DNA of 64,000 nucleotides, from positions 1 to 64,000 of the forward strand of contig JAUNHH010000006.1 of assembly GCA_030524055.1 (NCBI GenBank). Reading direction: 5' to 3'. Below the pieces are notes generated by a model that had not been told where the DNA came from, made no database searches, and was given only the letters and a program-made list of their open reading frames with translations. The position numbers and the translations under genes are program-made. Of this stretch, positions 1-64,000 are shown piece after piece (the stretch's first letter is position 1; the number at the start of each line of letters is the position of its first letter). The DNA is from Actinomycetaceae bacterium. Its GTDB lineage: Bacteria > Actinomycetota > Actinomycetes > Actinomycetales > Actinomycetaceae.

Positions 1-3000
1 AGACTGACCGGAATCGCCGGACTGGTCATCATCACCGGACTGCTGACCGTTATCAGACTGACCGGCATCACCGGACTGGTCATCGTCACCACCAGACTGC
101 TGACCATTGTCAGACTGTCCGTTGTCGCCACCAGACTGCTGGTTGTTATCCGACTGACCGTTATCACCACCGGATTGCTGGCCATTATTCGACTGTCCAG
201 CGTCACCCGACTGCCTGACATCACCGGACTGGTCATCGTCTCCACCGGAAGGAGGAGTGTCCACGGGCTTGGCCGCATACACATTCTCGAAGGTGAAGGT
301 GATCTCCGCATTCTTGGTGACCACCGGGTGGGTCACAGGAGCTGCAGGTGTCAGGTCATAACCATCGACCTTGGCAGAATCGGCATTTTCAGTGATGGTG
401 CACTCGGTGCCCAGTGGCACGCGTACCGCATCGCCACCGCCAACGGTCACTGGAACAGTCACGCCATCAGCTTTAGCCTGGACCTGACCTTCTTGACCAT
501 TGGTGCACTTCCAGTCGAAGGTGACGTTCTTTGTACCAATGTCAGCGGGCCCACCCTTTGCAGTCTTCGCTACCTTCAAGGTCGCGGTGTGCTGCTTATA
601 GGTGTTGACGAAGTTCAGCGTCTGAGGATCAGCCGTAATCTTGACTTCCTGATCTTCACCAACTTCCACGTCGTACCCGGCAGTCAGAGCACTATCGAGA
701 CGTTCGGCAACAACACAGTCGGCGCCAACGGGGAATTTCTCCCCAACCTCAACAGGAACCCCATTACCCAGAACCTGGATTTCGCCACGAACGTCACCTT
801 CAGTTGCTGAGGTGCACTCGTAATCGAAGGTGTAGGAACGGGTGGAATGCTGGGCAACACCGTCACCGACAATATTCTTGGCAATAGAGAAGGAGCCGCG
901 TTCCAGGGTGTAGGTGTTGGTGGCAGCCACTGCAACAGTTGCGCCATCATTGACGGCCACGGTCGCAGTATTGCCAGGAGTGGCAGTGCCATCCACATTT
1001 AGTGCGGTGGTCAGTGTCGCACCCACAACAGGAGCGGGCGTTTCTTCCGTGATCACACAGGTGCCGGTGGGGATTCCCTCAACAGGTGTGGGGGCCTCGC
1101 CAGCGCGCACATCCACCTTGCCATTCTTACTGGGCCGGCCAGCGCCATCAGTGCAGGCGTAGGTGAAGGAGAAGGTGTCACCAGCCAGAGCCGCGCCGTC
1201 ACCATCCACTGTCTTGGACAGGGTGAATGCCCCTACCAAACGAGTGTAGGCATTGGTCACCGTCACATTAACGGGGGCGTCCTTCGCAATAGTGATGGTC
1301 GGCTGATCCACCGAGGCATTCACCGCATAGCCGTCACGCGCGGTATCCGCAGGAAGCTCACTAATGGTGCAGGTAGAGCCTGTGGGAACCTGAGGTCCAT
1401 TCACGGCATTGCCGTTGGCAGGAGCATTCAGGGTGCCCTTTTGTCCATCGGTGCAGGAGTACTGGATCGGGAAGTCGCCATCAATGGTGGTGCCATCGTT
1501 AGTGGTGGTCACCTTCTTGACGGTGAAGGTCCCCATATCGCGGGTGTACTCATTGTGAGCCTTGACCTCAACCTTACCCTTGGCAGGAATAGTGACCTGC
1601 GGGGTGTCGATTGTGGCCGCCAGCGTGTATCCATCACGCTGTGCCCCGCCCTCGGCAATGGTGCAGGACGCACCCGAGGGCAGCGGACCGCTTTCTACGG
1701 GCGTCCCATTTCCGGGAACCTGCAGGGTAAAGGGTGTAATGCCCTGGTCGCAGGTCACGGTAAAGGGGAAGGTTGAGCCGCTAAGGTCAACACCATCAGA
1801 GGTGTTCACGGTCTTAGCAATGGATACTGTGCCCGTGTGACGGGTGTAGGTGTTGGTTGCGACGATCTCAGCCACAGCCTGGTCGGCCAGGTCAAACTCG
1901 ACAACTGCGCCGGCCACGGGCTGCCCGCCATTAACGGTAAAGCTCGTGCTCAGGTCTGTGCCAGCCACCGGGGAAGCAGCTTCTTCAACGGTGCATCGTC
2001 CAACGCCCACATTCGGAACCTCAGCGGGAGCATTCGGCGTTGCCGTCACAGTGCCCGTTTGGGTTTCTCCTGCCAGAGTCTGGCAGGTGTAGGTGAAGGA
2101 GTAGTTCGCTCCAGCAAGTCCTGCGCCGCTGCCGTCAACCTGCTTGGAGATACGCAGGGTGCCGGTTTGAGGCGTGTAGACATTCTTCATTTCCGCACGG
2201 GCAGGCACCGTCGTTGAGGTGACGTCAACGGTGGCTGGCGCGGCAGCGGTAACGGAGTAGCCGGGCAGGTTAGCGCTATCGGCAGCTTCGGTCACCTCAC
2301 ACTGGGTTCCGGTGGGAACGCGCAGTTGGCCAGAGCCGTCCTCGTTAGTGAATGCCACGGGGTTGCCGTCAGCCTTTGCTGTGGCGACACCCTTCAGCGG
2401 ACCACAGGTGGCGTTGAAACGGAATTCCTTATTGGCAAGGAGGGCCGGCTGGGCCACACCTTCAGCGGTCTTGACAACCTCAAGGGTGCCGAGGTCGCGG
2501 GTGTAGGTATTGGTGGCTTCAACGCGGGTTTCGTTCTGGTTGGTCACCTCAAACTCTGCGGTGGCACCATCGATAGGTGAACCAGCATTCACAGTAAAAG
2601 CGGTGGCCAGGGTTGTATTTGCTACGGGAGCGGAGGTTTCCGTGACCGAGCAGCGTCCGGTGGGCACATTGGTGACCACTTCATTGGCGCCAGCCAGAAG
2701 TTTCACTTCGCCTTCACGCACGTCGCCTGCCACACCTTCACAGCGGTAGGCGAAGGTGAATTCGGTGCCATTGGCCAGGTCGATACCGGTTCCGGTGACG
2801 ACCTTGCTCAAAGCGAAGCTGCCTTCGTGGCGAGTGTACTCATTGCGTGCTTTCACTTGGGTGGCGGCATTGGGGGTAGTCACCTCTTGGGTGAGGGTGC
2901 CCGGGCCATTCCAGGTGAATCCAGCAACGGGGTCTGGGTTGCGTTCGGTGATGGAGCACTGGGTTCCCACAGGAATATCCAGATTTGCTTGCCCATCCTC

Positions 3001-5703
3001 AGTTTTGACGAGGGCGGGGGTCCCATCTCCCTTAGCGGTAGCAATACCCTTTTGGGTGCCACAGGTGACGTCAAAGGTGAAGTCCTTGGCAGCTGCGATA
3101 TTCGCGGGCAGACCTTGGTTTTCCTTGACGATTTCAAGGGTGCCGGTTTGACGGGTGTAGGTGTTGGTGACGGCAATCTGCTTATTGTCGCCCTTAGCAA
3201 GGGTGAAGGTGGCGGCGGTGCCCTCGGTTTGAGGAGCGCCATCGACAGCAATCTTTGTTACCACATCGGAGCGAGCAATAGAGGGGTCACGTTCGGTGAC
3301 GGTGCAGTTACCGGTGGCAATACCGGCCACAGTTGCGGTGGCGCCTTCAGCAACATCCGTTGTGCCATTGACCGTTGTATTGTCTGGGCCCTGGCAGGAG
3401 TAGTCGAAGGAGAAGACCTTACCTGCAGCCTGGTCGCGACCATTTCCGTCAACGGTTTTGGCGATCGTAAAGGAACCGGTGTCGCGGGTGTACTCATTGT
3501 GGAAGGTCAATTCCGCAGTGGCACCAGCAGCCGTGATCTGCACTGTTTGTTCAGCGGGCGGGGTCAGGGTTGATCCAGGAATATCCTGGGGGGCCTGCTC
3601 GGTGACCACACAGGAGGAACGGGTGGGAATATTTTCCACCTTAACGGCGTCCCCACCAGCAGTGGCCTCAAGTGTGCCTTCGCCGCCTGGGACAAGTTGC
3701 CCATCGAGAGTGCAGCGGTAGGCAAAGGTAAAGGCTTTGCCATCTGCCACAGGTGAAGCGGTCTTCTTGACGGAGAAGGCTCCGGCCTCGCGAGTGTAGG
3801 CATTGGTGAATTCAGCCGTTGCGGGGTTTGCCGTTTTGCGTGCGACAACAACGGTTTGCGGGTCAGGTGCCGCCAGAGTGTGTTCGGCAATATCGGTGCC
3901 CGCAGTTTCTTCGCGGACCTCGCAGGAGGTGCCGACCTCGAAAGACTCAGCGGTGACGGGCACAGCCACGCCATCACCCTTGACCTTGAGGGTGCCGACC
4001 TTGCCGTCGGAGCACGACCAGGAGAAGTCATATTCCTTATTTGCGGCCAGATCTGCGGGGACAACACCAGTGACCTTCTTGGAAATCGCGAAGGTCGAGG
4101 GCAGCAGGCGCATCCGGTTGGTGACAGAAATGCCAACGGTGCGCGAATCAGCGATGGTCAGCGAGTTGGTGGCACCGGTGGTTCCGGAGAAAGTGGGTTC
4201 TTCCCATTCCAAGCCTTCAGGGGCAGGGGTACGGTCAGTGAGTTCCTTCAGAGAAACCTTGGTCCCTGCTGGGAAGGGCTTTGAGGGGCTGGCACCGGGG
4301 AAGCGAGTGGTGCTACCAAGAAGCGCTTCGTAGGTGGCGGTACCAGTGCGACCATCAGGGTTGAGTGTGCCCGGAGGGGTCCACCCTGGGAAATCAGTGG
4401 CTGTCTTATTCGGGGGCAGCTCGTAGGCAACCTCGAATGTGAAGGGGGTTCCCATTGCAGCCTGGGCAGCGCCAGGACCTTCAATGAGTTTGGCGATCTG
4501 GAAAGTGCCATATCCCGGATCCATAATGGCGGTAATACCAGCGGCGCTCATGTAAGACTTGGTGCTTTTAACGGCCAGGTCAGTGTCATCAATGGACACC
4601 TCATTTTGGTAAGAGAATCCAGACACTGCGAAACCACTGGCTGAGTCCACCGGTGTGGGGTAGTTCAGCGTGTAGTTGGTTTCTTCAGCGAAAGGTCCGG
4701 TAATGGAGATGGTGACCGGGATTCCTTTATCAGTTTGTACCCCACAGGTAGCGGTCACTTCGAAGGTACCAGCAACTGTGGTGGTGCTGCCTGCAGTAGC
4801 TCGATCAAGAACGAGGATGAAGTTACGGTCAGCTCCGGGGAAGTCAATAGAGGAGCTGCGGGCGAGCGAGATGTCTTTTTCCTCGGGGCATTTCAAACCT
4901 GGGCCGATAGTGTCGGTGAAAGAGACAGTCCGTGGGGTAACACCGTCAAAAGTGACAGGATTGCCTGCGCGGGCGTAGGCCGCTGCAAGGTGCTGAGTAC
5001 CAAATGCAATATTCCAGGACAGGAACTTGCTTTTTTCGCCAATGCCGGAAGCGCCTTTAACGAGTCGGGTGGGCACATAGCGAGCAACTCCGTTACCACG
5101 AATGCCTCCAGTGCCGGGCAGGTCCACGCTAATAGGGGTCACACCATTGGCAATGACATTAATGTTTTCGCCGGCATAGGCGCGGGCCACCTGAAGTTGA
5201 AATTCGCCTTTACCAGTGAGGTTACGGAATCCCTGGGCAACGCGATCCTGTGCAGTCTGGTTGAAAGTACAGGTAATAATCGCCTTGGTGTAGACGCTGT
5301 TACCGTCCTGAGTATTGTCGGTGACGCAGGTACCAATTTCTTCAAGGCCTGCCCCGAGGTCTACTCGCATTGGATAGGAGGATTCCGTTTTAAAGCCTAA
5401 TTGGGGCACTGGAAGATCAATCGTAAATGCGTCGCCAGCCTGAAGAGTGTCAGCAACTGCAGTGGCATCCCAATTGAATGTAATTTGCCCATAATTCCCG
5501 ATGGAGAGTTGTCCAGGAGTCGGGTTATTCAGGGCGTCGATCGCCGTGAAAGAGACATTAGAAATCGTAATTTCTGGGCGCACTGCTGCATGAGCGCGTA
5601 GTGGCGTAAAAACGCTCACCACTAATGCAAGTAGCGGGATCGCGGCAATCAACGCCAGCACCCGTGGGGTGAAGATTCTGGCGCGGCCGTATGAGATGGC
5701 CAT
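1..5703 (-). CDS. Giant repetitive cell-surface adhesin, C-terminus outside window
   Basis: The frame is open from ATG at 5703 to the window edge (1901 codons), so the C-terminus and any LPxTG anchor are missing. An AAAGGTG ribosome site precedes the ATG. Residues 1-43 form a signal peptide ending RAHA. An N-terminal adhesin-like region of roughly 450 residues follows. Then come about eleven repeats of about 105 residues, each beginning around an NTYTR-type motif followed by G-x-F-x-(I/V)-x-K, with paired cysteines in FxYxC and GTxCxI contexts. This is the pattern of DUF5979-type domains in actinobacterial surface proteins. The last part visible, encoded by nt 1-270, is low-complexity DDQSG/DNGQSG sequence, probably a wall-spanning stalk. 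The gene lies downstream of the sortase and pilins on the same strand, so it is probably a sortase substrate. Repeat family by eye; start and surface role well supported. Confidence 0.85.
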   Translation of the reverse strand, partial: MAISYGRARIFTPRVLALIAAIPLLALVVSVFTPLRAHAAVRPEITISNVSFTAIDALNNPTPGQLSIGNYGQITFNWDATAVADTLQAGDAFTIDLPVPQLGFKTESSYPMRVDLGAGLEEIGTCVTDNTQDGNSVYTKAIITCTFNQTAQDRVAQGFRNLTGKGEFQLQVARAYAGENINVIANGVTPISVDLPGTGGIRGNGVARYVPTRLVKGASGIGEKSKFLSWNIAFGTQHLAAAYARAGNPVTFDGVTPRTVSFTDTIGPGLKCPEEKDISLARSSSIDFPGADRNFILVLDRATAGSTTTVAGTFEVTATCGVQTDKGIPVTISITGPFAEETNYTLNYPTPVDSASGFAVSGFSYQNEVSIDDTDLAVKSTKSYMSAAGITAIMDPGYGTFQIAKLIEGPGAAQAAMGTPFTFEVAYELPPNKTATDFPGWTPPGTLNPDGRTGTATYEALLGSTTRFPGASPSKPFPAGTKVSLKELTDRTPAPEGLEWEEPTFSGTTGATNSLTIADSRTVGISVTNRMRLLPSTFAISKKVTGVVPADLAANKEYDFSWSCSDGKVGTLKVKGDGVAVPVTAESFEVGTSCEVREETAGTDIAEHTLAAPDPQTVVVARKTANPATAEFTNAYTREAGAFSVKKTASPVADGKAFTFAYRCTLDGQLVPGGEGTLEATAGGDAVKVENIPTRSSCVVTEQAPQDIPGSTLTPPAEQTVQITAAGATAELTFHNEYTRDTGSFTIAKTVDGNGRDQAAGKVFSFDYSCQGPDNTTVNGTTDVAEGATATVAGIATGNCTVTERDPSIARSDVVTKIAVDGAPQTEGTAATFTLAKGDNKQIAVTNTYTRQTGTLEIVKENQGLPANIAAAKDFTFDVTCGTQKGIATAKGDGTPALVKTEDGQANLDIPVGTQCSITERNPDPVAGFTWNGPGTLTQEVTTPNAATQVKARNEYTRHEGSFALSKVVTGTGIDLANGTEFTFAYRCEGVAGDVREGEVKLLAGANEVVTNVPTGRCSVTETSAPVANTTLATAFTVNAGSPIDGATAEFEVTNQNETRVEATNTYTRDLGTLEVVKTAEGVAQPALLANKEFRFNATCGPLKGVATAKADGNPVAFTNEDGSGQLRVPTGTQCEVTEAADSANLPGYSVTAAAPATVDVTSTTVPARAEMKNVYTPQTGTLRISKQVDGSGAGLAGANYSFTYTCQTLAGETQTGTVTATPNAPAEVPNVGVGRCTVEEAASPVAGTDLSTSFTVNGGQPVAGAVVEFDLADQAVAEIVATNTYTRHTGTVSIAKTVNTSDGVDLSGSTFPFTVTCDQGITPFTLQVPGNGTPVESGPLPSGASCTIAEGGAQRDGYTLAATIDTPQVTIPAKGKVEVKAHNEYTRDMGTFTVKKVTTTNDGTTIDGDFPIQYSCTDGQKGTLNAPANGNAVNGPQVPTGSTCTISELPADTARDGYAVNASVDQPTITIAKDAPVNVTVTNAYTRLVGAFTLSKTVDGDGAALAGDTFSFTYACTDGAGRPSKNGKVDVRAGEAPTPVEGIPTGTCVITEETPAPVVGATLTTALNVDGTATPGNTATVAVNDGATVAVAATNTYTLERGSFSIAKNIVGDGVAQHSTRSYTFDYECTSATEGDVRGEIQVLGNGVPVEVGEKFPVGADCVVAERLDSALTAGYDVEVGEDQEVKITADPQTLNFVNTYKQHTATLKVAKTAKGGPADIGTKNVTFDWKCTNGQEGQVQAKADGVTVPVTVGGGDAVRVPLGTECTITENADSAKVDGYDLTPAAPVTHPVVTKNAEITFTFENVYAAKPVDTPPSGGDDDQSGDVRQSGDAGQSNNGQQSGGDNGQSDNNQQSGGDNGQSDNGQQSGGDDDQSGDAGQSDNGQQSGDDDQSGDSGQS

Positions 5704-5985
5704 AAGAACACCTTTCGCACCCGCATACCTCTACTCAGTAATGAATGACGGCACACGGATAATGCACTGATCTGTCGTTTAAGGGACCTTCCGAATGATC
5801 ATAGGTGCTCGTCAAACGGGTTTTTGGTATTCATATAAGTAATACCTGGGGGCATTGGAAGGGAAAATATGGCCTACCTATTGGCAAAAGTACACATATG
5901 TGATGGAGGGCCTATACAGAAAATGTCTGAGCAGTAATACTGCTGGTCGTACATCCTTTGAGGCGGCTATCACTAATGTGCGCCA
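5704..5985. promoter_or_regulatory. Upstream region of the giant adhesin with two dyads
   Basis: This 282-bp AT-richer gap separates the sortase stop from the adhesin start. It holds a 15-bp perfect palindrome at 5930-5944 (AGCAGTA-A-TACTGCT) and an inverted repeat at 5826-5846 (GGTATT, 9-nt loop, AATACC). Either could be an operator or transcript hairpin ahead of the adhesin gene. No convincing -35/-10 pair was found, so the role is inference. Confidence 0.3.
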
Positions 5986-6879
5986 CTATTCTATTTGCGC
6001 CCCGCCCTCGTGAATAAGAATGACATCTCCGCCTTTCTTTTTGGGTTCACGAGTAAGTACGATGGCGCCAGAAATAATAATGATGACTGCCCCACCCCAG
6101 ATTACTGCCCACCACGGGAATCCAGGCCCCACTGGTACCATTGTTGCTGCCGTTTCTTCTTCAGTGGGATAAATACGCTCCCCGGTGAGAACAATGCGAT
6201 GAGTATTGAGTCCTAATGGCGTGCAGGTAATGAGGGTGGCAAGGTCGCGGCCTTCAATAGCGCGGATGGATTCTGAGTCTGATGGGTCAACGACGATTTT
6301 CTCGAACACACGGTAGGTAAAGACCTCGCCAAAGGTTTCCACTGAGAAAATGTCGCCGGATTGTACGCGGTCAAGGTCGGTAAACATTCGCGCTTGAGCC
6401 AGTCCAGAATGGCCAGTAATCACTGACCGAGTTCCACTTCCTCCAACCGGCAGGGAGGTCCCCTCTAAATGGCCCGCCCCCTGAAGAAGAATCTGATCAG
6501 AGGTCCCGTGATAAACAGGTAAATCCACATTAATAGAGGGAATACGAATACGCGCCATCAGGCCGTAATCGTCAGCCATTAACTGTTTCCCATAGGGAAT
6601 AATGGACTGCATATCGTCACTGGGGCGCTCTTCAGAGGTAGGAATGCGCTGGTCAGCACCGACCAAGGCGCCAGCAGAGAGAGCATGGTTATAGCTTTGG
6701 GCAGCTAGGATTTGCTGCTCGGGACCGCCGTCAGTGTCGTCGATTTGCCGCGAGTAGTTCTCGGTGACTTTGGACTGGTTATATTGACTCACCCATTGGG
6801 CAGCGCTGGGGTAAACCAGCATTGTCACCCCAATAATCAGGGTGAGTGCTGCGGTTATGGCTAAGCCAATCCGGCCCAT
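5986..6879 (-). CDS. Class C (pilus-assembly) sortase
   Basis: Membrane transpeptidase that polymerises LPxTG pilins through a lysine of the pilin motif. An N-terminal membrane helix is followed by the sortase fold with catalytic His in VITGHSGL (about residue 156), Cys in TLITCTPLG (about 217) and Arg in NTHRIVLTGER (about 227). A second hydrophobic helix near the C-terminus is typical of class C enzymes. I chose ATG 6879 because AAAGGAAAGGG lies 8 nt upstream. A GTG at 6936 extends the frame, but that extension runs across an intergenic-type 13-mer repeat (6918-6930). The gene lies directly downstream of two pilin genes, as in Actinomyces fimbrial operons. The extreme C-terminus (HEGGAQIE) is encoded by another copy of the 13-mer (5999-6011). 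Confidence 0.9.
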   Translation of the reverse strand: MGRIGLAITAALTLIIGVTMLVYPSAAQWVSQYNQSKVTENYSRQIDDTDGGPEQQILAAQSYNHALSAGALVGADQRIPTSEERPSDDMQSIIPYGKQLMADDYGLMARIRIPSINVDLPVYHGTSDQILLQGAGHLEGTSLPVGGSGTRSVITGHSGLAQARMFTDLDRVQSGDIFSVETFGEVFTYRVFEKIVVDPSDSESIRAIEGRDLATLITCTPLGLNTHRIVLTGERIYPTEEETAATMVPVGPGFPWWAVIWGGAVIIIISGAIVLTREPKKKGGDVILIHEGGAQIE

Positions 6880-6996
6880 CGGCGCTGCCCTTTCCTTTAC
6901 AGATGGAATAAAAATGGACGAGGGCGGGGCTGCCACCTGAAGGAGTGACAGCCCCGACTGTTCAGGGGTTACCTGAGTGTGCGCATGTATTGCGGG

Positions 6997-8388
6997 TCAG
7001 TTCTTGGCGCGGCGACGCAGCGCAACAAAGACAATCCCCAGTCCGGTAAGGATGACAACTCCACCGCCAATTGCGAGGAGGAGTTCACCATTGGCACCTG
7101 TAGCAGGCAGAGGCGGAGCGGCTGCCTTAACGTTCTCTACCTGAAGGACTTTTGGCCGATCATCATCGTTATTGTCCACAGGAGAAGGTTCGATCTTCAT
7201 GCAGTTATTCGCTGGGACAAGGTAACCCGAGGGCGGATTCACTTCCTTGACGTAATAGGCGCGCGCTTTCACTAAGAGGGGATCAGGAAGATCACCCCAG
7301 TGCTGAGAGAGAAGTTTCTGCGGATCAATCTCCACCTTTTCGGTTGGAGTACAGGCCGCATCCTTATATAGCTCAAATTGAGCGCCTTTCAATCCAGTAG
7401 TTGTACCCGCCTCAACCTTTAAAATATCGATAAATGCCCAGGGGGACGTCACCGTATTGGAGTAGGCTCGACTAAAGCCATTCTTGGTCCGGAATTGCGT
7501 TTCGGACCGATTCGGCCGAGCTCCACCATCAGAAGCAGTGGTAGTAATTTCCAGGCGAATAGTGTTTCCAGCACCAAATCCCGCAACGCTACTTGCTACG
7601 TTCGCTGTCACTGTCCCTCTATCGTGAGTAATTGGCAGAGTTTGCTCCACCCCATTCACGTAGACCTTTGCTGACTTATAGGTGAATCCATAAGGTAATT
7701 CATCGATCAGGGTAATGGATGTCAAAGGATCAGCAACTGACGGAGCAGGGATGACCTGATCAATAGTCCAGCTAATGTCATCACCCTTAAGAAAGGCCTT
7801 TGAGTCATCGAGGGTTTTTACCGGATCAGATTTGACAGTGTTCTTCGGATAAACATGGACATCATAAACCCAGGAGGAGGTCCCACCCTGCCCTTGGGAC
7901 GGGTGAGGAATAGTCACAATAAAAGGGGGTGACATTGTGTGAACATTAGCAGGCGCATTTGATTCCGTGACGTAATAGGCACCCACGGGCAGATTAGAAA
8001 ATGTTGTCGTCCCACTGGCATCCGTAACTTGGGTTACTGGTGTCCCATTCGCGGATTGACTAAAGTAACCGACCTCATGTTGGGTCAATCGATCCCAGTC
8101 TCCTTGTCGCCGCAAATCAAAATTCACCATTCTACGGACTGTGAATGTCACACCTTGAATTGGCTTTGCTGATGCTGGGGCATTAAGAACTTGGCCGTTG
8201 GCAGCAGAATCTGCCCAGGCCGGGTTCTCATATTTATGGATAGTAATAGAGCCCTTCGCATTGAAATCGATATCTGCTGGGGTGGCAGCATGCGCTTGAG
8301 GCGAAGCAATAACAGACGGTGCGATAGCCAACATCGCAGCAGAGAACGCAAGAATAATACGCCTGCTTATAGTGCGCAGAGTGCTCAC
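6997..8388 (-). CDS. LPxTG fimbrial major subunit (pilin), copy 1
   Basis: 463-residue secreted pilin. A signal peptide ends near QAHA. The pilin motif WVYDVHVYPKNT (about residue 180) carries the lysine that class C sortases use for cross-linking. The E-box YYVKEVNPPSGY is near residue 380, and the C-terminus has LPATG, a hydrophobic helix and an RRRAKN tail. Length and architecture match the FimA/FimP and SpaA-type shaft pilins with isopeptide-stabilised Cna-B-like domains. The adjacent upstream gene is a paralogue of similar length with the same N-terminal HKYENP, pilin-motif and TGANGELLL signatures, so the pair arose by tandem duplication. Which of the two forms the main shaft cannot be read from sequence. 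Confidence 0.9.
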   Translation of the reverse strand: MSTLRTISRRIILAFSAAMLAIAPSVIASPQAHAATPADIDFNAKGSITIHKYENPAWADSAANGQVLNAPASAKPIQGVTFTVRRMVNFDLRRQGDWDRLTQHEVGYFSQSANGTPVTQVTDASGTTTFSNLPVGAYYVTESNAPANVHTMSPPFIVTIPHPSQGQGGTSSWVYDVHVYPKNTVKSDPVKTLDDSKAFLKGDDISWTIDQVIPAPSVADPLTSITLIDELPYGFTYKSAKVYVNGVEQTLPITHDRGTVTANVASSVAGFGAGNTIRLEITTTASDGGARPNRSETQFRTKNGFSRAYSNTVTSPWAFIDILKVEAGTTTGLKGAQFELYKDAACTPTEKVEIDPQKLLSQHWGDLPDPLLVKARAYYVKEVNPPSGYLVPANNCMKIEPSPVDNNDDDRPKVLQVENVKAAAPPLPATGANGELLLAIGGGVVILTGLGIVFVALRRRAKN

Positions 8389-8419
8389 GATTTTTCCTCT
8401 TATCTATTAGAGCCAGAAC

Positions 8420-9790
8420 TTAAGCGAGAGCACGCTTACGAGCAGCAAGAACGGTCAGACCAACACCGGTCAGGGCAATAGCGGTACCACCCAGACCTAA
8501 AAGAAGTTCGCCATTAGCACCGGTAATTGGCAGAGCGGGGACGGCCATTTTATTATTAGCAATCTGCACAATTTTAGCCCTACCAGTAGTACCATTATCT
8601 GCCGCAGTAATATCAAAACGAATGCAGTTATTTGCGGGGAGCGCATAGCCTGATGGAGGCGTAGTTTCTTTTAGATAATAAGTCCCCTCTTTCAGAATTA
8701 CTGAAGCTGGGAAAGCGCCATTAGTTCCCGTTGTCAATGCATCGGAAGTAACTCCAACAACTTGCTGCGCATTACAGGCAGCATCGCGATATAGGAGAAA
8801 AGCTGCACCAGCTAGGCGCCCATCACCACCAGAGGAAATTTTATCGACATTCATTGCCGCCCAAGGGGTGGTCACCGTATTTGAAGTCACTGTTGAGGGT
8901 CCACGGTCATGATTAAAGGTGACCGTTGCCGTATTGGGGATTACTCCAGGGGCTTTCACTCGTGTGCGAATATTCCACGTAATTGTCTCACCGGGAGTAG
9001 TGCTGGTGACAGTAGACCTAAGAGTGCGTGTATCTGCCGAATAATTCGATGTATGGCTAATACCCCCTGCGTCTACCGAAATATATTCCAGTGAGGATGG
9101 CAAAACGTCAGTTAGCGTAATTGAACGCAAGGTATCACCAGATGGAAATGCGGGAATAACTTGTTTCACCGTCCAGACCAACTCTTGACCACTTGAGAAA
9201 GTCGCACTATCACTAACAGACTTAAGTGGCGTTGGCATCACGGTATTTTTGGGGTAGACATGAACGTCATAGGTCCAACTAGTGGTGCCATTTTGCAGTT
9301 TCGAGGGGTGGGGAATAGTGACAATAAAGTCCGCCACCCGATTACTCACATTACGCGGGGCATTGGTTTCCTGAACCAAATAGGCACCCACTGCAAGATT
9401 GGAGAAGGTTGTTTCTCCCGCTTGATTCGTTGTCTGCACTATTGGTGTCGTCGTATTTCGACGAGCTTCCTGAGGCGTCATTTTGGCGACTTTTGCCCAC
9501 CCCTCCGGCTTAGTTAGATCGACGCTCGTAATGGGATGAACAGTAAATTCAACGCCCTGAATAGGCTTTGCCCCTCCAGGAACAGTCACTGTTTGACCAT
9601 TGGCCACAGTATTCGCCCACGTTGGATTCTCGTATTTATGGACGTGAATTGAGCCCCGCGTATTTGGATTAACCTCACCCGGGTCAGCTGCATGAGCTGG
9701 CTGCGATAATGCCATGCCTCCAAGGGCAAGGCCCATTGTTATACCCACCGCACTTAATGCGCGCAGGGCCCGAGTAAATCGGCTAATCAC
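8420..9790 (-). CDS. LPxTG fimbrial major subunit (pilin), copy 2
   Basis: 456-residue pilin paralogous to its downstream neighbour. The frame is open to an ATG at 9889, but the likely start is GTG 9790: AGAAAGGAATCTCCA precedes it and a standard signal peptide (ending QPAHA) follows directly, while the longer version would bury the signal behind about 33 charged residues. It has the pilin motif WTYDVHVYPKNT (about residue 178), E-box GTYYLKETTPPSGY (about 373), the LPITG sorting signal (about 421) and a KRALA tail. It lies between the tip-like gene and pilin copy 1 in one minus-strand cluster ending with the sortase. Two similar pilins may form alternative or mixed fibres; that is inference. 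Confidence 0.88.
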   Translation of the reverse strand: MISRFTRALRALSAVGITMGLALGGMALSQPAHAADPGEVNPNTRGSIHVHKYENPTWANTVANGQTVTVPGGAKPIQGVEFTVHPITSVDLTKPEGWAKVAKMTPQEARRNTTTPIVQTTNQAGETTFSNLAVGAYLVQETNAPRNVSNRVADFIVTIPHPSKLQNGTTSWTYDVHVYPKNTVMPTPLKSVSDSATFSSGQELVWTVKQVIPAFPSGDTLRSITLTDVLPSSLEYISVDAGGISHTSNYSADTRTLRSTVTSTTPGETITWNIRTRVKAPGVIPNTATVTFNHDRGPSTVTSNTVTTPWAAMNVDKISSGGDGRLAGAAFLLYRDAACNAQQVVGVTSDALTTGTNGAFPASVILKEGTYYLKETTPPSGYALPANNCIRFDITAADNGTTGRAKIVQIANNKMAVPALPITGANGELLLGLGGTAIALTGVGLTVLAARKRALA

Positions 9791-9982
9791 TGGAGATTCC
9801 TTTCTAAGTGGACGTAATATGTCCAGCAGCTTCCGCCAGTGAATCGCTTTTGAGTCTCGCCTTTTCAGGGAACTCTCGTGGGAGCACATAGGAATACTGC
9901 ACCGTTGATGAGATGGACCAATTGTGACATTCCAAAGCAGGCTTGACCTGCCGAAATATTACAACTTGGTCAATGGGCGCCA

Positions 9983-12418
9983 TCACAATGAGGAGGCATA
10001 TTTCCGCCTCATGCGAATAAGGTGAATGGTGGCGGCAAGTCCTATTCCGCTCACAGTCAAACCGGAGAGATAAATCCAGTCACTACCAACGCCACCGGTA
10101 TTTGGTAAAGGCGGAGCAGTCACTTCTTGAGTAGGCACGCGGGTATTGGCAAATTCCATTCGAGTAATGCGCTTCCCTGCTTTGTCATAGCGCGTCCGGA
10201 CAATCGGCTTACCATCGAATGCTGTCAGCACTTCAATATGGAGTTGAATGGGTTCCATATCGTAGGTCACGCCAGCTTTATTTCCTTTGACCTGGCGGAT
10301 CGTAAAGAACCAGTCGCCCTCCTCAGCAAATGTCCACGTCCCCAGATTCAGCGTTCCATTTGCTTGGACAGAAACAGGACCAGTGGGCACACCAGTAACA
10401 GAATCAGTCCAATTATCGACGTCCTGTTCGACGGTAAATTGGAAATCGCCCGCAGCAATAGGTGCGATTACGCCATTTTCCCTCAGGGTAACCCTGCCCG
10501 TTGGAGTCGTTTTGGCATTAAGGGTGATGCGTTCAAGTTTCCACGTGCCGGCTGCGTCTTTTACTAATTGGTAGGGAGCACCGGCTGGCAATAATGTCAC
10601 TGAGGGATTAATAGCTGGCGAACCCGTCGTAATATAAGCCCGCCCGACATGGTCAACGTAATTATTATCAAGTCGATAGACTTCCCATGTCACGCTTTCT
10701 TCAGTCCCACCAGAAATGGCGGAGCCTTCAGAGTGAATACGAATAGTCCCATCGCCAGTAATCTGGCCGGCCTTTAATTGCGATCCTGCACTATCAAATC
10801 GCGCCCCGCCCTCGACACTCAATACTCCACTGACGTCGAGGTCGGTGACTCCTTTCGCTAACGTCACAGCGCCACCATTAATCGTCAGATGATCGACGTC
10901 ATCAATGGAAAGCTCAGAGAGGAAAGTATTGTCGAATGTCACCGAACGCGCCCCTGCTCCTGCAGGTGAGGCGGGATTAACAATGCGCTCAATAAAGTTC
11001 GAGGCGCTTGCCAGGTCAACTGTTCCTGTTTGCCCCGCCACCCCAGGAGGCGCTAAATAGATGGCATCTTCCACGCGAATATTGCGCGAATCCAGATCAA
11101 TAGTGACTGGAATAGCACTCGGCTGATCTGGGTCACCCGCCACAATAGAAGCAAAACGGGTTTCATCGCTGGCATTTGTCACTAAAAGACGGGCATTAGG
11201 TCCGGACGGGGCTGCCCCATATGTTCCTGTGACAATATGCGGACGCTGCCCTGTTTGATTCAGACCAATACGGGTAGAAACCCCATCAAGAGTCAGCGCA
11301 TAGCCACTCATCCAAATAGTGCCGGAGGCCTGAGATTCCTTAATAAGGTTCAGGCTCATATTCTTTAATGTGACATCCGCGCCTAATGCCAGGTCAGGCC
11401 CGCGAAGCCGCAGAACATTGCCATTTCCGTCAATAGTGACATTCTTGCCAATAGTAAACGTGGCGCTACTTCCTGTCACCGTAATATCGGTTTTGAGTTT
11501 AATAGTGTCCCCAGCCTGGGCACGGGCCAGAGCGGTGGTGAGATTACGGAAAGGGTTACCTTCCGTGCCGTCGCCAAAAGTATCAGTGGCAGCGCCATTA
11601 ATGACCCATAATTCGCGCCCTGTATTCGCCGCTCCTGCAGCTGCGCGGTCTTCATTTCCTCCACCGACTGGGCTGGAAGGCTGACCCGATTGAGGGCGAG
11701 TACCTGATTGCGGAGTTACACCTGACTGGGCAGTAATCCCAGACTGGGGAAGGGTAAGAGATTGCGCACCGTCAGTTGACTGTGCTTCGGAGCCGGATTG
11801 CGGAGCGTGAGCAGATTGGCTCCCCTCCCCCGATTGCACGGTGGCTACTGTCTGGCTTTCCGCCGCAGGGTCCACAACAGACTGAGCGCCAGTAGCATAT
11901 TGAGCAGTATCGGCAGACTGGCTAGTCGCAGCGCTGTCTCCACTCGCTGCTACATCCGTATCCACATTGGCAGTACTCTCGGGGGCTACACTCTCATCGG
12001 CTTTGTCAGCCTCGGGAGAGTTTTCCACGGCCTCACTAATGGCAGGCGTATCGCTCTCATCGCGGCTGTCTTCTCCTTCAGTTAAGGCAGGGGCAGAAAC
12101 GTCAGCGCTCCCCTGCCCTTCGGACACGCCAGGAGTTGGGTGTTCCTCACTAGCCCCGCCCTCGTGAATGGACAGTGAAGGGCACTCCTCCCCTCGCCCA
12201 CCACTACTTGGCGTGTCGGCTGCAGATTGCGCATCAGATTGGGCAGCCGATTGACTGCTTTGGGAATCGCAGGGTTCGGAGGGGACTCCTTCGTGTGCCC
12301 AGGACAAACCGACGGGCACAACGGTGCCTACCCCAACGCTCAGGGCCAGCAGAGTCGCAACAAGGCGCGAAGAAGCCAGGCGCGAGCGATGGCGTACATG
12401 GAGTGCCGAATGAGCCAC
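9983..12418 (-). CDS. LPNTG surface protein, probable pilus tip adhesin
   Basis: 811-residue wall-anchored protein at the head of the pilus cluster. The start is GTG 12418, with AGGAG 5 nt upstream. A signal peptide ends about residue 42 (LSWAHEG). Residues 50-255 are a Gln-Ser-rich low-complexity stalk of repeated QSG/QSA units. A right-handed beta-helix-like domain follows (around IGKNVTIDGNGN). Near residue 690 is a FctA/Spy0128-like isopeptide pilin domain (FQFTVEQ, WFFTIRQVKG). LPNTG (about residue 774), a membrane helix and RMRRKYASSL close the protein. Position ahead of two pilins and a class C sortase matches pilus tip proteins of Actinomyces and Corynebacterium. Ligand unknown. A 192-bp gap with no recognisable element separates it from the pilin. 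Confidence 0.82.
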   Translation of the reverse strand: MAHSALHVRHRSRLASSRLVATLLALSVGVGTVVPVGLSWAHEGVPSEPCDSQSSQSAAQSDAQSAADTPSSGGRGEECPSLSIHEGGASEEHPTPGVSEGQGSADVSAPALTEGEDSRDESDTPAISEAVENSPEADKADESVAPESTANVDTDVAASGDSAATSQSADTAQYATGAQSVVDPAAESQTVATVQSGEGSQSAHAPQSGSEAQSTDGAQSLTLPQSGITAQSGVTPQSGTRPQSGQPSSPVGGGNEDRAAAGAANTGRELWVINGAATDTFGDGTEGNPFRNLTTALARAQAGDTIKLKTDITVTGSSATFTIGKNVTIDGNGNVLRLRGPDLALGADVTLKNMSLNLIKESQASGTIWMSGYALTLDGVSTRIGLNQTGQRPHIVTGTYGAAPSGPNARLLVTNASDETRFASIVAGDPDQPSAIPVTIDLDSRNIRVEDAIYLAPPGVAGQTGTVDLASASNFIERIVNPASPAGAGARSVTFDNTFLSELSIDDVDHLTINGGAVTLAKGVTDLDVSGVLSVEGGARFDSAGSQLKAGQITGDGTIRIHSEGSAISGGTEESVTWEVYRLDNNYVDHVGRAYITTGSPAINPSVTLLPAGAPYQLVKDAAGTWKLERITLNAKTTPTGRVTLRENGVIAPIAAGDFQFTVEQDVDNWTDSVTGVPTGPVSVQANGTLNLGTWTFAEEGDWFFTIRQVKGNKAGVTYDMEPIQLHIEVLTAFDGKPIVRTRYDKAGKRITRMEFANTRVPTQEVTAPPLPNTGGVGSDWIYLSGLTVSGIGLAATIHLIRMRRKYASSL

Positions 12419-12650
12419 TCAAACTCCTGAACTGCGAAAATGGGCGGAATAGATCGTCGCTCATCCTAAATCAGGCTTTACCTGCTCCTATATTGACTTT
12501 TCGCAGACCATACTTGTTTTTCTGATTGTTAGGGCGTTTCGGGGCAGTCCTTTATTTTCTAGACTCATTTCGCATACTCGGACGAGAGGAATGAGTGGAG
12601 TTATCGCTCCGATTGTGGTGTCTGGGGCAAGCACTGGGGGCATCGGGGAG

Positions 12651-12834
12651 GACAAAGCGCGTCGGCAATGACAATTGCCGTTTGGAAACGCGTCGTCGCG
12701 GCGGTTTGTATTGATGTACGAGGGCGGGGCCGACATTTACGCAGGTCAGAAATTTCGGTCCCACAGCCCCAACTGACAACCCGCCGCCACAACGCGGATT
12801 CGCTGCCCAAAACACGTCTTGGCGGCGCTTTGTC
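12651..12834. repeat. Family A 60-bp palindromic repeats, locus 1 (two copies)
   Basis: Two 60-bp units, 12651-12710 and 12775-12834, each bounded by GACAA(A/C) and its complement, separated by 64 bp. The spacer carries an exact ACGAGGGCGGGGC (12718-12730) and the conserved word GCAGGTC. The units are imperfect palindromes and align over their full length with copies at 15.7, 43 and 50 kb. They fill most of the gap between the tip adhesin and the BCCT gene. Confidence 0.85.
12718..12730 (+). repeat. Exact copy of the dispersed 13-mer ACGAGGGCGGGGC (type copy)
   Basis: Eighteen exact copies occur in the window. Plus-strand starts: 6918, 12718, 15434, 20664, 24480, 30513, 33177, 34884, 42419, 53968. 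Minus-strand copies start at 5999, 12153, 18755, 28459, 31803, 35427, 41508, 50279. At least ten near copies exist, for example 3008, 10803, 15776, 20639, 25798, 25823, 28428, 40090, 46304, 55230 and 61057. Thirteen exact copies are intergenic; five are inside genes (5999, 12153, 30513, 35427, 53968). A random 13-mer would be expected far less than once in 64 kb. Confidence 0.95.
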
Positions 12835-12961
12835 CGCGTGGCGCGTTGGAGATGGGCACCTGCAGCCCCACTACACCAACAGGAAATGTCCTAAAGCCCT
12901 GCTGCTCAGGGCCGGCACCCCGCCACTAACCCCGACACTCCCAAGCGCCAGCAGATATAGA

Positions 12962-12998
12962 CGCACTCCGCTCGGTGAGAGGAGTTGAGCGGGGTGCG
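12962..12998 (-). terminator. Hairpin downstream of the BCCT gene
   Basis: A 12-bp stem (CGCACTCCGCTC against GAGCGGGGTGCG, one G-U pair) with a 13-nt loop sits 39 bp past the stop of the transporter gene. No U-run follows, so it may be a processing or weak terminator hairpin. Confidence 0.5.
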
Positions 12999-13036
12999 GG
13001 CCTATGGGAGTGGCAGCAACGATGGGCTGCCACGCA

Positions 13037-14956
13037 TTATGAACTTGGAATCGTTGGAGTCATTGTGCCACCGTCATCAACGGGTTCATCTGTGACACCT
13101 TCTTCTACTTCTGGTTCAGGGGTTTCCACCAGGGAACCCACACCTTCACCAGGGGCAGTAGCATCCACTGACAGCGAGAAGTCGTCACCGTGGGCGGTCA
13201 CACCTTCAACGACTGCCTGTTCAATTGCCATTTCCGCATATTTACTGCGCAGAATGCGCGGATCATTACGTAAATCGCGGACTAGAGCAATTGCTAGGGC
13301 AATCATAACCACAAGGAATGGCAAACCCGCAACAATCGTAATTGCCTGCAGGCCTTTTAACCCATTTTCACCGCCAGCAATCAACATAATGGCAGCAACG
13401 GCTCCAGTGACCACACCCCAGAAAACCACTGTCCACTTTCGCGGCTCAATAGTGCCATTTTCTGACAGAGTCCCCATAACAATCGACGCCGAATCAGCTC
13501 CTGAAACGAAGAAGATCGCCACCAAAACCATAACCAGAATAGAAGTGATCTGCGCCCACGGCATTGTCCCTAAAAGAGCAAAAAGGGTGGATTCAGCGTC
13601 GCCCGCCTCGGAAAGTTTCTGCCCAGCCTGCTCAGCATGGATAGCTGCACCACCAAATACGGCAAACCACAGAAGGCTAACAATACTGGGCAGCAAAAGA
13701 ACGCCAGCGACGAATTGGCGGATTGTCCGCCCTCGTGAAATACGGGCAATAAACATGCCTACGAAAGGCGTCCATGACACCCACCATGCCCAGTAGAAGA
13801 TCGTCCAGGACGACAGCCACTCATTAGCATCGGCACCACTGGCACCTGTGCGCGCTGACATACTCATGAGTTCTTGCAAATAGCCACCCAAGGTGGTGGG
13901 CAGGATATTGAGAACAAAGACTGTTGGCCCAAGAACAAAGACGAAAAATGCCAGAGCAACGGCCAAAACCATATTGATATTGGACAGGTACTGAATACCC
14001 TTAGCCACACCAGAAACGGCGGAAATAATAAAGCACACTGTCAAGACAGCAATAATCATGACTAGGAAGTCATTCCCCAACTCCCCGGCCCAGCCCAGAA
14101 TCTCCACACCGTGCTGAATCTGCAAAACACCCAGGCCTAGCGAAGTCGCCGAGCCGAAAAGCGTCGCGAAAATGGCGAAAATATCAATCGCCTTGCCCGC
14201 TGGACCATAGGTCTGCTTCTTCCCCAGCAGCGGCTCAAAAACGGCGCTAATCGTCAGTGGGCGCCCCTTACGGAAAACCGAATAGGCAATTGCAACACCG
14301 ACCACAGAATAAATCGCCCAGGGGTGTAATCCCCAGTGGAAAAGAGTAGTTGCCATTGCGGTTTGCACATCTTGGCTCGCTTTACCGGGAGGCCCATCAG
14401 CGAAGTGTGACAATGGCTCGGCGGCGCCGTAGAACATTAAACCAATGCCCATGCCAGCGCTAAACATCATGGCCACCCAGGACACAGTAGAAAACTCGGG
14501 GTCTTCGCCATCACTTCCCAGCGGGATCGATCCGTAGGGGCCAAGTGCCAACCAGAGGACAAAGAAGACAAATCCCGTTGCGGCTAAGGCAAAAAGCCAA
14601 CCGGTATTATTCACCGTCCATGTCAAGGCCACTTGAGAGGCAGCACTGAGGGAATCCGGCTGGAAAATACCCCAGAGAACAAAGGCCAGCGACAAAACCC
14701 CTGTGACGCCGAAAACGACTTTATCGAGGCTACCTGGCTGTTCTTCTCCAACGTCTTCCAGGACGGGTTCGAGGATTGGGTGGCGGGCGTCAAGTACTTC
14801 GCCTTGGCGGGTCATTCGGGCAACGCCGGCTGTTGGCTGATCCAACAGCGACCGGGAGTGCCGCTTGCCCATTGTTGGGTCCATAAGGTGCGAAGGGTGC
14901 ACACCATGTTTTTTTATTGGGCGCTCTGTAGGTTTCTCGGAGGGCTTCGTGGACAC
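13037..14956 (-). CDS. BCCT-family betaine/choline/carnitine transporter
   Basis: 639-residue sodium- or proton-coupled uptake system for quaternary-ammonium osmolytes. The family signature AGMGIGLMFYGAAEP is near residue 172, and the Trp-rich segment FYWAWWVSWTPF, which forms the betaine site in BetP, is near residue 392. About twelve membrane helices lie between hydrophilic N- and C-terminal tails. The long acidic C-tail (about 60 residues) resembles the osmosensory tail of BetP-type carriers, though it lacks the strongly basic character of BetP. The start is GTG 14956. It is transcribed alone: a repeat-filled gap of 1.8 kb lies upstream and a hairpin follows. The exact substrate cannot be told from sequence. 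Confidence 0.9.
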   Translation of the reverse strand: MSTKPSEKPTERPIKKHGVHPSHLMDPTMGKRHSRSLLDQPTAGVARMTRQGEVLDARHPILEPVLEDVGEEQPGSLDKVVFGVTGVLSLAFVLWGIFQPDSLSAASQVALTWTVNNTGWLFALAATGFVFFVLWLALGPYGSIPLGSDGEDPEFSTVSWVAMMFSAGMGIGLMFYGAAEPLSHFADGPPGKASQDVQTAMATTLFHWGLHPWAIYSVVGVAIAYSVFRKGRPLTISAVFEPLLGKKQTYGPAGKAIDIFAIFATLFGSATSLGLGVLQIQHGVEILGWAGELGNDFLVMIIAVLTVCFIISAVSGVAKGIQYLSNINMVLAVALAFFVFVLGPTVFVLNILPTTLGGYLQELMSMSARTGASGADANEWLSSWTIFYWAWWVSWTPFVGMFIARISRGRTIRQFVAGVLLLPSIVSLLWFAVFGGAAIHAEQAGQKLSEAGDAESTLFALLGTMPWAQITSILVMVLVAIFFVSGADSASIVMGTLSENGTIEPRKWTVVFWGVVTGAVAAIMLIAGGENGLKGLQAITIVAGLPFLVVMIALAIALVRDLRNDPRILRSKYAEMAIEQAVVEGVTAHGDDFSLSVDATAPGEGVGSLVETPEPEVEEGVTDEPVDDGGTMTPTIPSS

Positions 14957-15520
14957 AGAAAATCATCTCGTTTCGATAATGAACGCCCCAAAAGCCATTA
15001 CACGTCTGGTATCGACAGGCATATGCAATTGGTGAGCGGCGTCCGTCTCGTAGCGCAGCAGCAATCAAACAGGGTCAGAGGTAGTGACCCAGGAAGGTGG
15101 AACCATGTGTAGCGCCAGCCCTGTAGGACCGAAGAAGCGTGCGATGCGATTTCCCTGTGGCCCTGTAGGACCTTGCGGGAGATCAGGTTCCGCGATATGC
15201 GCTGCCTGGCCGCAGGAAGCCCAGGAAATGAGCGTGACTCTTTTTCCGTCAATGACTTCCTGTTGACCATCTTCTGGTTCTAACTTAACGAAGTGAGGCA
15301 GAATGTGCGCGGCGAAGGTCCTAGGTTGTCTGGTATCTGTGCAGGTGGAGGCGGGTGAGTTCGATTGCCTCACAGGGCAAGCTCTGCGCCAACTGGTCGC
15401 GAAGTGGGCATCTGACCCTTCCTTTACTCATTCACGAGGGCGGGGCGCGTGATTACATCTGACTCACCCTGTGTCTGCGCTCTCGGAGCGTGTGAGGCGA
15501 CGGTATCTTTTGGATGGCGC

Positions 15521-15600
15521 GACACCATTCGTGCATAGGGCGACAAAAAGGCCGATTTTCCGGCAAAAATGTGGGTTAACGGTGTGAATGTGTGTGGTTA
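15521..15600. repeat. Family B palindromic repeat, copy 1
   Basis: The left arm GACACC-N4-GTGCATAGGGCGAC and core GGCCGATTTTCCGGCAAAAATGT match copies at 16135 and 25669. The right arm has diverged (GTGGGTTAACGG) so the outer stem is lost; only the core dyad remains. Confidence 0.65.
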
Positions 15601-15707
15601 TCGGGTTTTTCGTTGGGGACGCACGGAAAAATTAGGGTCATATGGTCTGAGACCATCATGGATGTCTCCTGGGCGTCAACGGCCCTGATATGTGGGGATT
15701 TATCCAG

Positions 15708-16037
15708 AACAAACCGCGTCCTGTGCGACAATCGCGCCTGGAAAATGCGTCGTCGCGGCGGGTTGTCCAGATGTGCGAGGGCGGGGCCACTATTTGCCCA
15801 GGTCGGCAATTACGGCCGAACAACCCCGACTGACAACCCGCGTTCACAACGGTAATTGCTGCTTGAAAATGCGTCCTCGCGGCGGTTTGTCCGCTTGGCC
15901 CGGTGCGGATAGGTGCTCGGGTAGAAAGTCTGCACCTATTTGTGCAGGTCGGCATTTACGGCCGAACAACCCTGACTGACAACCCGCGTTCACAACGGTA
16001 ATTGCTGCTTGAAAATGCGTCCTCGCGGTGGTTTGTC
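15708..16037. repeat. Family A 60-bp palindromic repeats, locus 2 (three copies)
   Basis: Units at 15708-15767, 15832-15891 and 15978-16037, separated by 64 and 86 bp. The second and third are nearly identical along the unit and along about 35 bp of preceding spacer (GGTCGGCA, TTACGGCCGAACAACC), which points to a recent tandem duplication of unit plus spacer. The first spacer carries a near copy of the 13-mer at 15776-15787. Confidence 0.9.
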
Positions 16038-16134
16038 CTGAAGAGCAACCTCGGGCCGGATGCCGATCGGCTGCGAAGAATATGTCCCAACACTGGTTCG
16101 CACTCCAATAGCACCAGCCCGCTATAAGAATCGT

Positions 16135-16334
16135 GACACCGCACGTGCAAACGGCGACAAAAAAGCCCGATTTCAGGCAAAAATGTCGCCCTATGACTGT
16201 CTGGTGCCTCCAACCCGCCAAAGTGTGCCTCTTTCAACAGGACAGAACCCTCAAACAGGTACCCAACACGCCCACCAAAAACACACATTATTGCCGATAA
16301 CCCAAAAATGTCGCCCTTTGACCGTTTCGTGCAC
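16135..16334. repeat. Family B palindromic repeats, copies 2 and 3
   Basis: Copy 2 (16135-16207) is a near-complete palindrome: GACACCGCACGTGC and GGCGAC on the left, GTCGCCCTATGAC and GTCTGGTGCC on the right, around an A-rich core with GCCCGATTTCAGGC. Copy 3 (about 16270-16334) shares AAAAATGTCGCCCTTTGACC and CGTGCAC on one arm only. Confidence 0.75.
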
Positions 16335-16360
16335 AGGCCTTTGTGCGCGGGCGACGAGTA

Positions 16361-16516
16361 CTCAAGGCAGAGTTTGGTTCTCAAGGCACCGTTTGGACTT
16401 CAAGGCAGAGTTCTACGCTCAAGGCACCGTTAAAGTGCGTTTTAACGGTGCCTTGAGCAAACAAGTATGCCCTGAGCGCCAAAGTATGCCTTGAGCACCA
16501 AAGTATGCCCTGAGCA
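16361..16516. repeat. Mirror-image array of 18-19 bp units around a 17-bp hairpin
   Basis: Four units of the form TCAAGGCAGAGTTTGG or TCAAGGCACCGTTTGG are followed by four complementary units of the form AAGTATGCCTTGAGCACC. The centre is a perfect 17-bp stem (CTCAAGGCACCGTTAAA at 16418-16434 with its complement at 16441-16457) and a 6-nt loop. The whole stretch could fold into one long hairpin. No protein-coding character. Confidence 0.85.
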
Positions 16517-16691
16517 GGCGGACCGGAGCGGAAGAAGGTCTCTGATATTTCACCTATGAGATGCATGAAAAGAGCAGCGACCAGCAGGAAGCTTCCAGAA
16601 GAACCGAACTTTCGCGAAATAGGTACACGTGCGAAAAAGTGCTACGAAATGCGAGGACAGCACACAATAAGGGGGCCTCAAAGATAAGGAT

Positions 16692-16721
16692 GCCCCCGCC
16701 CTGGATTTCCAGGGCGGGGGC
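16692..16721 (-). terminator. GC-rich terminator-like hairpin downstream of pckG
   Basis: Perfect 14-bp stem GCCCCCGCCCTGGA with its complement and a 2-nt loop, 74 bp beyond the pckG stop. The sequence following on the minus strand is AT-rich (ATCCTTATCTTT) but lacks a full U-run. Confidence 0.7.
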
Positions 16722-16794
16722 TACCTTTGAGATTAAGTGCTGATATTACCTGCGAGCACTAATGCGCACCGCCGGAAACATAGCGTCTTGCATC

Positions 16795-18630
16795 TCAGGC
16801 CTTGGCCGCAGCAATACGCTCGCGGAACTTGGCGAGCTGCTCGGTGATGGCAGCGGGGAGCTTATCGCCGAACTGAGCGAAGTATTCCTCGGTGTCATCC
16901 ATTTCAGCTGCCCAAGCATCGGGATCAATAGCGAAGAGCTTGTCCCAGTGAGCCTGGTCGATGTCGAGGCCATCCAGGTTGAAGTCCTCGAACTTGGGGT
17001 AGCGGCCGGTCACGCCATCAATGGCCTCGACCTCGCCCGCAACGCGACGCACGATCCAGTCCAGGACACGGCTGTTGTCGCCGTAGCCTGGCCACAGGAA
17101 GGAGCCATCTTCGTCCTTACGGAACCAGTTGACCTGGTAAGCCTTGGGGAACTTGTCGCCAACCTTGGCCTGCATCTCGAGCCAGTGGCCCCAGTAGTCG
17201 GCCATGTTGTAGCCACAGAAGGGCAGCATGGCGAAGGGGTCGTGGCGCAGGGAGCCTGCCTTGACATCAGTGGCAGCAGCGGTGACCTCAGAGGCAACCG
17301 ATGCACCAATGAAGACGCCGTGGGCGGGATCGTACTGCTCGGCAACGAGAGGCACATTGGAGGCCCGGCGGCCACCGAAGAGGATGGCGTCAACGGCCAC
17401 ACCCTGAGGAGCTTCCCAGTCTTCACAGATAATCGGGCACTGCGAGGCAGGCACGGTGAAGCGGGAGTTCGGGTGAGCGGCCTTTTCACCGGACTCGGGG
17501 GTCCAGTCATTGCCATGCCAGTCAATGAGGTGAGCGGGAGCGTCACCGTCAATGCCTTCCCACCACACATCGCCATCGTCGGTCAGAGCAACGTTGGTGA
17601 AGATGGAGTTGGCCTTCATGGTTTCCATGGCCATGGGGTTGGTGTCGTAGGAGGTGCCGGGGGCAACGCCGAAGAAACCAGCCTCGGGGTTGATGGCGTA
17701 GAGACGACCATCGGGGCCGGGGCGCATCCAGGCAATGTCATCACCAACGGTTTCGACCTTGTAGCCGGGAATGGTGGGTTGAAGCATGGCCAGGTTGGTC
17801 TTGCCACAAGCTGAGGGGAAGGCAGCGGTCACGTGGTACTGCTTGCCGGTAGCTTCGCTGGTCAGGCGGAGGATGAGCATGTGCTCGGCCATCCAGCCGT
17901 CACGGCGTGCCATGGTGGAGGCAATACGCAGAGCGAAGCACTTCTTGCCGAGCAGGGCGTTGCCGCCGTAGCCGGATCCGAAGGACCAGATTTCGTTGGT
18001 CTCGGGGAAGTGAGTGATGTACTTCTCTTCATTACAGGGCCAGGTGGTATCTTCCTGACCTTCTTCGAGGGGAACGCCAACGCTGTGGACGGCAGGAACC
18101 CAGGGCTTGCCTTCAGCAATCTGATCCATTGCGGCCTGACCCATACGGGTCATAATGCGCATATTGCAGACAACGTAGGGGGAGTCAGAGATTTCGATGC
18201 CCAGCTGGGAGATGGGGCCACCGAGGGGACCCATGGAGAAGGGGATCACGTACATGGTGCGACCCTTCATCGCGCCAGTGAACTTTTCCTTCAGGATGGC
18301 CTTCATTTCGGCGGGATCAGCCCAGTGGTTGGTAGGGCCTGCATCCTCTTCCTTCTCTGAGCAGATGAAGGTGCGGGATTCAACGCGGGCAACATCGGAG
18401 GGGAGGGAACGAGCGAGGAAGGAGTTGGGGCGCTTGTCCTCATTGAGGCGGGTGAAAACACCTGCTTCCACCATCTGCGAGGTCAGGCGATCCCATTCTT
18501 CTTGAGAGCCGTCAGAGAACTCGATGGCGTCCGGAGTGGTTAGCGCCGCAATCTCGGTCACCCAGCTAATAACATCTTCGGGCGCGTTCGCCGGGGCTGC
18601 CGCACGCACATCCTGTTCGGTCACGGACAT
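16795..18630 (-). CDS. pckG: Phosphoenolpyruvate carboxykinase (GTP)
   Basis: Cytosolic enzyme interconverting oxaloacetate plus GTP with PEP, CO2 and GDP, at the junction of the TCA cycle with gluconeogenesis or anaplerosis. Its 611 residues are the normal length for the GTP-dependent class. The kinase-1a loop [13 protein letters not shown] (about residue 277) and the downstream [20 protein letters not shown] block are diagnostic, and the cysteine in SACGKT is the family's hyper-reactive active-site residue. The C-terminal [17 protein letters not shown] region is also intact. It is a single-gene unit, with a hairpin downstream and a 13-mer repeat (18755) in the divergent upstream gap. Confidence 0.97.
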
Positions 18631-18754
18631 TTTGCCTCCTGGGGCTGTTGAGGTTCGGGCACGTCGTGCCCGTGGTCTACGTAGTCAATGATGACGGATT
18701 CCCCCGCCTAATGCGCGGGCGCTTAGTCCCGGTGAACTGTGTCCCTCAACACAA

Positions 18755-18767
18755 GCCCCGCCCTCGT
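18755..18767 (-). repeat. Dispersed 13-mer in the pckG / DUF47 divergent gap
   Basis: Exact GCCCCGCCCTCGT. The 293-bp divergent gap (18631-18923) must carry promoters for both flanking genes, but I could not identify convincing -35/-10 pairs. Confidence 0.85.
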
Positions 18768-18923
18768 TAGTGGACAGGCCAAGGATTTCCCCGTTTTTTC
18801 CCATCCCCATCCGGCCACTCAGTAAATTTCACCCCTCCACTGAGCAAAAGGCGTTTACTCTACAGGCCCTTCGTGCCCTACGCTGTAGCCGACCGCCGTC
18901 CCGCTCAGCTCATTGGAGGACTC

Positions 18924-19553
18924 ATGGGACTTCGTAAATTCGACGGCCCGTCCTTTTTTGACCTACTCACGAGCCAGGCTCAGCACCTGGTGACCGGAGT
19001 CGGTCTTCTCTCCTCTATCATCACAGCTTCTGTCAGCGAACAGGTTGCTCTGCGCGACCAGCTCCACGGCGTTGAACATGAAGCCGATGAGATCAACCAT
19101 CAGATCATTAATCGCATCAACCAGTCCTTTGTCACCCCCTTCGACCGTGAAGATCTTGGGGCCCTGGCGGCAGCGCTGGATGACTGCATGGATCTCATGG
19201 ATGAGGCCGGAGACCTCTTCGTTCTCTATGGATTGCATGATCTGCCCGAAGAGATTCTCACCCTGGTCGCCACGCAGGTAGAAGTTCTTGCCAATTGCGC
19301 TGAGCAGACCGCACAGGCAATGCCCTCATTAAAGTCGCCCCTCGATATGCGCGACTACTGGGTGGAAATTAACCGCCTGGAAAATGACGGCGACCGCGCT
19401 TATCGCCTGACTTTAACGACCCTTTTTGAGTCAGGTTTAGATCCGGTGACGATTATTAAACTCAAGGACGTTATTGAGGCACTCGAAAAGTGCTCGGACG
19501 CCTTTGAAGATCTCGCTAATGGGATCGAAACAATCGCGGTAAAGGAGTCCTGA
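18924..19553 (+). CDS. DUF47 (PhoU-like) accessory protein of the PiT transporter
   Basis: 209-residue all-helical cytosolic protein of the DUF47/PhoU-related family, which is almost always encoded next to PiT phosphate permeases and thought to modulate them. Spaced acidic motifs of the PhoU metal-binding type (HEADEI about residue 53, and a later ENDGDR) are visible. ATG 18924 was chosen because GGAGG lies immediately upstream; the open frame extends 17 codons further without a ribosome site. The stop is 4 bp before the GTG of the PiT gene, so the two form one operon. Confidence 0.9.
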   Translation: MGLRKFDGPSFFDLLTSQAQHLVTGVGLLSSIITASVSEQVALRDQLHGVEHEADEINHQIINRINQSFVTPFDREDLGALAAALDDCMDLMDEAGDLFVLYGLHDLPEEILTLVATQVEVLANCAEQTAQAMPSLKSPLDMRDYWVEINRLENDGDRAYRLTLTTLFESGLDPVTIIKLKDVIEALEKCSDAFEDLANGIETIAVKES

Positions 19554-19557
19554 GAAC

Positions 19558-20619
19558 GTGGACCTCAATTTGGTCCTCGTGACCACGGTGATTGTCATTG
19601 CCCTTGTCTTTGACTACACCAATGGTTTCCACGACGCAGCTAATGCGATTGCCACTTCTGTATCCACTCGCGCATTAACTCCGCGAGTGGCCCTTCTCAT
19701 GGCAGCAATCATGAATGTGATTGGCGCATTATTGGGCACCGAAGTGGCAAAAACCATTGGTAAGGGCATTATCGATATTGGGCACTATACGCAGTCCACA
19801 GATCCACTAATGCAACGGGAAGGGCTCATTATTGTCCTTGCCGCATTACTTGGTGCGGTCACGTGGAACATGATTACCTGGTGGTTTGGATTGCCATCAT
19901 CCTCAACCCACGCTCTCATTGGCGGCCTTGTGGGTGCAGGATTGGCCTCTGCAACTCAGGTTGAGTGGGGAGGCATTTTCAACCAGGTTGTTATCCCCAT
20001 GTTTGCTTCCCCGCTGGTGGGCTTCCTTTTGAGCTTTATCATCATGAAGCTCATGCTGGCAGCGCTGGCCAGTTTGCCGTATCACCGCACCATGCGTCGT
20101 TTCCGCATTCTGCAGACGATTTCAGCGGCAGCAATGGCTCTGGGTCATGGCCTGCAGGACGCGCAGAAAACTATGGGCGTAATTGTCATGGCACTCATGG
20201 CTGGAGGCTATGGAGCACACCATAATATTGTGGATCCTGTCACAGGTGAAATGACCGTGCCTCTGTGGGTCAAGATTGCTGCAGCAGTGGCGATTTCCCT
20301 GGGGACATACGCTGGCGGTTGGCGCATTATGCGCACCCTTGGACGCAAGATTATCGATCTGGATCCTGCACGTGGGTTTATGGCTGAGACAGTGTCCGCT
20401 GGCGTGCTTTATGCCTCGGCTTTCTGGCTCCACGCGCCAATTTCCACAACTCACACCATTACCTCGGCGATTCTCGGCGTTGGAGCAACCCGCCGTTTCT
20501 CTGCGGTTCGCTGGGGTGTGGCAGGCAATATCGTCGTTGCCTGGTTCCTCACCCTTCCAGCAGCTGGCGCTGTCGCTGCAGTGCTATTCCACATTGTTCA
20601 TGCGCTGATCGTTCACTGA
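19558..20619 (+). CDS. pit: PiT-family low-affinity inorganic phosphate transporter
   Basis: 353-residue membrane protein importing phosphate (as a metal-phosphate complex in bacteria) with protons. The duplicated PiT signatures are present: DYTNGFHDAANAIATSV near residue 20 and the inverted second copy STTHTITSAILGVGATRR near residue 300. GLPSSSTHALIGGLVGAG is the conserved mid-protein loop. Start is GTG 19558 with AAAGGAG upstream. Translationally linked to the preceding DUF47 gene. A paired-repeat terminator follows. Confidence 0.95.
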   Translation: MDLNLVLVTTVIVIALVFDYTNGFHDAANAIATSVSTRALTPRVALLMAAIMNVIGALLGTEVAKTIGKGIIDIGHYTQSTDPLMQREGLIIVLAALLGAVTWNMITWWFGLPSSSTHALIGGLVGAGLASATQVEWGGIFNQVVIPMFASPLVGFLLSFIIMKLMLAALASLPYHRTMRRFRILQTISAAAMALGHGLQDAQKTMGVIVMALMAGGYGAHHNIVDPVTGEMTVPLWVKIAAAVAISLGTYAGGWRIMRTLGRKIIDLDPARGFMAETVSAGVLYASAFWLHAPISTTHTITSAILGVGATRRFSAVRWGVAGNIVVAWFLTLPAAGAVAAVLFHIVHALIVH

Positions 20620-20638
20620 TTTCGCGTGACAAAACCTG

Positions 20639-20676
20639 GCCCCGTCCTCGTGAATTTTTATTGACGAGGGCGGGGC
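20639..20676 (+). terminator. Terminator built from an inverted pair of 13-mers after pit
   Basis: GCCCCGTCCTCGT (20639-20651) pairs with exact ACGAGGGCGGGGC (20664-20676) across a 12-nt AT-rich loop, 20 bp past the stop. One mismatch (G-T) in a 13-bp stem. Confidence 0.75.
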
Positions 20677-20771
20677 AAACTGTTTCAATCCCCGCCCAGC
20701 ATCTCCATCCCTCTTCCGATAGCCTGACGCTAAACCCAGGCACTCTGTCAACGAATATTGAGGGAACCACT

Positions 20772-20998
20772 ATGAGTCGAGGTCGCATATACGCAGCGCT
20801 TCTTGCAGCACTGCGCGCCAGTGTCCTCAGTGCGTGCTCTGCCCCCATTTCTTCAGGCCTATCCATTCAGTCTTCAACTTTTTCCACCCCACTGCCGATT
20901 CGCGGAGCACTACTGAAGACACCAACCGCATTGTGTGTGACGTGACCTCCCGCGATAGCACACCCCTGAAGGGAAGCGCGCAAGGACTGGGCCGGTAG
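20772..20998 (+). pseudogene. Decayed Septum_form-like lipoprotein
   Basis: The 5' part encodes a lipoprotein signal with lipobox LSAC (MSRGRIYAALLAALRASV...), like the intact paralogue that follows. The middle domain is missing. A separate frame from about 20927 to the stop at 20996-20998 encodes NRIVCDVTSRDSTPLKGSAQ, matching the C-terminal (R/H)xIxCxV...PLxGSxxG signature of the five downstream copies. An internal deletion of about 350 bp plus a frame shift explains this. The in-frame product would be a 57-residue truncated peptide. Confidence 0.8.
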
Positions 20999-21054
20999 CG
21001 CAACCGCAAAATCCCATTTTCCGCCGAAGTGACGTGCAGTAAAGGAATGATCAG

Positions 21055-21696
21055 ATGTCTATTCAGCGACTAATGACTACCGCAAGTTTTATTGTCTGTG
21101 CGGTACTTGTCAGTGCCTGCGCAGGAGCACCCCAATCTTCCGGAATTTCCGTTCAAGCTGGTGGCAGCTCCGGGTCAGGCGCAGATTCTGGTGGCTCGAC
21201 GGACGAAGACAAGTCCTCGGAAAACAGTGCAGATGCGGGCACTAAGGATACTGAGGGCACTGAGGACACTAACAATAATGAGGACGCTGGCAACCCTGGT
21301 GGAAGCGAAGACAAGCCTAGTGAAGCAGAGTTGAAAAAGAGTGCTTTCTACGTGGGAAATTGCGTAACCTTTGATGTCAGCGATGGCAAGATCGCCAATT
21401 CCACCATCGTTGATTGCAGCCGTGAACACCGGAGCGAAGTGTATTTCGTGGGCTATCTTGACGCTGGCGCATACCCTGGGGACGAAGCCATTGATAAAGA
21501 GGTCGAGGCCACCTGCCGACGTGAATTCAAAGGCTACGTTGGCGTTGCGTCCGACCAATCAGAGTTCCAATTCTCCTACCTGACCCCAAATAGGGAAACC
21601 TGGGGGCCCAAAGCGGGTGACCGCATTTACAACTGCATGCTGGAAAAAGAGGAGAACAACCTGTGGACTGGTAGCGCTAAAGGCTCAAAGAAGTAG
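21055..21696 (+). CDS. Septum_form-like lipoprotein, array copy 1
   Basis: 213-residue predicted lipoprotein with lipobox LVSACAG, an acidic Gly/Ser/Asp/Glu linker (residues 40-95), then a C-terminal domain with the Septum_form pattern: GNCVTFDV, VDCSREHRSEVY, YPGDEA, a C-x-x-x-F-x-x-YVG segment, and W-x(4)-GDRIYNC ending in a GSxKG motif. Four conserved cysteines probably form two disulfides outside the membrane. The family is named for an actinobacterial septum-associated protein; molecular role unknown. First intact member of a tandem array of five, with a 17-residue KDTEGTEDTNNNEDAGN-type charged linker unlike its neighbours. Confidence 0.8.
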   Translation: MSIQRLMTTASFIVCAVLVSACAGAPQSSGISVQAGGSSGSGADSGGSTDEDKSSENSADAGTKDTEGTEDTNNNEDAGNPGGSEDKPSEAELKKSAFYVGNCVTFDVSDGKIANSTIVDCSREHRSEVYFVGYLDAGAYPGDEAIDKEVEATCRREFKGYVGVASDQSEFQFSYLTPNRETWGPKAGDRIYNCMLEKEENNLWTGSAKGSKK

Positions 21697-21772
21697 TCCA
21701 CCTCCACTGCGCGCGCAATATCAGTTCTTGTGTAGGCTGTGCCCCAACCACAAATTTGCTGAAAGGTCCCTG

Positions 21773-22210
21773 ATGAGCTCTCACCGCACCGGAAGCGTCA
21801 TTGCCACTGTGCTAATGACAGCTACCGCTGTTGCTGGGTGTAATCACCAATTGGCTGCCACTTCCCTCAAAGTCGGAGACTGTATTGCTTCGCCACAGGG
21901 GGAGGAAATCCGCAATGTGGAGCCAATAGATTGCGCCCAGCCACATGGGGCTGAGATCTACTACGTTCACACCGTAGAAGGACAGGACTTTCCAGGTGAC
22001 GAAGTCCTCAACGGGGAAGCCCAACGAATCTGCGCCGAACAATTTGCAGCCTATGTTGGTGTTCCCGTTGAGCAACACGACACCTTAACCACGTGGTTTA
22101 TGACCCCTACGCAAGAGTCCTGGTCAGCTGGGGATCACATTATTGTCTGTTTGGCTGTCAATACTGATTTAACACCCCTAACTGGAACAGTAAAAGGCTC
22201 TGCCTCGTAG
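21773..22210 (+). CDS. Septum_form-like lipoprotein, array copy 2 (no linker)
   Basis: 145-residue lipoprotein with lipobox VAGC. The start is ATG 21773, with GAAAGG upstream; the open frame extends a further 52 codons but that extension overlaps the preceding gene's end and lacks a ribosome site. The cysteine-rich domain follows the signal almost directly: LKVGDCIASP, IDCAQPHGAEIYY, FPGDEV, ICAEQFAAYVGV, W-SAGDHIIVCLAV and GTVKGS. Copies 1, 3 and 4 insert 60-130 charged residues at this point, so the linker is the variable part of the array. Confidence 0.82.
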   Translation: MSSHRTGSVIATVLMTATAVAGCNHQLAATSLKVGDCIASPQGEEIRNVEPIDCAQPHGAEIYYVHTVEGQDFPGDEVLNGEAQRICAEQFAAYVGVPVEQHDTLTTWFMTPTQESWSAGDHIIVCLAVNTDLTPLTGTVKGSAS

Positions 22211-22261
22211 AAAGGTCTGCAGTACCCGCACATATACCCCCATATTGTTATTGGAGGATAA

Positions 22262-23092
22262 ATGACTACCCGTTTTACCCACGGAGTTGTAGCCATCGGC
22301 CTCGCACTCTCGTTAACTCTGGCTGGCTGCGCCACTGACGCGGCCTCGTCTAGCGATAATGAACGCGATTCCTCATCAACCTCACGCGAAAAAGACCGTG
22401 ATTCCGCGTCAGACAGCGATAAAGATAAGGAAGGCGACTCTGGGTCCGATTCAGATTCGGACTCTGACCGCGATAAAGATCAAGACAGTAATACCGATAA
22501 AGACAACAAAGACCGCAATAACGATTCTGAAGCGGACAGCAATAGCTCAAAGAGCCAGGACAAGCAAGAGAATCAGGATGAGCAACCTGGTTTTGACGAG
22601 GACCCGAACTCACAACAAGATTCCAATCGAAACGATAGCGGCACAGACAATTCTGACCGTAATAACAATGGGAACTCCACACCCAATAATGGCGATCAGG
22701 CCAAGGAAAACCAAGGAAACTCAACCCGAGAAACAAAACCGCTCAGTGCGCTTAAACAGGGCGAATGCCTTTTCGTCAGCGAACAAGGCAAGAAACGCGA
22801 TCTGACGGATTGCACTAAACCACACCATCAAGAGGTCATGCACCTCTTTCCCCAAGCTGATCCTAACTCCCCCTATCCCGGAAAAGAAGTGGTTGAGCAA
22901 GCTGCACAACGCACCTGCAACAACCAGTTCTACCTTTACGTTGGACTCACACCTGAGGATTCTCAGTACGACTTCAGGTGGTATGTTCCTGGTGAAGACG
23001 CCTGGGCAGATGGTGAACGCACCATCATCTGTGTCGCAGTGGACGATAACGGGGCTGAAATCACTGGCTCCCTTCAAGGGGCAAAAAGGTAA
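22262..23092 (+). CDS. Septum_form-like lipoprotein, array copy 3 (long D/S/K/N linker)
   Basis: 276-residue lipoprotein with lipobox LAGC. Residues about 25-160 are extremely low complexity (Asp, Ser, Lys, Asn, Arg; DSDSDSDRDKDQD-type runs) and must be disordered. The C-terminal domain has LKQGECLFVSE, TDCTKPHHQEVMH, YPGKEV, TCNNQFYLYVGL, W-ADGERTIICVAV and GSLQGAK. Its first 45 codons are nearly identical to those of copy 4 (shared SSSDNERDSSSTSREKDRDS), evidence of recent duplication or gene conversion. Confidence 0.85.
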   Translation: MTTRFTHGVVAIGLALSLTLAGCATDAASSSDNERDSSSTSREKDRDSASDSDKDKEGDSGSDSDSDSDRDKDQDSNTDKDNKDRNNDSEADSNSSKSQDKQENQDEQPGFDEDPNSQQDSNRNDSGTDNSDRNNNGNSTPNNGDQAKENQGNSTRETKPLSALKQGECLFVSEQGKKRDLTDCTKPHHQEVMHLFPQADPNSPYPGKEVVEQAAQRTCNNQFYLYVGLTPEDSQYDFRWYVPGEDAWADGERTIICVAVDDNGAEITGSLQGAKR

Positions 23093-23150
23093 TCATACCG
23101 CTGCCTAGAAAGGTAAAATCCCGGCACTTTACCATTGGAGAGAATTAATA

Positions 23151-23915
23151 ATGACTACCCGTTTCACTCATAAAGCTATAACCATCATCCTTGCCGCTTC
23201 ACTAGCATTAGCAGGTTGCGCCACTGAGGCTTCCTCATCTAGCGATAATGAACGCGACTCCTCATCAACCTCACGCGAAAAAGACCGTGACTCAGGCTCT
23301 GATCGCGATAAAGATAAGGATCAGGATAAAGACTCCTCCCGCGACAAAGATAAAGACGAGACCTCGCAGAAAAATCAGGATTCATCCGACAATAAAGATC
23401 AGGACTCTGGCGCAGATCAGGATAATAAGAAAGAGAATTCCGGCGGTTCACAACAGGAGGAGAACCGCGAGAACAATAAGTCCGGTAATAACCCTGACGA
23501 ATCGACAGAAAACTCCTCAAAGGGCAGTAATGCGGATAACGGGAATAAGGCACAAACTCAAGTTGTGGAGAACTGGATGGACTTTAAAGTAGGCGACTGT
23601 CTAATAGTTTATGAGGGAGATGAGTACTTCTATAAGATCGACTGCAAGGAATCTCACCATTTAGAAGTGTTTTACACGCAATCTCTAGGGACAGAAAATG
23701 CCCCCTACCCTTCCGAGGAGAAAGTCGATCAGCAGTTGACTCCGATATGCCAACTGCAATTCATTAATTATGTCGGCACATCGCACCAAACCTCCAAATA
23801 CCAATTCGAGTGGCTGTATCCCGATGAAGAAGAATGGAATAATGGCGACCGCACCGGGATTTGCTTGCTCTTCACTGATGCTGAGGAGGAAACAACCGGT
23901 TCCGCCAAAAAATAG
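23151..23915 (+). CDS. Septum_form-like lipoprotein, array copy 4
   Basis: 254-residue lipoprotein (lipobox LAGC) with a charged low-complexity linker (residues about 25-135, DKDKDQDKDSSRDKDKDE-like) and a C-terminal Septum_form-like domain: FKVGDCLIVYE, IDCKESHHLEVFY, YPSEEK, ICQLQFINYVGT, W-NNGDRTGICLLF. A GAGAGAATTAATA leader precedes the ATG. The 5' portion duplicates that of copy 3 while the domain itself has diverged, so selection differs between stalk and domain. Confidence 0.84.
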   Translation: MTTRFTHKAITIILAASLALAGCATEASSSSDNERDSSSTSREKDRDSGSDRDKDKDQDKDSSRDKDKDETSQKNQDSSDNKDQDSGADQDNKKENSGGSQQEENRENNKSGNNPDESTENSSKGSNADNGNKAQTQVVENWMDFKVGDCLIVYEGDEYFYKIDCKESHHLEVFYTQSLGTENAPYPSEEKVDQQLTPICQLQFINYVGTSHQTSKYQFEWLYPDEEEWNNGDRTGICLLFTDAEEETTGSAKK

Positions 23916-23963
23916 TCCCATCTGACATCCCGTCCGCCCCCGGCAAGAAAGAAAGGGTGAATA

Positions 23964-24473
23964 ATGCGATTTACCCACAGAGCCTGTGCTTTTCTTGGCG
24001 CTGGCCTCGTCCTCGTAGCTTTGTCTGCGTGTTCGGGGTCAGCCCCCGGGGGCGGCCCGGCATCAGGAGCTGCCAGCGACGTCACTGACCAGCCCTCTTC
24101 TGGCAGGAATATTATTTACACTGCCCAACCTGGGGATTGCTTTATGACCCCAGATAAGGCAGCTAAGCAGGTCTACGAAATTACCCAACTTGATTGCGAC
24201 ACTCCGCATGAAAGCGAAGTGTTTCATGTCCACTATTTGACTGACGAAAAAATGCCTTCCCCAGATTCCTTAAATGCCACGGCAGACGATATTTGTCGGG
24301 AGGCTTTCAGCAGTTATGTTGGCATAGCTGATACTGAATCGAGCCTGTCATTATGGTGGCTGACACCCACAGTTGACTCCTGGGAGCAGCAGGGAGATCG
24401 TCGCATTACCTGTGCGGTTGAGGACGAGAACCTCACTCCCCTTATTGGGTCGGTGAAAGATTCGCGTTTATAA
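23964..24473 (+). CDS. Septum_form-like lipoprotein, array copy 5
   Basis: 169-residue lipoprotein with lipobox LSACSGS, a short Gly/Ala/Ser linker and the C-terminal domain: QPGDCFMTPD, LDCDTPHESEVFH, ICREAFSSYVGI, W-QQGDRRITCAV, PLIGSVKDS. The AAAGAAAGGGTGAATA leader gives a clear ribosome site. It ends 25 bp before the convergent Nudix gene; an exact 13-mer (24480-24492) occupies that gap and may help end both transcripts. Confidence 0.83.
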   Translation: MRFTHRACAFLGAGLVLVALSACSGSAPGGGPASGAASDVTDQPSSGRNIIYTAQPGDCFMTPDKAAKQVYEITQLDCDTPHESEVFHVHYLTDEKMPSPDSLNATADDICREAFSSYVGIADTESSLSLWWLTPTVDSWEQQGDRRITCAVEDENLTPLIGSVKDSRL

Positions 24474-24479
24474 AGTGGG

Positions 24480-24492
24480 ACGAGGGCGGGGC
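24480..24492 (+). repeat. Dispersed 13-mer between convergent genes
   Basis: Exact ACGAGGGCGGGGC, 6 bp after one stop codon and 6 bp before the other. Confidence 0.9.
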
Positions 24493-24498
24493 TGCCCT

Positions 24499-25563
24499 TT
24501 ATTCCCCCAAGAGATCTTTTGTGCGCGTCCCATGGCGTTCTAATCCCACGACCTCGATGCCACTATGTCGGGAAATATGAGCGACCAGCATTTCAGCTGT
24601 TGCTAACCAGGGGGAATGATCCGGATACTGCCCACGCAAAGGGGCTGCTGTCACTGCTTTTAGTGGCTCCATCAGTGTTGGCATTGTCGGTCGGTGAATG
24701 CTCCACACCTCGGGATAGAGTGCAGACCGCAAATGCTCGGCTAAAAGGTGCTGAGCGGAATGCGGATCGCGATAAACAGCCGTTTCAGTGAGGGCATCCA
24801 CCGTTTCTAACTCTGCGGAGGCCAGGCGTGCCCACGGGCTGACGGTTGCAGCGCACCGAGTCCACGGGGAGGTCAACGCCCGCTCCATGCCAAAAGCTGA
24901 CAGGAGGTCCACAACATCCAGGGCTTGGCGCACGCCCAAGCGGGTGAGTGGGCGCGAGCGGTCACTGCCCTGCCAGGACGAGCGTGATTCGGCTTTGCCG
25001 TGGCGCAATAGCGCAATAGTGGCCGTCACCAGAGTGCCTTTTTTGGCGCGGGTAAGAAGGTCAGAAAGGAGGCGGCGGTCGCCTCGGCGGGTTAATAGAG
25101 CATCTGCACGCTGTGGGCTGACCCATCGCGTCTGGTCGATTTCTCTGGCTGATGCTGGGTGAACAGGTTTGCGCGACCGCAGGGCTGGTGCTCCAGGAAG
25201 CTGGGTCTGTTCCAATTCTGCCGCCAATGGAGTGCCCACCCAGTAGTGGACTTCTTTTGTTTGTCCTGTGCCCAAGCGGTAGCGCTGCATTGTTAGAGGT
25301 GCACCAAGGCGGATGGCCACACCGGTTTCTTCTTCAACTTCACGCACTGCTGCCTGGACAATGGGTTCGTTAGATTCCGCTTTACCTTTAGGCCACGACC
25401 AATCGCGATAGTGCGGGCGGTGAACAATGAGGACTTCAATATCGCAGGGGCGAATTATTTCGCCAATCACCGGTGGCCGATTGTGGTCAGTAAATCGCCA
25501 CACCACCGCTCCAGCGGCTCTGACCAACCGGGAGGGTATCGGGGCAGGGCGGGTGCGCGGCAT
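24499..25563 (-). CDS. Nudix hydrolase fused to SixA-type histidine phosphatase (MutT1-like)
   Basis: 354 residues in two domains. The N-terminal Nudix domain has the box GKAESNEPIVQAAVREVEEE (near residues 60-80), which binds Mg2+ and hydrolyses nucleoside diphosphate-linked substrates. The C-terminal phosphoglycerate-mutase-like domain starts with LLRHGKAESR (about residue 188), supplying the phosphorylated histidine. The same order is found in mycobacterial MutT1, which degrades 8-oxo-dGTP and diadenosine polyphosphates. The ppk gene lies next upstream on the same strand, separated by about 300 bp with a terminator, so the genes are neighbours rather than clearly co-transcribed. Substrate is inferred from family. 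Confidence 0.9.
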   Translation of the reverse strand: MPRTRPAPIPSRLVRAAGAVVWRFTDHNRPPVIGEIIRPCDIEVLIVHRPHYRDWSWPKGKAESNEPIVQAAVREVEEETGVAIRLGAPLTMQRYRLGTGQTKEVHYWVGTPLAAELEQTQLPGAPALRSRKPVHPASAREIDQTRWVSPQRADALLTRRGDRRLLSDLLTRAKKGTLVTATIALLRHGKAESRSSWQGSDRSRPLTRLGVRQALDVVDLLSAFGMERALTSPWTRCAATVSPWARLASAELETVDALTETAVYRDPHSAQHLLAEHLRSALYPEVWSIHRPTMPTLMEPLKAVTAAPLRGQYPDHSPWLATAEMLVAHISRHSGIEVVGLERHGTRTKDLLGE

Positions 25564-25668
25564 AAATTAAGGGTACTTCTTCCAGCTGTGATGATGCTGA
25601 AAATGTTCACACCCTAGGACCGGCCCAGGCCGGAGCCCCTTTGAGGAGGGCTGCTGCTTGTGCGACAT

Positions 25669-25741
25669 GCACCAGACGGGCAAAGGGCGACATTTACACC
25701 TAAAATCGGCTGTTTTTGTCGCCCTATGCACGTTTGGTGTC
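25669..25741. repeat. Family B palindromic repeat, copy 4 (best preserved)
   Basis: GCACCAGACGGGCAAAGGGCGAC on the left pairs with GTCGCCCTATGCACGTTTGGTGTC-like sequence on the right around an AT-rich core with AAAATCGGCT. It has two stem levels, the inner GGGCGAC/GTCGCCC being perfect. Lies between ppk and the Nudix gene. Confidence 0.75.
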
Positions 25742-25797
25742 ACGGGCAGAGCCCACATGGCGCACACTCGACTCGCTATCACGATTGACAGCAACAA

Positions 25798-25835
25798 ACC
25801 CCGCCCTCGTACATATGAATTCACGAGGGCGGGGT
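25798..25835 (-). terminator. Terminator from a perfect inverted pair of 13-mer-like repeats after ppk
   Basis: ACCCCGCCCTCGT (25798-25810) and ACGAGGGCGGGGT (25823-25835) form a perfect 13-bp stem with a 12-nt AT-rich loop, 25 bp beyond the ppk stop. Both arms carry the same compensatory change from the exact 13-mer, which keeps the stem intact. Confidence 0.8.
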
Positions 25836-25860
25836 CAAGTTCACGCAGAAACGACCAAAA

Positions 25861-28254
25861 CTATCGGCCAACTACTCGCGAGGACGCCTGCGCCATTAAT
25901 TCCGTCTGAATATCGGCAAGAGGCTGTCCTTCTTTATCTTTGGCCACGCGCTTCCACGATCCATTTTTCCGCAGTGTCCATGAGGCCACACGAGAAGAAA
26001 CTCCACGACGAATCAAGTCACTAAGGAATTCCACTTGGGCCGGATCAGCAATACGGACCAGAGCTTCCACTCGGCGGTCAAGATTGCGGTGCATCAGATC
26101 CGCGGACCCAATCCACACTTCTTCTTCGCCTTTCGGGCCGAAAGCATAAATCCGAGAGTGCTCTAAATAGCGACCTAAGATTGACCGCACTCGCACATTC
26201 TCTGACAATTTCGGCACCCCAGCGCGGATCGCACAAATACCACGCACGACGACATCGACTTTCACGCCTGCCTGAGAGGCCCGGTAAATCGTGTCAATAA
26301 TGCGCTCATCGACAATGGAATTCACTTTAATGCCAACCCAGGCATCTAATCCGGCTTTCTTCCTGGCAATCTGACCTTCGATGCGTTCAATCAGACCATC
26401 GCGAATAGAAAGCGGCGCCACCAATAGCCGATGGAAAGTTGAGCGCGGCGCATAACCGGACAACTGGTTAAAGAGGCGGGTAAGATCCTGGGCCACTTCA
26501 CGATTGCACGTCAGCAAGCCTAGGTCTTCATAGCCGCGCGCCGTCTTGGGGTGGTAGTTTCCTGTACCCACATGGCAATAGCGATGCAGACCATCAGCTT
26601 CTTGGCGAACCACTAAAGACAATTTGCAGTGCGTCTTTAATCCAACCATGCCATAGACAACATGAACGCCAGCACGTTCTAATTTCCGCGCCCAAGAAAT
26701 ATTGGCTTCTTCGTCGAAACGGGCCTTAATTTCGACAATAGCCACCACCTGTTTCCCTGATTGGGCGGCCTCAATTAATGCCGAGACAATGGGGGAATCC
26801 CCAGAAGTCCGATACAGGGTCTGCTTGATTGCCAAGACATGGGGATCGCGCGCCGCCTGGGTAATAAAGGCTTGCACGGAGGTAGCGAAAGAATCGTAGG
26901 GGTGATGAAGAAGGACATCATGGGCACGGATCTGGGCGAAAATATCAATGGCCCGTGACGATTCCACTTCCGCTAGCCCCGCTGCCGTCACCGGCACATA
27001 TTTCGGGTACTTCAGGTGGGCAATATCGAGGTCATGCAACACATTATTCAGTGTTAAGTCCAGCGGTCCAGGAAGACGATAAACATCGGCCTGAGAAATC
27101 TCTAACTTGTCCATGAGGAACTCGAGGACAAAGTCGCTAATAGTGTCTTCAACTTCAAGGCGAACAACCGGCCCGAAACGACGCCGTAAAAGCTCTTCTT
27201 CCATAGCGGCCAGAAGATTTTCGGCGTCATCTTCTTCCACTTCGAGATCTTCATTTCGCGTCACCCTAAAAGCGTGTGCCTGATGAATTTCCACGCCAGG
27301 GAACAGGTGCTCAAGATGAGCGCGCACCACATCTTCAAGGGTAATAAAGTTGGCCCCAGCCTTAGTGTGCACATAATCTTCTGGCGAATCATGTGTACCA
27401 GCGGTTTCAATATTAATGAGTCGCGGCAGCGATTGCGGAACTTTTACGCGCGCAAAGTGGAATTTGCCAGATAAAGGATTGCGGACAACAACCGCGAGAT
27501 TCAGCGACAGCCCGGAAATATAGGGAAATGGGTGGGAAGGATCAACCGCAAGCGGCGTAAGCACCGGGAAAATCTGCCGACGGAAATAGCGCGTCAAGGT
27601 CTCTTTTTGCGACTCATTGAGATCATCCCAATGCCGCAGATGAATACCTTCCGCAGCTAAGGCAGGCAAAATCAATTCCTGGAAATCATTGGCTTGGCGC
27701 ATGGTGAGTTCACGGGCGCGGGTACCAATGCCTTCCAATACTTGGCGTGGCTCCAAGCCGGATGCCCCGGGCCTGGCAATCCCAGCAGCAATACGGCGCT
27801 TCAACCCGGCTACGCGCACCATAAAGAACTCATCGAGGTTGGACGAGAAAATCGCCGAGAACCACGCGCGCTCAAGTAGCGGCAGCGAATCATCTTCACT
27901 CTGCTCTAGAACTCGCTGGTTAAAGGCCATCCAGGAGATCTCTCGATCAGCAAAGCGCCCTTTTGGTAGTGGCTGATCTTCACCTAGGGGGGCAGAGGTA
28001 TCAACTTGGACTTCAAAGTCAGGCAAAGCGTGTTCGCGCGGAGTTTCCTCGTCCTCGTATTCGGAATCTTCGTGTTCTACGCCAACCAGTGAGGCGTCAT
28101 CTGCCCGAACAAAAAGTTCTTCGGCACGTGCACTTTCTACAGGAGCTGCTTCGGGAGCAGAGGACGCGCCATTGTGTTCGTCATCAAAAGAATCATCTGG
28201 GGCGGAGGGTCCTGGCCATGAGGCATCGGGGGCTTCAATGGTGGGATCGGACAT
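25861..28254 (-). CDS. ppk: Polyphosphate kinase 1
   Basis: Reversible synthesis of polyphosphate from ATP. 797 residues from ATG 28254, selected because AGAAAGGGACGCG precedes it; the frame is open 27 codons further. An acidic N-terminal extension of about 105 residues precedes the conserved body ([19 protein letters not shown]), so the protein is longer than the usual 690-720. The catalytic histidine region [14 protein letters not shown] is near residue 565, and the C-terminal block [18 protein letters not shown] is intact. The Nudix/phosphatase fusion follows downstream, and the phosphate importer is 6 kb away on the other strand; a shared phosphate theme is inference. Confidence 0.96.
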
Positions 28255-28427
28255 CGCGTCCCTTTCTGGCGTCAATGCGCCTGAAATATCGGTTCTGACC
28301 CGCCGTAGCGGGGCCGGATGGGTGTCCGGCGTCACTATGTGACTATCATTCCATTACCGGCGACAACCTGCATAGTCCTACCCCGAAAGTGGACACGTGG
28401 CCTTCGTCATTATGCGAATCGTCATTA

Positions 28428-28471
28428 ACGAGGCCGGGGCCAGGCTTTTTATGAGGGCGCCCCGCCCTCGT
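28428..28471. terminator. Imperfect inverted 13-mer pair between the unknown gene and ppk
   Basis: ACGAGGCCGGGGC (28428-28440, one mismatch) faces exact GCCCCGCCCTCGT (28459-28471) across 18 nt containing CTTTTT. It lies 24 bp past the stop of the minus-strand gene ending at 28495, so it probably terminates that transcript. Confidence 0.6.
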
Positions 28472-28494
28472 CGATTCCTCTGGCAACACAACGA

Positions 28495-29130
28495 CTATTC
28501 CAGTGCTCCAACTTCCGCTTCCATTGCAGCGCGATCGAGCTCCTCAGCAGTGCGCAGCAACGCCCGCCCTCGCAAAGTCACTGGAAAGGCCAGAGGATCA
28601 TTCGGGTCAGCAATCCATGTGGCCCCCATTGACTCCCCTGCCGCCAAAACCCGCATAAGTCGGGCTGCACCCGCCAGGATTTCCGGCAGATCATCTTCCG
28701 TACACTCGCCTGCAAGCAGGGCAAATATCCGCTCAATGACCACTGTTGGCGGATCGCATTGAATGGGCGGCTCCAGTCCTGGAACCCGCGGCGCAGCCAT
28801 CCCTTCTTCGAAGCGTCGCATCACGATATGAGAATGTTGCCGATACCACTCACTGAGCAACCACAGGCGCCACAGGGCTCCCGGCAAAGTGAACTCAGGT
28901 GAGCGAGACCACATGTGCGCGACAACGTCAACGCCTTCATTTCGGATGGTTTCACGCAGACGAATCACTGCATCTGCGCCGAATTCTTCGTCTCCGACCC
29001 CAAAGAGGGCCCATGCGGAAGTGTGAGCAATTACTGATCCTTCCGCGGGATCGTCGTCACCAATAATTGCGTCTGCTGCCTGAGCTGAGAGCATGGCGGG
29101 ACGCCGCGGAGTGCGATACGAGTTCACCAT
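28495..29130 (-). CDS. Conserved hypothetical protein, 211 aa
   Basis: I do not recognise a characterised family. The protein is soluble and mostly helical, with Trp-rich stretches (GALWRLWLLSEWYRQHSHIV near residue 105) and an ALLAGECTEDDLPEILAGAARL segment; no signal peptide or catalytic motif is evident. ATG 29130 was chosen because GAGGGAG lies 8 nt upstream. It is transcribed divergently from tRNA-Lys. Codon use looks like its neighbours, so it is probably a native actinobacterial housekeeping gene. Confidence 0.75.
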   Translation of the reverse strand: MVNSYRTPRRPAMLSAQAADAIIGDDDPAEGSVIAHTSAWALFGVGDEEFGADAVIRLRETIRNEGVDVVAHMWSRSPEFTLPGALWRLWLLSEWYRQHSHIVMRRFEEGMAAPRVPGLEPPIQCDPPTVVIERIFALLAGECTEDDLPEILAGAARLMRVLAAGESMGATWIADPNDPLAFPVTLRGRALLRTAEELDRAAMEAEVGALE

Positions 29131-29175
29131 TGGCACGTCTCCCTCTTAGAATGGTCCCTGTCGCTGATGCGGCGT

Positions 29176-29247
29176 GGGCCTGTAGCTCAATGGTAGAGCA
29201 GCGGACTTTTAATCCGTGGGTTCCGGGTTCGAGTCCCGGCGGGCCTA
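29176..29247 (+). tRNA. tRNA-Lys (anticodon TTT)
   Basis: 72-nt cloverleaf: acceptor GGGCCTG pairs with CGGGCCT, anticodon loop CTTTTAA, T-arm CCGGGTTCGAGTCCCGG, discriminator A at 29247. CCA is not encoded. Confidence 0.95.
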
Positions 29248-29329
29248 CTCACTTCCTTTCTTTTCCTTTCACTTCCCTACCCCCACGCGGATATACCGGT
29301 TGCGGCATAAAAGTCGTATGGGTGGTTTG

Positions 29330-31753
29330 ATGTACACCATGACAGCGGACGTTGATGTGCCCACGGTACCGACCGCCAGGGTGGAACAGGCACCAGATCC
29401 CGGGGTCGCAGACCGCGCATTGGGAGCACTCCAGGGACTGGCATTAGGGGATGCTTTAGGCATGCCCAGCCAGGCAATGTCCCCTGACTGGATCCGCCGT
29501 CACTATGGGCGCATTTGCGGATTGGTTGATTCTTCCCGAGAGCAGCCCTACGCCCCTGCAATGCCCGCCGGGCATATTACTGACGACACCGAACAGGCTC
29601 TTCTTCTCGTTGACCTATTGGCCCAAGGTCGGGGAATTATTGACCCCCATGCCTTTGCCAACGCGCTTTTAGGGTGGGAAGAAAAAATGGCGGCCACAGG
29701 GTCGCTGGACCTTTTAGGACCCTCAACAAAGGCCGCTTTAGAGAAGGTCCATCACGGGGCTGACCCTGCTGAAGGACTAGGAGCTGGCACAACGAATGGT
29801 GCAGCTATGCGTGTCACGCCTGTGGGGATTGCGTGGCCAGCTTCGGATCCGGGCCGCCTGGCGGATGCGGTGAGGTGTTCGACTCGGGTCACCCACGATT
29901 CGCCTCAGGGTTTTTCCTCCGCGTATTTAGTGGCCACCGCGGTGAGTTTGGGCGTGGAAGGATCGCTTGCGCTGCCGCCCTTGAGTCCTAATGGGGCGCG
30001 GCCCGTGGATTTAGTGGGACGGGTGTTGGGTGAGGCCCTGCGGCTAACGGCTGCAGTGCCAAAGTCAGGACACTGGTCGCCAGTGGCTGACATTGTGCCA
30101 CGTGCACGCGAAGCTTTGGCTCTTGTGGGCCGCCTGCCCGGTGACTTGCATTTAGTGCCAAGCATTGAGGAAGTGGCTTCCACGATCCGTTCTAATGTGG
30201 GCACGTCCATGGAAGCGAATGAGTCGGTGCCCGCGGCTCTTGCATTGGCCAGTCAATTTGCTGATGACCCTCTACAGGCTTTGCTGGTGGCCGCCAATTT
30301 GGGTGGAGATACGGACACGATTGGCGCTATTTGTGGCGCGATTTTGGGTGCCTGCCTGGGAACAGCTGCCTGGCCCCAGGAAATGGTCGCCCAGGTTGAG
30401 CGCGTTTCAGGGATTGATTTGCGCTCCGCTGCGGACACCTTGGTTGCTTTGCGGGTGCGCCCCTCCGCGCCGCTACCTGGCCCTGTTGTCATCCCCGGGC
30501 CGCCTCCCGTTGACGAGGGCGGGGCTGCTTCTGGAGCGATGCCTGCGCCTTCTCTTTCTGACGCGGAGTATGGGGCAACGTCTGCGGCGGTGCCTGATAT
30601 TCGCGGGTTACCTGGCACCCCTGGGGACCGCGGTGTTTTAAGTGTCCAGGGAGGCTCTGGCGAAGGAAATACGGCAGCACCATCAGGTCTACCAAATGCG
30701 ACCCCACCGGGATCGCTCCCTTCTTTTGTGGGGACCACGACGCGAAGCGTCTGGTATTTGGGCCAGGTCATTGTGGACTTAGCAATGACAGTGGAGGCCA
30801 TTCCCGAGCCAGGCGGAGATGTTTTTGCTGATGATCCGCTCATGCTGCCCGGGGGCGGGTTTAATGTGCTGGTGGCAGCGCGGCGAATGGGCGCGACTGT
30901 GCGTCATGGCGGTGCCCTAGGAGAAGGCGCTTTTGCGTCCTTAGCGCGTACAGCGTTAGAGCGAGCCGATATTCATTTCATGGGCCCCCGAATGGTTGGG
31001 GTGGATCAGGGTTATTGCGTCGCCATGACTGAACCCAATGGTGAACGCACCTTTATTTCAACCCGAGGCGCAGAAACCTTAGTCCCAGAAGAGTCCTTTG
31101 CAGATTTACCGGTGACCGATGGGGATGTCATTGTTTTATGTGGCTATTCCCTGACTCACCCTGGGGTTGCCGAAGCGGTGTCTCGGGGGAGCGCCCGCTG
31201 GCTGGGCCGCGATTTAGGAATCATTATTGACGTTTCACCCATGGTTGCTGAGATTCCCGCGGACCGGCTGAAAATGGTGGCAGGTTTGCAGCCTTTATGG
31301 TCAATGAATGAGCGTGAGGGGCGTTTATTACTGGCCCGTATTGGCGATATTTCCCCAGCGGGCACACCGGATGGCACCACAATGCCTTTTACGGATCCGA
31401 ATATTGAACCCTCATTAATGTGTGAAATGCTGGCGACATTCCTGGTCGCACCGGTGGTATTGCGAGTTGGCGCGGCGGGCGCTTGGTGGTGTGCGGGCCC
31501 GAAGGCCACTCCCCTCCATATTCCTTCACCTTCTGTTGATGTAGTGGATACCAATGGTGCGGGAGATACACATACTGGCGTTTTGGCTGCCCTCCTCACT
31601 GAAGGGGTGCCGATCGAGCGGGCCTTATTAATGGCGAATTGTGCGGGGGCGCTGTCAACAACCGCACGTGGTGGAGCCAGTTGCCCTGCTCGCCGTGAGG
31701 TTGAAGCAACTGCTGCACTATTGAGCACTGGAACGCTGCCCTCTGCACGGTAG
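29330..31753 (+). CDS. ADP-ribosylglycohydrolase / PfkB sugar kinase fusion
   Basis: About 807 residues. The N-terminal half is an ADP-ribosylglycohydrolase fold: GLALGDALGMPSQ, HITDDTEQALL and NLGGDTDTIGAICGAILG contain the acidic Mg2+ ligands. A Pro/Gly-rich linker, partly encoded by an exact 13-mer (30513-30525, giving DEGGA), joins it to a PfkB/ribokinase domain with PGGGFNVLVAARRMGA and the catalytic DTNGAGDTHTG. Hydrolase plus ribokinase suggests release of a ribosyl group from a nucleoside or ADP-ribose derivative and its phosphorylation. The start is uncertain: the frame is open into the tRNA, and ATGs at 29318, 29330 and 29339 are possible. I took 29330, 5 nt after GGTGG. Confidence 0.88.
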   Translation: MYTMTADVDVPTVPTARVEQAPDPGVADRALGALQGLALGDALGMPSQAMSPDWIRRHYGRICGLVDSSREQPYAPAMPAGHITDDTEQALLLVDLLAQGRGIIDPHAFANALLGWEEKMAATGSLDLLGPSTKAALEKVHHGADPAEGLGAGTTNGAAMRVTPVGIAWPASDPGRLADAVRCSTRVTHDSPQGFSSAYLVATAVSLGVEGSLALPPLSPNGARPVDLVGRVLGEALRLTAAVPKSGHWSPVADIVPRAREALALVGRLPGDLHLVPSIEEVASTIRSNVGTSMEANESVPAALALASQFADDPLQALLVAANLGGDTDTIGAICGAILGACLGTAAWPQEMVAQVERVSGIDLRSAADTLVALRVRPSAPLPGPVVIPGPPPVDEGGAASGAMPAPSLSDAEYGATSAAVPDIRGLPGTPGDRGVLSVQGGSGEGNTAAPSGLPNATPPGSLPSFVGTTTRSVWYLGQVIVDLAMTVEAIPEPGGDVFADDPLMLPGGGFNVLVAARRMGATVRHGGALGEGAFASLARTALERADIHFMGPRMVGVDQGYCVAMTEPNGERTFISTRGAETLVPEESFADLPVTDGDVIVLCGYSLTHPGVAEAVSRGSARWLGRDLGIIIDVSPMVAEIPADRLKMVAGLQPLWSMNEREGRLLLARIGDISPAGTPDGTTMPFTDPNIEPSLMCEMLATFLVAPVVLRVGAAGAWWCAGPKATPLHIPSPSVDVVDTNGAGDTHTGVLAALLTEGVPIERALLMANCAGALSTTARGGASCPARREVEATAALLSTGTLPSAR

Positions 31754-31802
31754 CAATAACCACGCTGCGCACCGGTATTGGGCTCCCCTTTATGTGGCCA
31801 GT

Positions 31803-31815
31803 GCCCCGCCCTCGT
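31803..31815 (-). repeat. Dispersed 13-mer after the ADPRH/PfkB gene
   Basis: Exact GCCCCGCCCTCGT, 50 bp past the stop, unpaired. Confidence 0.9.
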
Positions 31816-31916
31816 CGCCGATCCCACAAGTAAAATTCGGCCAGGAGGTCGAAAACTGGCGTCAAAGAGGCGTAGCCTCGTGAGGGTTCCCAAGACAGTT
31901 CTGAGACGAGGCATGC

Positions 31917-33170
31917 ATGAATTCCGGTGAGGATCTTTCTGTTTCTGAGCAGCGGCGCGCTGCTGGTGTGACGACTACCCTTTTGGCTGCTTTAGCTATT
32001 CAAAATGCCGTCCCGCCTTTTGCCACTGATATGTACGCGCCGGCTTTCCCTGCAGTGACTGAGGATTTGCACACCGATGCAGCCCTTATTGGCCTGACAC
32101 TCACGGCCTTTTTTATTGCCTTTGGTGCCGGTCAAGTCATGGCTGGGGCGGCTTCTGACCGAGTGGGACGGCGCCTGCCGATTCTGCTTGGTGGCGTTAT
32201 TGCTTTGATTGGTTCAGCGCTGTGTGCTGTGGCTCCCAGTATTTGGGTGCTGATGGTGGGCCGTTTCCTTCAGGGCTTTGGCGGTGGCGCAGCCTCCGCT
32301 GTTGGCCGCGCAGTATTAGTAGATGTCGCCAGGGGGCGGCTTCTGGCCTCGACAATGTCTATTTTGCAGGCTCTTGGCGGGCTGGCACCGATGGTGGCCC
32401 CTGTTGCGGGCGCCTGGGTATTGACCTGGGGTTCGTGGCGCGACATTTTCTGGTTCCTCACCGTATTTTGTGTGCTCATGCTGGTGAGTGCTTTTATCTG
32501 GATTCCTGAGACCCTGCCAGTGGAAAAGCGGGATATGGAAACCAATCCTGCTGTCCAGTTCTTTAATGGCTTCGTAGCGATTATGCGGGTGCGCTCTTAT
32601 GTCTCACTAATGCTGGCCAGTTCTCTGGTTTTCTTTTGCCTCTTCGGCTACGTGGCGAATTCCTCGTACATTCTGCAGGAAACCCTAGGGGTATCTCCTG
32701 TTGAGTATTCGCTGATTTTCGCTGGTAATGCACTGTTGTCAACTCTCGGCGCTGTGGCCAATACGCGACTATTACATTACTTTTCGCCGAGGCGCCTGAT
32801 TGCCACAGGTTTAGTTGGGTCATGTATTTCTGTAGTGATTCTGGTGGTGTCGATTATTGTCATGACACCAACCCTGATTCCTGTCTGCATTGGCTTCGCC
32901 CTCCTTTTGACCAGCATTTCCGTTGTTTTCGGTAATGCAGCGGCATTGTCTTTGGAATCTGTACGTGAATGGGCTGGTACCGCGTCAGCTGTCCAAGGCC
33001 TGGGGGTTGCTATCGCAGCTTCTATTTCCGCTCCACTGGCAACAATGGGAGGGGAAACAAATCCTGACCCAATGGTGTGGGTAATGGTTTTTGGCATCGT
33101 GTGCGCCGTCGTTGCATTCATGATTGGAGGGACGAAGCCGACGCCAAAAGCGGCGCTACCTGAGGTGTAA
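31917..33170 (+). CDS. MFS drug exporter, Bcr/CflA type
   Basis: 417-residue, twelve-helix major facilitator. The N-terminal TDMYAPAFPAVTEDL segment after helix 1 is typical of the Bcr/CflA group (DHA1, 12 TMS). The loop motif GAASDRVGRRLPILLGG is the MFS motif A between helices 2 and 3, and FLQGFGGGAASAVGRAVLVD resembles the antiporter motif. Members export bicyclomycin, chloramphenicol and similar drugs or metabolites. Single-gene unit; an exact 13-mer (33177-33189) begins 7 bp past the stop. Substrate unknown. Confidence 0.9.
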   Translation: MNSGEDLSVSEQRRAAGVTTTLLAALAIQNAVPPFATDMYAPAFPAVTEDLHTDAALIGLTLTAFFIAFGAGQVMAGAASDRVGRRLPILLGGVIALIGSALCAVAPSIWVLMVGRFLQGFGGGAASAVGRAVLVDVARGRLLASTMSILQALGGLAPMVAPVAGAWVLTWGSWRDIFWFLTVFCVLMLVSAFIWIPETLPVEKRDMETNPAVQFFNGFVAIMRVRSYVSLMLASSLVFFCLFGYVANSSYILQETLGVSPVEYSLIFAGNALLSTLGAVANTRLLHYFSPRRLIATGLVGSCISVVILVVSIIVMTPTLIPVCIGFALLLTSISVVFGNAAALSLESVREWAGTASAVQGLGVAIAASISAPLATMGGETNPDPMVWVMVFGIVCAVVAFMIGGTKPTPKAALPEV

Positions 33171-33176
33171 TTATTA

Positions 33177-33189
33177 ACGAGGGCGGGGC
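33177..33189 (+). repeat. Dispersed 13-mer after the MFS gene
   Basis: Exact ACGAGGGCGGGGC flanked by ATTA and TAAT, so the repeat sits in a short dyad. Confidence 0.9.
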
Positions 33190-33330
33190 TAATCACCTTT
33201 AACCTGCAGAATATGAATTCACATATGTTATCTCTGTGATGTTATTTCATCTGCGCATTGGCTAGGGTGATGATTGCGCAATAAACTAGTGCATGCTCGT
33301 TGACGAACCGGCCCCGACCTCGGAGCAACT

Positions 33331-34881
33331 ATGACCCACCCTTCCCAGCATCGTGCGGAACCCCCGCGGGAAAGCCTTGTGCGCGGGATTTCACGTGCGT
33401 TATCAGCGTCAGCAGCATCTCGCAGAGGAACTCTTCGGTCAGGTGACCATCATTGTCAGCTGAAGTCTTCCCGGCTTTTCCGGGGTTTTCTGGGCGTTTT
33501 TGGGGTTTTTCTCCTGGGTATTGGGACCCTTGCTGGGACTCAGACTGGCTACGCTGGGACGCTACCTTTAGGGGCGTCTATTGCTGGAGAATCCGCTTCG
33601 GGAATGTCGCGCGAGGACCTGGAAAATCATTTGCGTCAGCGCGCCAATAATGTCACCGTCACCATTACTATTGACGGCTCATCGGTCACTGTTCCCCTGT
33701 CACAAACAGGGGTTTCGGTGGATATTCCTGCTACCGCTGCCGCCGCTGAAAAAGAATATTCAGCAGTATTACCCAGGGCCACAGCACTCCTTGATCAGCG
33801 CGATATTCCCGCAGTTGTGACAACTAGTTCCAAGGACGCCAGCTCATTTAACACCCTTATTCGCGATCTTATTGGACAGGGCCCCGTTGACGCCTCGGTG
33901 GTTTTAGATAAGTCAGGGAAAACTTTTGTTGCCCGGCCTGGTCGCAGTGGGATGGGTGTGGATATGCAGGTGGTCAATGACGCCGTGCGTACTGCTGCCA
34001 CCACATTAACCTCACAAAACGTGACCTTAACTGCCACCGAGCAGCAGCCTACGATTACTGATGCGCAGGCACAACAGGCCGCCGAACGTGCGAATGCACT
34101 AGTAAAAACAGATGTGGCGCTGACTTTTGGACAGGACCGGCTAGTCCCTTCTCCTGAGGTCAAAGCCCAATGGATTACTGTCCCTGTCATCCAAGGTCAG
34201 CTGACCCCACAAGTATCACGACAAGCTGTAGGCACCTGGGTCAAGGACTTTGCGGCAAAACACGCAGCCGAACCCGTGCCCGCTGTAGTCAATGTTGATT
34301 CTTCTGGGGCTGAATTAGAAAAGGCGCGTGCTGGCAAAGATGGTGTCGTATTAGGAAATCAAGACGCCACAGTGAATGCAGTGATTACGTCGATGACTTC
34401 GGGGGTTAAAGGCGACACTGCGTTAGCCGCGGATACTATTCCAGCACCACAAGAAACCCGAGTGGTCTCGGCGGGGAATGATCGTTTTGCGTATGCTGCG
34501 CGATCAGACGAAAAATGGGTGGATGTCGATTTAAGCGACGATTCGATTACTGCCTATATTGGCACCCAGCAGGTCCATGGCCCTGTGCATATGAATCATG
34601 GCGGTAATGGCTATGAAACGAAGCAAGGGACATTTAAGGTCTACCACAAGATGAGCACCCAGGATTTAGGGTGTTCCGCAGATTATGAGTGGTGTGTGAA
34701 AGACGTTCCCTGGATTACCTACTATGAAGGCGATTTCGCTATTCATGGGGCGCCATGGGCTGGGGAGTTTGGTTTAGGGTCAGACTTAACATCCCATGGG
34801 TGCGTCAATGTGCCCGTCGCAGAAGCCCAATGGTTCTATGACTGGACTGAGATGGGTACGACAGTCGTTGTCCACGAATAA
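33331..34881 (+). CDS. L,D-transpeptidase (YkuD) with PG-binding repeats
   Basis: 516-residue envelope enzyme that makes 3-3 or related cross-links in peptidoglycan. A cytoplasmic basic N-terminus (about 50 residues) is followed by one membrane helix (FRGFLGVFGVFLLGIGTLAG). Two VanW-associated peptidoglycan-binding-like domains occupy the middle (residues about 85-330). The C-terminal YkuD domain has FAIHGAPW and the catalytic SHGCVNV (about residue 490), with His and Cys both intact. GGAGCAACT before ATG 33331 is a good ribosome site. Confidence 0.94.
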   Translation: MTHPSQHRAEPPRESLVRGISRALSASAASRRGTLRSGDHHCQLKSSRLFRGFLGVFGVFLLGIGTLAGTQTGYAGTLPLGASIAGESASGMSREDLENHLRQRANNVTVTITIDGSSVTVPLSQTGVSVDIPATAAAAEKEYSAVLPRATALLDQRDIPAVVTTSSKDASSFNTLIRDLIGQGPVDASVVLDKSGKTFVARPGRSGMGVDMQVVNDAVRTAATTLTSQNVTLTATEQQPTITDAQAQQAAERANALVKTDVALTFGQDRLVPSPEVKAQWITVPVIQGQLTPQVSRQAVGTWVKDFAAKHAAEPVPAVVNVDSSGAELEKARAGKDGVVLGNQDATVNAVITSMTSGVKGDTALAADTIPAPQETRVVSAGNDRFAYAARSDEKWVDVDLSDDSITAYIGTQQVHGPVHMNHGGNGYETKQGTFKVYHKMSTQDLGCSADYEWCVKDVPWITYYEGDFAIHGAPWAGEFGLGSDLTSHGCVNVPVAEAQWFYDWTEMGTTVVVHE

Positions 34882-34883
34882 CT

Positions 34884-34896
34884 ACGAGGGCGGGGC
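34884..34896 (+). repeat. Dispersed 13-mer between convergent genes
   Basis: Exact ACGAGGGCGGGGC starting 3 bp past the transpeptidase stop and 18 bp before the EamA gene's end. Confidence 0.9.
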
Positions 34897-34913
34897 GCCA
34901 TTTCCACCCACAC

Positions 34914-35777
34914 TTACTCTTTATTCCCATAGCGGGTAGCAAGCCATACGGCAATAGAGACAAGCACAAGGCCAATGATTTCCCATATGCCGGGGATTTG
35001 CGCCAGCATAATAGCGCCAACTAATGCTGACGATGCAGGAAGCAATGCGGTAAAAAGAGCAAATGTGGCTGCGCTGAGTTTTCGCATTGCCAAAGCTTCA
35101 AGACTGTAGGGCACCACTGTGGATAAAAGTGCCACTCCAAGAAGAGCCACCATTACGTCACTATGGGACAGTGCAGCCAGAGCGCCGGGCCCAAGAATCG
35201 GCGCATAAATAACAGCACCCGAAGCACACCCTAAAGCGAGATTCGTAATTCCCGAGCGATTTTGGGCAATTTTCTGCCCCAAAACAATATAACTACCCCA
35301 CGCTAGGGCAGCTAATAAGGTCCACGCCACTCCGAGTTGATCATCAGTGCGCGTTAGATTCAAACCTAATCCGCCGATACTGCTCACGCCTAGTAGTGCC
35401 AGCAGCGCCGCTATTCTTGGGATCCAGCCCCGCCCTCGTAAAACGGCAACGGTGACCGGACCAATAAACTCTACCGACACAACTGTTCCCATTGGAATAT
35501 ACGAAATCGCCGAGTAGAAGGACACATTCATCGTGGCCAATATCAGGCCAAAAAGGGCAGAGATAGCGAGGTCTCTTTTAGTGAGCCCATCGCGCCATGG
35601 GCGACGCCATGCCAGCAGCACAATCCCAGCAATTACCAGCCGCCACCATGCCACATGGGGCGCATCAATCCGCGTAAATAGCATGACAGCGATTGCGGCC
35701 CCAATATATTGAGTCAGAGCAGAGCCAATAATAAAAATCTGCGGAGGGAATTGGGGAAGGGAATGGCGCTGAGGCAT
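34914..35777 (-). CDS. EamA/DMT-superfamily exporter
   Basis: 287-residue membrane protein of ten short helices in two homologous EamA halves, of the RhtA type (amino-acid or metabolite export). The central block FIGPVTVAVLRGRGW and the second-half VPYSLEALAMRKLSAATFALF, where an RhtA-like conserved Glu sits, support this. An exact 13-mer (35427-35439) lies within the gene at the loop after helix 4. It ends convergently with the transpeptidase and starts 15 bp after the ECF ATPase stop, so it may be the last gene of the ECF transcript. Confidence 0.87.
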   Translation of the reverse strand: MPQRHSLPQFPPQIFIIGSALTQYIGAAIAVMLFTRIDAPHVAWWRLVIAGIVLLAWRRPWRDGLTKRDLAISALFGLILATMNVSFYSAISYIPMGTVVSVEFIGPVTVAVLRGRGWIPRIAALLALLGVSSIGGLGLNLTRTDDQLGVAWTLLAALAWGSYIVLGQKIAQNRSGITNLALGCASGAVIYAPILGPGALAALSHSDVMVALLGVALLSTVVPYSLEALAMRKLSAATFALFTALLPASSALVGAIMLAQIPGIWEIIGLVLVSIAVWLATRYGNKE

Positions 35778-35791
35778 ATTCCGATTGTCAC

Positions 35792-37384
35792 CTACACGTG
35801 GCCCTTTTCTTCGCGCCGGACCAAAGTCGTTACCTGAGGATGGGTAGGGTCGCTCTGATTAAGGCGGTGAATCTGCACCACGCGATCTGCACAGACGGCG
35901 ACTAATTCCGGATCGTGGGTGACCACCAGAACGATGCTGCCCGCTTCGGCTAATTCCCGGAGTTGACGTCCAATTTCGACCAATTGCCGGTGATCAACCC
36001 CTGAAGTGGGCTCGTCAAACACGTGGATCGCCGCGCCACGGGCAGCTGCAGCCGCAACGGTGAGACGCTGTTTTTGTCCTCCGGAAAGTGACAGCGGATG
36101 GCGCTGCTCGAAGTCCGCAAGGTCGAAACGCTCAAGGAGGGCCTCAACATTGACCGTATTTTTGTGGTCCTGACTGAGGCCAAGGAGGATTTCTTGGCGG
36201 ACTGTCGCAGAAAAAAGTTGCCGATGCACATCTTGCATCACCATGGCGGATTCGCTAAGGCGCTGCCGTGGAGAAGTGATCTGCCCATGGAGTTCAATAC
36301 TGCTGCCTTTATCGGCTTTTTCTAGGCCCACCACAATACGGCACAATGTCGATTTCCCTACGCCATTGTCGCCAATAATGGCGGTGACTTCACCCGAGGA
36401 AAAATGAAGCTGGTCAATATTGAGAACCGGTGTGCCCCCATAAGAAAAACGCATTTGCGACAGATGTAGTCCGCGCGCTAGTGGGGCGGCAGGGTGCGGC
36501 GCGGGAACCCATGTCGGATCATTTTCTGGCGAGGGCGGGGTAACCAGTGTCCTTAAGCCAACTTTTTCGCGAGTTTCCTCATCAAGGGAACAAAATTCTT
36601 CAGCGGTGTAGCGGGTAATAATCCGCCCCCGGTCAATAAGGATGGCTTGGTCAATGAGATCGCGAAGGAAATGAATACGGTGTTCAGCGATGATAATGGT
36701 GATGCCGTCATTTTTGAGTTGCCGAAGAATATCGGCGAATTCGGCAATTGCTGCTGGAGAGAGATTAGATGTGGGCTCATCAAGAAGGAGGACTGGGGTT
36801 TGGGCGACAATTGCTTGGGCGCAGGCCACTTTTTGGAGTTCCCCACCAGATAGGGCTGCTAATGGACGGCTCCAGAGGTGTTCAATTCCGAGTTGGTGTA
36901 ATGCCTCGCTTGCACGCCGCAAAATTTCCTCTGGATGAATGCCGTAGTTTTCTCCGCGGAAAGCGAGCTCTGATAAGACATCGGAGGTAAAGAATTGGGT
37001 CCGTGGGTTCTGAAAAACAGTCGATGTTGTGCGCCCGGCCTGGGAAAGATCAGTCTCGGGGACATTCACACCACTGACGTGGACACTGCCATCAAGAATG
37101 CCCGTATGAAAATGAGGAACAAGGCCATTGAAAAGCCGCAAAATGGTGGATTTTCCAGATCCGCTTGCGCCGCATAAGAGGGTAAAACTACCTGGCGGGA
37201 AGTCCACATGAATATCGGATAGGCATGGTGGAAGAGCGTCGGTAACGGGCTTTTCTTCAATAGGCCCATAGGGGGAATTCCCGCTGGCGGATCGGCCATA
37301 GGTAAAGGCGTCCACATGGGCACGTACCCACCCCTGGTCCTGATTATCCGAGGGCGGGGTTCCTTCTTTTCCAGCCATACTCAT
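35792..37384 (-). CDS. ECF transporter A component, fused double ATPase
   Basis: 530 residues with two ABC ATPase domains in one chain, equivalent to EcfA1 plus EcfA2. Domain 1: Walker A GASGSGKST, signature LSGGELQKVA, Walker B LLLDEPTSNL. Domain 2: Walker A GDNGVGKST, signature LSGGQKQRL, Walker B HVFDEPTSGVD. It energises uptake through the T and S components encoded just upstream. Its ATG overlaps the stop of the T gene (ATGA). The interdomain and N-terminal regions contain near copies of the 13-mer (36530 and 37349). Confidence 0.93.
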   Translation of the reverse strand: MSMAGKEGTPPSDNQDQGWVRAHVDAFTYGRSASGNSPYGPIEEKPVTDALPPCLSDIHVDFPPGSFTLLCGASGSGKSTILRLFNGLVPHFHTGILDGSVHVSGVNVPETDLSQAGRTTSTVFQNPRTQFFTSDVLSELAFRGENYGIHPEEILRRASEALHQLGIEHLWSRPLAALSGGELQKVACAQAIVAQTPVLLLDEPTSNLSPAAIAEFADILRQLKNDGITIIIAEHRIHFLRDLIDQAILIDRGRIITRYTAEEFCSLDEETREKVGLRTLVTPPSPENDPTWVPAPHPAAPLARGLHLSQMRFSYGGTPVLNIDQLHFSSGEVTAIIGDNGVGKSTLCRIVVGLEKADKGSSIELHGQITSPRQRLSESAMVMQDVHRQLFSATVRQEILLGLSQDHKNTVNVEALLERFDLADFEQRHPLSLSGGQKQRLTVAAAAARGAAIHVFDEPTSGVDHRQLVEIGRQLRELAEAGSIVLVVTHDPELVAVCADRVVQIHRLNQSDPTHPQVTTLVRREEKGHV

Positions 37385-38145
37385 CCACCTAGTCGCGTCA
37401 GATCGAAAATCCAGAGCCCAATAATGAGCGCCGTAATGACAAAAAGAAGGGCATCCCCACCTTTAAAACCAAGGGTAATGATGGATGTTCGCGGGCCCGA
37501 GCGATCTAAACCACGAATCAGGGCGGCAGCACTAAGTTCATCTGCCATACGTGTTGTCATGGCTAATAATGGGATCAAGACATGTTCCGCTGTTCGCACC
37601 GGGCTTTTCAGAACTGACCATGCGGAGGGAACAACTCCACGCAATCGCATAGCATCAACAATGGCACGTAATTCCCGAAGAATAGCGGGAACAAAACGTA
37701 AGACCACCGCCACGGGCAAAACAATGACACCGGGAATATGAAGGGCGCGTAGCCCCGCAAGAAACTCACCGCTATTAGTTGATGTCACTAACCATATGGC
37801 GAGGGCAAAAACGGTGGAAAATTTGGCGAACCATAATGCAGAGATTGCTAATCCAATGCCGACAGGCCCCGGCCACAGTAGAGGAAGAAAAAAGTAGGTG
37901 GCTGTCAGAGAAAGAAAGAGGGCAGCAAAAATCCACCATTTCCTGTCTCTGAGAGAATCAGCCAAGAGAAAAACTGCTGCGCAGCCTGCGGCCACGGTAG
38001 ACCATACACTCAGGTGTCCTAGAACAGCGGCATTACTGACCGCTATCATCAGTAACTTTGTTCGTGGATCTGCACGGAAAAATAGGTCTTTTTGCAGCGA
38101 AAGAGTAGCCCTACGCGGTCCAGCAACAAGATCGACGAGACTCAC
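37381..38145 (-). CDS. ECF transporter T component (EcfT/CbiQ-like)
   Basis: 254-residue membrane coupling subunit. The N-terminal part has DLFFRADPRTKLLMIAV, and the characteristic Ala-Arg-Gly coupling helices are represented by VDAMRLRGVVPS and SAAALIRGLDRSGPR, which contact the ATPases. Starts with GTG overlapping the S-component stop (GTGA) and overlaps the A gene by 4 bp, so translation of T, A and the proximal S is coupled. Confidence 0.9.
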   Translation of the reverse strand: MSLVDLVAGPRRATLSLQKDLFFRADPRTKLLMIAVSNAAVLGHLSVWSTVAAGCAAVFLLADSLRDRKWWIFAALFLSLTATYFFLPLLWPGPVGIGLAISALWFAKFSTVFALAIWLVTSTNSGEFLAGLRALHIPGVIVLPVAVVLRFVPAILRELRAIVDAMRLRGVVPSAWSVLKSPVRTAEHVLIPLLAMTTRMADELSAAALIRGLDRSGPRTSIITLGFKGGDALLFVITALIIGLWIFDLTRLGG

Positions 38146-38750
38146 AATAGGCCTGCACGCGTAAAGTGCCGCTCAAGGATGCGCGTGCCAATCCAACCAC
38201 TAATGGCAGCGATTATGGCATTTCCTATCAGGAACACAAGAATGTAGGTCGGCGAGAAAAGAGCACGCATACCATCTGCATAAACTTGCCCCATTGATGC
38301 CGCCGTTTCTTTAAAGTAGGCATCCGCGGCAAAGAATATTGGCAGAAGAGGACCGATCACCCAGAATTGGAAAATCGTGTAGGCAAGGATATTTGAGCCC
38401 CGAGATCGATATTTCCCCGCTTTGACAATGAGGTCCGCAACGAGGCCTAAACCGGCAGTGATAAGGAGCGTCAAAATATAGTGGCCGGTGAGGATCATGA
38501 GTAGGCCAATGATTGCGCCGAGAACTGTCATTGCCCCCATTGCTGGGGTTTTCACCATGTACAGCATGATAATGGTGGCGTTGATAATCGTCCCAAGAAA
38601 GAATCCGACGATTTGGACGCCAGGTCCCAGAATGCCCAGCATCGCAGTGGCGAAAACAGCAATGAAGTATAGAGCGCTAAAGACCCCGACGTTAATCAGA
38701 GCGCGCGCATTCAGAGGTGTGGCGGAAATGTCTGACAGGGCAGCAGTCAT
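38142..38750 (-). CDS. ECF transporter S component, MptD-like, copy 2
   Basis: 202-residue six-helix substrate-capture protein of the MptD/Trep_Strep type, with NARALINVGVFSALYF at the start and a C-terminal GWIGTRILERHFTRAG. ATG 38750 has GAGGAAGAG upstream; the open frame extends 17 codons further. Same length as the other S component and similar throughout (RAxYF-type loop, GxxADxIVxAGKYRSR), a tandem duplication. Substrate unknown for the family. Confidence 0.87.
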   Translation of the reverse strand: MTAALSDISATPLNARALINVGVFSALYFIAVFATAMLGILGPGVQIVGFFLGTIINATIIMLYMVKTPAMGAMTVLGAIIGLLMILTGHYILTLLITAGLGLVADLIVKAGKYRSRGSNILAYTIFQFWVIGPLLPIFFAADAYFKETAASMGQVYADGMRALFSPTYILVFLIGNAIIAAISGWIGTRILERHFTRAGLL

Positions 38751-38898
38751 GGCTCTCTTCCTCGTGAGGACATGAGGTACTTGGATGGCCACCGAGACCA
38801 TCCAGCTGGTTAGCTTAGCCTTACCAGATCTAATTGTGAATAGTCCTCATTATCTGCTGACTCACAATGGGCAAGACGCCACCCTTCGCAAGCGTGCA

Positions 38899-39507
38899 CT
38901 AAATCAGGCTAGAGGAGGCGAAATGTTTCTCGAGGATCCGGGTTCCCACCCATCCAGCACAGGTAGTTAAACAGAAGGTCAACACCATGACACCCAGGAT
39001 CATTGTCGGACTAAAGAGAGCTTCCATTTCCTGGGCGTATTCGATGCTGACATGGTCAGCCATCTCATCGAAGTAGGCGCGCGCCGCGAAGAAAACGGGC
39101 AAAAACGGGCCAACTAACCACGTAGAAAATAAGGCGTAGGCAAAAATATTCGCCCATCGAGAGCGATATTTGCCGGCCCATACAATAATATCCGCAACCA
39201 GACCAAGCCCGACAATCAGCGGAAGAACCACCCAGCTATGAATAATGACCATAAATCCGCCGATAAGGACGGCTAGGAGTGTCATCGCCCCGAAAACTGG
39301 AGTTTTCACCAGGTAGAGCATAATAACTGCCGCATTAATTACTGCCGCCACAATAGCGCCGGCAATAAGAAATACTGGGCCACCCATTTTCCCTGAAGCA
39401 CCGACCGCCAATACAACAAAATAGAGGGCGGTATATACGCCCACATTAATTAGCATACGGGCATTAAGCCTTTGTTCAGTTGGTGCAGCGTGGGATCTTT
39501 GCATCAT
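38899..39507 (-). CDS. ECF transporter S component, MptD-like, copy 1
   Basis: 202-residue membrane protein paralogous to its downstream neighbour: NARMLINVGVYTALYF, VADIIVWAGKYRSRWAN and GWVGTRILEKHFASS. ATG 39507 was chosen for the GGGAGGG site 8 nt upstream; an ATG 7 codons earlier has none. It lies 148 bp upstream of copy 2, so it is first in the ECF operon. Two S components sharing one AT module may bind different ligands. Confidence 0.87.
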   Translation of the reverse strand: MMQRSHAAPTEQRLNARMLINVGVYTALYFVVLAVGASGKMGGPVFLIAGAIVAAVINAAVIMLYLVKTPVFGAMTLLAVLIGGFMVIIHSWVVLPLIVGLGLVADIIVWAGKYRSRWANIFAYALFSTWLVGPFLPVFFAARAYFDEMADHVSIEYAQEMEALFSPTMILGVMVLTFCLTTCAGWVGTRILEKHFASSSLI

Positions 39508-39615
39508 CGCCACTACCCTCCCATCCATGCCTACTTAGGTCTTCCCTACTTGGGCAAGTATATCCTTAGTAGCGTATGGGAGGCTGGTCTTTCAGGTCAG
39601 CTGACGATGGTCTTT

Positions 39616-40032
39616 CTACTGTTCTGCAGGAATAAAACGCAGGGATACAGAGTTCATGCAATAGCGCTGGCCAGACGGCTGGTCTGGGGCGTCATCAAAA
39701 ATATGCCCGAGGTGAGAGTCGCAGGTGCCACAGCGCACCTCCGTGCGCACCATCCCATGACTGACATCTTCCAGGAAACGAACAGCACCCTCTTTTGCTG
39801 TATGAAAACTTGGCCACCCACAATGGGCATCAAATTTCGTCTCCGAGTCAAAAAGATCCGCTCCACAGGCACGGCAGACAAAAGAACCCTGACGATCTTC
39901 ATTGAGGAGCTCACCCGTGAAAGGGCGTTCGGTGCCAGCTTCACGGAGCACGTGATATTCCATGGGGGTCAGAATCTGACGCCATTGGGCTTCGGTACGG
40001 TGGGCTGCGTCAAGTGAAGGGAAATCGCTCAT
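39616..40032 (-). CDS. msrB: Peptide methionine-R-sulfoxide reductase
   Basis: 138-residue cytosolic repair enzyme that reduces the R form of methionine sulfoxide. Zinc is held by two CxxC pairs (CRACGADLF and CGTCDSHLGHIFDD). The HCGWPSF block and the catalytic cysteine in RYCMNSVSLRF (about residue 128) are present. Start 40032 (MSDFPSLDAAH) is preferred; the frame extends 11 codons upstream without a better site. Confidence 0.95.
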   Translation of the reverse strand: MSDFPSLDAAHRTEAQWRQILTPMEYHVLREAGTERPFTGELLNEDRQGSFVCRACGADLFDSETKFDAHCGWPSFHTAKEGAVRFLEDVSHGMVRTEVRCGTCDSHLGHIFDDAPDQPSGQRYCMNSVSLRFIPAEQ

Positions 40033-40088
40033 GCGACCATTGTCCCCCACTTTGGTGGTTCTCAAGGTGTGGCGTATGAGATGAGCAG

Positions 40089-40122
40089 GGCTCCGCCCTC
40101 GTCAATTTTCGAGGGCGGAGCC
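40089..40122 (-). terminator. Terminator from inverted 13-mer-like pair after the MscS gene
   Basis: GGCTCCGCCCTCG (40089-40101) and CGAGGGCGGAGCC (40110-40122) form a perfect 13-bp stem with an 8-nt loop (TCAATTTT), 6 bp beyond the stop. Both arms carry the same change from the consensus, preserving pairing. Confidence 0.8.
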
Positions 40123-40128
40123 ACACCA

Positions 40129-41475
40129 TTACATAGACGATCCCTGCCCTTGCGGTAGAGGCTCATTAGGAATAATGCGCGCAATAGGGCGGGCTTCGGG
40201 GTGTTCAGCGTGAATCCACTCAATGAGGCTTTCGCGGATGTGGCAACGCAAGTCCCACAAGGCGCCGGAATCTCGGGCTGACACGAGAATTCGAATCGTC
40301 ACAGTCGTGGCATCTGACGCGGAAGCCTGCACTTTACAGGTGCGCTGATCCCATAGAGGACTCTCCTGAACAATCTCCATGACCTTTTCTCGGACTAATG
40401 GAATAGGAGCAGCCCAGTCAAGAGGCATTTCTACTGTCCCTAATTGGTCAGCAGCACGGCGAGACCAATTCTGGAAAGGAGTTGTCGTGAAATGCGTTGA
40501 GGGGCAAATAAGGCGACGTTCATCCCATAAACACACCACCACATACGTCAATGTCACTTCTTCAATTCGGCCAGACTCTCCTTGGACGTCAATAACTACT
40601 GTATCGCCCACACTAATAGCGCCGGTAAATGCCAATTGAATTCCGGCGAACACATTTCCAAGAGTTTGTTGGGCGGCAAGACCAGCAACCACCGAAACCA
40701 GACCTGCGGAAGCCAGGACTGTGGCCATTGCTGCACGCACCTCGCTAAATGTCGCCAAAGCCGCACAGGTACCAATCACCACCACAAAGGCCTGAACAAC
40801 GCGGCGCGCCACCTGCGCTTGAGTTTGGAAGCGCCGGGAAAGGCCCGCATCAGCACGTTGTCGCAGGCGAGCAGCATCATCAAGGACTCCGAGGCCCGCA
40901 TAGACCACCCAGGTTGCCGAAATAATAATGGCCACTAAACCTGCATGCAGGAGAGCAGATCCTGTGCTCGTTGCTGCCCATTGGGCGACTTGCGGGAAAA
41001 GCAGAGAAATACGCACTCCTACCCAGGTTCCCGCAGCAATAAGAGTAACAATTAAGGGCAGGCGAATACGCTGAATAAGGGCTTCGCCTATTTTATTTCG
41101 GGCAGCAACTCGATGGGCAACTCGCGTTAGAATAAATGCGAGAGCAAGGCCGAGAATCGCGCCAATAAATCCTGCGGCAATAATGTAGGTAATATCAACA
41201 GCTACCTCCGCGGCGGTAGCAACTATTTCTCCGCCACTTTGGGACATTCCACCACTTTGCGGAAGAATTCCGGCAAGGAAGTCAGGACCGCTTTGGGCAC
41301 TATCAGCACTTTGAGATGCAGCGGCACTGTGAGCCGAGTCGGCGCTTTGCGCGGCAACAGTAGTGGCGTCACTCCCACTTTGAGGCAGGCTACCGCTCTG
41401 CGCCGGGCTCGCACTTTGTGGCCCATCCACAATGGGCAACATTTCTTCACCTAAGCGTCCAACGAGGGAGGTCAT
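40129..41475 (-). CDS. Mechanosensitive channel (MscS family) with QSG-rich N-terminus
   Basis: 448-residue membrane channel. Helices between about residues 85 and 240 lead into the MscS pore helix (ATVLASAGLVSVVAGLAAQQTLGN) and the beta domain (VGDTVVIDVQGESGRIEEVTLTYV in two parts), then the alpha/beta C-terminal domain. It opens under membrane tension to release solutes. Unusual: before the first helix there are about 60 residues of Gln-Ser-rich repeats (SPAQSGSLPQSGSD, SADSAQSGPD, LPQSGGMSQSGG) resembling the stalks of the wall-anchored proteins in this window. That segment is not part of known MscS cores; if exported it would sit in the wall. Confidence 0.88.
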   Translation of the reverse strand: MTSLVGRLGEEMLPIVDGPQSASPAQSGSLPQSGSDATTVAAQSADSAHSAAASQSADSAQSGPDFLAGILPQSGGMSQSGGEIVATAAEVAVDITYIIAAGFIGAILGLALAFILTRVAHRVAARNKIGEALIQRIRLPLIVTLIAAGTWVGVRISLLFPQVAQWAATSTGSALLHAGLVAIIISATWVVYAGLGVLDDAARLRQRADAGLSRRFQTQAQVARRVVQAFVVVIGTCAALATFSEVRAAMATVLASAGLVSVVAGLAAQQTLGNVFAGIQLAFTGAISVGDTVVIDVQGESGRIEEVTLTYVVVCLWDERRLICPSTHFTTTPFQNWSRRAADQLGTVEMPLDWAAPIPLVREKVMEIVQESPLWDQRTCKVQASASDATTVTIRILVSARDSGALWDLRCHIRESLIEWIHAEHPEARPIARIIPNEPLPQGQGSSM

Positions 41476-41507
41476 GGTTTTAGCCTAAAGGTCGAGGGTA
41501 TGGCGGC

Positions 41508-41520
41508 GCCCCGCCCTCGT
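41508..41520 (-). repeat. Dispersed 13-mer upstream of the MscS gene
   Basis: Exact GCCCCGCCCTCGT, 33 bp before the start codon region; unpaired. Confidence 0.9.
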
Positions 41521-41641
41521 CCCTGTGTGTCCTGTGGATCGCGCCTCGCTGAGCGAGGCAGATCACTGCAGGTGCGCCAAACCCGTTGCCGAGCGCACTG
41601 GCAGCCCGGTTGCGCACGCTTACGTGCCGGACTTGCGCCGA

Positions 41642-41950
41642 TCACGCCTGCGAAATGGCGATCACATGTTCAGGCCCAAAGCGGATCTCATCACCGTGGG
41701 CAAGGCCCGCTAAATCAAAAGGATCATTAGCCAAAGTGCCGCCATAGTCGCGGTTGCCGCAGGAGCGAACTTCAACCCACATACGCTCCACCTGAGCGCC
41801 ACCATCTGCACTAGTGCCACGAAAAATCACTTTGGCATAGTCACCTGCGGCTAGCGCTTCGCGCATTTCGCGTGGGGGAATCGGGAAAGATTCCGGCGAT
41901 TGGGCGCTGATTTCTTCGGCGTTATCCAGCGAATACGGGGTCGTTGACAT
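41642..41950 (-). CDS. DUF2314-like small protein
   Basis: 102-residue soluble protein. The core GDYAKVIFRG followed by QVERMWVEVRSCGNRDYGGT, LANDPF and GLAHGDEIRFGPEHVI resembles the DUF2314/YegJ-type domain, a small beta-rich fold of unknown function often found near immunity or toxin genes. It is transcribed away from the tRNA cluster. Family by eye only. Confidence 0.65.
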   Translation of the reverse strand: MSTTPYSLDNAEEISAQSPESFPIPPREMREALAAGDYAKVIFRGTSADGGAQVERMWVEVRSCGNRDYGGTLANDPFDLAGLAHGDEIRFGPEHVIAISQA

Positions 41951-42071
41951 GCCCTGAGAATAGCCAACAAGACCGGGGTGAGCGTACTCACAGGATTCTG
42001 TTTTGCCATTGGCGCTCGCTTCTGCCTATTATCTTCCTCGTCCTCGGGCGCAAGCCTGAAAGACGAACCAG

Positions 42072-42144
42072 GCCCCCATCGTTTAGTGGCCTAGGACACC
42101 GCCCTTTCACGGCGGCGGCACGGGTTCGAATCCCGTTGGGGGTA
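42072..42144 (+). tRNA. tRNA-Glu (anticodon TTC)
   Basis: Acceptor GCCCCCA pairs with TGGGGGT, anticodon stem CCGCC/GGCGG with loop CTTTCAC, T-arm ACGGGTTCGAATCCCGT. CCA not encoded. Confidence 0.95.
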
Positions 42145-42197
42145 CGACTCCGGTCATTAGACTGGAGACAACTGAATAGGTCTTGTACTTATCACAA

Positions 42198-42271
42198 GGC
42201 CCCGTAGCGCAGTCGGTTAGCGCGCCGCCCTGTCACGGCGGAGGTCGCGGGTTCGAGTCCCGTCGGGGTCG
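42198..42271 (+). tRNA. tRNA-Asp (anticodon GTC)
   Basis: Acceptor GGCCCCG pairs with CGGGGTC, anticodon loop CTGTCAC, T-arm GCGGGTTCGAGTCCCGT, discriminator G. Confidence 0.95.
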
Positions 42272-42297
42272 CTACCAGACCATTTGGTCCGGTCACT

Positions 42298-42373
42298 GGC
42301 TCTGTAGCTCAGTTGGTAGAGCGTTCGACTGAAAATCGAAAGGTCACCGGATCGATACCGGTCGGAGCCACCA
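42298..42373 (+). tRNA. tRNA-Phe (anticodon GAA)
   Basis: Acceptor GGCTCTG pairs with CGGAGCC, anticodon loop CTGAAAA, discriminator A then an encoded CCA (42371-42373). Last of three tRNAs; terminator follows at once. Confidence 0.95.
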
Positions 42374-42376
42374 TTA

Positions 42377-42407
42377 GCCCCGAAGTCCCGCGGACTCGGG
42401 GTTTTTG
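42377..42407 (+). terminator. Rho-independent terminator of the tRNA cluster
   Basis: CCCCGAAGTCC-CGC-GGACTCGGGG stem with one small bulge, followed directly by TTTTTG. Confidence 0.9.
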
Positions 42408-42610
42408 TGTGCCCATTAACGAGGGCGGGGCGCGGGAGTTGCGCGGACCTGCGAGCAGGGCGGCGATATGTGCCCCATTTTTGGGACTGTAAAGCGCCGG
42501 ATTTTGAGGCCGTATTTTTCTTGCCGGCTGATTCCTGCCGGGTGTAATCTTGGGGTAGAGGACATAAGGGTGGACCACCCGCTTGCGACGAGTGATCCAC
42601 TTGAGAGTCC
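42408..42610. other. Gap between tRNA terminator and first small-protein gene
   Basis: Contains an exact 13-mer (42419-42431) and, near 42560-42605, the conserved 3' flank of small-protein copy 1. No further gene seen. Confidence 0.6.
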
Positions 42611-42766
42611 TTATCTAGGTCCAATGAGGACCTGGATAAGGTCCTCGATGGCCTTTACAAGGACTGAAAGTGCCAGGATTTTCGATGTTTTTCCGCGCCA
42701 GCGGAATTCGAAGATCCTGGCTTTGCCTTTACTTCGGCGCTTTTTGCGCTTGCACTTGTCCTGCAT
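42611..42766 (-). CDS. 51-residue small protein, copy 1 (unknown family)
   Basis: A strongly basic N-terminus (MQDKCKRKKRRSKGKAR), then IFEFRWRGKTSK, then a hydrophobic helix (ILALSVLVKAIEDLIQVLIG). AAAGGGGG lies 9 nt before the ATG, and the frame is closed upstream by TGA 6 nt earlier, so the start is fixed. It aligns without gaps over all 51 codons with copy 2 at 43634-43789, sharing KGKARIFEFR, LVKAIE and other positions, with many silent third-base differences, so the protein itself is conserved. I do not recognise the family. Size, charge and helix are compatible with a type I toxin-like or membrane-active peptide; that is inference. Confidence 0.7.
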   Translation of the reverse strand: MQDKCKRKKRRSKGKARIFEFRWRGKTSKILALSVLVKAIEDLIQVLIGPR

Positions 42767-42856
42767 CGACCATCACCCCCTTTCTGCGGGACAACCTCAC
42801 CGGCAAGGACATGTAGTGAGCCGGGGGTGTACCGCTGAGGGGCACTTCCAAGCTTA
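42767..42856 (-). promoter_or_regulatory. Conserved leader of small-protein copy 1
   Basis: The 5' untranslated stretch matches that of copy 2 almost base for base: AGTGCCCCTCAGCGG, CCCCCGGCTCA, TGTCCTTGCCGGTGAGGTTG and CCGCAGAAAGGGGGTGATGG. Conservation beyond a ribosome site suggests a structured or antisense-regulated leader. Confidence 0.6.
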
Positions 42857-42964
42857 GTGAGTAGCCCCCACATTTTGGGTGGGTTTACTGCATTATTTCT
42901 GCAGCCATTCGGGACTTTGTCCGCACACAACTGCCCCAAGCAGCCACCTCATTTGGGCAAGGTC

Positions 42965-43431
42965 TACAACCCGCCGCGAGGACGTATTTTTAGTGGCAGA
43001 ACCTCATCCTGGCGGCGGGTTATCAATGCGGGATGCGCGGCCGAAATTTCTGATCTGCAGAAATAGGTGTGTGCCTGTCACCTACTTGCCGTGTGCGTTG
43101 ACAAACCGCTGCGACAACGTAATTTTTGGCAGCGAATCTGCATCGTGACCGCGGGTTGTCATTACAGACCGCAGGCCCGAAATTTCCCACCTGCAGAAAT
43201 AGTGTCCCCCACCCTCGTGCATCGATACAAAGCGCCGCGAGGACGTATTTTCCGGGGGCAATTGTCGTTGTGGACGCGGTTTATCATTTGGGGTTCCTAC
43301 CCTGCAATTGGTGACCTGCACAAATAGGTACCGGCTTGGGACCAAGGTGCCTATCTCCGTCGCGCTAGGTGGACAAAGCGCCACCACAACGCGTTTTCTA
43401 GGGGCGATTATCGTTGTGGACGCGGTTTGTC
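42965..43431. repeat. Family A 60-bp palindromic repeats, locus 3 (four copies)
   Basis: Units at 42965-43024, 43100-43160, 43226-43285 and 43372-43431, with spacers of 75, 65 and 86 bp. Spacers share CCTGCAATTGGTGACCTGCACAAATAGG-like words (split across copies), the same as locus 4 and, inverted, locus 2. No gene lies in this stretch. Confidence 0.9.
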
Positions 43432-43633
43432 CTCACCGATGAAACCCGATGTGACGCCTCACCCCCCACCAACACATTCTGTCCTTTAACCCAGGTTCTA
43501 ATTGGCTCTGAGGAGCATTACGAAGCCATGTTTTTATCTCTTGCTTGGCGGTTTTGAATGGGTGTAGCCTTGGGACGCAAGGACATTAGGGGCGGGCCAC
43601 GCGCTACGAACGAGTGACCCACTTTGAGTGGTC

Positions 43634-43789
43634 CTACCAGAGGCCCGTCAGGGCCCTGATTAGACCCTCGATGGCCTTGACAAGGACAGCAACAGCCAGG
43701 ATCCTCGTAGTTATTCCGTCGCCGCGGAATTCGAAGATTCTGGCTTTGCCTTTGCACTCACACTTGTCGTGTTTGCGCTTTCCTCGCAT
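43634..43789 (-). CDS. 51-residue small protein, copy 2 (unknown family)
   Basis: Same length as copy 1: MRGKRKHDKCECKGKAR, then IFEFRGDGITTR, then ILAVAVLVKAIEGLIRALTG and LW. The ribosome site AAAGGGGG is at the identical 9-nt distance. The N-terminal dozen residues differ most; here they include two cysteines (KCEC) and a histidine. It lies 214 bp upstream of and divergent from the MntA/HepT/RT operon, with its leader between them. Function unknown; protein-level conservation between the two copies is directly visible. Confidence 0.7.
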   Translation of the reverse strand: MRGKRKHDKCECKGKARIFEFRGDGITTRILAVAVLVKAIEGLIRALTGLW

Positions 43790-43872
43790 GGGCCATCACC
43801 CCCTTTCTGCGGTACAACCTCACCGGCAAGGACAATTGCTTGAGCCGGGGGCGTGCCGCTGAGGGGCACTTC
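43790..43872 (-). promoter_or_regulatory. Conserved leader of small-protein copy 2
   Basis: Homologous to 42767-42856. The shared words are AGTGCCCCTCAGCGGCACGC, GTCCTTGCCGGTGAGGTTGT and CCGCAGAAAGGGGGTGATGG. Confidence 0.6.
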
Positions 43873-43917
43873 ACGTATTACTCCATTTAACCTGTTTTCG
43901 TGGCAACTCTCCGCAGC

Positions 43918-43946
43918 TTGAAAGTCTTCCTATCGACACAATAACA
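43918..43946 (+). promoter_or_regulatory. Possible promoter of the MntA/HepT/RT operon
   Basis: TTGAAA and ATAACA separated by 17 bp, ending 56 bp before the first ATG. A reasonable sigma-70-like match read by eye. Confidence 0.4.
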
Positions 43947-44002
43947 GTGGATGCTGAGGCGAAATCTTCACAGACGAAACCCAGATTTGAGACACTGAAG
44001 CC

Positions 44003-44308
44003 ATGGTTTTGGCAGTCGAGATTGACTTAGAACGAATCGCGCAGGCGTGCCAGCGCTATCGGGTGAAACGGTTGCGCATTTTCGGCTCTATCCTCACGGA
44101 GCGATTCGACGAGGCGCACAGTGATGTGGATTTCCTGGTTGATTTCCTCCCCGACAAAATGGACCGTTTCGATAATTATTTCGGCCTGCTTGGCGCGCTG
44201 GAGGACATCACCGGCCGCAAAGTAGATCTACTGACCACTGAGTCACTGGAGAATCCATTTCTCACCAATTCCATCCTGAGTACCGCACAGGTGATTTATG
44301 AACTCTAA
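44003..44308 (+). CDS. mntA: MntA-type minimal nucleotidyltransferase antitoxin
   Basis: 101 residues with the MNT fold. RIFGSILTERFDEAHSDVD (residues 26-43) carries the GS and DVD catalytic signature, though with 11 rather than the usual 10 residues between GS and the first Asp. In the HepT-MntA (type VII) systems the MNT enzyme adds AMP to a tyrosine of the HEPN toxin and silences it. It overlaps the HEPN gene by 11 bp, ensuring coupled translation. First gene of a three-gene operon ending in a reverse transcriptase. Confidence 0.88.
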   Translation: MVLAVEIDLERIAQACQRYRVKRLRIFGSILTERFDEAHSDVDFLVDFLPDKMDRFDNYFGLLGALEDITGRKVDLLTTESLENPFLTNSILSTAQVIYEL

Positions 44309-44729
44309 GACACCTGCACACCTTTGGGACGCACTCCGCTCCGCCACCGCCACTCAGGGCTTCATCTCCGAAGTTAGCCTAGACGACTATCATAATGACC
44401 TTCTTTTACGCTCTGCAGTAGAACGTCAGTTGGAGATTCTTGGCGAGTCACTAAATCGTCTTCGCCGCGATGACCCGACAACTGCTGCAAGAGTGCCTGG
44501 ACTTCATGCGATTATCGGGATGCGCAACGTTTTGGCTCATCAGTATGGAACCGTTGACAACACTACGGTATGGCAAAATGCCACTCAGAATCTTCCGCCA
44601 TTGGTCACAGTCCTCACGACGTTACTGCAGGAGTACGATGCAGGGAAGTTGAGTGCTCTATCTGACGAGACCACAACAAGCCAGAAATTCGGAGTGAATA
44701 GCAAAGATGACCAGGAAAACGAGCACTGA
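44298..44729 (+). CDS. hepT: HepT-type HEPN toxin (DUF86)
   Basis: 143-residue helical HEPN ribonuclease. GMRNVLAHQY (R76, H81, Y83) gives the Rx4HxY motif: Arg and His are catalytic and Tyr is the residue that MntA AMPylates. RQLEILGESLNRL near residue 43 is the usual DUF86 helix. A C-terminal acidic tail (about 25 residues) extends beyond the common length. It overlaps MntA at its start and the reverse transcriptase gene at its end (23 bp), tying all three together. Confidence 0.9.
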   Translation: MNSKTPAHLWDALRSATATQGFISEVSLDDYHNDLLLRSAVERQLEILGESLNRLRRDDPTTAARVPGLHAIIGMRNVLAHQYGTVDNTTVWQNATQNLPPLVTVLTTLLQEYDAGKLSALSDETTTSQKFGVNSKDDQENEH

Positions 44730-46224
44730 AACCAAAGCGGTGCGACCACTCCTCGAAATGTCTTCTGAAGAGGCCAGAAGCTTTTTATTCGAGCAAAGTA
44801 GCTACTGTTCACTCGACTTGCCGAAGTACTTTGATTTCACCGCTGTACTCACTTGCGCGAGAAAGTTAGTCCGACCCGCGGAGAAACAAAAAACGGCACG
44901 CACGAAGATACGCGCCCTTGACGATGTCAATTACATTATCGTCAGCAATAAGGATGGTGCCTACGCTTGGCGACCCATGCAACTGATACACCCTGTTCTT
45001 TATGCGGAACTGGCCACCCTGCTAACGGAATCTACGAACTGGAAACTACTCCAATCCCGCTTTAAAGACTTTCAGGCAAACGATAGAATTATCTGCACCA
45101 GTCTCCCTGCGATCAGCGAGACTGATTCACAAAAGGCAACTGCCATTTGCAGGTGGTGGCTCGATTTTGAGCAGGAGTCAGTGCGACTATCCCTCGATTA
45201 CAAGTACATTGCCACCACCGATATTACGGACTGCTATGGGGCGATATACACACACAGCATTGCTTGGGCAACCCACACCAAGACCTGGGCAAAAAACCAC
45301 AGGCGAGAAGAATGCTTAGGTAACCAACTTGATGCTATGTTCCAGGATATGCATGAGGGGCAAACAAACGGGATTCCTCAAGGAAATATGATTTCGGATC
45401 TCGTCGCCGAACTTGTCTTAGGTTATGCCGATTTGGAACTCAGCGAAGAATTACAACGCAAGGACAGGGATATAGATTATCGAATTCTTAGACATCGGGA
45501 TGACTATCGCATTTTCACCAAGTCAAAAGAGGACGCACAGGAGATTCTCCTTTTGCTATCCACTATTTTGGGCGCTCTTAATTTCAAGCTAAGCAGCCCC
45601 AAAACTAAGCTTTCAGATGACATAATCGGCTCATCGATAAAACCTGACAAGCAGTATGCAAATCAAGCTCTTAGATTCCGCCGGAGCCGGTTCAAAACAC
45701 TATTACTCATTCGCGATTTTGCCCAGCGTTTTCCCAACTCCGGATCTCTAATGAAGTCCCTGCAGCGTTTCCGCGAGTCTATTGAACCCCGCGCCAAGCG
45801 TCCCCGAAACAACCCAGTGCTGATTGCAATTATTGCAGACATTATGTATCGCAACCCTCGAGTTTATCCCCATGCCGCATCTATTCTTAGTAAGCTCCTC
45901 TCATTCGAAGAAGAAAGCGAGATTAAGGGCTATCTAGAACGCATACGGGATAAGTTTGCTGACATACCTAATACTGGCTTCCTTGATGTCTGGCTCCAGC
46001 GAATTTCTCTCAACTATAAGTTTGACATGGAGTACGGAGAGAAGCTCTGCAAAGTAGCTTGCGGTAGTTCCGAACCAATCTGGAACTCTAAATGGTTGCA
46101 AGAAGCAGAGTCGAGCATTGAGGAGACGTCGATCATAAATCAGGAAGCACTCAACGAGATAGAGGTTGTGATTCCTCTAGAAGAAACAGAGGTATTTACC
46201 CGTCGATACGATGACAGCAAATAG
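44707..46224 (+). CDS. Defence-type reverse transcriptase (UG/Abi-like)
   Basis: 505 residues. RT motifs in order: motif A IATTDITDCYGAIYTHS (Asp172, Asp175), motif B NGIPQGNMISDLVAE (222-235), motif C LRHRDDYRIF (Asp265-Asp266). Where most RTs have YxDD, this one has HRDD. It lacks group II intron maturase and HNH domains, and I saw no retron-like msr/msd hairpin nearby. The C-terminal 200 residues are helical, as in Abi and UG defence RTs (DRT systems), and would carry any partner or priming function. It starts inside hepT (GGAG upstream). Which UG group it belongs to needs a tree. Anti-phage role is inferred from family and from the toxin-antitoxin partner genes. Confidence 0.85.
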   Translation: MTRKTSTETKAVRPLLEMSSEEARSFLFEQSSYCSLDLPKYFDFTAVLTCARKLVRPAEKQKTARTKIRALDDVNYIIVSNKDGAYAWRPMQLIHPVLYAELATLLTESTNWKLLQSRFKDFQANDRIICTSLPAISETDSQKATAICRWWLDFEQESVRLSLDYKYIATTDITDCYGAIYTHSIAWATHTKTWAKNHRREECLGNQLDAMFQDMHEGQTNGIPQGNMISDLVAELVLGYADLELSEELQRKDRDIDYRILRHRDDYRIFTKSKEDAQEILLLLSTILGALNFKLSSPKTKLSDDIIGSSIKPDKQYANQALRFRRSRFKTLLLIRDFAQRFPNSGSLMKSLQRFRESIEPRAKRPRNNPVLIAIIADIMYRNPRVYPHAASILSKLLSFEEESEIKGYLERIRDKFADIPNTGFLDVWLQRISLNYKFDMEYGEKLCKVACGSSEPIWNSKWLQEAESSIEETSIINQEALNEIEVVIPLEETEVFTRRYDDSK

Positions 46225-46342
46225 CCCTCGGCACGCATAGACCAATGAGTTTCCTAGTACCTGTCTTCACTAGGGCAGATTGGCCGCCCTTGATAGCCGT
46301 CGTGCCCCGGCCTCGTAGGGGGAAAGGAAACGGAAACGAGCG

Positions 46343-47122
46343 CTAGATCTCTGCTGTGACCAACGATTTTCCTTCGTCAATCGGCAGGAAATGCGGCGGA
46401 ATAGATGGCACGAAGTCCGGTGGATAGTCTTCCTCATCTGACTCATCTGGATCGATGCGGAGAGCCTCAGCATTGAGCGCTGCCAAGGCATGTGAATCCA
46501 GGCCCCCGACGGGCGGCTGGAAGACCATGAAGGTCTCACCCATACCGACGAGGGTCAGGTGGAAGCGTCGCTCCCAGGACTGAATAATCCGCGCTATTCC
46601 AATGCCCATCAACTCATTGTCATGAACGCAGTACCACCCCAATGTTTCCAACGCATCTGCAGGCGATGTTCCTGGGGCGAGGATCAGTCCTTTTGGTTCC
46701 TTGCCCGCGTACGAGGCAGGCAGATAGAGGTCTGCCGCCTTTGGGAAAGGTGAGGATATTTCTGGGGTGAGCGTCTCCCACTCAGGAAGCGTGCTAAACC
46801 ACCACGCCTTCAAGAGGAACTCCTCGCTATCAAAGTCATCACCAACGTCACTGGATGTTCCCACCAGCGTTAGTTCCGTGTCAGAATCCGTGTCACCATA
46901 GACGACCACTGGCCATAACCCCGTCTGCGGAAAGTAGTAGGCCAGAACTCGGACCACCTGTTGAAGGTCAGCATGAGTCCTCGGCGTTTCCTTGACCATC
47001 CAGCCAACCACCTCCCCTGTGTAATCAGAGATAAGGCGGACTCCTGAAGGTATGGTCAGGCCAGCGATAGCAAGTGGCCCACCGGGCGGAACATTGCCTT
47101 TAGCTTGTGCACGAAACCCCAT
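46343..47122 (-). CDS. DUF4253-like protein, paralogue 1
   Basis: 259-residue soluble acidic protein with no signal peptide. The C-terminal half shows the DUF4253 pattern: APGTSPADALETLGW, GIGIARIIQSWERRFHLTLV and QPPVGGLDSHALAALNAEAL. A similar protein is encoded at 50443-51273; both begin with PPGGPLAIAGLTIP or PPEGPLTIAGITLP. The two flank the SNF2 gene in opposite orientation. Function of the family is unknown; members often sit in polymorphic-toxin or defence neighbourhoods. Confidence 0.75.
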   Translation of the reverse strand: MGFRAQAKGNVPPGGPLAIAGLTIPSGVRLISDYTGEVVGWMVKETPRTHADLQQVVRVLAYYFPQTGLWPVVVYGDTDSDTELTLVGTSSDVGDDFDSEEFLLKAWWFSTLPEWETLTPEISSPFPKAADLYLPASYAGKEPKGLILAPGTSPADALETLGWYCVHDNELMGIGIARIIQSWERRFHLTLVGMGETFMVFQPPVGGLDSHALAALNAEALRIDPDESDEEDYPPDFVPSIPPHFLPIDEGKSLVTAEI

Positions 47123-47367
47123 AAGGACAGGCTAGCCATGAGCCTGCCAGAACGCAGAAGAAGGGCTTTATTGCTGGTAGAGGCAGGGCCGCGGCTCATA
47201 GAAGACAAGGAAAATCAGCTCAATGAGCTCAGAGGCGCAATCGTTAGTGGGAAGAATATGCGGGCCTGCAGAGGATTTTGATTTCGATGGCAACATCGCG
47301 AAGACACTGTCAATCAACCAAGGAAAAGCTGTTCTGACCACCCGAAAAGCCGCTTTAAAATAGGCGG

Positions 47368-50109
47368 GTGGATCGCACTCACATTAGGGCACTACGCCAT
47401 CGAGCTTCAGCACTCGCGGAACTTATTGCCCCCGCCCAGGACCTCCTGAATGAAGTCACTCGGCAAGCCCCAGAAGCACATATTGGCACCCACGTAACGA
47501 TTACTGCCGGCCCTTCTGATTCTCTGTATCTGATTGACCCCGGAACAATAATGTGGCCGGAGGGTTTGTATACTTCTATTGCCTGTGCGGGTGCAGAAAA
47601 TGATCTGACCGTTTTTACCCATATTGCCGCCCCTATTCGGCAGCTCTATCACGATAGCGCTAAAGCAACTAGCTTCTTTGGCTCTCTTTTTTCCACTAAG
47701 GCGCATAAGCAGGCCTTAGCAGCCGCGGAAGAACTAGACAAGCAACTAAATATCCCTTATTTACCTGACCTTGAGCGCGCTATTCGCACGCATTTGGATC
47801 ATGCCCACGAGGCCCGGAATATTCAGAATAATGCTGTTCCTCTTTTTCCTGGGCCGCATGAATATCCAGATGTCTATATTTCCGCCGCACGGCAGGCACT
47901 TGCAAAAGGTGCGGGTGTAGAGAATGCCGAGACCGCAGAGTTTAATATTTTTGATCGCGATTACCTTTCGCAGGCGTATCGCATTCTCACGGAACTCAAT
48001 GCCGCCCCTTTTGCGAAATCTAAACTCGCTGCTTTAGCTAATGCCCATCTTGATGCCCTTCACCAGGAACAAGCCGAAGAGCTTATCGCCCAAATGCCCG
48101 TTGAAGAGCTCAAAACAGTCACTGACGAGCGACTGAGGTTTTCAGGAATTGGCGCCTTTGGGTTGAATACCGTTAAAGATGTGCTGGATGCACCCATCCA
48201 TACGCTTCTTTCTGTGCCAGGAATTGGGGAACAGACCGCGCAACGCATGAAGGCAGCAGCACAGACCCTATTATCTGAAGCCCAAAAGACTGCCTCCCAC
48301 CGAATTGGCAATAATCCGAGCTCAGCGGCTAGGAATCTTGTGGGCACACTCCACCTTTATGAACTGACCGATACCTTTAGCGCGGAAGAGCGGACCCGGC
48401 AACGTCGTCTTCATGAGTATTTTGCGGCCTTTCCCGGGCCAGTGATCAATCACGGTGATCCTTTTATTGCGATTAAAGCAGGTGACATAGCCTACGCCCA
48501 ATTTATTGATGACATTGCATGGGCGACAGAAAATGCCGAAAAGCTTCTTTCCCGGATTCCCACTCACCTTCGCGGCTCAACTGCCGACCAAGCGAGCAGA
48601 GCCATGGCTGGGAATGCCTGGGAGGACTATCAGAGTCGGCCCGCACATTACCAGTCTTTGCTAGATAGCCTTCTGGAGAAAGACACCTCTAGCGCGGCAA
48701 CAGCTGGCCTCGATCAGTCGATTATTGAGGCGATTCGGAGTCTCGAATTAGATGATTCTCTGCTCTCCGGACTTTTTCTCCGCGGCTACCAGAATTTCGG
48801 GGCTAAATTCATTGTCGTTCAGGAGAAAGTCATTCTTGGCGACGAAATGGGCTTGGGGAAAACTGTTCAGGCTTTGGCCGCGGCCGCACATGTCGCAGCA
48901 ACAACACCGAACGCTCGCATCCTGATCGTCGTTCCCGCTTCTCTTATTGTCAATTGGCGCAGGGAGAGCGAAAAATTTACTGCCCTTCCGACCCATATTG
49001 CCCACGGCCCCCTCAAACAACACGAAACAAAGGTCTGGGCGAAAAATGGCGGGATTTTAATTGCCACCTACGAGGGAACCCGGAGTTTGCATATTCCCTC
49101 CCCCACTATGGTGATTGTTGACGAAGCACATATGGTGAAAAATCCAGCAGCGCAACGTTCACAATCGGTGGCGAAACTTATCGACCAAGCACAATTTGCG
49201 GTACTCATGACTGGCACACCAATGGAGAATCGCGTCAATGAATTCGGCCAACTTGTGCGATATATTCAGCCCACCCTGACACAGTCCTTATCAAATGGTA
49301 GGGACATTAAGTCGAGTGTTTTACCCAGTGAATTTCGTGAGGCAATTGCTCCTGTTTATCTGCGGCGAAACCAGGACGATGTGCTAGACGAGCTACCCGA
49401 GAAAGTCGAAAACCTGGATTGGGTTAGTCTCAGCAGAGCCGATATGGCACATTACGCTCAGGCTATTCAGTCAGGCAATTGGATGGGTGCTCGCCAGGCA
49501 GCAATGCTTGCCGAATCCCCACATTCAGCGAAAATTGAACGCATCCGAGAGATTATTGAGGACGCCAAAGAAGACAAGAAGAATGTCCTGATCTTCAGCT
49601 ACTTCCGGAATGTATTAGACCGACTCCACAGTGAGTTTGTTGCTGATAGCGTGGGAATTATTAATGGGGACGTACCCCCAGCGAAACGCCAGGAACTTGT
49701 TGACTCACTGGGCACAAAGGGACATATTCTGCTTTCTCAAATCGGCGCGGGCGGAGTTGGACTCAATATCCAAAGTGCTCAAGTTGTTATTCTGGCAGAA
49801 GTTCAGGTTAAACCGAGCCTCGAAGATCAAGCTATTGCTCGTGCTCACCGAATGGGTCAGACCGATATTGTTCATGTGCACCGCATTATTGGTGATGACA
49901 CTATTGATGAGCGGCTATTAGAAATGAATGCGGTAAAAAGAGACCTCTTTGATCAATACGCCCGTGAATCTGATACCGCTAAAGTTCACGATGCCATTGA
50001 TGTTTCTGAAGCGCAATTGGCCAAGCAAATCATTACCGAAGAAAGAAAGCGGCTGGGCATTGATATGTCCGAGGGCGGGGGCGGCGCTGATACTTCTGCG
50101 GCGCAGTAG
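47368..50109 (+). CDS. SNF2-like helicase with helix-hairpin-helix N-terminal region
   Basis: 913 residues, GTG start. The first 470 residues have no family I recognise except a helix-hairpin-helix-like DNA-binding segment (LLSVPGIGEQTAQRMKAAAQ, about residue 280). The C-terminal 430 residues are an SNF2/superfamily 2 ATPase: motif I GDEMGLGKTVQAL (about 491), Ia IVVPASLIVNWRRE, II VDEAHMVKN (about 585), III MTGTPMENRVNE, V SQIGAGGVGLNIQSA, VI QAIARAHRMGQTD. Such enzymes translocate on duplex DNA. Position beside an RT/toxin-antitoxin operon suggests defence, but it could be a stand-alone remodeller or repair factor. Confidence 0.88.
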   Translation: MDRTHIRALRHRASALAELIAPAQDLLNEVTRQAPEAHIGTHVTITAGPSDSLYLIDPGTIMWPEGLYTSIACAGAENDLTVFTHIAAPIRQLYHDSAKATSFFGSLFSTKAHKQALAAAEELDKQLNIPYLPDLERAIRTHLDHAHEARNIQNNAVPLFPGPHEYPDVYISAARQALAKGAGVENAETAEFNIFDRDYLSQAYRILTELNAAPFAKSKLAALANAHLDALHQEQAEELIAQMPVEELKTVTDERLRFSGIGAFGLNTVKDVLDAPIHTLLSVPGIGEQTAQRMKAAAQTLLSEAQKTASHRIGNNPSSAARNLVGTLHLYELTDTFSAEERTRQRRLHEYFAAFPGPVINHGDPFIAIKAGDIAYAQFIDDIAWATENAEKLLSRIPTHLRGSTADQASRAMAGNAWEDYQSRPAHYQSLLDSLLEKDTSSAATAGLDQSIIEAIRSLELDDSLLSGLFLRGYQNFGAKFIVVQEKVILGDEMGLGKTVQALAAAAHVAATTPNARILIVVPASLIVNWRRESEKFTALPTHIAHGPLKQHETKVWAKNGGILIATYEGTRSLHIPSPTMVIVDEAHMVKNPAAQRSQSVAKLIDQAQFAVLMTGTPMENRVNEFGQLVRYIQPTLTQSLSNGRDIKSSVLPSEFREAIAPVYLRRNQDDVLDELPEKVENLDWVSLSRADMAHYAQAIQSGNWMGARQAAMLAESPHSAKIERIREIIEDAKEDKKNVLIFSYFRNVLDRLHSEFVADSVGIINGDVPPAKRQELVDSLGTKGHILLSQIGAGGVGLNIQSAQVVILAEVQVKPSLEDQAIARAHRMGQTDIVHVHRIIGDDTIDERLLEMNAVKRDLFDQYARESDTAKVHDAIDVSEAQLAKQIITEERKRLGIDMSEGGGGADTSAAQ

Positions 50110-50172
50110 TGCTAGCTGCAATGAGTGACCTTCGCAGAGCGCCTTAGGTGCCTATCCGCATCGGGCCAGGTG

Positions 50173-50357
50173 GACAAAGCGCCGCGAAGACGTGTTTTCG
50201 CGCGGGGATTGTCGTCATGGGCGCGCTTTGTCAGTCGGGGGCTGTTGGCCTGCAATTGGTGACCTGCACAAATAGCGGCCCCGCCCTCGTACGTCACTAC
50301 AAAGCGCCGCCAGGACGTGTTTTGGGCAGCGAATCTACGTTGTGGGCGCGGTTTATC
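50173..50357. repeat. Family A 60-bp palindromic repeats, locus 4 (two copies)
   Basis: Units 50173-50232 and 50299-50357, 66 bp apart. The spacer holds CCTGCAATTGGTGACCTGCA and an exact 13-mer (50279-50291, minus). Sits between the SNF2 stop and DUF4253 paralogue 2. Confidence 0.88.
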
Positions 50358-50442
50358 AATTGGGGCTGGTGGCCTGTCATTGCCAACATACGCAGACGTA
50401 CTCGCTCACGCAAATGTGGGTGGCACCAGGTACCGTCATGAC

Positions 50443-51273
50443 ATGACATTTTCTGCACCACGCCGCGGCGCTCTTCCCCCGGAAGGGCCACTGACCATTG
50501 CCGGAATTACTCTGCCTGCCGGAGTCCACATTTACGGAAAGGAAGGCGAAAACCCTGACCAACCTGTCGCCTGGTTCACCTCTGGCCCCTTTGATGACCC
50601 CATCGACATTATGGACGCGGTGCACACCCTGGCCGCGCACTTCCCTGAAACGGGCCTTTGGCCATTGACTGTCACTGGACTCGATGACAGCCTTGAACGT
50701 CCCTGGCTCGATGGCGAACTTTTAGGTGCGTGGCAGCCCAGCGATCATTCTTTTAATGCAGAGGAATACCTGCTGTCTGAGATGGATCCCGATATCCTTG
50801 AGGAAGATCCAGAGTACGCCGAGTATTACGCCGGTTTGACCCCGATTAACGAGGTCAAAGCATTACATCCAGAGGTTTCTGCCCCATTTCCTGCAGCGGA
50901 CGAGCTTTACATTCCGTGGAATCCTGAAACCCAACAGATTGGAATTCTGCTGGTACCTGCCACATCCCCAGCAGATGCGCTAGAGCCTCTCGGCTGGCTT
51001 GGGCCCACCAACCATGGTTTGGAAGGGATTGGGATTGCTCAGGTTGCCAAGTCCTGGGAAGAACGTTTCCACCTGACGGTATTGGGCGCCAGTTTTGACG
51101 TGCTGTGCTTCCAATTCCCCGAGGGCGGCCTGGACCGCGACGCTTTGGTCGCATTATGCGCGGAAATCTACAAGGCCTGCCCTGATGACTACGACCAAAA
51201 TAACTATACGAATCCGCAGGAATACATTGATCAGAAAGCTTCCGCTCCACTCTTTCGGCTGTGGTGGGACTAA
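50443..51273 (+). CDS. DUF4253-like protein, paralogue 2
   Basis: 276 residues from ATG 50443; the frame is open upstream but runs through a family A repeat. Shares with paralogue 1 the N-terminal PPEGPLTIAGITLPAGVH, TGLWPLTVTG, and the C-terminal PATSPADALEPLGW, GIGIAQVAKSWEERFHLTVL and FPEGGLDRDALVALCAE. No catalytic motif visible. The acidic surface and lack of export signal suggest a cytosolic, possibly immunity-type protein; that is inference. Confidence 0.78.
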   Translation: MTFSAPRRGALPPEGPLTIAGITLPAGVHIYGKEGENPDQPVAWFTSGPFDDPIDIMDAVHTLAAHFPETGLWPLTVTGLDDSLERPWLDGELLGAWQPSDHSFNAEEYLLSEMDPDILEEDPEYAEYYAGLTPINEVKALHPEVSAPFPAADELYIPWNPETQQIGILLVPATSPADALEPLGWLGPTNHGLEGIGIAQVAKSWEERFHLTVLGASFDVLCFQFPEGGLDRDALVALCAEIYKACPDDYDQNNYTNPQEYIDQKASAPLFRLWWD

Positions 51274-51289
51274 GGCGGCAGCCGCTAGC

Positions 51290-51380
51290 GGACGGGCTGG
51301 CACAGGGTAAGTGCCAACCACCAGCGAAGGGGACTGGCACAGAGTAAGTAACAACCACTCCCGAAGGGGGTTGGCACAGG
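51290..51380. repeat. Short imperfect tandem repeat
   Basis: CTGGCACAG-(G/A)GTAAGT followed by CAACCAC and CGAAGGGG recurs at about 43-bp intervals between 51296 and 51380, and TGGCACAGG appears again in the following hairpin. Confidence 0.6.
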
Positions 51381-51382
51381 GC

Positions 51383-51420
51383 GGAGGGTGGCTGGCACAG
51401 GAATGGAAGGGCCACCCTCC
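51383..51420 (-). terminator. Terminator-like hairpin at the end of the T4SS-like operon
   Basis: GGAGGGTGGC and GCCACCCTCC form a perfect 10-bp stem with an 18-nt loop, 17 bp past the last stop codon of the minus-strand operon. Confidence 0.6.
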
Positions 51421-51437
51421 ACCACATAAGCGGTTAC

Positions 51438-53507
51438 CTACTGGGATTGTGCGCCGGAACTGTCAATAAAAGTGGGTCCAACCCCATCCCCTCCTTCTGA
51501 TGGCGCCGCCTGACGGAAGGTGTTATTACCCCAAATCCATGTGCCCTTCGGCGTGAGTGCCCACATGTCATACCCGGAGGACCCTAACTCAACGGCATCC
51601 GTAATGCCTTCCATTTGCGTCAAAGCAGCAGGGTCAGTGGATCGTATTCCGGTGACTTGCCCTGCCATATTCGACCCAAAACACCACACTTTGCCATCAA
51701 CCAGCAGGCAGGTGTGGTCATGTGCAGCAATAATCTGAGTGGGCGTAGTAGATACCGTGCCAATCTCTACAGCCGTGGTGACATCTGGAGGACCTTCTTC
51801 GCGCCCCATTTGGCCGCGATCATTGATCCCCCACGCCCACACCGTATTGCCATTATCAACTGCTACGCCAAAATTCCGGCCAACTGCAAGCTTGACAATA
51901 GTACGTTCCTGCAGGCCCTGGATTTCCTGGGCTTCTCGGTAGTCATTGTCGCCGAAATATCCCCAACAGCTCACGCCAACGCCCTGCGACCCGCATTCAT
52001 AGGACGACTGCCCGGCGCGCAGGTGTTTTGGGGCAGAGGGTGCAGAGGGTGCAGGGGGCGCACCGCCAGGCTGGGTAGCACCAGATTGTGCAGGTGAACC
52101 ACCCAAGGTGGTATCTGTTCCTGGCTGAGCCTCCGATTGCCCAGATTGTGCAGCTGGAACGGGTTGATCCGCGGCAGGAACATTAGTGGCAGCACTCGCC
52201 AACCCAGGGCTAAAGAAACGCAAATAGACCGTTATTGCCCCCATAGCGATAATCAGGAAAATTCCTGCAATCATGCCAATGCGTGCGGGCATAGATAAAT
52301 GGGACAAGGGGCCGGAAGCCGCACCGCTGTCCCTCCCCTGGTGAGGCCGCACTTCACGGAGTTGTCTCTGACGGGCATAGGCTGACTTTTCACTGCGCCT
52401 CTGGCCTTCACTGTGAGGAGGTCGCTCGCGCCGCAGGGGCAAGGAGGAATAGTCGCTGTCTACGGTGTCGTACCGCCTGGAAGTGGAGGAGGAATCATGC
52501 GAGCTGAGCGCTGGCATATGAGAGGTCGCGTGCCGCTGCTCCCTTTCGCGAATTTGGTGGGTCCCGAACCAGTCTCGCTGACCTGACTCGCCTTCATCCG
52601 CCTCATCTCCTTCGTCGCTGTCCCACTCGTCATCATCATGTGTCCACCCCTTATTGCGGCCACTATCAGCGTGAGCATCATGCCGTGCGCTCGAAGGGTT
52701 GCCGAACTCGCTGCGCACATCAAAGTCAGCACTATCTGAATCATGGCTGTCATCAAGTGCCTCATCGTGCAGGGCAGCGTTGCGTGAGAAACCAAGAGAT
52801 ACGCTGCCTTCATCAGGGCGATTTCCGCCCTCGTATGTGGCTTCACGGCTGCTCGCAGCGAAAAGATCGCGCTTTTCGCGATCCCCCTGAGAGTCCGGCC
52901 CATCCTGGCCCATCACTTCATCCCAGGAAGCAACACCCTCCTTTCCTTCTGCTCCGTGACGCCCAGGCGTTCCGCTTCGTTCTGGCGGATCTCCCCATGC
53001 GCTCGCACTGTCCCACACACTTGCGCTGTCCCAGACGTCCGCATCGAACCTATCTGGGCCACCTGCAGGTATCCGCGCAGAAGTCCCGCCCGCATTATCC
53101 CCACCGGGCCCACTATCGGGCCCATATTCGTGCCTCCATTCGCCGCGTCGCGCGCTTTTGGGGTTCCGGCGTTCTGCGCCTCGTCCTCGTTGATGAGTTT
53201 TATCGCGACTGCGCCCGCCCCCAAATGGCAGGGCAGCGAGAATCCGCGAAAAAATCCCACCCTGCTGCCTGCCGGTGCGCGCGGAATCCGCAGCGTAGAG
53301 GTCATCATCGAGGTCCTCGCCAGGTTCAGGTGGCGCAAAACCTTCGTGCCCTGGCGGCAGGGACAGCATTTCCAGCGCCCAGCGCGTCAAACTCGGATAG
53401 GCGTTGGGATGGAAACGCAGTTCAAGCAGAATTTCGTCACTGAGGTGCTGCGTGTCGGAAGCTATGGTGTATAGCTGCTGATCAGAGAGATTCGGGTCAA
53501 GCATCAC
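51438..53507 (-). CDS. Membrane protein with LRV-like N-terminus and RCC1 repeats
   Basis: 689 residues. Residues 5-55 (LSDQQLYTIASDTQHLSDEI) resemble the leucine-rich-repeat-variant domain found in actinobacterial membrane proteins. A long disordered, Asp/Arg/Ser-rich region (70-390) precedes one membrane helix (IGMIAGIFLIIAMGAITVYL, about 400-420). Outside, a QSG/Pro linker leads to RCC1-like repeats (VSCWGYFGDN, VWAWGINDRGQMG, VWCFGSNMAGQ, TWIWGNNTFRQ; residues 500-670), a beta-propeller fold used for protein binding. It overlaps the preceding gene by 4 bp. Probably the surface-exposed, variable partner of the secretion-like operon; role unknown. Confidence 0.78.
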   Translation of the reverse strand: MMLDPNLSDQQLYTIASDTQHLSDEILLELRFHPNAYPSLTRWALEMLSLPPGHEGFAPPEPGEDLDDDLYAADSARTGRQQGGIFSRILAALPFGGGRSRDKTHQRGRGAERRNPKSARRGEWRHEYGPDSGPGGDNAGGTSARIPAGGPDRFDADVWDSASVWDSASAWGDPPERSGTPGRHGAEGKEGVASWDEVMGQDGPDSQGDREKRDLFAASSREATYEGGNRPDEGSVSLGFSRNAALHDEALDDSHDSDSADFDVRSEFGNPSSARHDAHADSGRNKGWTHDDDEWDSDEGDEADEGESGQRDWFGTHQIREREQRHATSHMPALSSHDSSSTSRRYDTVDSDYSSLPLRRERPPHSEGQRRSEKSAYARQRQLREVRPHQGRDSGAASGPLSHLSMPARIGMIAGIFLIIAMGAITVYLRFFSPGLASAATNVPAADQPVPAAQSGQSEAQPGTDTTLGGSPAQSGATQPGGAPPAPSAPSAPKHLRAGQSSYECGSQGVGVSCWGYFGDNDYREAQEIQGLQERTIVKLAVGRNFGVAVDNGNTVWAWGINDRGQMGREEGPPDVTTAVEIGTVSTTPTQIIAAHDHTCLLVDGKVWCFGSNMAGQVTGIRSTDPAALTQMEGITDAVELGSSGYDMWALTPKGTWIWGNNTFRQAAPSEGGDGVGPTFIDSSGAQSQ

Positions 53508-54226
53508 GATTGCGGCAGCTCCTCGGATTGGGGGCCAACAGGGGTGTGGGGATGGTTCCGCGGCGGGAAATATGCTGCAGAAGGGTCAAGTGGAGTAATT
53601 TTATCGACTTTCCATACGCTTTGACTGGGGTTTCGGAGCAGACTGATCTGCCAGATTGTTGCGCTGGTTGAAAGATTGCAATCAACGCGTTCACCCGCGT
53701 CTGTCGTCGAGATATTTTCAGGGACAGGGGCATCTCGGATGGTTTGGGGCCGAATGAGTTCCATTGGCACCTGGTCGATATTCTTCGCGCCGTCGCTGGT
53801 CACATGAGGAGCGAGGCGCAGTCGCCATTGGGCAGGGTCTACATCTTCGGTAGCGAAATAGTCTCGCGCAAAATCCTGGGCGGGTTTAGCGCATGCCTCC
53901 ACCCCCGCGTCAAGTTGCTTCTTCCCGCTGTGGGTGGCACCAGATGCACTTTGACGTGTATTCACTGACGAGGGCGGGGCTGCGCTCTGTCCTACCTGCG
54001 ATTGCGAAGAATCTGCGGCGCTTTGGGGTCGCGTTGCAGACGAGCGAGAACCTGAGGATGGAGCATGAATAATGTCAGGAATTCCCTCGTCAGCGAGATT
54101 GGAAGCGGAGTTTTCGCCACTGCGGGTGACAGCTGAAAATATTGACCACCCGATAGCCGCAAGAAGAACGCTAATAGCCGCGATGAGCCATAAATGCGAG
54201 CGAGTGAATTGCCATTGTCTTCTCAT
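53504..54226 (-). CDS. Single-pass membrane protein, possible VirB8-like subunit
   Basis: 240 residues: a short cytoplasmic start, one helix (LWLIAAISVLLAAIGWSIF, about 12-30), a Gln-Ser-rich linker (to about 95; RPQSAADSSQSQVGQS), then an alpha/beta domain with C-terminal WQISLLRNPSQSVWKVDKI. That topology and the NTF2-like ending fit VirB8/TcpC-type proteins of Gram-positive T4SS, but similarity is only topological. Four base pairs overlap with the next gene and 12 bp separate it from the hydrolase gene. An exact 13-mer (53968-53980) encodes part of the linker. Confidence 0.6.
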   Translation of the reverse strand: MRRQWQFTRSHLWLIAAISVLLAAIGWSIFSAVTRSGENSASNLADEGIPDIIHAPSSGSRSSATRPQSAADSSQSQVGQSAAPPSSVNTRQSASGATHSGKKQLDAGVEACAKPAQDFARDYFATEDVDPAQWRLRLAPHVTSDGAKNIDQVPMELIRPQTIRDAPVPENISTTDAGERVDCNLSTSATIWQISLLRNPSQSVWKVDKITPLDPSAAYFPPRNHPHTPVGPQSEELPQS

Positions 54227-54238
54227 TACTCTCCCCTT

Positions 54239-55858
54239 TTAGCCTCGCCCTTCAAAACGACGAACCGCCCACTCTTCACTTGCCCAAAATCCAGCCAAAG
54301 GGGCATAACGGACGACATCACCCGTTGTTGGGGCATGAATCATTTGGCCATCGCCAACATATATTCCAATATGGTGATAGCGCGATACACCAGGAACTCG
54401 GAAAGCAATGACATCGCCCGGTTTGAGCAGTGAAAGATCAACACTCGTTCCCGGACCAGAAGCAATCTCTTGACCCACTCGCGCCTGCTCATCTGCAGTT
54501 CGAGGTAGGGAAACTCCCAAATTGGAATAGCTCAATTGGACCAGTCCGGAACAATCTAAGCCTCCCTCTGCAAGACTCTCCCCTCCCCAGACATAATCAA
54601 CGCCTAAATATTTTTGCGCTTCAGCAACAACTGGAGCTCCACTTCCTGATAACGTCGGACCGCATTGCGCACTTGATGGCGACTTCCCGTGGACCACTTC
54701 CTCAATATAGTTTTTCGTCAGAGAAGGAATATGCGGGTAGCGCATTAAAGCAGTACGGCCAGCATTATGCTCAATAACTAGCGCTTCTTCTTCGCTGATT
54801 TTTGCATAGGGGGCTTCTGGATTTGCGCTGCGGAGGGCACGAACTTCTTCGAGAGCATTCTTTAAATAGAGCCCGCCGTATTTTGCATGGGCCATCGGGT
54901 CGGTAATGCCTTTCGGAGTACCAGAACCGAACGCACTTTCACCGGGGTACACCGTGGCCCATATTCGCCGATTAATTTGAATGAGCCCCCATGTGCCTCC
55001 ATTGTCATCTGGAGCAAAAACCTCCGGATCAAATTTTGATTCGCGATACATCATTCGCGCGATAAAACCTGGATCGAGGTGCGAAGAGTGCGCCATTTCG
55101 CTCACCCACGGACGCGCATTTTCAGGTACAGCAACCGCCCCATGACAACTACCGCCAAGGGTAATGGCCGAGCGCTTGGCGATAATGTCAACAATCCATC
55201 CAGGAAGGAATGCCAGAATCAAGAGAATAACGAGGGCGGGGACAATAAGAAGTCTCCACCGTGGCGCCGATAACGACGCCCACACACTTTGAGGAGCGCG
55301 AATAACACGCCGAAACCCACTGCGCGCACTATGAATGACAGTTCTAGTGAGGCGCGTTCCAAAAGAGCCTCGGGTACGCCCATATTTTCTCGATGCGGAA
55401 AGTGGAGCATTGCCGAAGCCTGGTCGCACGGGCGGCGCAATGTGCTGAGAACGCAAAGAGTCACGGGTAGAGCGCAGGCCTAATTGAAGTGAGGTTGAGG
55501 GAGTGGAATCCCGCCCTCGTTCCTCCTCTTTCCCGAAGGGCATCTGATACTCCGTTTGACGGCGCCGCTGCGCGGATACGCCGCCTGCCGCGTCGCGTCC
55601 GCCAACGTCACTCTGCTGCCTGGACGAAGTGCGCCCACCGCGGGCGGAAATGTCATGGCGAGGCCGATCTTCACCGGCCCCAGGACTCTGGGTGGCATTG
55701 ACGTGCCCCCTGTGCCCATCTTTTTCGGCAGGGCCAGGGCGATCAGAGTGTGTGTTGCCTCCATTGGAGAGCAGGCGTTGATTCCGTGTCGAAATAGTGA
55801 TCTGCGAAAAGTGTCCTGCCGTGTAGGAATGCGAGGAGGACCGGCGAATATTTACCAC
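54239..55858 (-). CDS. VirB1-like wall hydrolase: SLT plus NlpC/P60
   Basis: 539 residues. A basic, disordered cytoplasmic part of about 215 residues precedes one membrane helix (LLIVPALVILLILAFLPGWI). A lytic-transglycosylase domain follows, with catalytic Glu in MMYRESKFDP and the GGTWGLIQIN block, then an NlpC/P60 peptidase with DCSGLVQLSY (Cys), HHIGIYVG (His) and IHAP. The SLT plus NlpC/P60 combination is the hallmark of the wall-opening enzyme of Gram-positive conjugation machines. GTG start with GGGGTGAG upstream; 6 bp after the VirB4 stop. The long cytoplasmic tail is unusual. Confidence 0.88.
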   Translation of the reverse strand: MVNIRRSSSHSYTAGHFSQITISTRNQRLLSNGGNTHSDRPGPAEKDGHRGHVNATQSPGAGEDRPRHDISARGGRTSSRQQSDVGGRDAAGGVSAQRRRQTEYQMPFGKEEERGRDSTPSTSLQLGLRSTRDSLRSQHIAPPVRPGFGNAPLSASRKYGRTRGSFGTRLTRTVIHSARSGFRRVIRAPQSVWASLSAPRWRLLIVPALVILLILAFLPGWIVDIIAKRSAITLGGSCHGAVAVPENARPWVSEMAHSSHLDPGFIARMMYRESKFDPEVFAPDDNGGTWGLIQINRRIWATVYPGESAFGSGTPKGITDPMAHAKYGGLYLKNALEEVRALRSANPEAPYAKISEEEALVIEHNAGRTALMRYPHIPSLTKNYIEEVVHGKSPSSAQCGPTLSGSGAPVVAEAQKYLGVDYVWGGESLAEGGLDCSGLVQLSYSNLGVSLPRTADEQARVGQEIASGPGTSVDLSLLKPGDVIAFRVPGVSRYHHIGIYVGDGQMIHAPTTGDVVRYAPLAGFWASEEWAVRRFEGRG

Positions 55859-55864
55859 ACGTTC

Positions 55865-58306
55865 TCACCCCTCATCCGCCAATTGCATTTCAGCGAATTT
55901 CGTCGTGAAAAGGGAATAAAGAATAGAGTCGGTGGGGATACGATCATCAAAAGGAACAATCGCATCACCCATTTTCAACAGACCCTGACCTGGAGAAACG
56001 TGAGTAAACTTTTCTCTCTGCTTATCGGAAAAGCCAAAGAGTTCCTGCAGAGCATCCGCGTCAGTGGGGGTCTGCCCAAGCAGGGTAACAACCGCACAAT
56101 TCGCTAACATCAGTCGCGCACGGTCTGATAAAAGCAGCTCGTCAATATTCTGGGTAATACCCGTGGGCAACAACCCCCATTTACGTGCACGCTTATAGAG
56201 CATCTGGCAATAGGCGCCTGCATATTCATTAGTGAAAAGCAAATGGAACTCGTCAATATATAGCCAGGTACGCCGACCTTGAGCGCGATTAATAATCACT
56301 CGATTCCAAATTTGCTCGAGAACCACCAGCATGCCAAATGTTTTCAATTCAGCACCTAGACTGGAAATGTCATAGATCGTAAAACGTGAGCCTGTGTCAA
56401 CATTTGTCTGCCGAGCAAAACCGGAAAAAGATCCTGTTGCATAGAGCTCCAATGCCGCTGCCACTTCCCACGCAGCAGGATCCTTTTCCGAGAGCAATTT
56501 CTTATGCAGAGTTGCCAACGTTGGCATTGACATAACAGGGCTATTCCAGTATTCGTGATAGACGGCTGTCGCACAGCGATCAATGACAGAGCGTTGTGCT
56601 GGGGAAAGCCCGGTTGCCCCGCCCAACAGCACCTCACACATCGAAAGAATAAATTCTGCTTTCGCTTTAATCGGGTTACCGTCATCTGTAAAGGCATCCC
56701 GGTGGAGTTCCATAGGGTTAATTGAATGCCGTGAGGAGGTAGAAATATCAATGCGCGTCGCACCAAAAACTTCACCCAGTGCCCAATATTCTTTCTCAGG
56801 ATCAATAATGACCACATCATCTTGGGGGCGCCCAAGAAGAACCTGAGTGAGCTCCTTCTTTGCATATTGCGACTTTCCCGAACCGGAAGTCCCAAGGAAA
56901 AATGCATTTCCATTCATTGTGGCCGCACGCGACCCAATAATGAGATTCTTTGAGGTGTCATTAACGCCGTAATAAATACCTCCTTTATGCATCACTTCTT
57001 GCGTGGTAAAGGGAATCATAATGGCGGCGGTTGCCGTGGTCACTGTACGGAAAATTGGCAAATTGGATGTCCCTAAAGGCAAAACTGCATTCAGGGCATC
57101 CTCTTGCATATAGCGCAGATCCTCAAGGACACAGGATTGTTTGCGGGCAACTGAACGCACATGCGCCACTTGCTCCTTTAAGTCCTCAGGGCTGACGCCA
57201 CGCACTCCCACAAGAATTGTCGTGGAGAAGAGGCGCTCATTGGATTGCTCGAGTTGCCTGCGCAATTGGGTAGCTTCCTCATGAGCAACAACAAGTTCAT
57301 GGGGAATAAGATTCTCGGAGTAGCCCCGTTTACGCGCTTTTTCCTGTTCTTGGATTGTCTGCATATCCATACCAGCGATCTGGCGTTTCACTAGATTTAA
57401 GCCTTCAGCCTGGTCAATCGGACGTATATGCACTGAAATCACGAGGTCGGTATTAATTTCCGTAATCTCGCGGATGAGGCGATCAGATAGCCAGGGTGGT
57501 AGGTCACGCATACACAGGACTTGGAAGTACGTGTCTGTTTCATTGCCGAGAAGGACGCTGCGATGATCAGAAAAGTCCATGAGCCACGGACAAATGACAT
57601 CTTTCGTTGTCAATGGCGTACCAATGAGCTGATCGTAGCTAAAAGAAAAAGGCGATCCTGGGCGGAGTATGGAGTGAAGAACCTGGAGGCGCCCCTCTCC
57701 TGAAACACGTTCCGCTTTGCAGCCACCAACGGAACGCAATTGCGCGCAGGCTTCGGCCTCGACGCGAGCTAAGACCATTGCTGCATGCTGATAGTCATCC
57801 GCCTTAACGGTAATCGTCAGATATTTATCTGTGACAGTGTTATTCCGGCCCGAGGCAAGGCGAGCTCGAATAATCTCATTAAGCGCATGACGATATTGAT
57901 CCACTCCATCCCCTCGAGGAGATAACTCCACATCATTACGTAGCGCCTCTTTATCGAGATAGCGGTTGACCACGCTAACTTGCAAGGAATGCTGGGAATC
58001 AAAGGAGTTCAGGAAACGCGCGTACTGCTCAATAATTCCTTCTTGAGTGCTTTCTGGCGCGATCTGATAGTCAATATCTGACAACTTTAATGTCATCGAA
58101 TAGCGATGCTCATCAAGAACACAGATCCCTGTTTCGGTCAGCGCCTCATATTGCAGTGCATTTTGCGCACTTCGGCGTTTTTTCGTCGGGACGTCCTGAG
58201 CGCTAGAGCGTTTTCTCCGCCCTCGTCGATGAGGGGTTTGCTCACTGCCCGACCTCGGATATTCGCGTCCGCTTTGCTCGCGACTCTGAGCGTTTCGGCT
58301 CAACAT
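55865..58306 (-). CDS. VirB4/TraE-family T4SS ATPase
   Basis: 813 residues. Walker A FFLGTSGSGKSQYAKKE (about 477) and Walker B TWLYIDEFHLLF (about 684), plus IIDPEKEYWALGEVFG, are those of VirB4/TcpF AAA+ ATPases that power type IV secretion at the inner face of the membrane. An N-terminal VirB4 domain of 400 residues precedes. A strong GGGAGGTGG ribosome site fixes ATG 58306, so the gene overlaps the PrgI gene by 65 bp. A basic N-terminal tail (RRGRRKRSSAQDVPTKKRR) is unusual. Confidence 0.93.
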   Translation of the reverse strand: MLSRNAQSREQSGREYPRSGSEQTPHRRGRRKRSSAQDVPTKKRRSAQNALQYEALTETGICVLDEHRYSMTLKLSDIDYQIAPESTQEGIIEQYARFLNSFDSQHSLQVSVVNRYLDKEALRNDVELSPRGDGVDQYRHALNEIIRARLASGRNNTVTDKYLTITVKADDYQHAAMVLARVEAEACAQLRSVGGCKAERVSGEGRLQVLHSILRPGSPFSFSYDQLIGTPLTTKDVICPWLMDFSDHRSVLLGNETDTYFQVLCMRDLPPWLSDRLIREITEINTDLVISVHIRPIDQAEGLNLVKRQIAGMDMQTIQEQEKARKRGYSENLIPHELVVAHEEATQLRRQLEQSNERLFSTTILVGVRGVSPEDLKEQVAHVRSVARKQSCVLEDLRYMQEDALNAVLPLGTSNLPIFRTVTTATAAIMIPFTTQEVMHKGGIYYGVNDTSKNLIIGSRAATMNGNAFFLGTSGSGKSQYAKKELTQVLLGRPQDDVVIIDPEKEYWALGEVFGATRIDISTSSRHSINPMELHRDAFTDDGNPIKAKAEFILSMCEVLLGGATGLSPAQRSVIDRCATAVYHEYWNSPVMSMPTLATLHKKLLSEKDPAAWEVAAALELYATGSFSGFARQTNVDTGSRFTIYDISSLGAELKTFGMLVVLEQIWNRVIINRAQGRRTWLYIDEFHLLFTNEYAGAYCQMLYKRARKWGLLPTGITQNIDELLLSDRARLMLANCAVVTLLGQTPTDADALQELFGFSDKQREKFTHVSPGQGLLKMGDAIVPFDDRIPTDSILYSLFTTKFAEMQLADEG

Positions 58307-58637
58307 TTAAGGCCACCTCCCTTTCTACTGACCAAAAAGGTTCTATTTCATAGCGCAATTTTTGCTGGCGTCGATATCCAGAAATGACATATTTAGCGTA
58401 TTTCTCGAATCGCAATCCTTTAGGGCGTACCCATCCCACCAGGACAAATGGCATCACCACAAATACTGTGGCCCACTGGGCAAGTTCAAGAAAGCCCAGG
58501 TACCAGATCCCGTAATAGGTCATCGCGGCAATAGGAATCATGACTGCAGTGCAGCCAATTTGACGCCACGACATTCCCCACATGACTTTGGGATCGTAAG
58601 CCGAAATCTCCTTATAGACTTTCACTTCGAGAGCCAT
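58242..58637 (-). CDS. PrgI-family (VirB3-like) protein
   Basis: 131 residues: N-terminal EVKVYKEISAYDPKVMWGMS, two adjacent helices, then VRPKGLRFEKYAKYVISGYRR. This is the PrgI/TcpE layout, which always precedes VirB4 in Gram-positive T4SS loci. ATG 58637 (MALEVKVY) with AAGGAAG is preferred over an ATG two codons earlier. A basic C-terminal extension overlaps VirB4. Confidence 0.88.
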   Translation of the reverse strand: MALEVKVYKEISAYDPKVMWGMSWRQIGCTAVMIPIAAMTYYGIWYLGFLELAQWATVFVVMPFVLVGWVRPKGLRFEKYAKYVISGYRRQQKLRYEIEPFWSVEREVALNVEPKRSESRAKRTRISEVGQ

Positions 58638-58687
58638 AAACACTTCCTTGTATACATGACAGCTACTTCCTTTATATGCGTATCTAT

Positions 58688-59536
58688 CTAGCCTCCGACC
58701 AGCGCCCTCGCGAGTTTTCCGCTATGGAGAACAAAAACGAGGAAAACCGCGGGCCCTAGAAGCAAAGAAATATAGTTCTTTACCACCCACACAGATATTC
58801 CCTCACCATCGCCAAGTGGGCCAATATTTAATGCGGGAATATACTGGATGAGCAGCGGATAAATCACGGCGATAATAATCAGAACAACTCCCTGCAAGGA
58901 GGCCGCACCAAAACGCCTGAGGTAACCAACAGTAATATTCTTAGTATCTGGATGAGCAACAAAAGCCATAGGAAGCGAGGCAAACGCCATCATCAGATAA
59001 AGCTCTGCAAAACGAAAGAATATGAGAATCTCGAGAATTGGATGGCAGATAATCGAGACAATAAAAGGCACCAATAGGAGCACGAGGACGCCAACTTGCT
59101 CCATATCATTTGCGCTTTGAATTTGCTCTGAAAAAGCAGAGTTAAGAACCTCGGTATTCGTATTCACTGATGGCGCGGACACAGAGATGTTTTTGATAAT
59201 TTCGCTGGCAACCTCTGCAATGGCTCCCAATAAATCGAGGGCATGTTGCGCCACCAACACCAAAAGCACCATTTTGAAAATCGAGGCCGCAATAATTTTG
59301 ACACCTAATTCCCGGTCACCCTCGATCCGGCTAGCGTTGCGCGCTAATTCGATGGTGCACATTAAGGCAATAACCACGGCGGACACTGGTCGAATCGCGA
59401 CATTATGAATAGCGCGCACAGCGTTATACGCGGCTCCCCCGCCGTAGGTTTCGATACCTTCACGTAAAGGATCAACACTCAGGCTGCCCGCCTCCACAGT
59501 GAGGCGAAGCATTTCAAGGAGCATGTCATCGAACAT
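58688..59536 (-). CDS. VirB6/TrbL-like polytopic membrane protein
   Basis: 282 residues with about six or seven membrane helices (for example VSAVVIALMCTIELA, MVLLVLVAQHALDLLGAIA, YLMMAFASLPMAFVAHP). Position between a small VirB2-like gene and PrgI, plus the SEIIKNIS periplasmic-type loop, matches the CD411/TrbL-type pore subunit of Gram-positive T4SS. GGGAGATGAG before ATG 59536. Confidence 0.8.
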   Translation of the reverse strand: MFDDMLLEMLRLTVEAGSLSVDPLREGIETYGGGAAYNAVRAIHNVAIRPVSAVVIALMCTIELARNASRIEGDRELGVKIIAASIFKMVLLVLVAQHALDLLGAIAEVASEIIKNISVSAPSVNTNTEVLNSAFSEQIQSANDMEQVGVLVLLLVPFIVSIICHPILEILIFFRFAELYLMMAFASLPMAFVAHPDTKNITVGYLRRFGAASLQGVVLIIIAVIYPLLIQYIPALNIGPLGDGEGISVWVVKNYISLLLGPAVFLVFVLHSGKLARALVGG

Positions 59537-59597
59537 GGGGACTCATCTCCCTCCTGAAGTCCTCAGTTCAGACAGGCATGATGAATGACAGTGCTGC

Positions 59598-59810
59598 CTA
59601 CCCACCTACCCCACTGAGATCGATTGTGGAAAAGAGTTGAGCGGCAGCAACAATCATTGCCCCACCAATAAGTTGCCACATTCCATCTTGAGTTTGTGGC
59701 CCATTGTGGTCTTTTAGCCCACCTGCAAGGGTGACAACTCCCCACACTGCCCACAAACCTCCGCCAACAGTGGCAAAAGTGGTAAATAAACCGATCGCTT
59801 GCGCCAGCAT
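59598..59810 (-). CDS. Small two-helix protein, Maff2/VirB2-like
   Basis: 70 residues: helix 1 LFTTFATVGGGLWAVWGVVT, polar loop KDHNGPQTQDG, helix 2 MIVAAAQLFSTID. The pattern and position before the VirB6-like gene match Maff2/VirB2-type conjugation pilin-like proteins of Gram-positive elements. AAAGGACC precedes the ATG. Confidence 0.7.
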   Translation of the reverse strand: MLAQAIGLFTTFATVGGGLWAVWGVVTLAGGLKDHNGPQTQDGMWQLIGGAMIVAAAQLFSTIDLSGVGG

Positions 59811-59855
59811 AATGTGGTCCTTTCTTCAGTTGTCCCCCTTGCGGGGCGGCAGTTT

Positions 59856-60611
59856 TTACGTATGCGGCTTGCTCCGGCGAATGGCGCGGCTTGCCATCAC
59901 AGCTCCGCCGCCACCAACGAGTAGGAATGTGCTTCCTGCGAGGAAGAAGGCGAAGGTGCCACCAGTTTCAGCCAGCGTGATATCGGTTTGAGTCTCCGTC
60001 ACACTGGTTGCCGGGGTAATTGGCTCACTTGGCAGTTGCGAACGAGACACGCCATCTTCGTATACTTCATTCGCTTCTTCTTCGACATCCAGATCCCAGG
60101 TCACATCGCCAAGTAGGTCAGGCTGGGAATCACTGCTTGGGGGAACCTCTTCTTCAGCAGGAGCCTGTGGCTGAGGAACAGGCACAAGTGGAACAGGTTG
60201 ATTCGCGCCGGGATCCTCAACGGGTTGATCTACGCCAGGATTAGGTTCCGGAGTTGGTGTTGGGCCGGGTTCTGGACTGGGGGTGGGCTCTGGATTGAGA
60301 GGCACCTCGGGGCGCTCTTCGTGAGGAATAGGCTCCTCACCACCCTCGAAACCAGGCGGGACCTCATCCACAAAACCGTCAGGATCCTCAACGTTGTCTG
60401 GGAATTCTGGGGCTTCGGGTTGAGGACGATCCTGCCCACCCTCGACATTGGGGTCCGGATCAGGTGTTGGGGCAGGCAAATCATCCGCGCCAAATACGGC
60501 GTCAATGCCATTTGCTGCTCCTAAAGCATTATCAACTGGAGCAGCCTGCGCCACATTTGGCGCAATAGCCAGGGCCAGTGCCCCTGCGCCGATAAGAACG
60601 CTCTTCTTCAT
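59856..60611 (-). CDS. Pro/Glu-rich surface protein with LAETG sorting-like signal
   Basis: 251 residues. Signal peptide MKKSVLIGAGALALAIAP with cleavage near AQAA. Residues 40-200 are a Pro/Glu/Asp-rich extended region (PEPTPSPEPGPTPTPEPN). The C-terminus has LAETGGTFAF, a hydrophobic helix and SRAIRRSKPHT, a sortase-type anchor with LAETG in place of LPxTG. ATG 60611 was chosen with AAGGGCTGG upstream. It is first in the T4SS-like operon, 46 bp before the small VirB2-like gene, so the machine has its own wall-anchored surface component. Confidence 0.82.
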   Translation of the reverse strand: MKKSVLIGAGALALAIAPNVAQAAPVDNALGAANGIDAVFGADDLPAPTPDPDPNVEGGQDRPQPEAPEFPDNVEDPDGFVDEVPPGFEGGEEPIPHEERPEVPLNPEPTPSPEPGPTPTPEPNPGVDQPVEDPGANQPVPLVPVPQPQAPAEEEVPPSSDSQPDLLGDVTWDLDVEEEANEVYEDGVSRSQLPSEPITPATSVTETQTDITLAETGGTFAFFLAGSTFLLVGGGGAVMASRAIRRSKPHT

Positions 60612-61294
60612 CTGACCAGCCCTTCGGTAGTCGAGGTCGCGGAACTGCACAGTCCGCCCTTGTCACAGTGTTGATGGTGTAGTCGCAGTCACAGCGACCA
60701 CCTATAACTTTGAGGACAATCCGCCAAGAACTCAAGATGAACTCTGCGTTGACCGGCAAAGATTCAGTAATCTTCGGCCAAGAACTCCTATGGGGAGGCT
60801 AAGGAGCTTCTCAGAGAGAATGAGATGAATGTGCAGGTCAAGCATCCTTTGGGCAATATTTTCCAGGTAAATAGATAGTGGATGAGATCGCTCTCATGAC
60901 AAGTTAGTGATTTAGGCCATAGGCCACCCTACGGACACTTTCAGCTTCCCTATTGACAACCCACCTTGTTTATATTTCATTCGATGCGCATCATGTCTTT
61001 CCCTGACAAAATATGCGCTGTCAACTCCCTTGGGCAATCAGTGCGTTTTTCCACCAACGAGGGCGGAGCACTAAATATCAAGGGGACGCCGCCAAAACCT
61101 GATCTACTCAAAGCCATGATGTGGCAGGGAGTGGCCTTCGCTGAGGTCTTTACTCGGACTCCACTCTTGACATAGAGTCGGTGCCCTAGTCACGTCTTTC
61201 ACCCTCATAGGAGAGTATTCGTTCCGATGAAGCTGTGATCCCCACTCGGCTCGGCCGAGAAGCCACCCGTATTACAACGGCCCGGGAGATCACT
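60612..61294. other. Divergent gap before the ABC-F gene
   Basis: No credible gene. It contains a near 13-mer (61057-61069) and, just before the ABC-F start, a four-codon minimal frame (ATG AAG CTG TGA at 61227-61238) and a CGGCTCGGCCGAG dyad. ABC-F resistance genes are often controlled by leader-peptide attenuation, but here the evidence is thin. Confidence 0.4.
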
Positions 61295-62938
61295 ATGCCC
61301 ATTATTGACGTCAATACTCTGTCCTTTTCTTTTTCGGCCCGCCCACTTTTACGCGGCATTTCACTCACCGTCGGCGATGGCGAGCGCGCCGCCCTCGTAG
61401 GACCTAATGGATGTGGCAAAACGACACTTTTACGCGTGATTCGCGGCGAACTCACCCCTGACGGTGGCTCGACCACAATCAGAGGCGTAACTGCCCGCGA
61501 GCGCCTCCACCTACCATCAGCCACCTGCGCCTATACCACCGCAGCGGAATATCTTCAGGCGACTCTGGCAGAAACTTTCGCCTTGCTGACCCGTTTTAAC
61601 GATATTGCCGCTGGCCTTGCAGACGATCCGTCCAGTGAGGCATTGGCCAATGAATACGATGCGACGCTGGCCCGCCTTGAGGCAACTGATGCCTGGTCAT
61701 TGAACTCCCGTATTGATGAGACCCTCGCAGGTCTGGGGCTGTCCCAGGTGGCGGGCGAAGGGAGGTCCCGCAGGCTAGACGCACTCTCCCCTGGTCAGGT
61801 GGCCCGTCTCGAATTGGCGGCGTTATTACTGACTAGGCCGGCCGTCTTGATTCTGGATGAACCAACAAATCATCTTGATGACGGTGCGGTGGCATATCTG
61901 GTGGAGCAGATCTGCTCGTGGCAAGGTCCAGTCCTTTTCAGTAGTCATGATCGTGCTTTTATTGAGGCGGTAGCTACGGTGATCTATGACTTAGACACTG
62001 CACCATGGGAAGCCATTGTCACTGCGGAAGGTGGTGGCCCTGTGCCGGGTGTATTCCGCTGTGCGGGCGCCTATAGTGATTACCTTGCTGCAAAAACGCG
62101 GGCACGGGCCGAACACAGGCGGATTCACTCCGCACAGCAAGAGGAAAAACGTGAGCTCACAGCCCATCGGCGTCGCAGTGAGGAACTTGCCCGCGGTGGA
62201 GTGCGTTTAGCAACTGCCCAAGGCATGGCCAAAAAGTTCTTTGCTGATCGGGCAGCAGCAACTGCGGTGAGGAGGACTCGACATGATGATCAGCGGCTTG
62301 ACACTTTGGCTGCTCATGAGGTCCGTAAGCCGCGCAATTATGACCTCCGCCTGACGCTACCCACGAGTGCGGCCACTGCTGGCCTGGCTGTGAGTGCACG
62401 CGGCGCGGCTATTCCTGGCAGGCTTGCGCGAATAACTTTTGACCTTGCGTTTGGTGAGCATCTTCTCGTCACCGGATCTAATGGTGCAGGGAAAAGCACG
62501 CTATTGCAGTGGATTGCTGCTGGTCACCCGCCGCACGGCGCCCAGCAGGCTTCGGGCACGATCCACGCCATGGGGCGGATCGTTTGTGTTCCTCAGCAGC
62601 TTCCCGCCATAGATGACCCGTTGATCACCCCTACTTTCTGGGAGGAGGGCATTGGTGATCTGGGCGCAGGCATTCTCCACCCGTCGCTGTGGCGGGTGCC
62701 GATCGCTCAGCTTTCTGATGGGAATCAGCGTCGGGTTCAGATTGCGGTGGCGATTGCACAGACGCCGGACATTCTGGTCATTGACGAGCCAACCAATTAC
62801 CTGGATCTGGCGACGATTGAGGAGCTGGAGCGGGCGTTGAGTGCCTGGAGTGGAACGCTGATTGTGGCCAGCCATGATCGGTGGTTGATTGATCATTGGC
62901 AGGGAATGCGCCGGGAGCTTCAGCCAGCGCGCGCATAA
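61295..62938 (+). CDS. ABC-F family ATPase
   Basis: 547 residues from ATG 61295 (GGGAGATCACT upstream); the frame extends 20 codons more. Two ABC domains without membrane helices: domain 1 has GPNGCGKTT, LSPGQVARLELA and LILDEPTNHLD; domain 2 has GSNGAGKST, LSDGNQRRVQIA and LVIDEPTNYLD. The second signature LSDGN departs from LSGGQ. An interdomain linker rich in Arg/Lys (about 265-340) would reach the ribosome. ABC-F proteins either protect ribosomes from antibiotics or act as translation factors; degenerate second signature and linker point to the resistance group, which is inference. Confidence 0.9.
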   Translation: MPIIDVNTLSFSFSARPLLRGISLTVGDGERAALVGPNGCGKTTLLRVIRGELTPDGGSTTIRGVTARERLHLPSATCAYTTAAEYLQATLAETFALLTRFNDIAAGLADDPSSEALANEYDATLARLEATDAWSLNSRIDETLAGLGLSQVAGEGRSRRLDALSPGQVARLELAALLLTRPAVLILDEPTNHLDDGAVAYLVEQICSWQGPVLFSSHDRAFIEAVATVIYDLDTAPWEAIVTAEGGGPVPGVFRCAGAYSDYLAAKTRARAEHRRIHSAQQEEKRELTAHRRRSEELARGGVRLATAQGMAKKFFADRAAATAVRRTRHDDQRLDTLAAHEVRKPRNYDLRLTLPTSAATAGLAVSARGAAIPGRLARITFDLAFGEHLLVTGSNGAGKSTLLQWIAAGHPPHGAQQASGTIHAMGRIVCVPQQLPAIDDPLITPTFWEEGIGDLGAGILHPSLWRVPIAQLSDGNQRRVQIAVAIAQTPDILVIDEPTNYLDLATIEELERALSAWSGTLIVASHDRWLIDHWQGMRRELQPARA

Positions 62939-63499
62939 AAAAAGGAGAAATGGACCAAAGGTGGTCACGATGGATACAAGAGCCGGGGTGGGTGCATCTC
63001 TGGGTGCAGGTGGGTGCAAAGCCGGGCCTGGTGGGTGCGCCGCTAGGTGCGGACGGGTTCACATTTCGCACGAAAACGATTCAGAGGCGCAACGGACCGG
63101 ATGTCAAATTGGTGAGGTGTCATGAGAAATTGTGGAGTCGGCTTGCTGACTCCAAAGGAACTTATTTATGAGGTAGTAACTGACAACAAGTATGGAATCG
63201 CCGTGCGAGGTGTCCCTCGGGAGTCGTTTTTCCGGGCCTCCAGGTGCCATTTTTATCCAGAACACCCTTCGCAACACGAAAGTTTGTGCTGGAACACGTG
63301 CCTTGGGATCGGAGCACATCACCTCTCGTGAGGTTCGGGTGGATGCAACCAGTGGTTGCGGGAGATATGTGGTTGCTCTGTGGATCGCAACCGTTGGGTG
63401 GTGGATGTGCATCGTCCTCACTGGCACAGTGGATGATGAACCGCTACAGGGGAATCGGATGTCAGCCGTCTCTCCTACGGCCTGAGTGCAGGAGTTGCC
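62939..63499. other. Gene-poor, GC-rich stretch right of the ABC-F gene
   Basis: GGTGGGTGCA recurs three to four times between 62985 and 63045. Overlapping frames of 60-200 codons exist on both strands, but none has a recognisable domain. An AAAAAGGAGAA site precedes ATG 62950; its product (Trp- and Gly-rich) does not look natural. Confidence 0.45.
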
Positions 63500-63622
63500 A
63501 TGTCCTTTCGTGAGAACCTTCAGTACCTGAGGTCCAGTCGTGGCCTCACCCAGGAGCGTTTGGCTGTCCTGCTCGGGGTGTCGCGTCAGGCGATCTCCAA
63601 GTGGGAGTCGGACCGCGCGGCG
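63500..63622 (+). pseudogene. 5' fragment of an XRE-type HTH regulator gene
   Basis: MSFRENLQYLRSSRGLTQER and LAVLLGVSRQAISKWESDRA form a complete helix-turn-helix start. After about 41 codons the frame turns into unrelated sequence, so the rest of the gene is lost. Confidence 0.8.
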
Positions 63623-63731
63623 TGTGCACCACTGGGCTCGCCAGGCCGCCTCTCCAGTGCCCGTGCTCGCAGCAGCGGGTGCGCGCACCAAAAACATCGA
63701 GGTGGGCACCGGTGTGATTGATATGCGCTAG
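63623..63731 (+). pseudogene. Internal fragment of a luciferase-like monooxygenase gene
   Basis: In a different frame from the HTH part: HHWARQAASPVPVLAAAGAR then TKNIEVGTGVIDMR and a stop. This matches the conserved N-terminal third of LLM-class flavin-dependent oxidoreductases (HHFxxxxASPxxLLAAxGARTxxIEVGTxVIDMRYEN). The Tyr codon after MR is now a stop (TAG). Confidence 0.72.
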
Positions 63732-63759
63732 CACATGTCTGGGTTGCAGCACTGGCTCT

Positions 63760-63802
63760 GACGATGAAGAGCCCGGAGGCTGCCTCCGGGCTCTTCATCG
63801 TC
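63760..63802. terminator. Strong bidirectional hairpin
   Basis: Perfect 21-bp inverted repeat (arms GACGATGAAGAGCCCGGAGG-C and complement) with a single central base. Lies 10 bp beyond the stop of the minus-strand transporter. Confidence 0.85.
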
Positions 63803-63812
63803 GGGTGACGGG

Positions 63813-64000
63813 TCAGTCGTCCTCGTCTTCGAGGTCCTCTAGCACTTCGAACGGTGACTCGACGTCGCCGCGCCAGGCCTCCAGGCCCTCGCGCACCGCG
63901 AACACCGCCACGACCAGCGCCGCGACCGAGTCGGCCCACCACCAGCCGAACAGGCTGTTGAGGATGAGGCCGATGAACACTGCACCGGAGAGGTAGATGC
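63813..64000 (-). CDS. Cation transporter (CDF/cation-efflux-like), C-terminal part only
   Basis: The gene enters from the right edge; 62 codons are visible. IYLSGAVFIGLILNSLFGWW and WWADSVAALVVAVFAVREG form the last two helices, ending EAWRGDVESPFEVLEDLEDE. The ADSxAALVVAVFAVREGxEAW pattern is typical of CDF-like cation transporters (metal efflux). GC and codon use here are clearly higher than in the rest of the window (runs of GCG, GTC, CTC), suggesting a separately acquired segment. Confidence 0.78.
   Translation of the reverse strand, partial: IYLSGAVFIGLILNSLFGWWWADSVAALVVAVFAVREGLEAWRGDVESPFEVLEDLEDEDD

What the first reader, a model, noticed from the sequence alone, without database searches (positions are those of the whole stretch)
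5999..61069. A 13-mer, ACGAGGGCGGGGC, saturates the window like a DNA uptake sequence
Seen: 18 exact copies (10 plus, 8 minus) and at least 10 with one or two changes in 64 kb, about one exact copy per 3.6 kb. Chance expectation is well below one. Thirteen exact copies are intergenic although intergenic DNA is a small fraction of the window. Orientation is balanced, unlike Chi or KOPS. Established: Neisseria DUS and Haemophilus USS are 9-12-mers with this density, intergenic bias and inverted-pair terminators. Inference: an uptake or recognition sequence in an actinobacterium, where none is well known. Alternatives: a nucleoid-protein site or a dispersed small element.
Basis: partly seen in the sequence, partly recalled or inferred. 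Interest (0 to 1): 0.9.

Follow-up and report, generated by a model that had tools for sequence, protein, structure and literature searches.

The report
DNA uptake-like code in an actinobacterium
A 13-letter DNA word stamped hundreds of times across the genome of a Schaalia-type actinobacterium looks like the "self" labels that Neisseria and Haemophilus use to take up their own DNA, and if tests bear that out it would be a new case in a very different branch of bacteria.

Summary
The window holds 18 exact ACGAGGGCGGGGC (10+/8-) and 23 more with 1-2 changes. The 3.03 Mb genome holds 727 (363/364), the reversed word none. It is mostly not part of a longer repeat: 8 of 104 sampled copies are. Copies favour intergenic DNA (68 of 104 against 15% of bases) and gene 3' ends, partly form terminator-like inverted pairs, and are spaced more evenly than in any of 1000 simulations. 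Relatives in the genus carry dialects: position 7 is G, C, or any base. The C form marks one well-supported clade, the Schaalia odontolytica group. In that clade orthologous intergenic motifs are 97.6% identical where flanks are 76%, and change by substitution. The genome has ComEA, ComEC, DprA and two Tad/Flp pilus loci, as in transformable Micrococcus luteus, but no PF07963 pilin was found, so a ComP-type receptor is unlikely. Best reading: a DNA uptake sequence, about 0.7. Uptake itself is untested. My paper searches listed no such motif for Actinobacteria.

The parts
5999..6011 (-). exact copy, coding
6918..6930 (+). exact copy at the start of the gene 5986-6936 (intergenic if the later start codon is used)
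12153..12165 (-). exact copy, coding
12718..12730 (+). exact copy, intergenic, inside a longer dispersed repeat
15434..15446 (+). exact copy, intergenic
18755..18767 (-). exact copy, intergenic
20639..20651 (-). one-change copy, left arm of the inverted pair with 20664
   Evidence: RNA fold -31.5 kcal/mol, z -5.6
20664..20676 (+). exact copy, intergenic, right arm of the inverted pair after gene 19558-20619
24480..24492 (+). exact copy, intergenic between convergent genes
25798..25810 (-). one-change copy, left arm of an inverted pair
   Evidence: RNA fold -32.4 kcal/mol, z -6.8
25823..25835 (+). one-change copy, right arm of that pair
28428..28440 (+). one-change copy (C at position 7), left arm of an inverted pair
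   Evidence: RNA fold -27.3 kcal/mol, z -2.5
28459..28471 (-). exact copy, intergenic, right arm of that pair
30513..30525 (+). exact copy, coding
31803..31815 (-). exact copy, intergenic by gene calls, but inside an overlapping 252-aa ORF
33177..33189 (+). exact copy, intergenic, just after gene 31917-33170
34884..34896 (+). exact copy, intergenic between convergent genes
35427..35439 (-). exact copy, coding
40090..40102 (-). one-change copy, left arm of the inverted pair with 40109
40109..40121 (+). two-change copy, right arm of that pair
41508..41520 (-). exact copy, intergenic
42419..42431 (+). exact copy, intergenic, after tRNA-Phe 42298-42373
50278..50290 (-). exact copy, intergenic, inside a longer dispersed repeat
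53968..53980 (+). exact copy inside the 240-aa ORF 53504-54226, which my caller did not take as a gene and which has no Pfam match
1643..1655 (-). one-change copy
3008..3020 (+). one-change copy
10803..10815 (-). one-change copy
15775..15787 (+). one-change copy, inside a longer dispersed repeat
46304..46316 (-). one-change copy (C at position 7)
55230..55242 (+). one-change copy
61057..61069 (+). one-change copy
61386..61398 (-). one-change copy

Best explanation
The motif is a DNA uptake sequence of a naturally competent actinobacterium close to Schaalia odontolytica. Full form in this species: ATTG-ACGAGGGCGGGGC. Proposed working: the cell displays Tad/Flp pili; a DNA-binding surface component (my guess: a small TadE/F-like pilin, or ComEA) grips double-stranded DNA that carries the motif, in either orientation; the DNA passes to ComEA and ComEC, one strand enters, DprA helps load RecA, and it recombines with the homologous locus. 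Because fragments with a motif enter best, motifs that arise by mutation ride into other cells and spread, and broken ones are overwritten. That gives hundreds of evenly spread copies in permissive places (between genes, near 3' ends, mostly one reading frame) and lets pairs be reused as terminators. A change of receptor shifts the preferred letters and makes dialects. Shown here: copy number, placement, spacing, dialects, conservation (in the C-dialect relatives), presence of the genes. Inferred: that this machinery reads the motif, which protein binds it, and that uptake is motif-biased.
For: 727 exact copies, strand-balanced, reversed word 0; the 12-letter core is in 116 one-kb bins against 0.12 expected from a third-order Markov model of 464 kb. 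Copies with 0/1/2 changes: 104/107/102, against 0/1/31 for the reversed word. A and T at -4/-3 are part of the motif in this genome (65%, 70% of 114) and in G146 (79%, 79% of 34). Intergenic 68 of 104 against 15.2% of bases, p=8e-31; 43 of 77 unpaired copies, p=2e-16; 44 of 104 against 6.4% under the strictest coding rule. Nearer a gene end than a gene start in 43 of 63. Spacing CV 0.65 against 0.95 +/- 0.08; 0 of 1000 simulations as even. Dialects: ten genomes with 69-303 copies of the C form and 0-4 of the G form; G form foremost in G000 and its sister G170; all four bases in G146. Orthologous intergenic motifs 97.6% identical, flanks 76.1%; random intergenic 13-mers 80.6% and 81.0%; 15 of 16 site clusters agree, p=2e-4. 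ComEA, ComEC, DprA and two Tad loci, the set reported for M. luteus (passages of PMC4322843).
Against: I saw no uptake or transformation data for this organism. The com/tad genes are near-universal in the genus (ComEC 33 of 35, T2SSE 35 of 35), also in species with almost no motif (G159 4 copies, G171 none), so they do not predict it; 17 of 35 genus genomes hold only 0-44 copies of the any-base form. No PF07963 pilin in 35 genomes. Density is lower than I recall for Neisseria DUS. The AT prefix is weak in G148 (41%, 45% of 22) and absent in the pooled other C-dialect genomes. The intergenic excess is not significant in the G162 sample (6 of 15). Shorter 9-mer cores in G157, G151, G145 and G009 are not intergenic and follow codon frames. 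The G form is not confined to one clade of the tree. One of 16 site clusters goes the other way. Eight of 104 copies sit in longer repeats or a duplicated gene. The longest motif-free stretch of the sample holds ordinary-looking genes, not a mobile island.
Confidence: 0.7

Rival explanations
1. A binding site for an intracellular protein (nucleoid, condensin or segregation factor, or a global regulator) that needs many evenly spread sites.
For: Even spacing and both orientations; conservation of the site amid diverged flanks fits any binding site.
Against: Copies with up to one change are 0.98 per kb in divergent gaps, where promoters lie, against 3.4 per kb in convergent gaps, and 43 of 63 exact copies lie nearer 3' ends. 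A structural site would hardly switch letters between clades while keeping hundreds of copies, nor be missing from a species of the genus (G171); this last step is inference. No strand bias as for KOPS-like sites.
Confidence: 0.14
2. A standard intrinsic-terminator building block: selection for stem-loops at gene ends made a common stem sequence.
For: 29 inverted pairs in 464 kb, 14 of them in convergent gaps; three of the four window pairs were folded and reach -27 to -32 kcal/mol, z -2.5 to -6.8.
Against: 77 of 104 exact copies have no opposite copy within 45 bases, and 34 of those 77 are coding; a terminator needs a stem, not one particular 13-letter word.
Confidence: 0.07
3. A dispersed small mobile element (REP/MITE-like) whose conserved part is the 13-mer.
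For: Six of 104 copies belong to a dispersed repeat of about 100-150 bp and two to a duplicated gene; two more (L001:17986, L013:12148) share 52% of one flank, just above the random maximum of 50%.
Against: 88 of 104 copies share no flank above 50% identity with another, and six of the 16 that do have only their inverted partner in that flank. Column preference outside the 13-mer is strong only at -4 to -2 and weak at a few others such as -9 and +14. Relatives show gapless sites that differ by one or two letters; 5 of 574 intergenic comparisons have a gap in the motif.
Confidence: 0.04
4. A recombination signal acting after entry (Chi-like, or a gene-conversion hotspot), which spreads by biased repair rather than by uptake.
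For: It could also give drive, dialects and conservation (inference).
Against: Chi-like sites are read on one strand relative to replication (recalled); here no strand bias was seen, and the intergenic excess is unlike Chi (recalled).
Confidence: 0.05

Closest known systems
DNA uptake sequence (DUS) of Neisseriaceae and its dialects
   Same: Many copies, intergenic inverted pairs linked to terminators, dialects that track phylogeny around a kept core (Frye et al. 2013, PMC3630211, passages seen).
   Different: Unrelated sequence, longer and G-rich, Actinomycetota host, fewer copies, and no PF07963 pilin such as ComP found.
Uptake signal sequence (USS) of Pasteurellaceae
   Same: Genome-wide copies, AT-containing flank as part of the motif, even spacing (USS facts recalled).
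   Different: Sequence, host and pilus type; the AT part lies upstream here.
Flp/Tad-pilus natural transformation of Micrococcus luteus
   Same: comEA/comEC and two tad loci, tad-2 with fused TadB/C (Angelov et al. 2015, PMC4322843, passages seen); here a 442-aa T2SSF protein of about that length stands next to one TadA.
   Different: The passages seen mention no uptake sequence; M. luteus genomes were not examined here.

Membership tests
DNA uptake sequence (DUS/USS) | Hundreds of copies far above expectation, genome-wide | tested here: met
   727 exact, reversed word 0; 116 bins against 0.12 expected
DNA uptake sequence (DUS/USS) | Both strands alike, no replication bias | tested here: met
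   363/364; G148 four stretches p=0.16, origin not located; 29/20 on 240 kb, p=0.25
DNA uptake sequence (DUS/USS) | Short word with unrelated flanks, not a longer repeat | tested here: met
   8 of 104 exceptions, 88 of 104 without any flank above 50% identity
DNA uptake sequence (DUS/USS) | Frequent in permissive intergenic sites, often as inverted-pair terminators | tested here: met
   68 of 104 intergenic; 27 of 104 in pairs
DNA uptake sequence (DUS/USS) | More even spacing than random | tested here: met
   0 of 1000 simulations as even
DNA uptake sequence (DUS/USS) | Dialects consistent with phylogeny | tested here: met
   C form: one clade, 100/100, 9 rows (tenth genome left out for short sequence). 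G form: sisters G000 and G170, but also G157, G151 and, mixed, G146, so not one clade
DNA uptake sequence (DUS/USS) | Turnover by point change, maintained against drift | tested here: met
   tested in the C-dialect clade only, in two regions of about 16 kb
DNA uptake sequence (DUS/USS) | Host encodes a competence machine | tested here: met
   ComEA, ComEC, DprA, two Tad loci; function not tested
DNA uptake sequence (DUS/USS) | Depleted in mobile DNA | tested here: inconclusive
   Longest stretch free of copies with up to one change: 12.4 kb of ordinary-looking genes; next, 11.5 kb with a CRISPR-Cas locus
DNA uptake sequence (DUS/USS) | Motif raises uptake and transformation | not testable with these tools
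   needs a bench assay
Neisseriaceae DUS-ComP system | ComP-type type IV minor pilin receptor | tested here: not met
   PF07963 in 0 of 35 genus genomes, while 8 of 14 control genomes ring
Flp/Tad-dependent competence of M. luteus type | comEA-comEC with two tad loci and no PF07963 pilin | tested here: met
   gene content only

The most novel reading that the evidence does not exclude
An independently evolved, self-specific DNA uptake code in Actinomycetota, read by a Flp/Tad pilus or ComEA rather than by a type IVa minor pilin, with at least three dialects that partition gene exchange among Schaalia species.
Probability: 0.6. Interest if true: 0.92.

Novelty: new variant of a known kind. Interest (0 to 1): 0.86.

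Why it matters
As far as I know, uptake sequences are established only in Neisseriaceae and Pasteurellaceae; the listings showed none for Actinobacteria. A third, unrelated case in Gram-positive Actinomycetota would mean that self-recognition of DNA evolved more than twice and with different pili. It would make the question of why uptake sequences arise testable by comparison, name dialects that may limit gene flow between species, and give a practical handle for transforming this group.

Tried and rejected
De novo word counts in relatives first suggested a core like ACGAGGGCG in G170, G157, G156, G151 and G145, and even ACGACGGCG in G009 of another genus. With gene calls these 9-mers are not enriched between genes and sit in particular codon frames, apart from a weak excess in G170 (11 of 40, p=0.015) and 5 of 10 in the small G156 sample (p=0.085). 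I dropped them as dialects. The full 13-mer in G170, G157, G156 and G151 (69-104 copies, reversed word 0-4) stays as weaker support.

CCGAGGCCGTGG looked like a further dialect in the small-genome species: 47-57 copies in G152, G158, G161, G164, reversed word 0-2. But the ten C-dialect genomes hold 28-54 as well, and all six copies in the G158 sample are coding. Unproven.

PF07963 pilins: none. Motif deserts as mobile islands: inconclusive. Chi/KOPS: no strand bias. A LepA tree had 11 usable rows with only one from the C-dialect clade, so I used ComEC+HolA (20 of 21 regions, G143 dropped for short sequence; 7 of 17 inner branches well supported). The inverted-pair scan of named genomes gave 69 stretches: 36 in Schaalia-group records, 33 scattered one per record over other, mostly high-G+C, genomes; I did not examine those 33.

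Limits: the gene caller is home-made and misses some genes; most statistics rest on 464 kb (400 kb of stretches plus the window) of 3.03 Mb; conservation was measured in relatives, not in this species, and the inverted arms of one pair count as separate clusters there; local alignments may favour conserved anchors, which the random control should share. Comparisons without an aligned flank were dropped by rule; opposite copies within 60 bases were collapsed in the spacing test.
Full report
Observation. All 18 exact copies are present, 10 plus and 8 minus, with none in 100 shuffles; with up to two changes there are 41 against 2.5 expected. The window is the first 64 kb of contig C17 of a genome of 3,034,260 bases in 47 contigs, which holds 727 exact copies, 363 and 364 per strand, and none of the reversed word. 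A word count free of prior choice over 464 kb of this genome (400 kb of stretches plus the window) puts the motif first: the 12-letter core is in 116 one-kb bins where a third-order Markov model expects 0.12, and the 13-mer occurs 104 times where a second-order model expects 0.02.

Which organism. The genome has 34 genus relatives among the 213 family genomes searched, itself included. So the window comes from a Schaalia-type species of the Actinomycetaceae (lineage). The tool says that records of the window's own genome may be left out of that scan, and I do not name the species.

Anatomy of the motif. Aligning the 104 exact copies of the sample shows further preference upstream: A at -4 in 64%, T at -3 in 69%, T at -2 in 46%; beyond that only weak preferences, such as T at -9 and C at +14. 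Near-copies are common: 104, 107 and 102 with 0, 1 and 2 changes, against 0, 1 and 31 for the reversed word. The commonest single changes are the last C to T (22), position 7 to C (15) or A (11), and position 11 to A (11).

Mostly not a longer repeat. Of 104 copies, 16 share more than half of one 60-base flank with another copy (random maximum 50%). Six belong to a dispersed intergenic repeat of about 100-150 bp (two of them in the window, at 12718 and 50278), two to a duplicated gene, six have merely their inverted partner in that flank, and two pass by a hair at 52%. The other 88 share no flank.

Where the copies sit. By a home-made gene caller, 68 of 104 exact copies are intergenic against 15.2% of bases (p=8e-31). 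The excess survives removal of paired copies (43 of 77, p=2e-16) and a strict rule by which every ORF of 100 aa counts as coding (44 of 104 against 6.4% of bases). Copies with up to one change are densest between convergent genes (42 in 12.2 kb), then tandem (46 in 31.1 kb), then divergent (20 in 20.4 kb); eight more lie beside stretch ends. Of 63 intergenic exact copies with both neighbours, 43 lie nearer a gene end than a gene start. Coding copies favour one sense frame, 20 of 36, read nAC GAG GGC GGG GCn. There are 29 inverted pairs within 45 bases, in both arm orders; 27 of 104 exact copies are in such pairs. Three of the four window pairs were folded and reach -27 to -32 kcal/mol.

Spacing and strand. 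With pairs collapsed, spacing has a coefficient of variation of 0.65; placing the same numbers at random within intergenic and coding classes gives 0.95 +/- 0.08, and 0 of 1000 simulations was as even. On 240 kb of contig C3 the strands are 29 and 20 (p=0.25). On the complete chromosome of G148 the stretches 0-0.6, 0.6-1.2, 1.2-1.8 and 1.8-2.43 Mb hold 24, 30, 13, 33 plus-strand copies (100 of 101 listed) and 43, 33, 21, 28 minus-strand copies (100 of 125 listed; the 25 unlisted must lie in the last stretch) (p=0.16). The replication origin was not located.

Dialects. Outside the genus the exact G form occurs at most 11 times per genome and the form with any base at position 7 at most 30 times. 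In the genus the any-base form has 964 copies in G000, 469 in G146, 174 in G170, 178-323 in nine of the ten C-dialect genomes and 79 in the tenth (G160), 90-98 in G151, G156 and G157, 68 in G145, 40 in G173, and 0-44 in the other 17 genomes; the reversed word reaches at most 5. The C form alone has 69-303 copies in G143, G147, G148, G155, G160, G162, G163, G165, G166 and G169, which hold 0-4 of the G form. G000 itself has 128 of the C form. G146 takes all four bases at position 7 (7 G, 4 C, 6 A, 7 T in 100 kb; 13 of 24 intergenic against 21% of bases). The AT prefix is strong in G000 and in G146 (79% each of 34 copies, in DNA of 68% G+C), weak in G148, and absent in the pooled other C-dialect genomes. 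A ComEC+HolA tree of 20 genomes puts the nine C-dialect rows in one clade (100/100) and G000 beside G170 (95/91); G-form genomes also occur in two other places (G146/G151 and G157), so the G form may be the older state or arose more than once (that reading is inference). Intergenic share of the C form: G148 16 of 21 (p=7e-8), G162 6 of 15, not significant (12-letter core); G163 6 of 8 (13-mer). An inverted-pair scan of named genomes found 69 stretches, 36 of them in Schaalia-group records and 33 scattered one per record in others.

Maintenance. Two orthologous regions of the ten C-dialect genomes (around ComEC and around a TadA gene; 78-93% identity to G148 in the first) were compared. Intergenic motifs are 97.6% identical between species against 76.1% for flanks in 574 comparisons at 16 site clusters; 15 of 16 clusters agree, one goes the other way, Wilcoxon p=2e-4; the two arms of a pair count as separate clusters. 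Three coding clusters show 89% against 71%. Random intergenic 13-mers show no such difference (80.6% and 81.0%, 19,944 comparisons); all 13 letters agree in 82% of motif and 24% of random comparisons. Sites differ between species mostly by single letters in gapless alignment; the motif has a gap in 5 of 574 intergenic comparisons.

Machinery. This genome has a ComEA (SLBB and helix-hairpin-helix domains) beside ComEC, a DprA, and two Tad/Flp loci. One has a TadA, a 442-aa T2SSF protein of about the length of a TadB/C fusion (my reading), a small pilin-like DUF4244 protein and a TadE/G-like protein; the other has a TadA, a T2SSF protein and a TadE/G-like protein, with further small ORFs without a Pfam match. 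Angelov et al. report the same set for Micrococcus luteus and that comEC and both tad loci are needed for transformation (PMC4322843, passages). No PF07963 pilin was found in the 35 genus genomes, while 8 of 14 control genomes ring. ComEC is in 33 of 35; the misses are G150 (70% complete) and G173 (88%, 560 contigs). So machinery alone does not separate motif-rich from motif-poor species.

Mechanism. Many copies, even spread, permissive placement, pairs at gene ends, dialects and single-letter turnover together are what an uptake preference with recombination should produce, and Frye et al. describe DUS dialects, phylogenetic congruence and inverted pairs for Neisseriaceae (PMC3630211, passages). 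A nucleoid or regulatory site explains conservation and spread, but less well the paucity in divergent gaps and the dialect switches. The receptor is unknown; the small Tad proteins or ComEA are candidates by inference only.

Literature. Searches for uptake sequences in Actinobacteria or Actinomyces, competence in Schaalia and Actinomyces, and the literal 13-mers listed no report of such a motif in this phylum (listings; passages). The library holds open-licence papers only, so a report elsewhere could be missed.

Noticed in passing
window 12649-12835, 15706-16038, 42966-43431, 50146-50399; L001:312, L009:15630, L012:19336, L017:15306: A dispersed intergenic repeat of about 100-150 bp, partly in neighbouring units, several copies of which carry the motif.
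   Followed up: partly
L020:9000-19983 (G000 contig C30): CRISPR array with a period of about 71-72 bases and genes for a Cas4-Cas1 fusion, Cas3 and a GSU0054-type protein; it overlaps the second longest stretch of the sample without copies of up to one change (11.5 kb).
   Followed up: partly
window 55230-61056: Motif-poor stretch of 5.8 kb around a gene with a TraG P-loop domain (55865-58306), perhaps part of a conjugative element.
   Followed up: no
window 1-5661 (-): Large protein with repeated DUF5979 domains, DUF7926 and a Big_8 domain, cut by the window edge; two parts of it were scanned.
   Followed up: no
window 21055-23092: Two Septum_form-domain proteins; a charged Asp/Ser/Lys repeat runs on into 23151-23915.
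   Followed up: no
G154 samples L037, L066-L069: CCGAGTGGTCG, 12 copies in 100 kb, 8 intergenic: another repeated word in a genus relative, unexplained.
   Followed up: no
G152, G158, G161, G164 and the ten C-dialect genomes: CCGAGGCCGTGG, 47-57 and 28-54 copies per genome, reversed word 0-7; a possible weak relative of the motif.
   Followed up: partly
records JVKM01 and NZ_JVOJ01: Assemblies labelled Xylanimonas cellulosilytica and Sanguibacter keddieii carry the C-dialect motif and share contig lengths with genus members G166 and G165; the labels look wrong.
   Followed up: no
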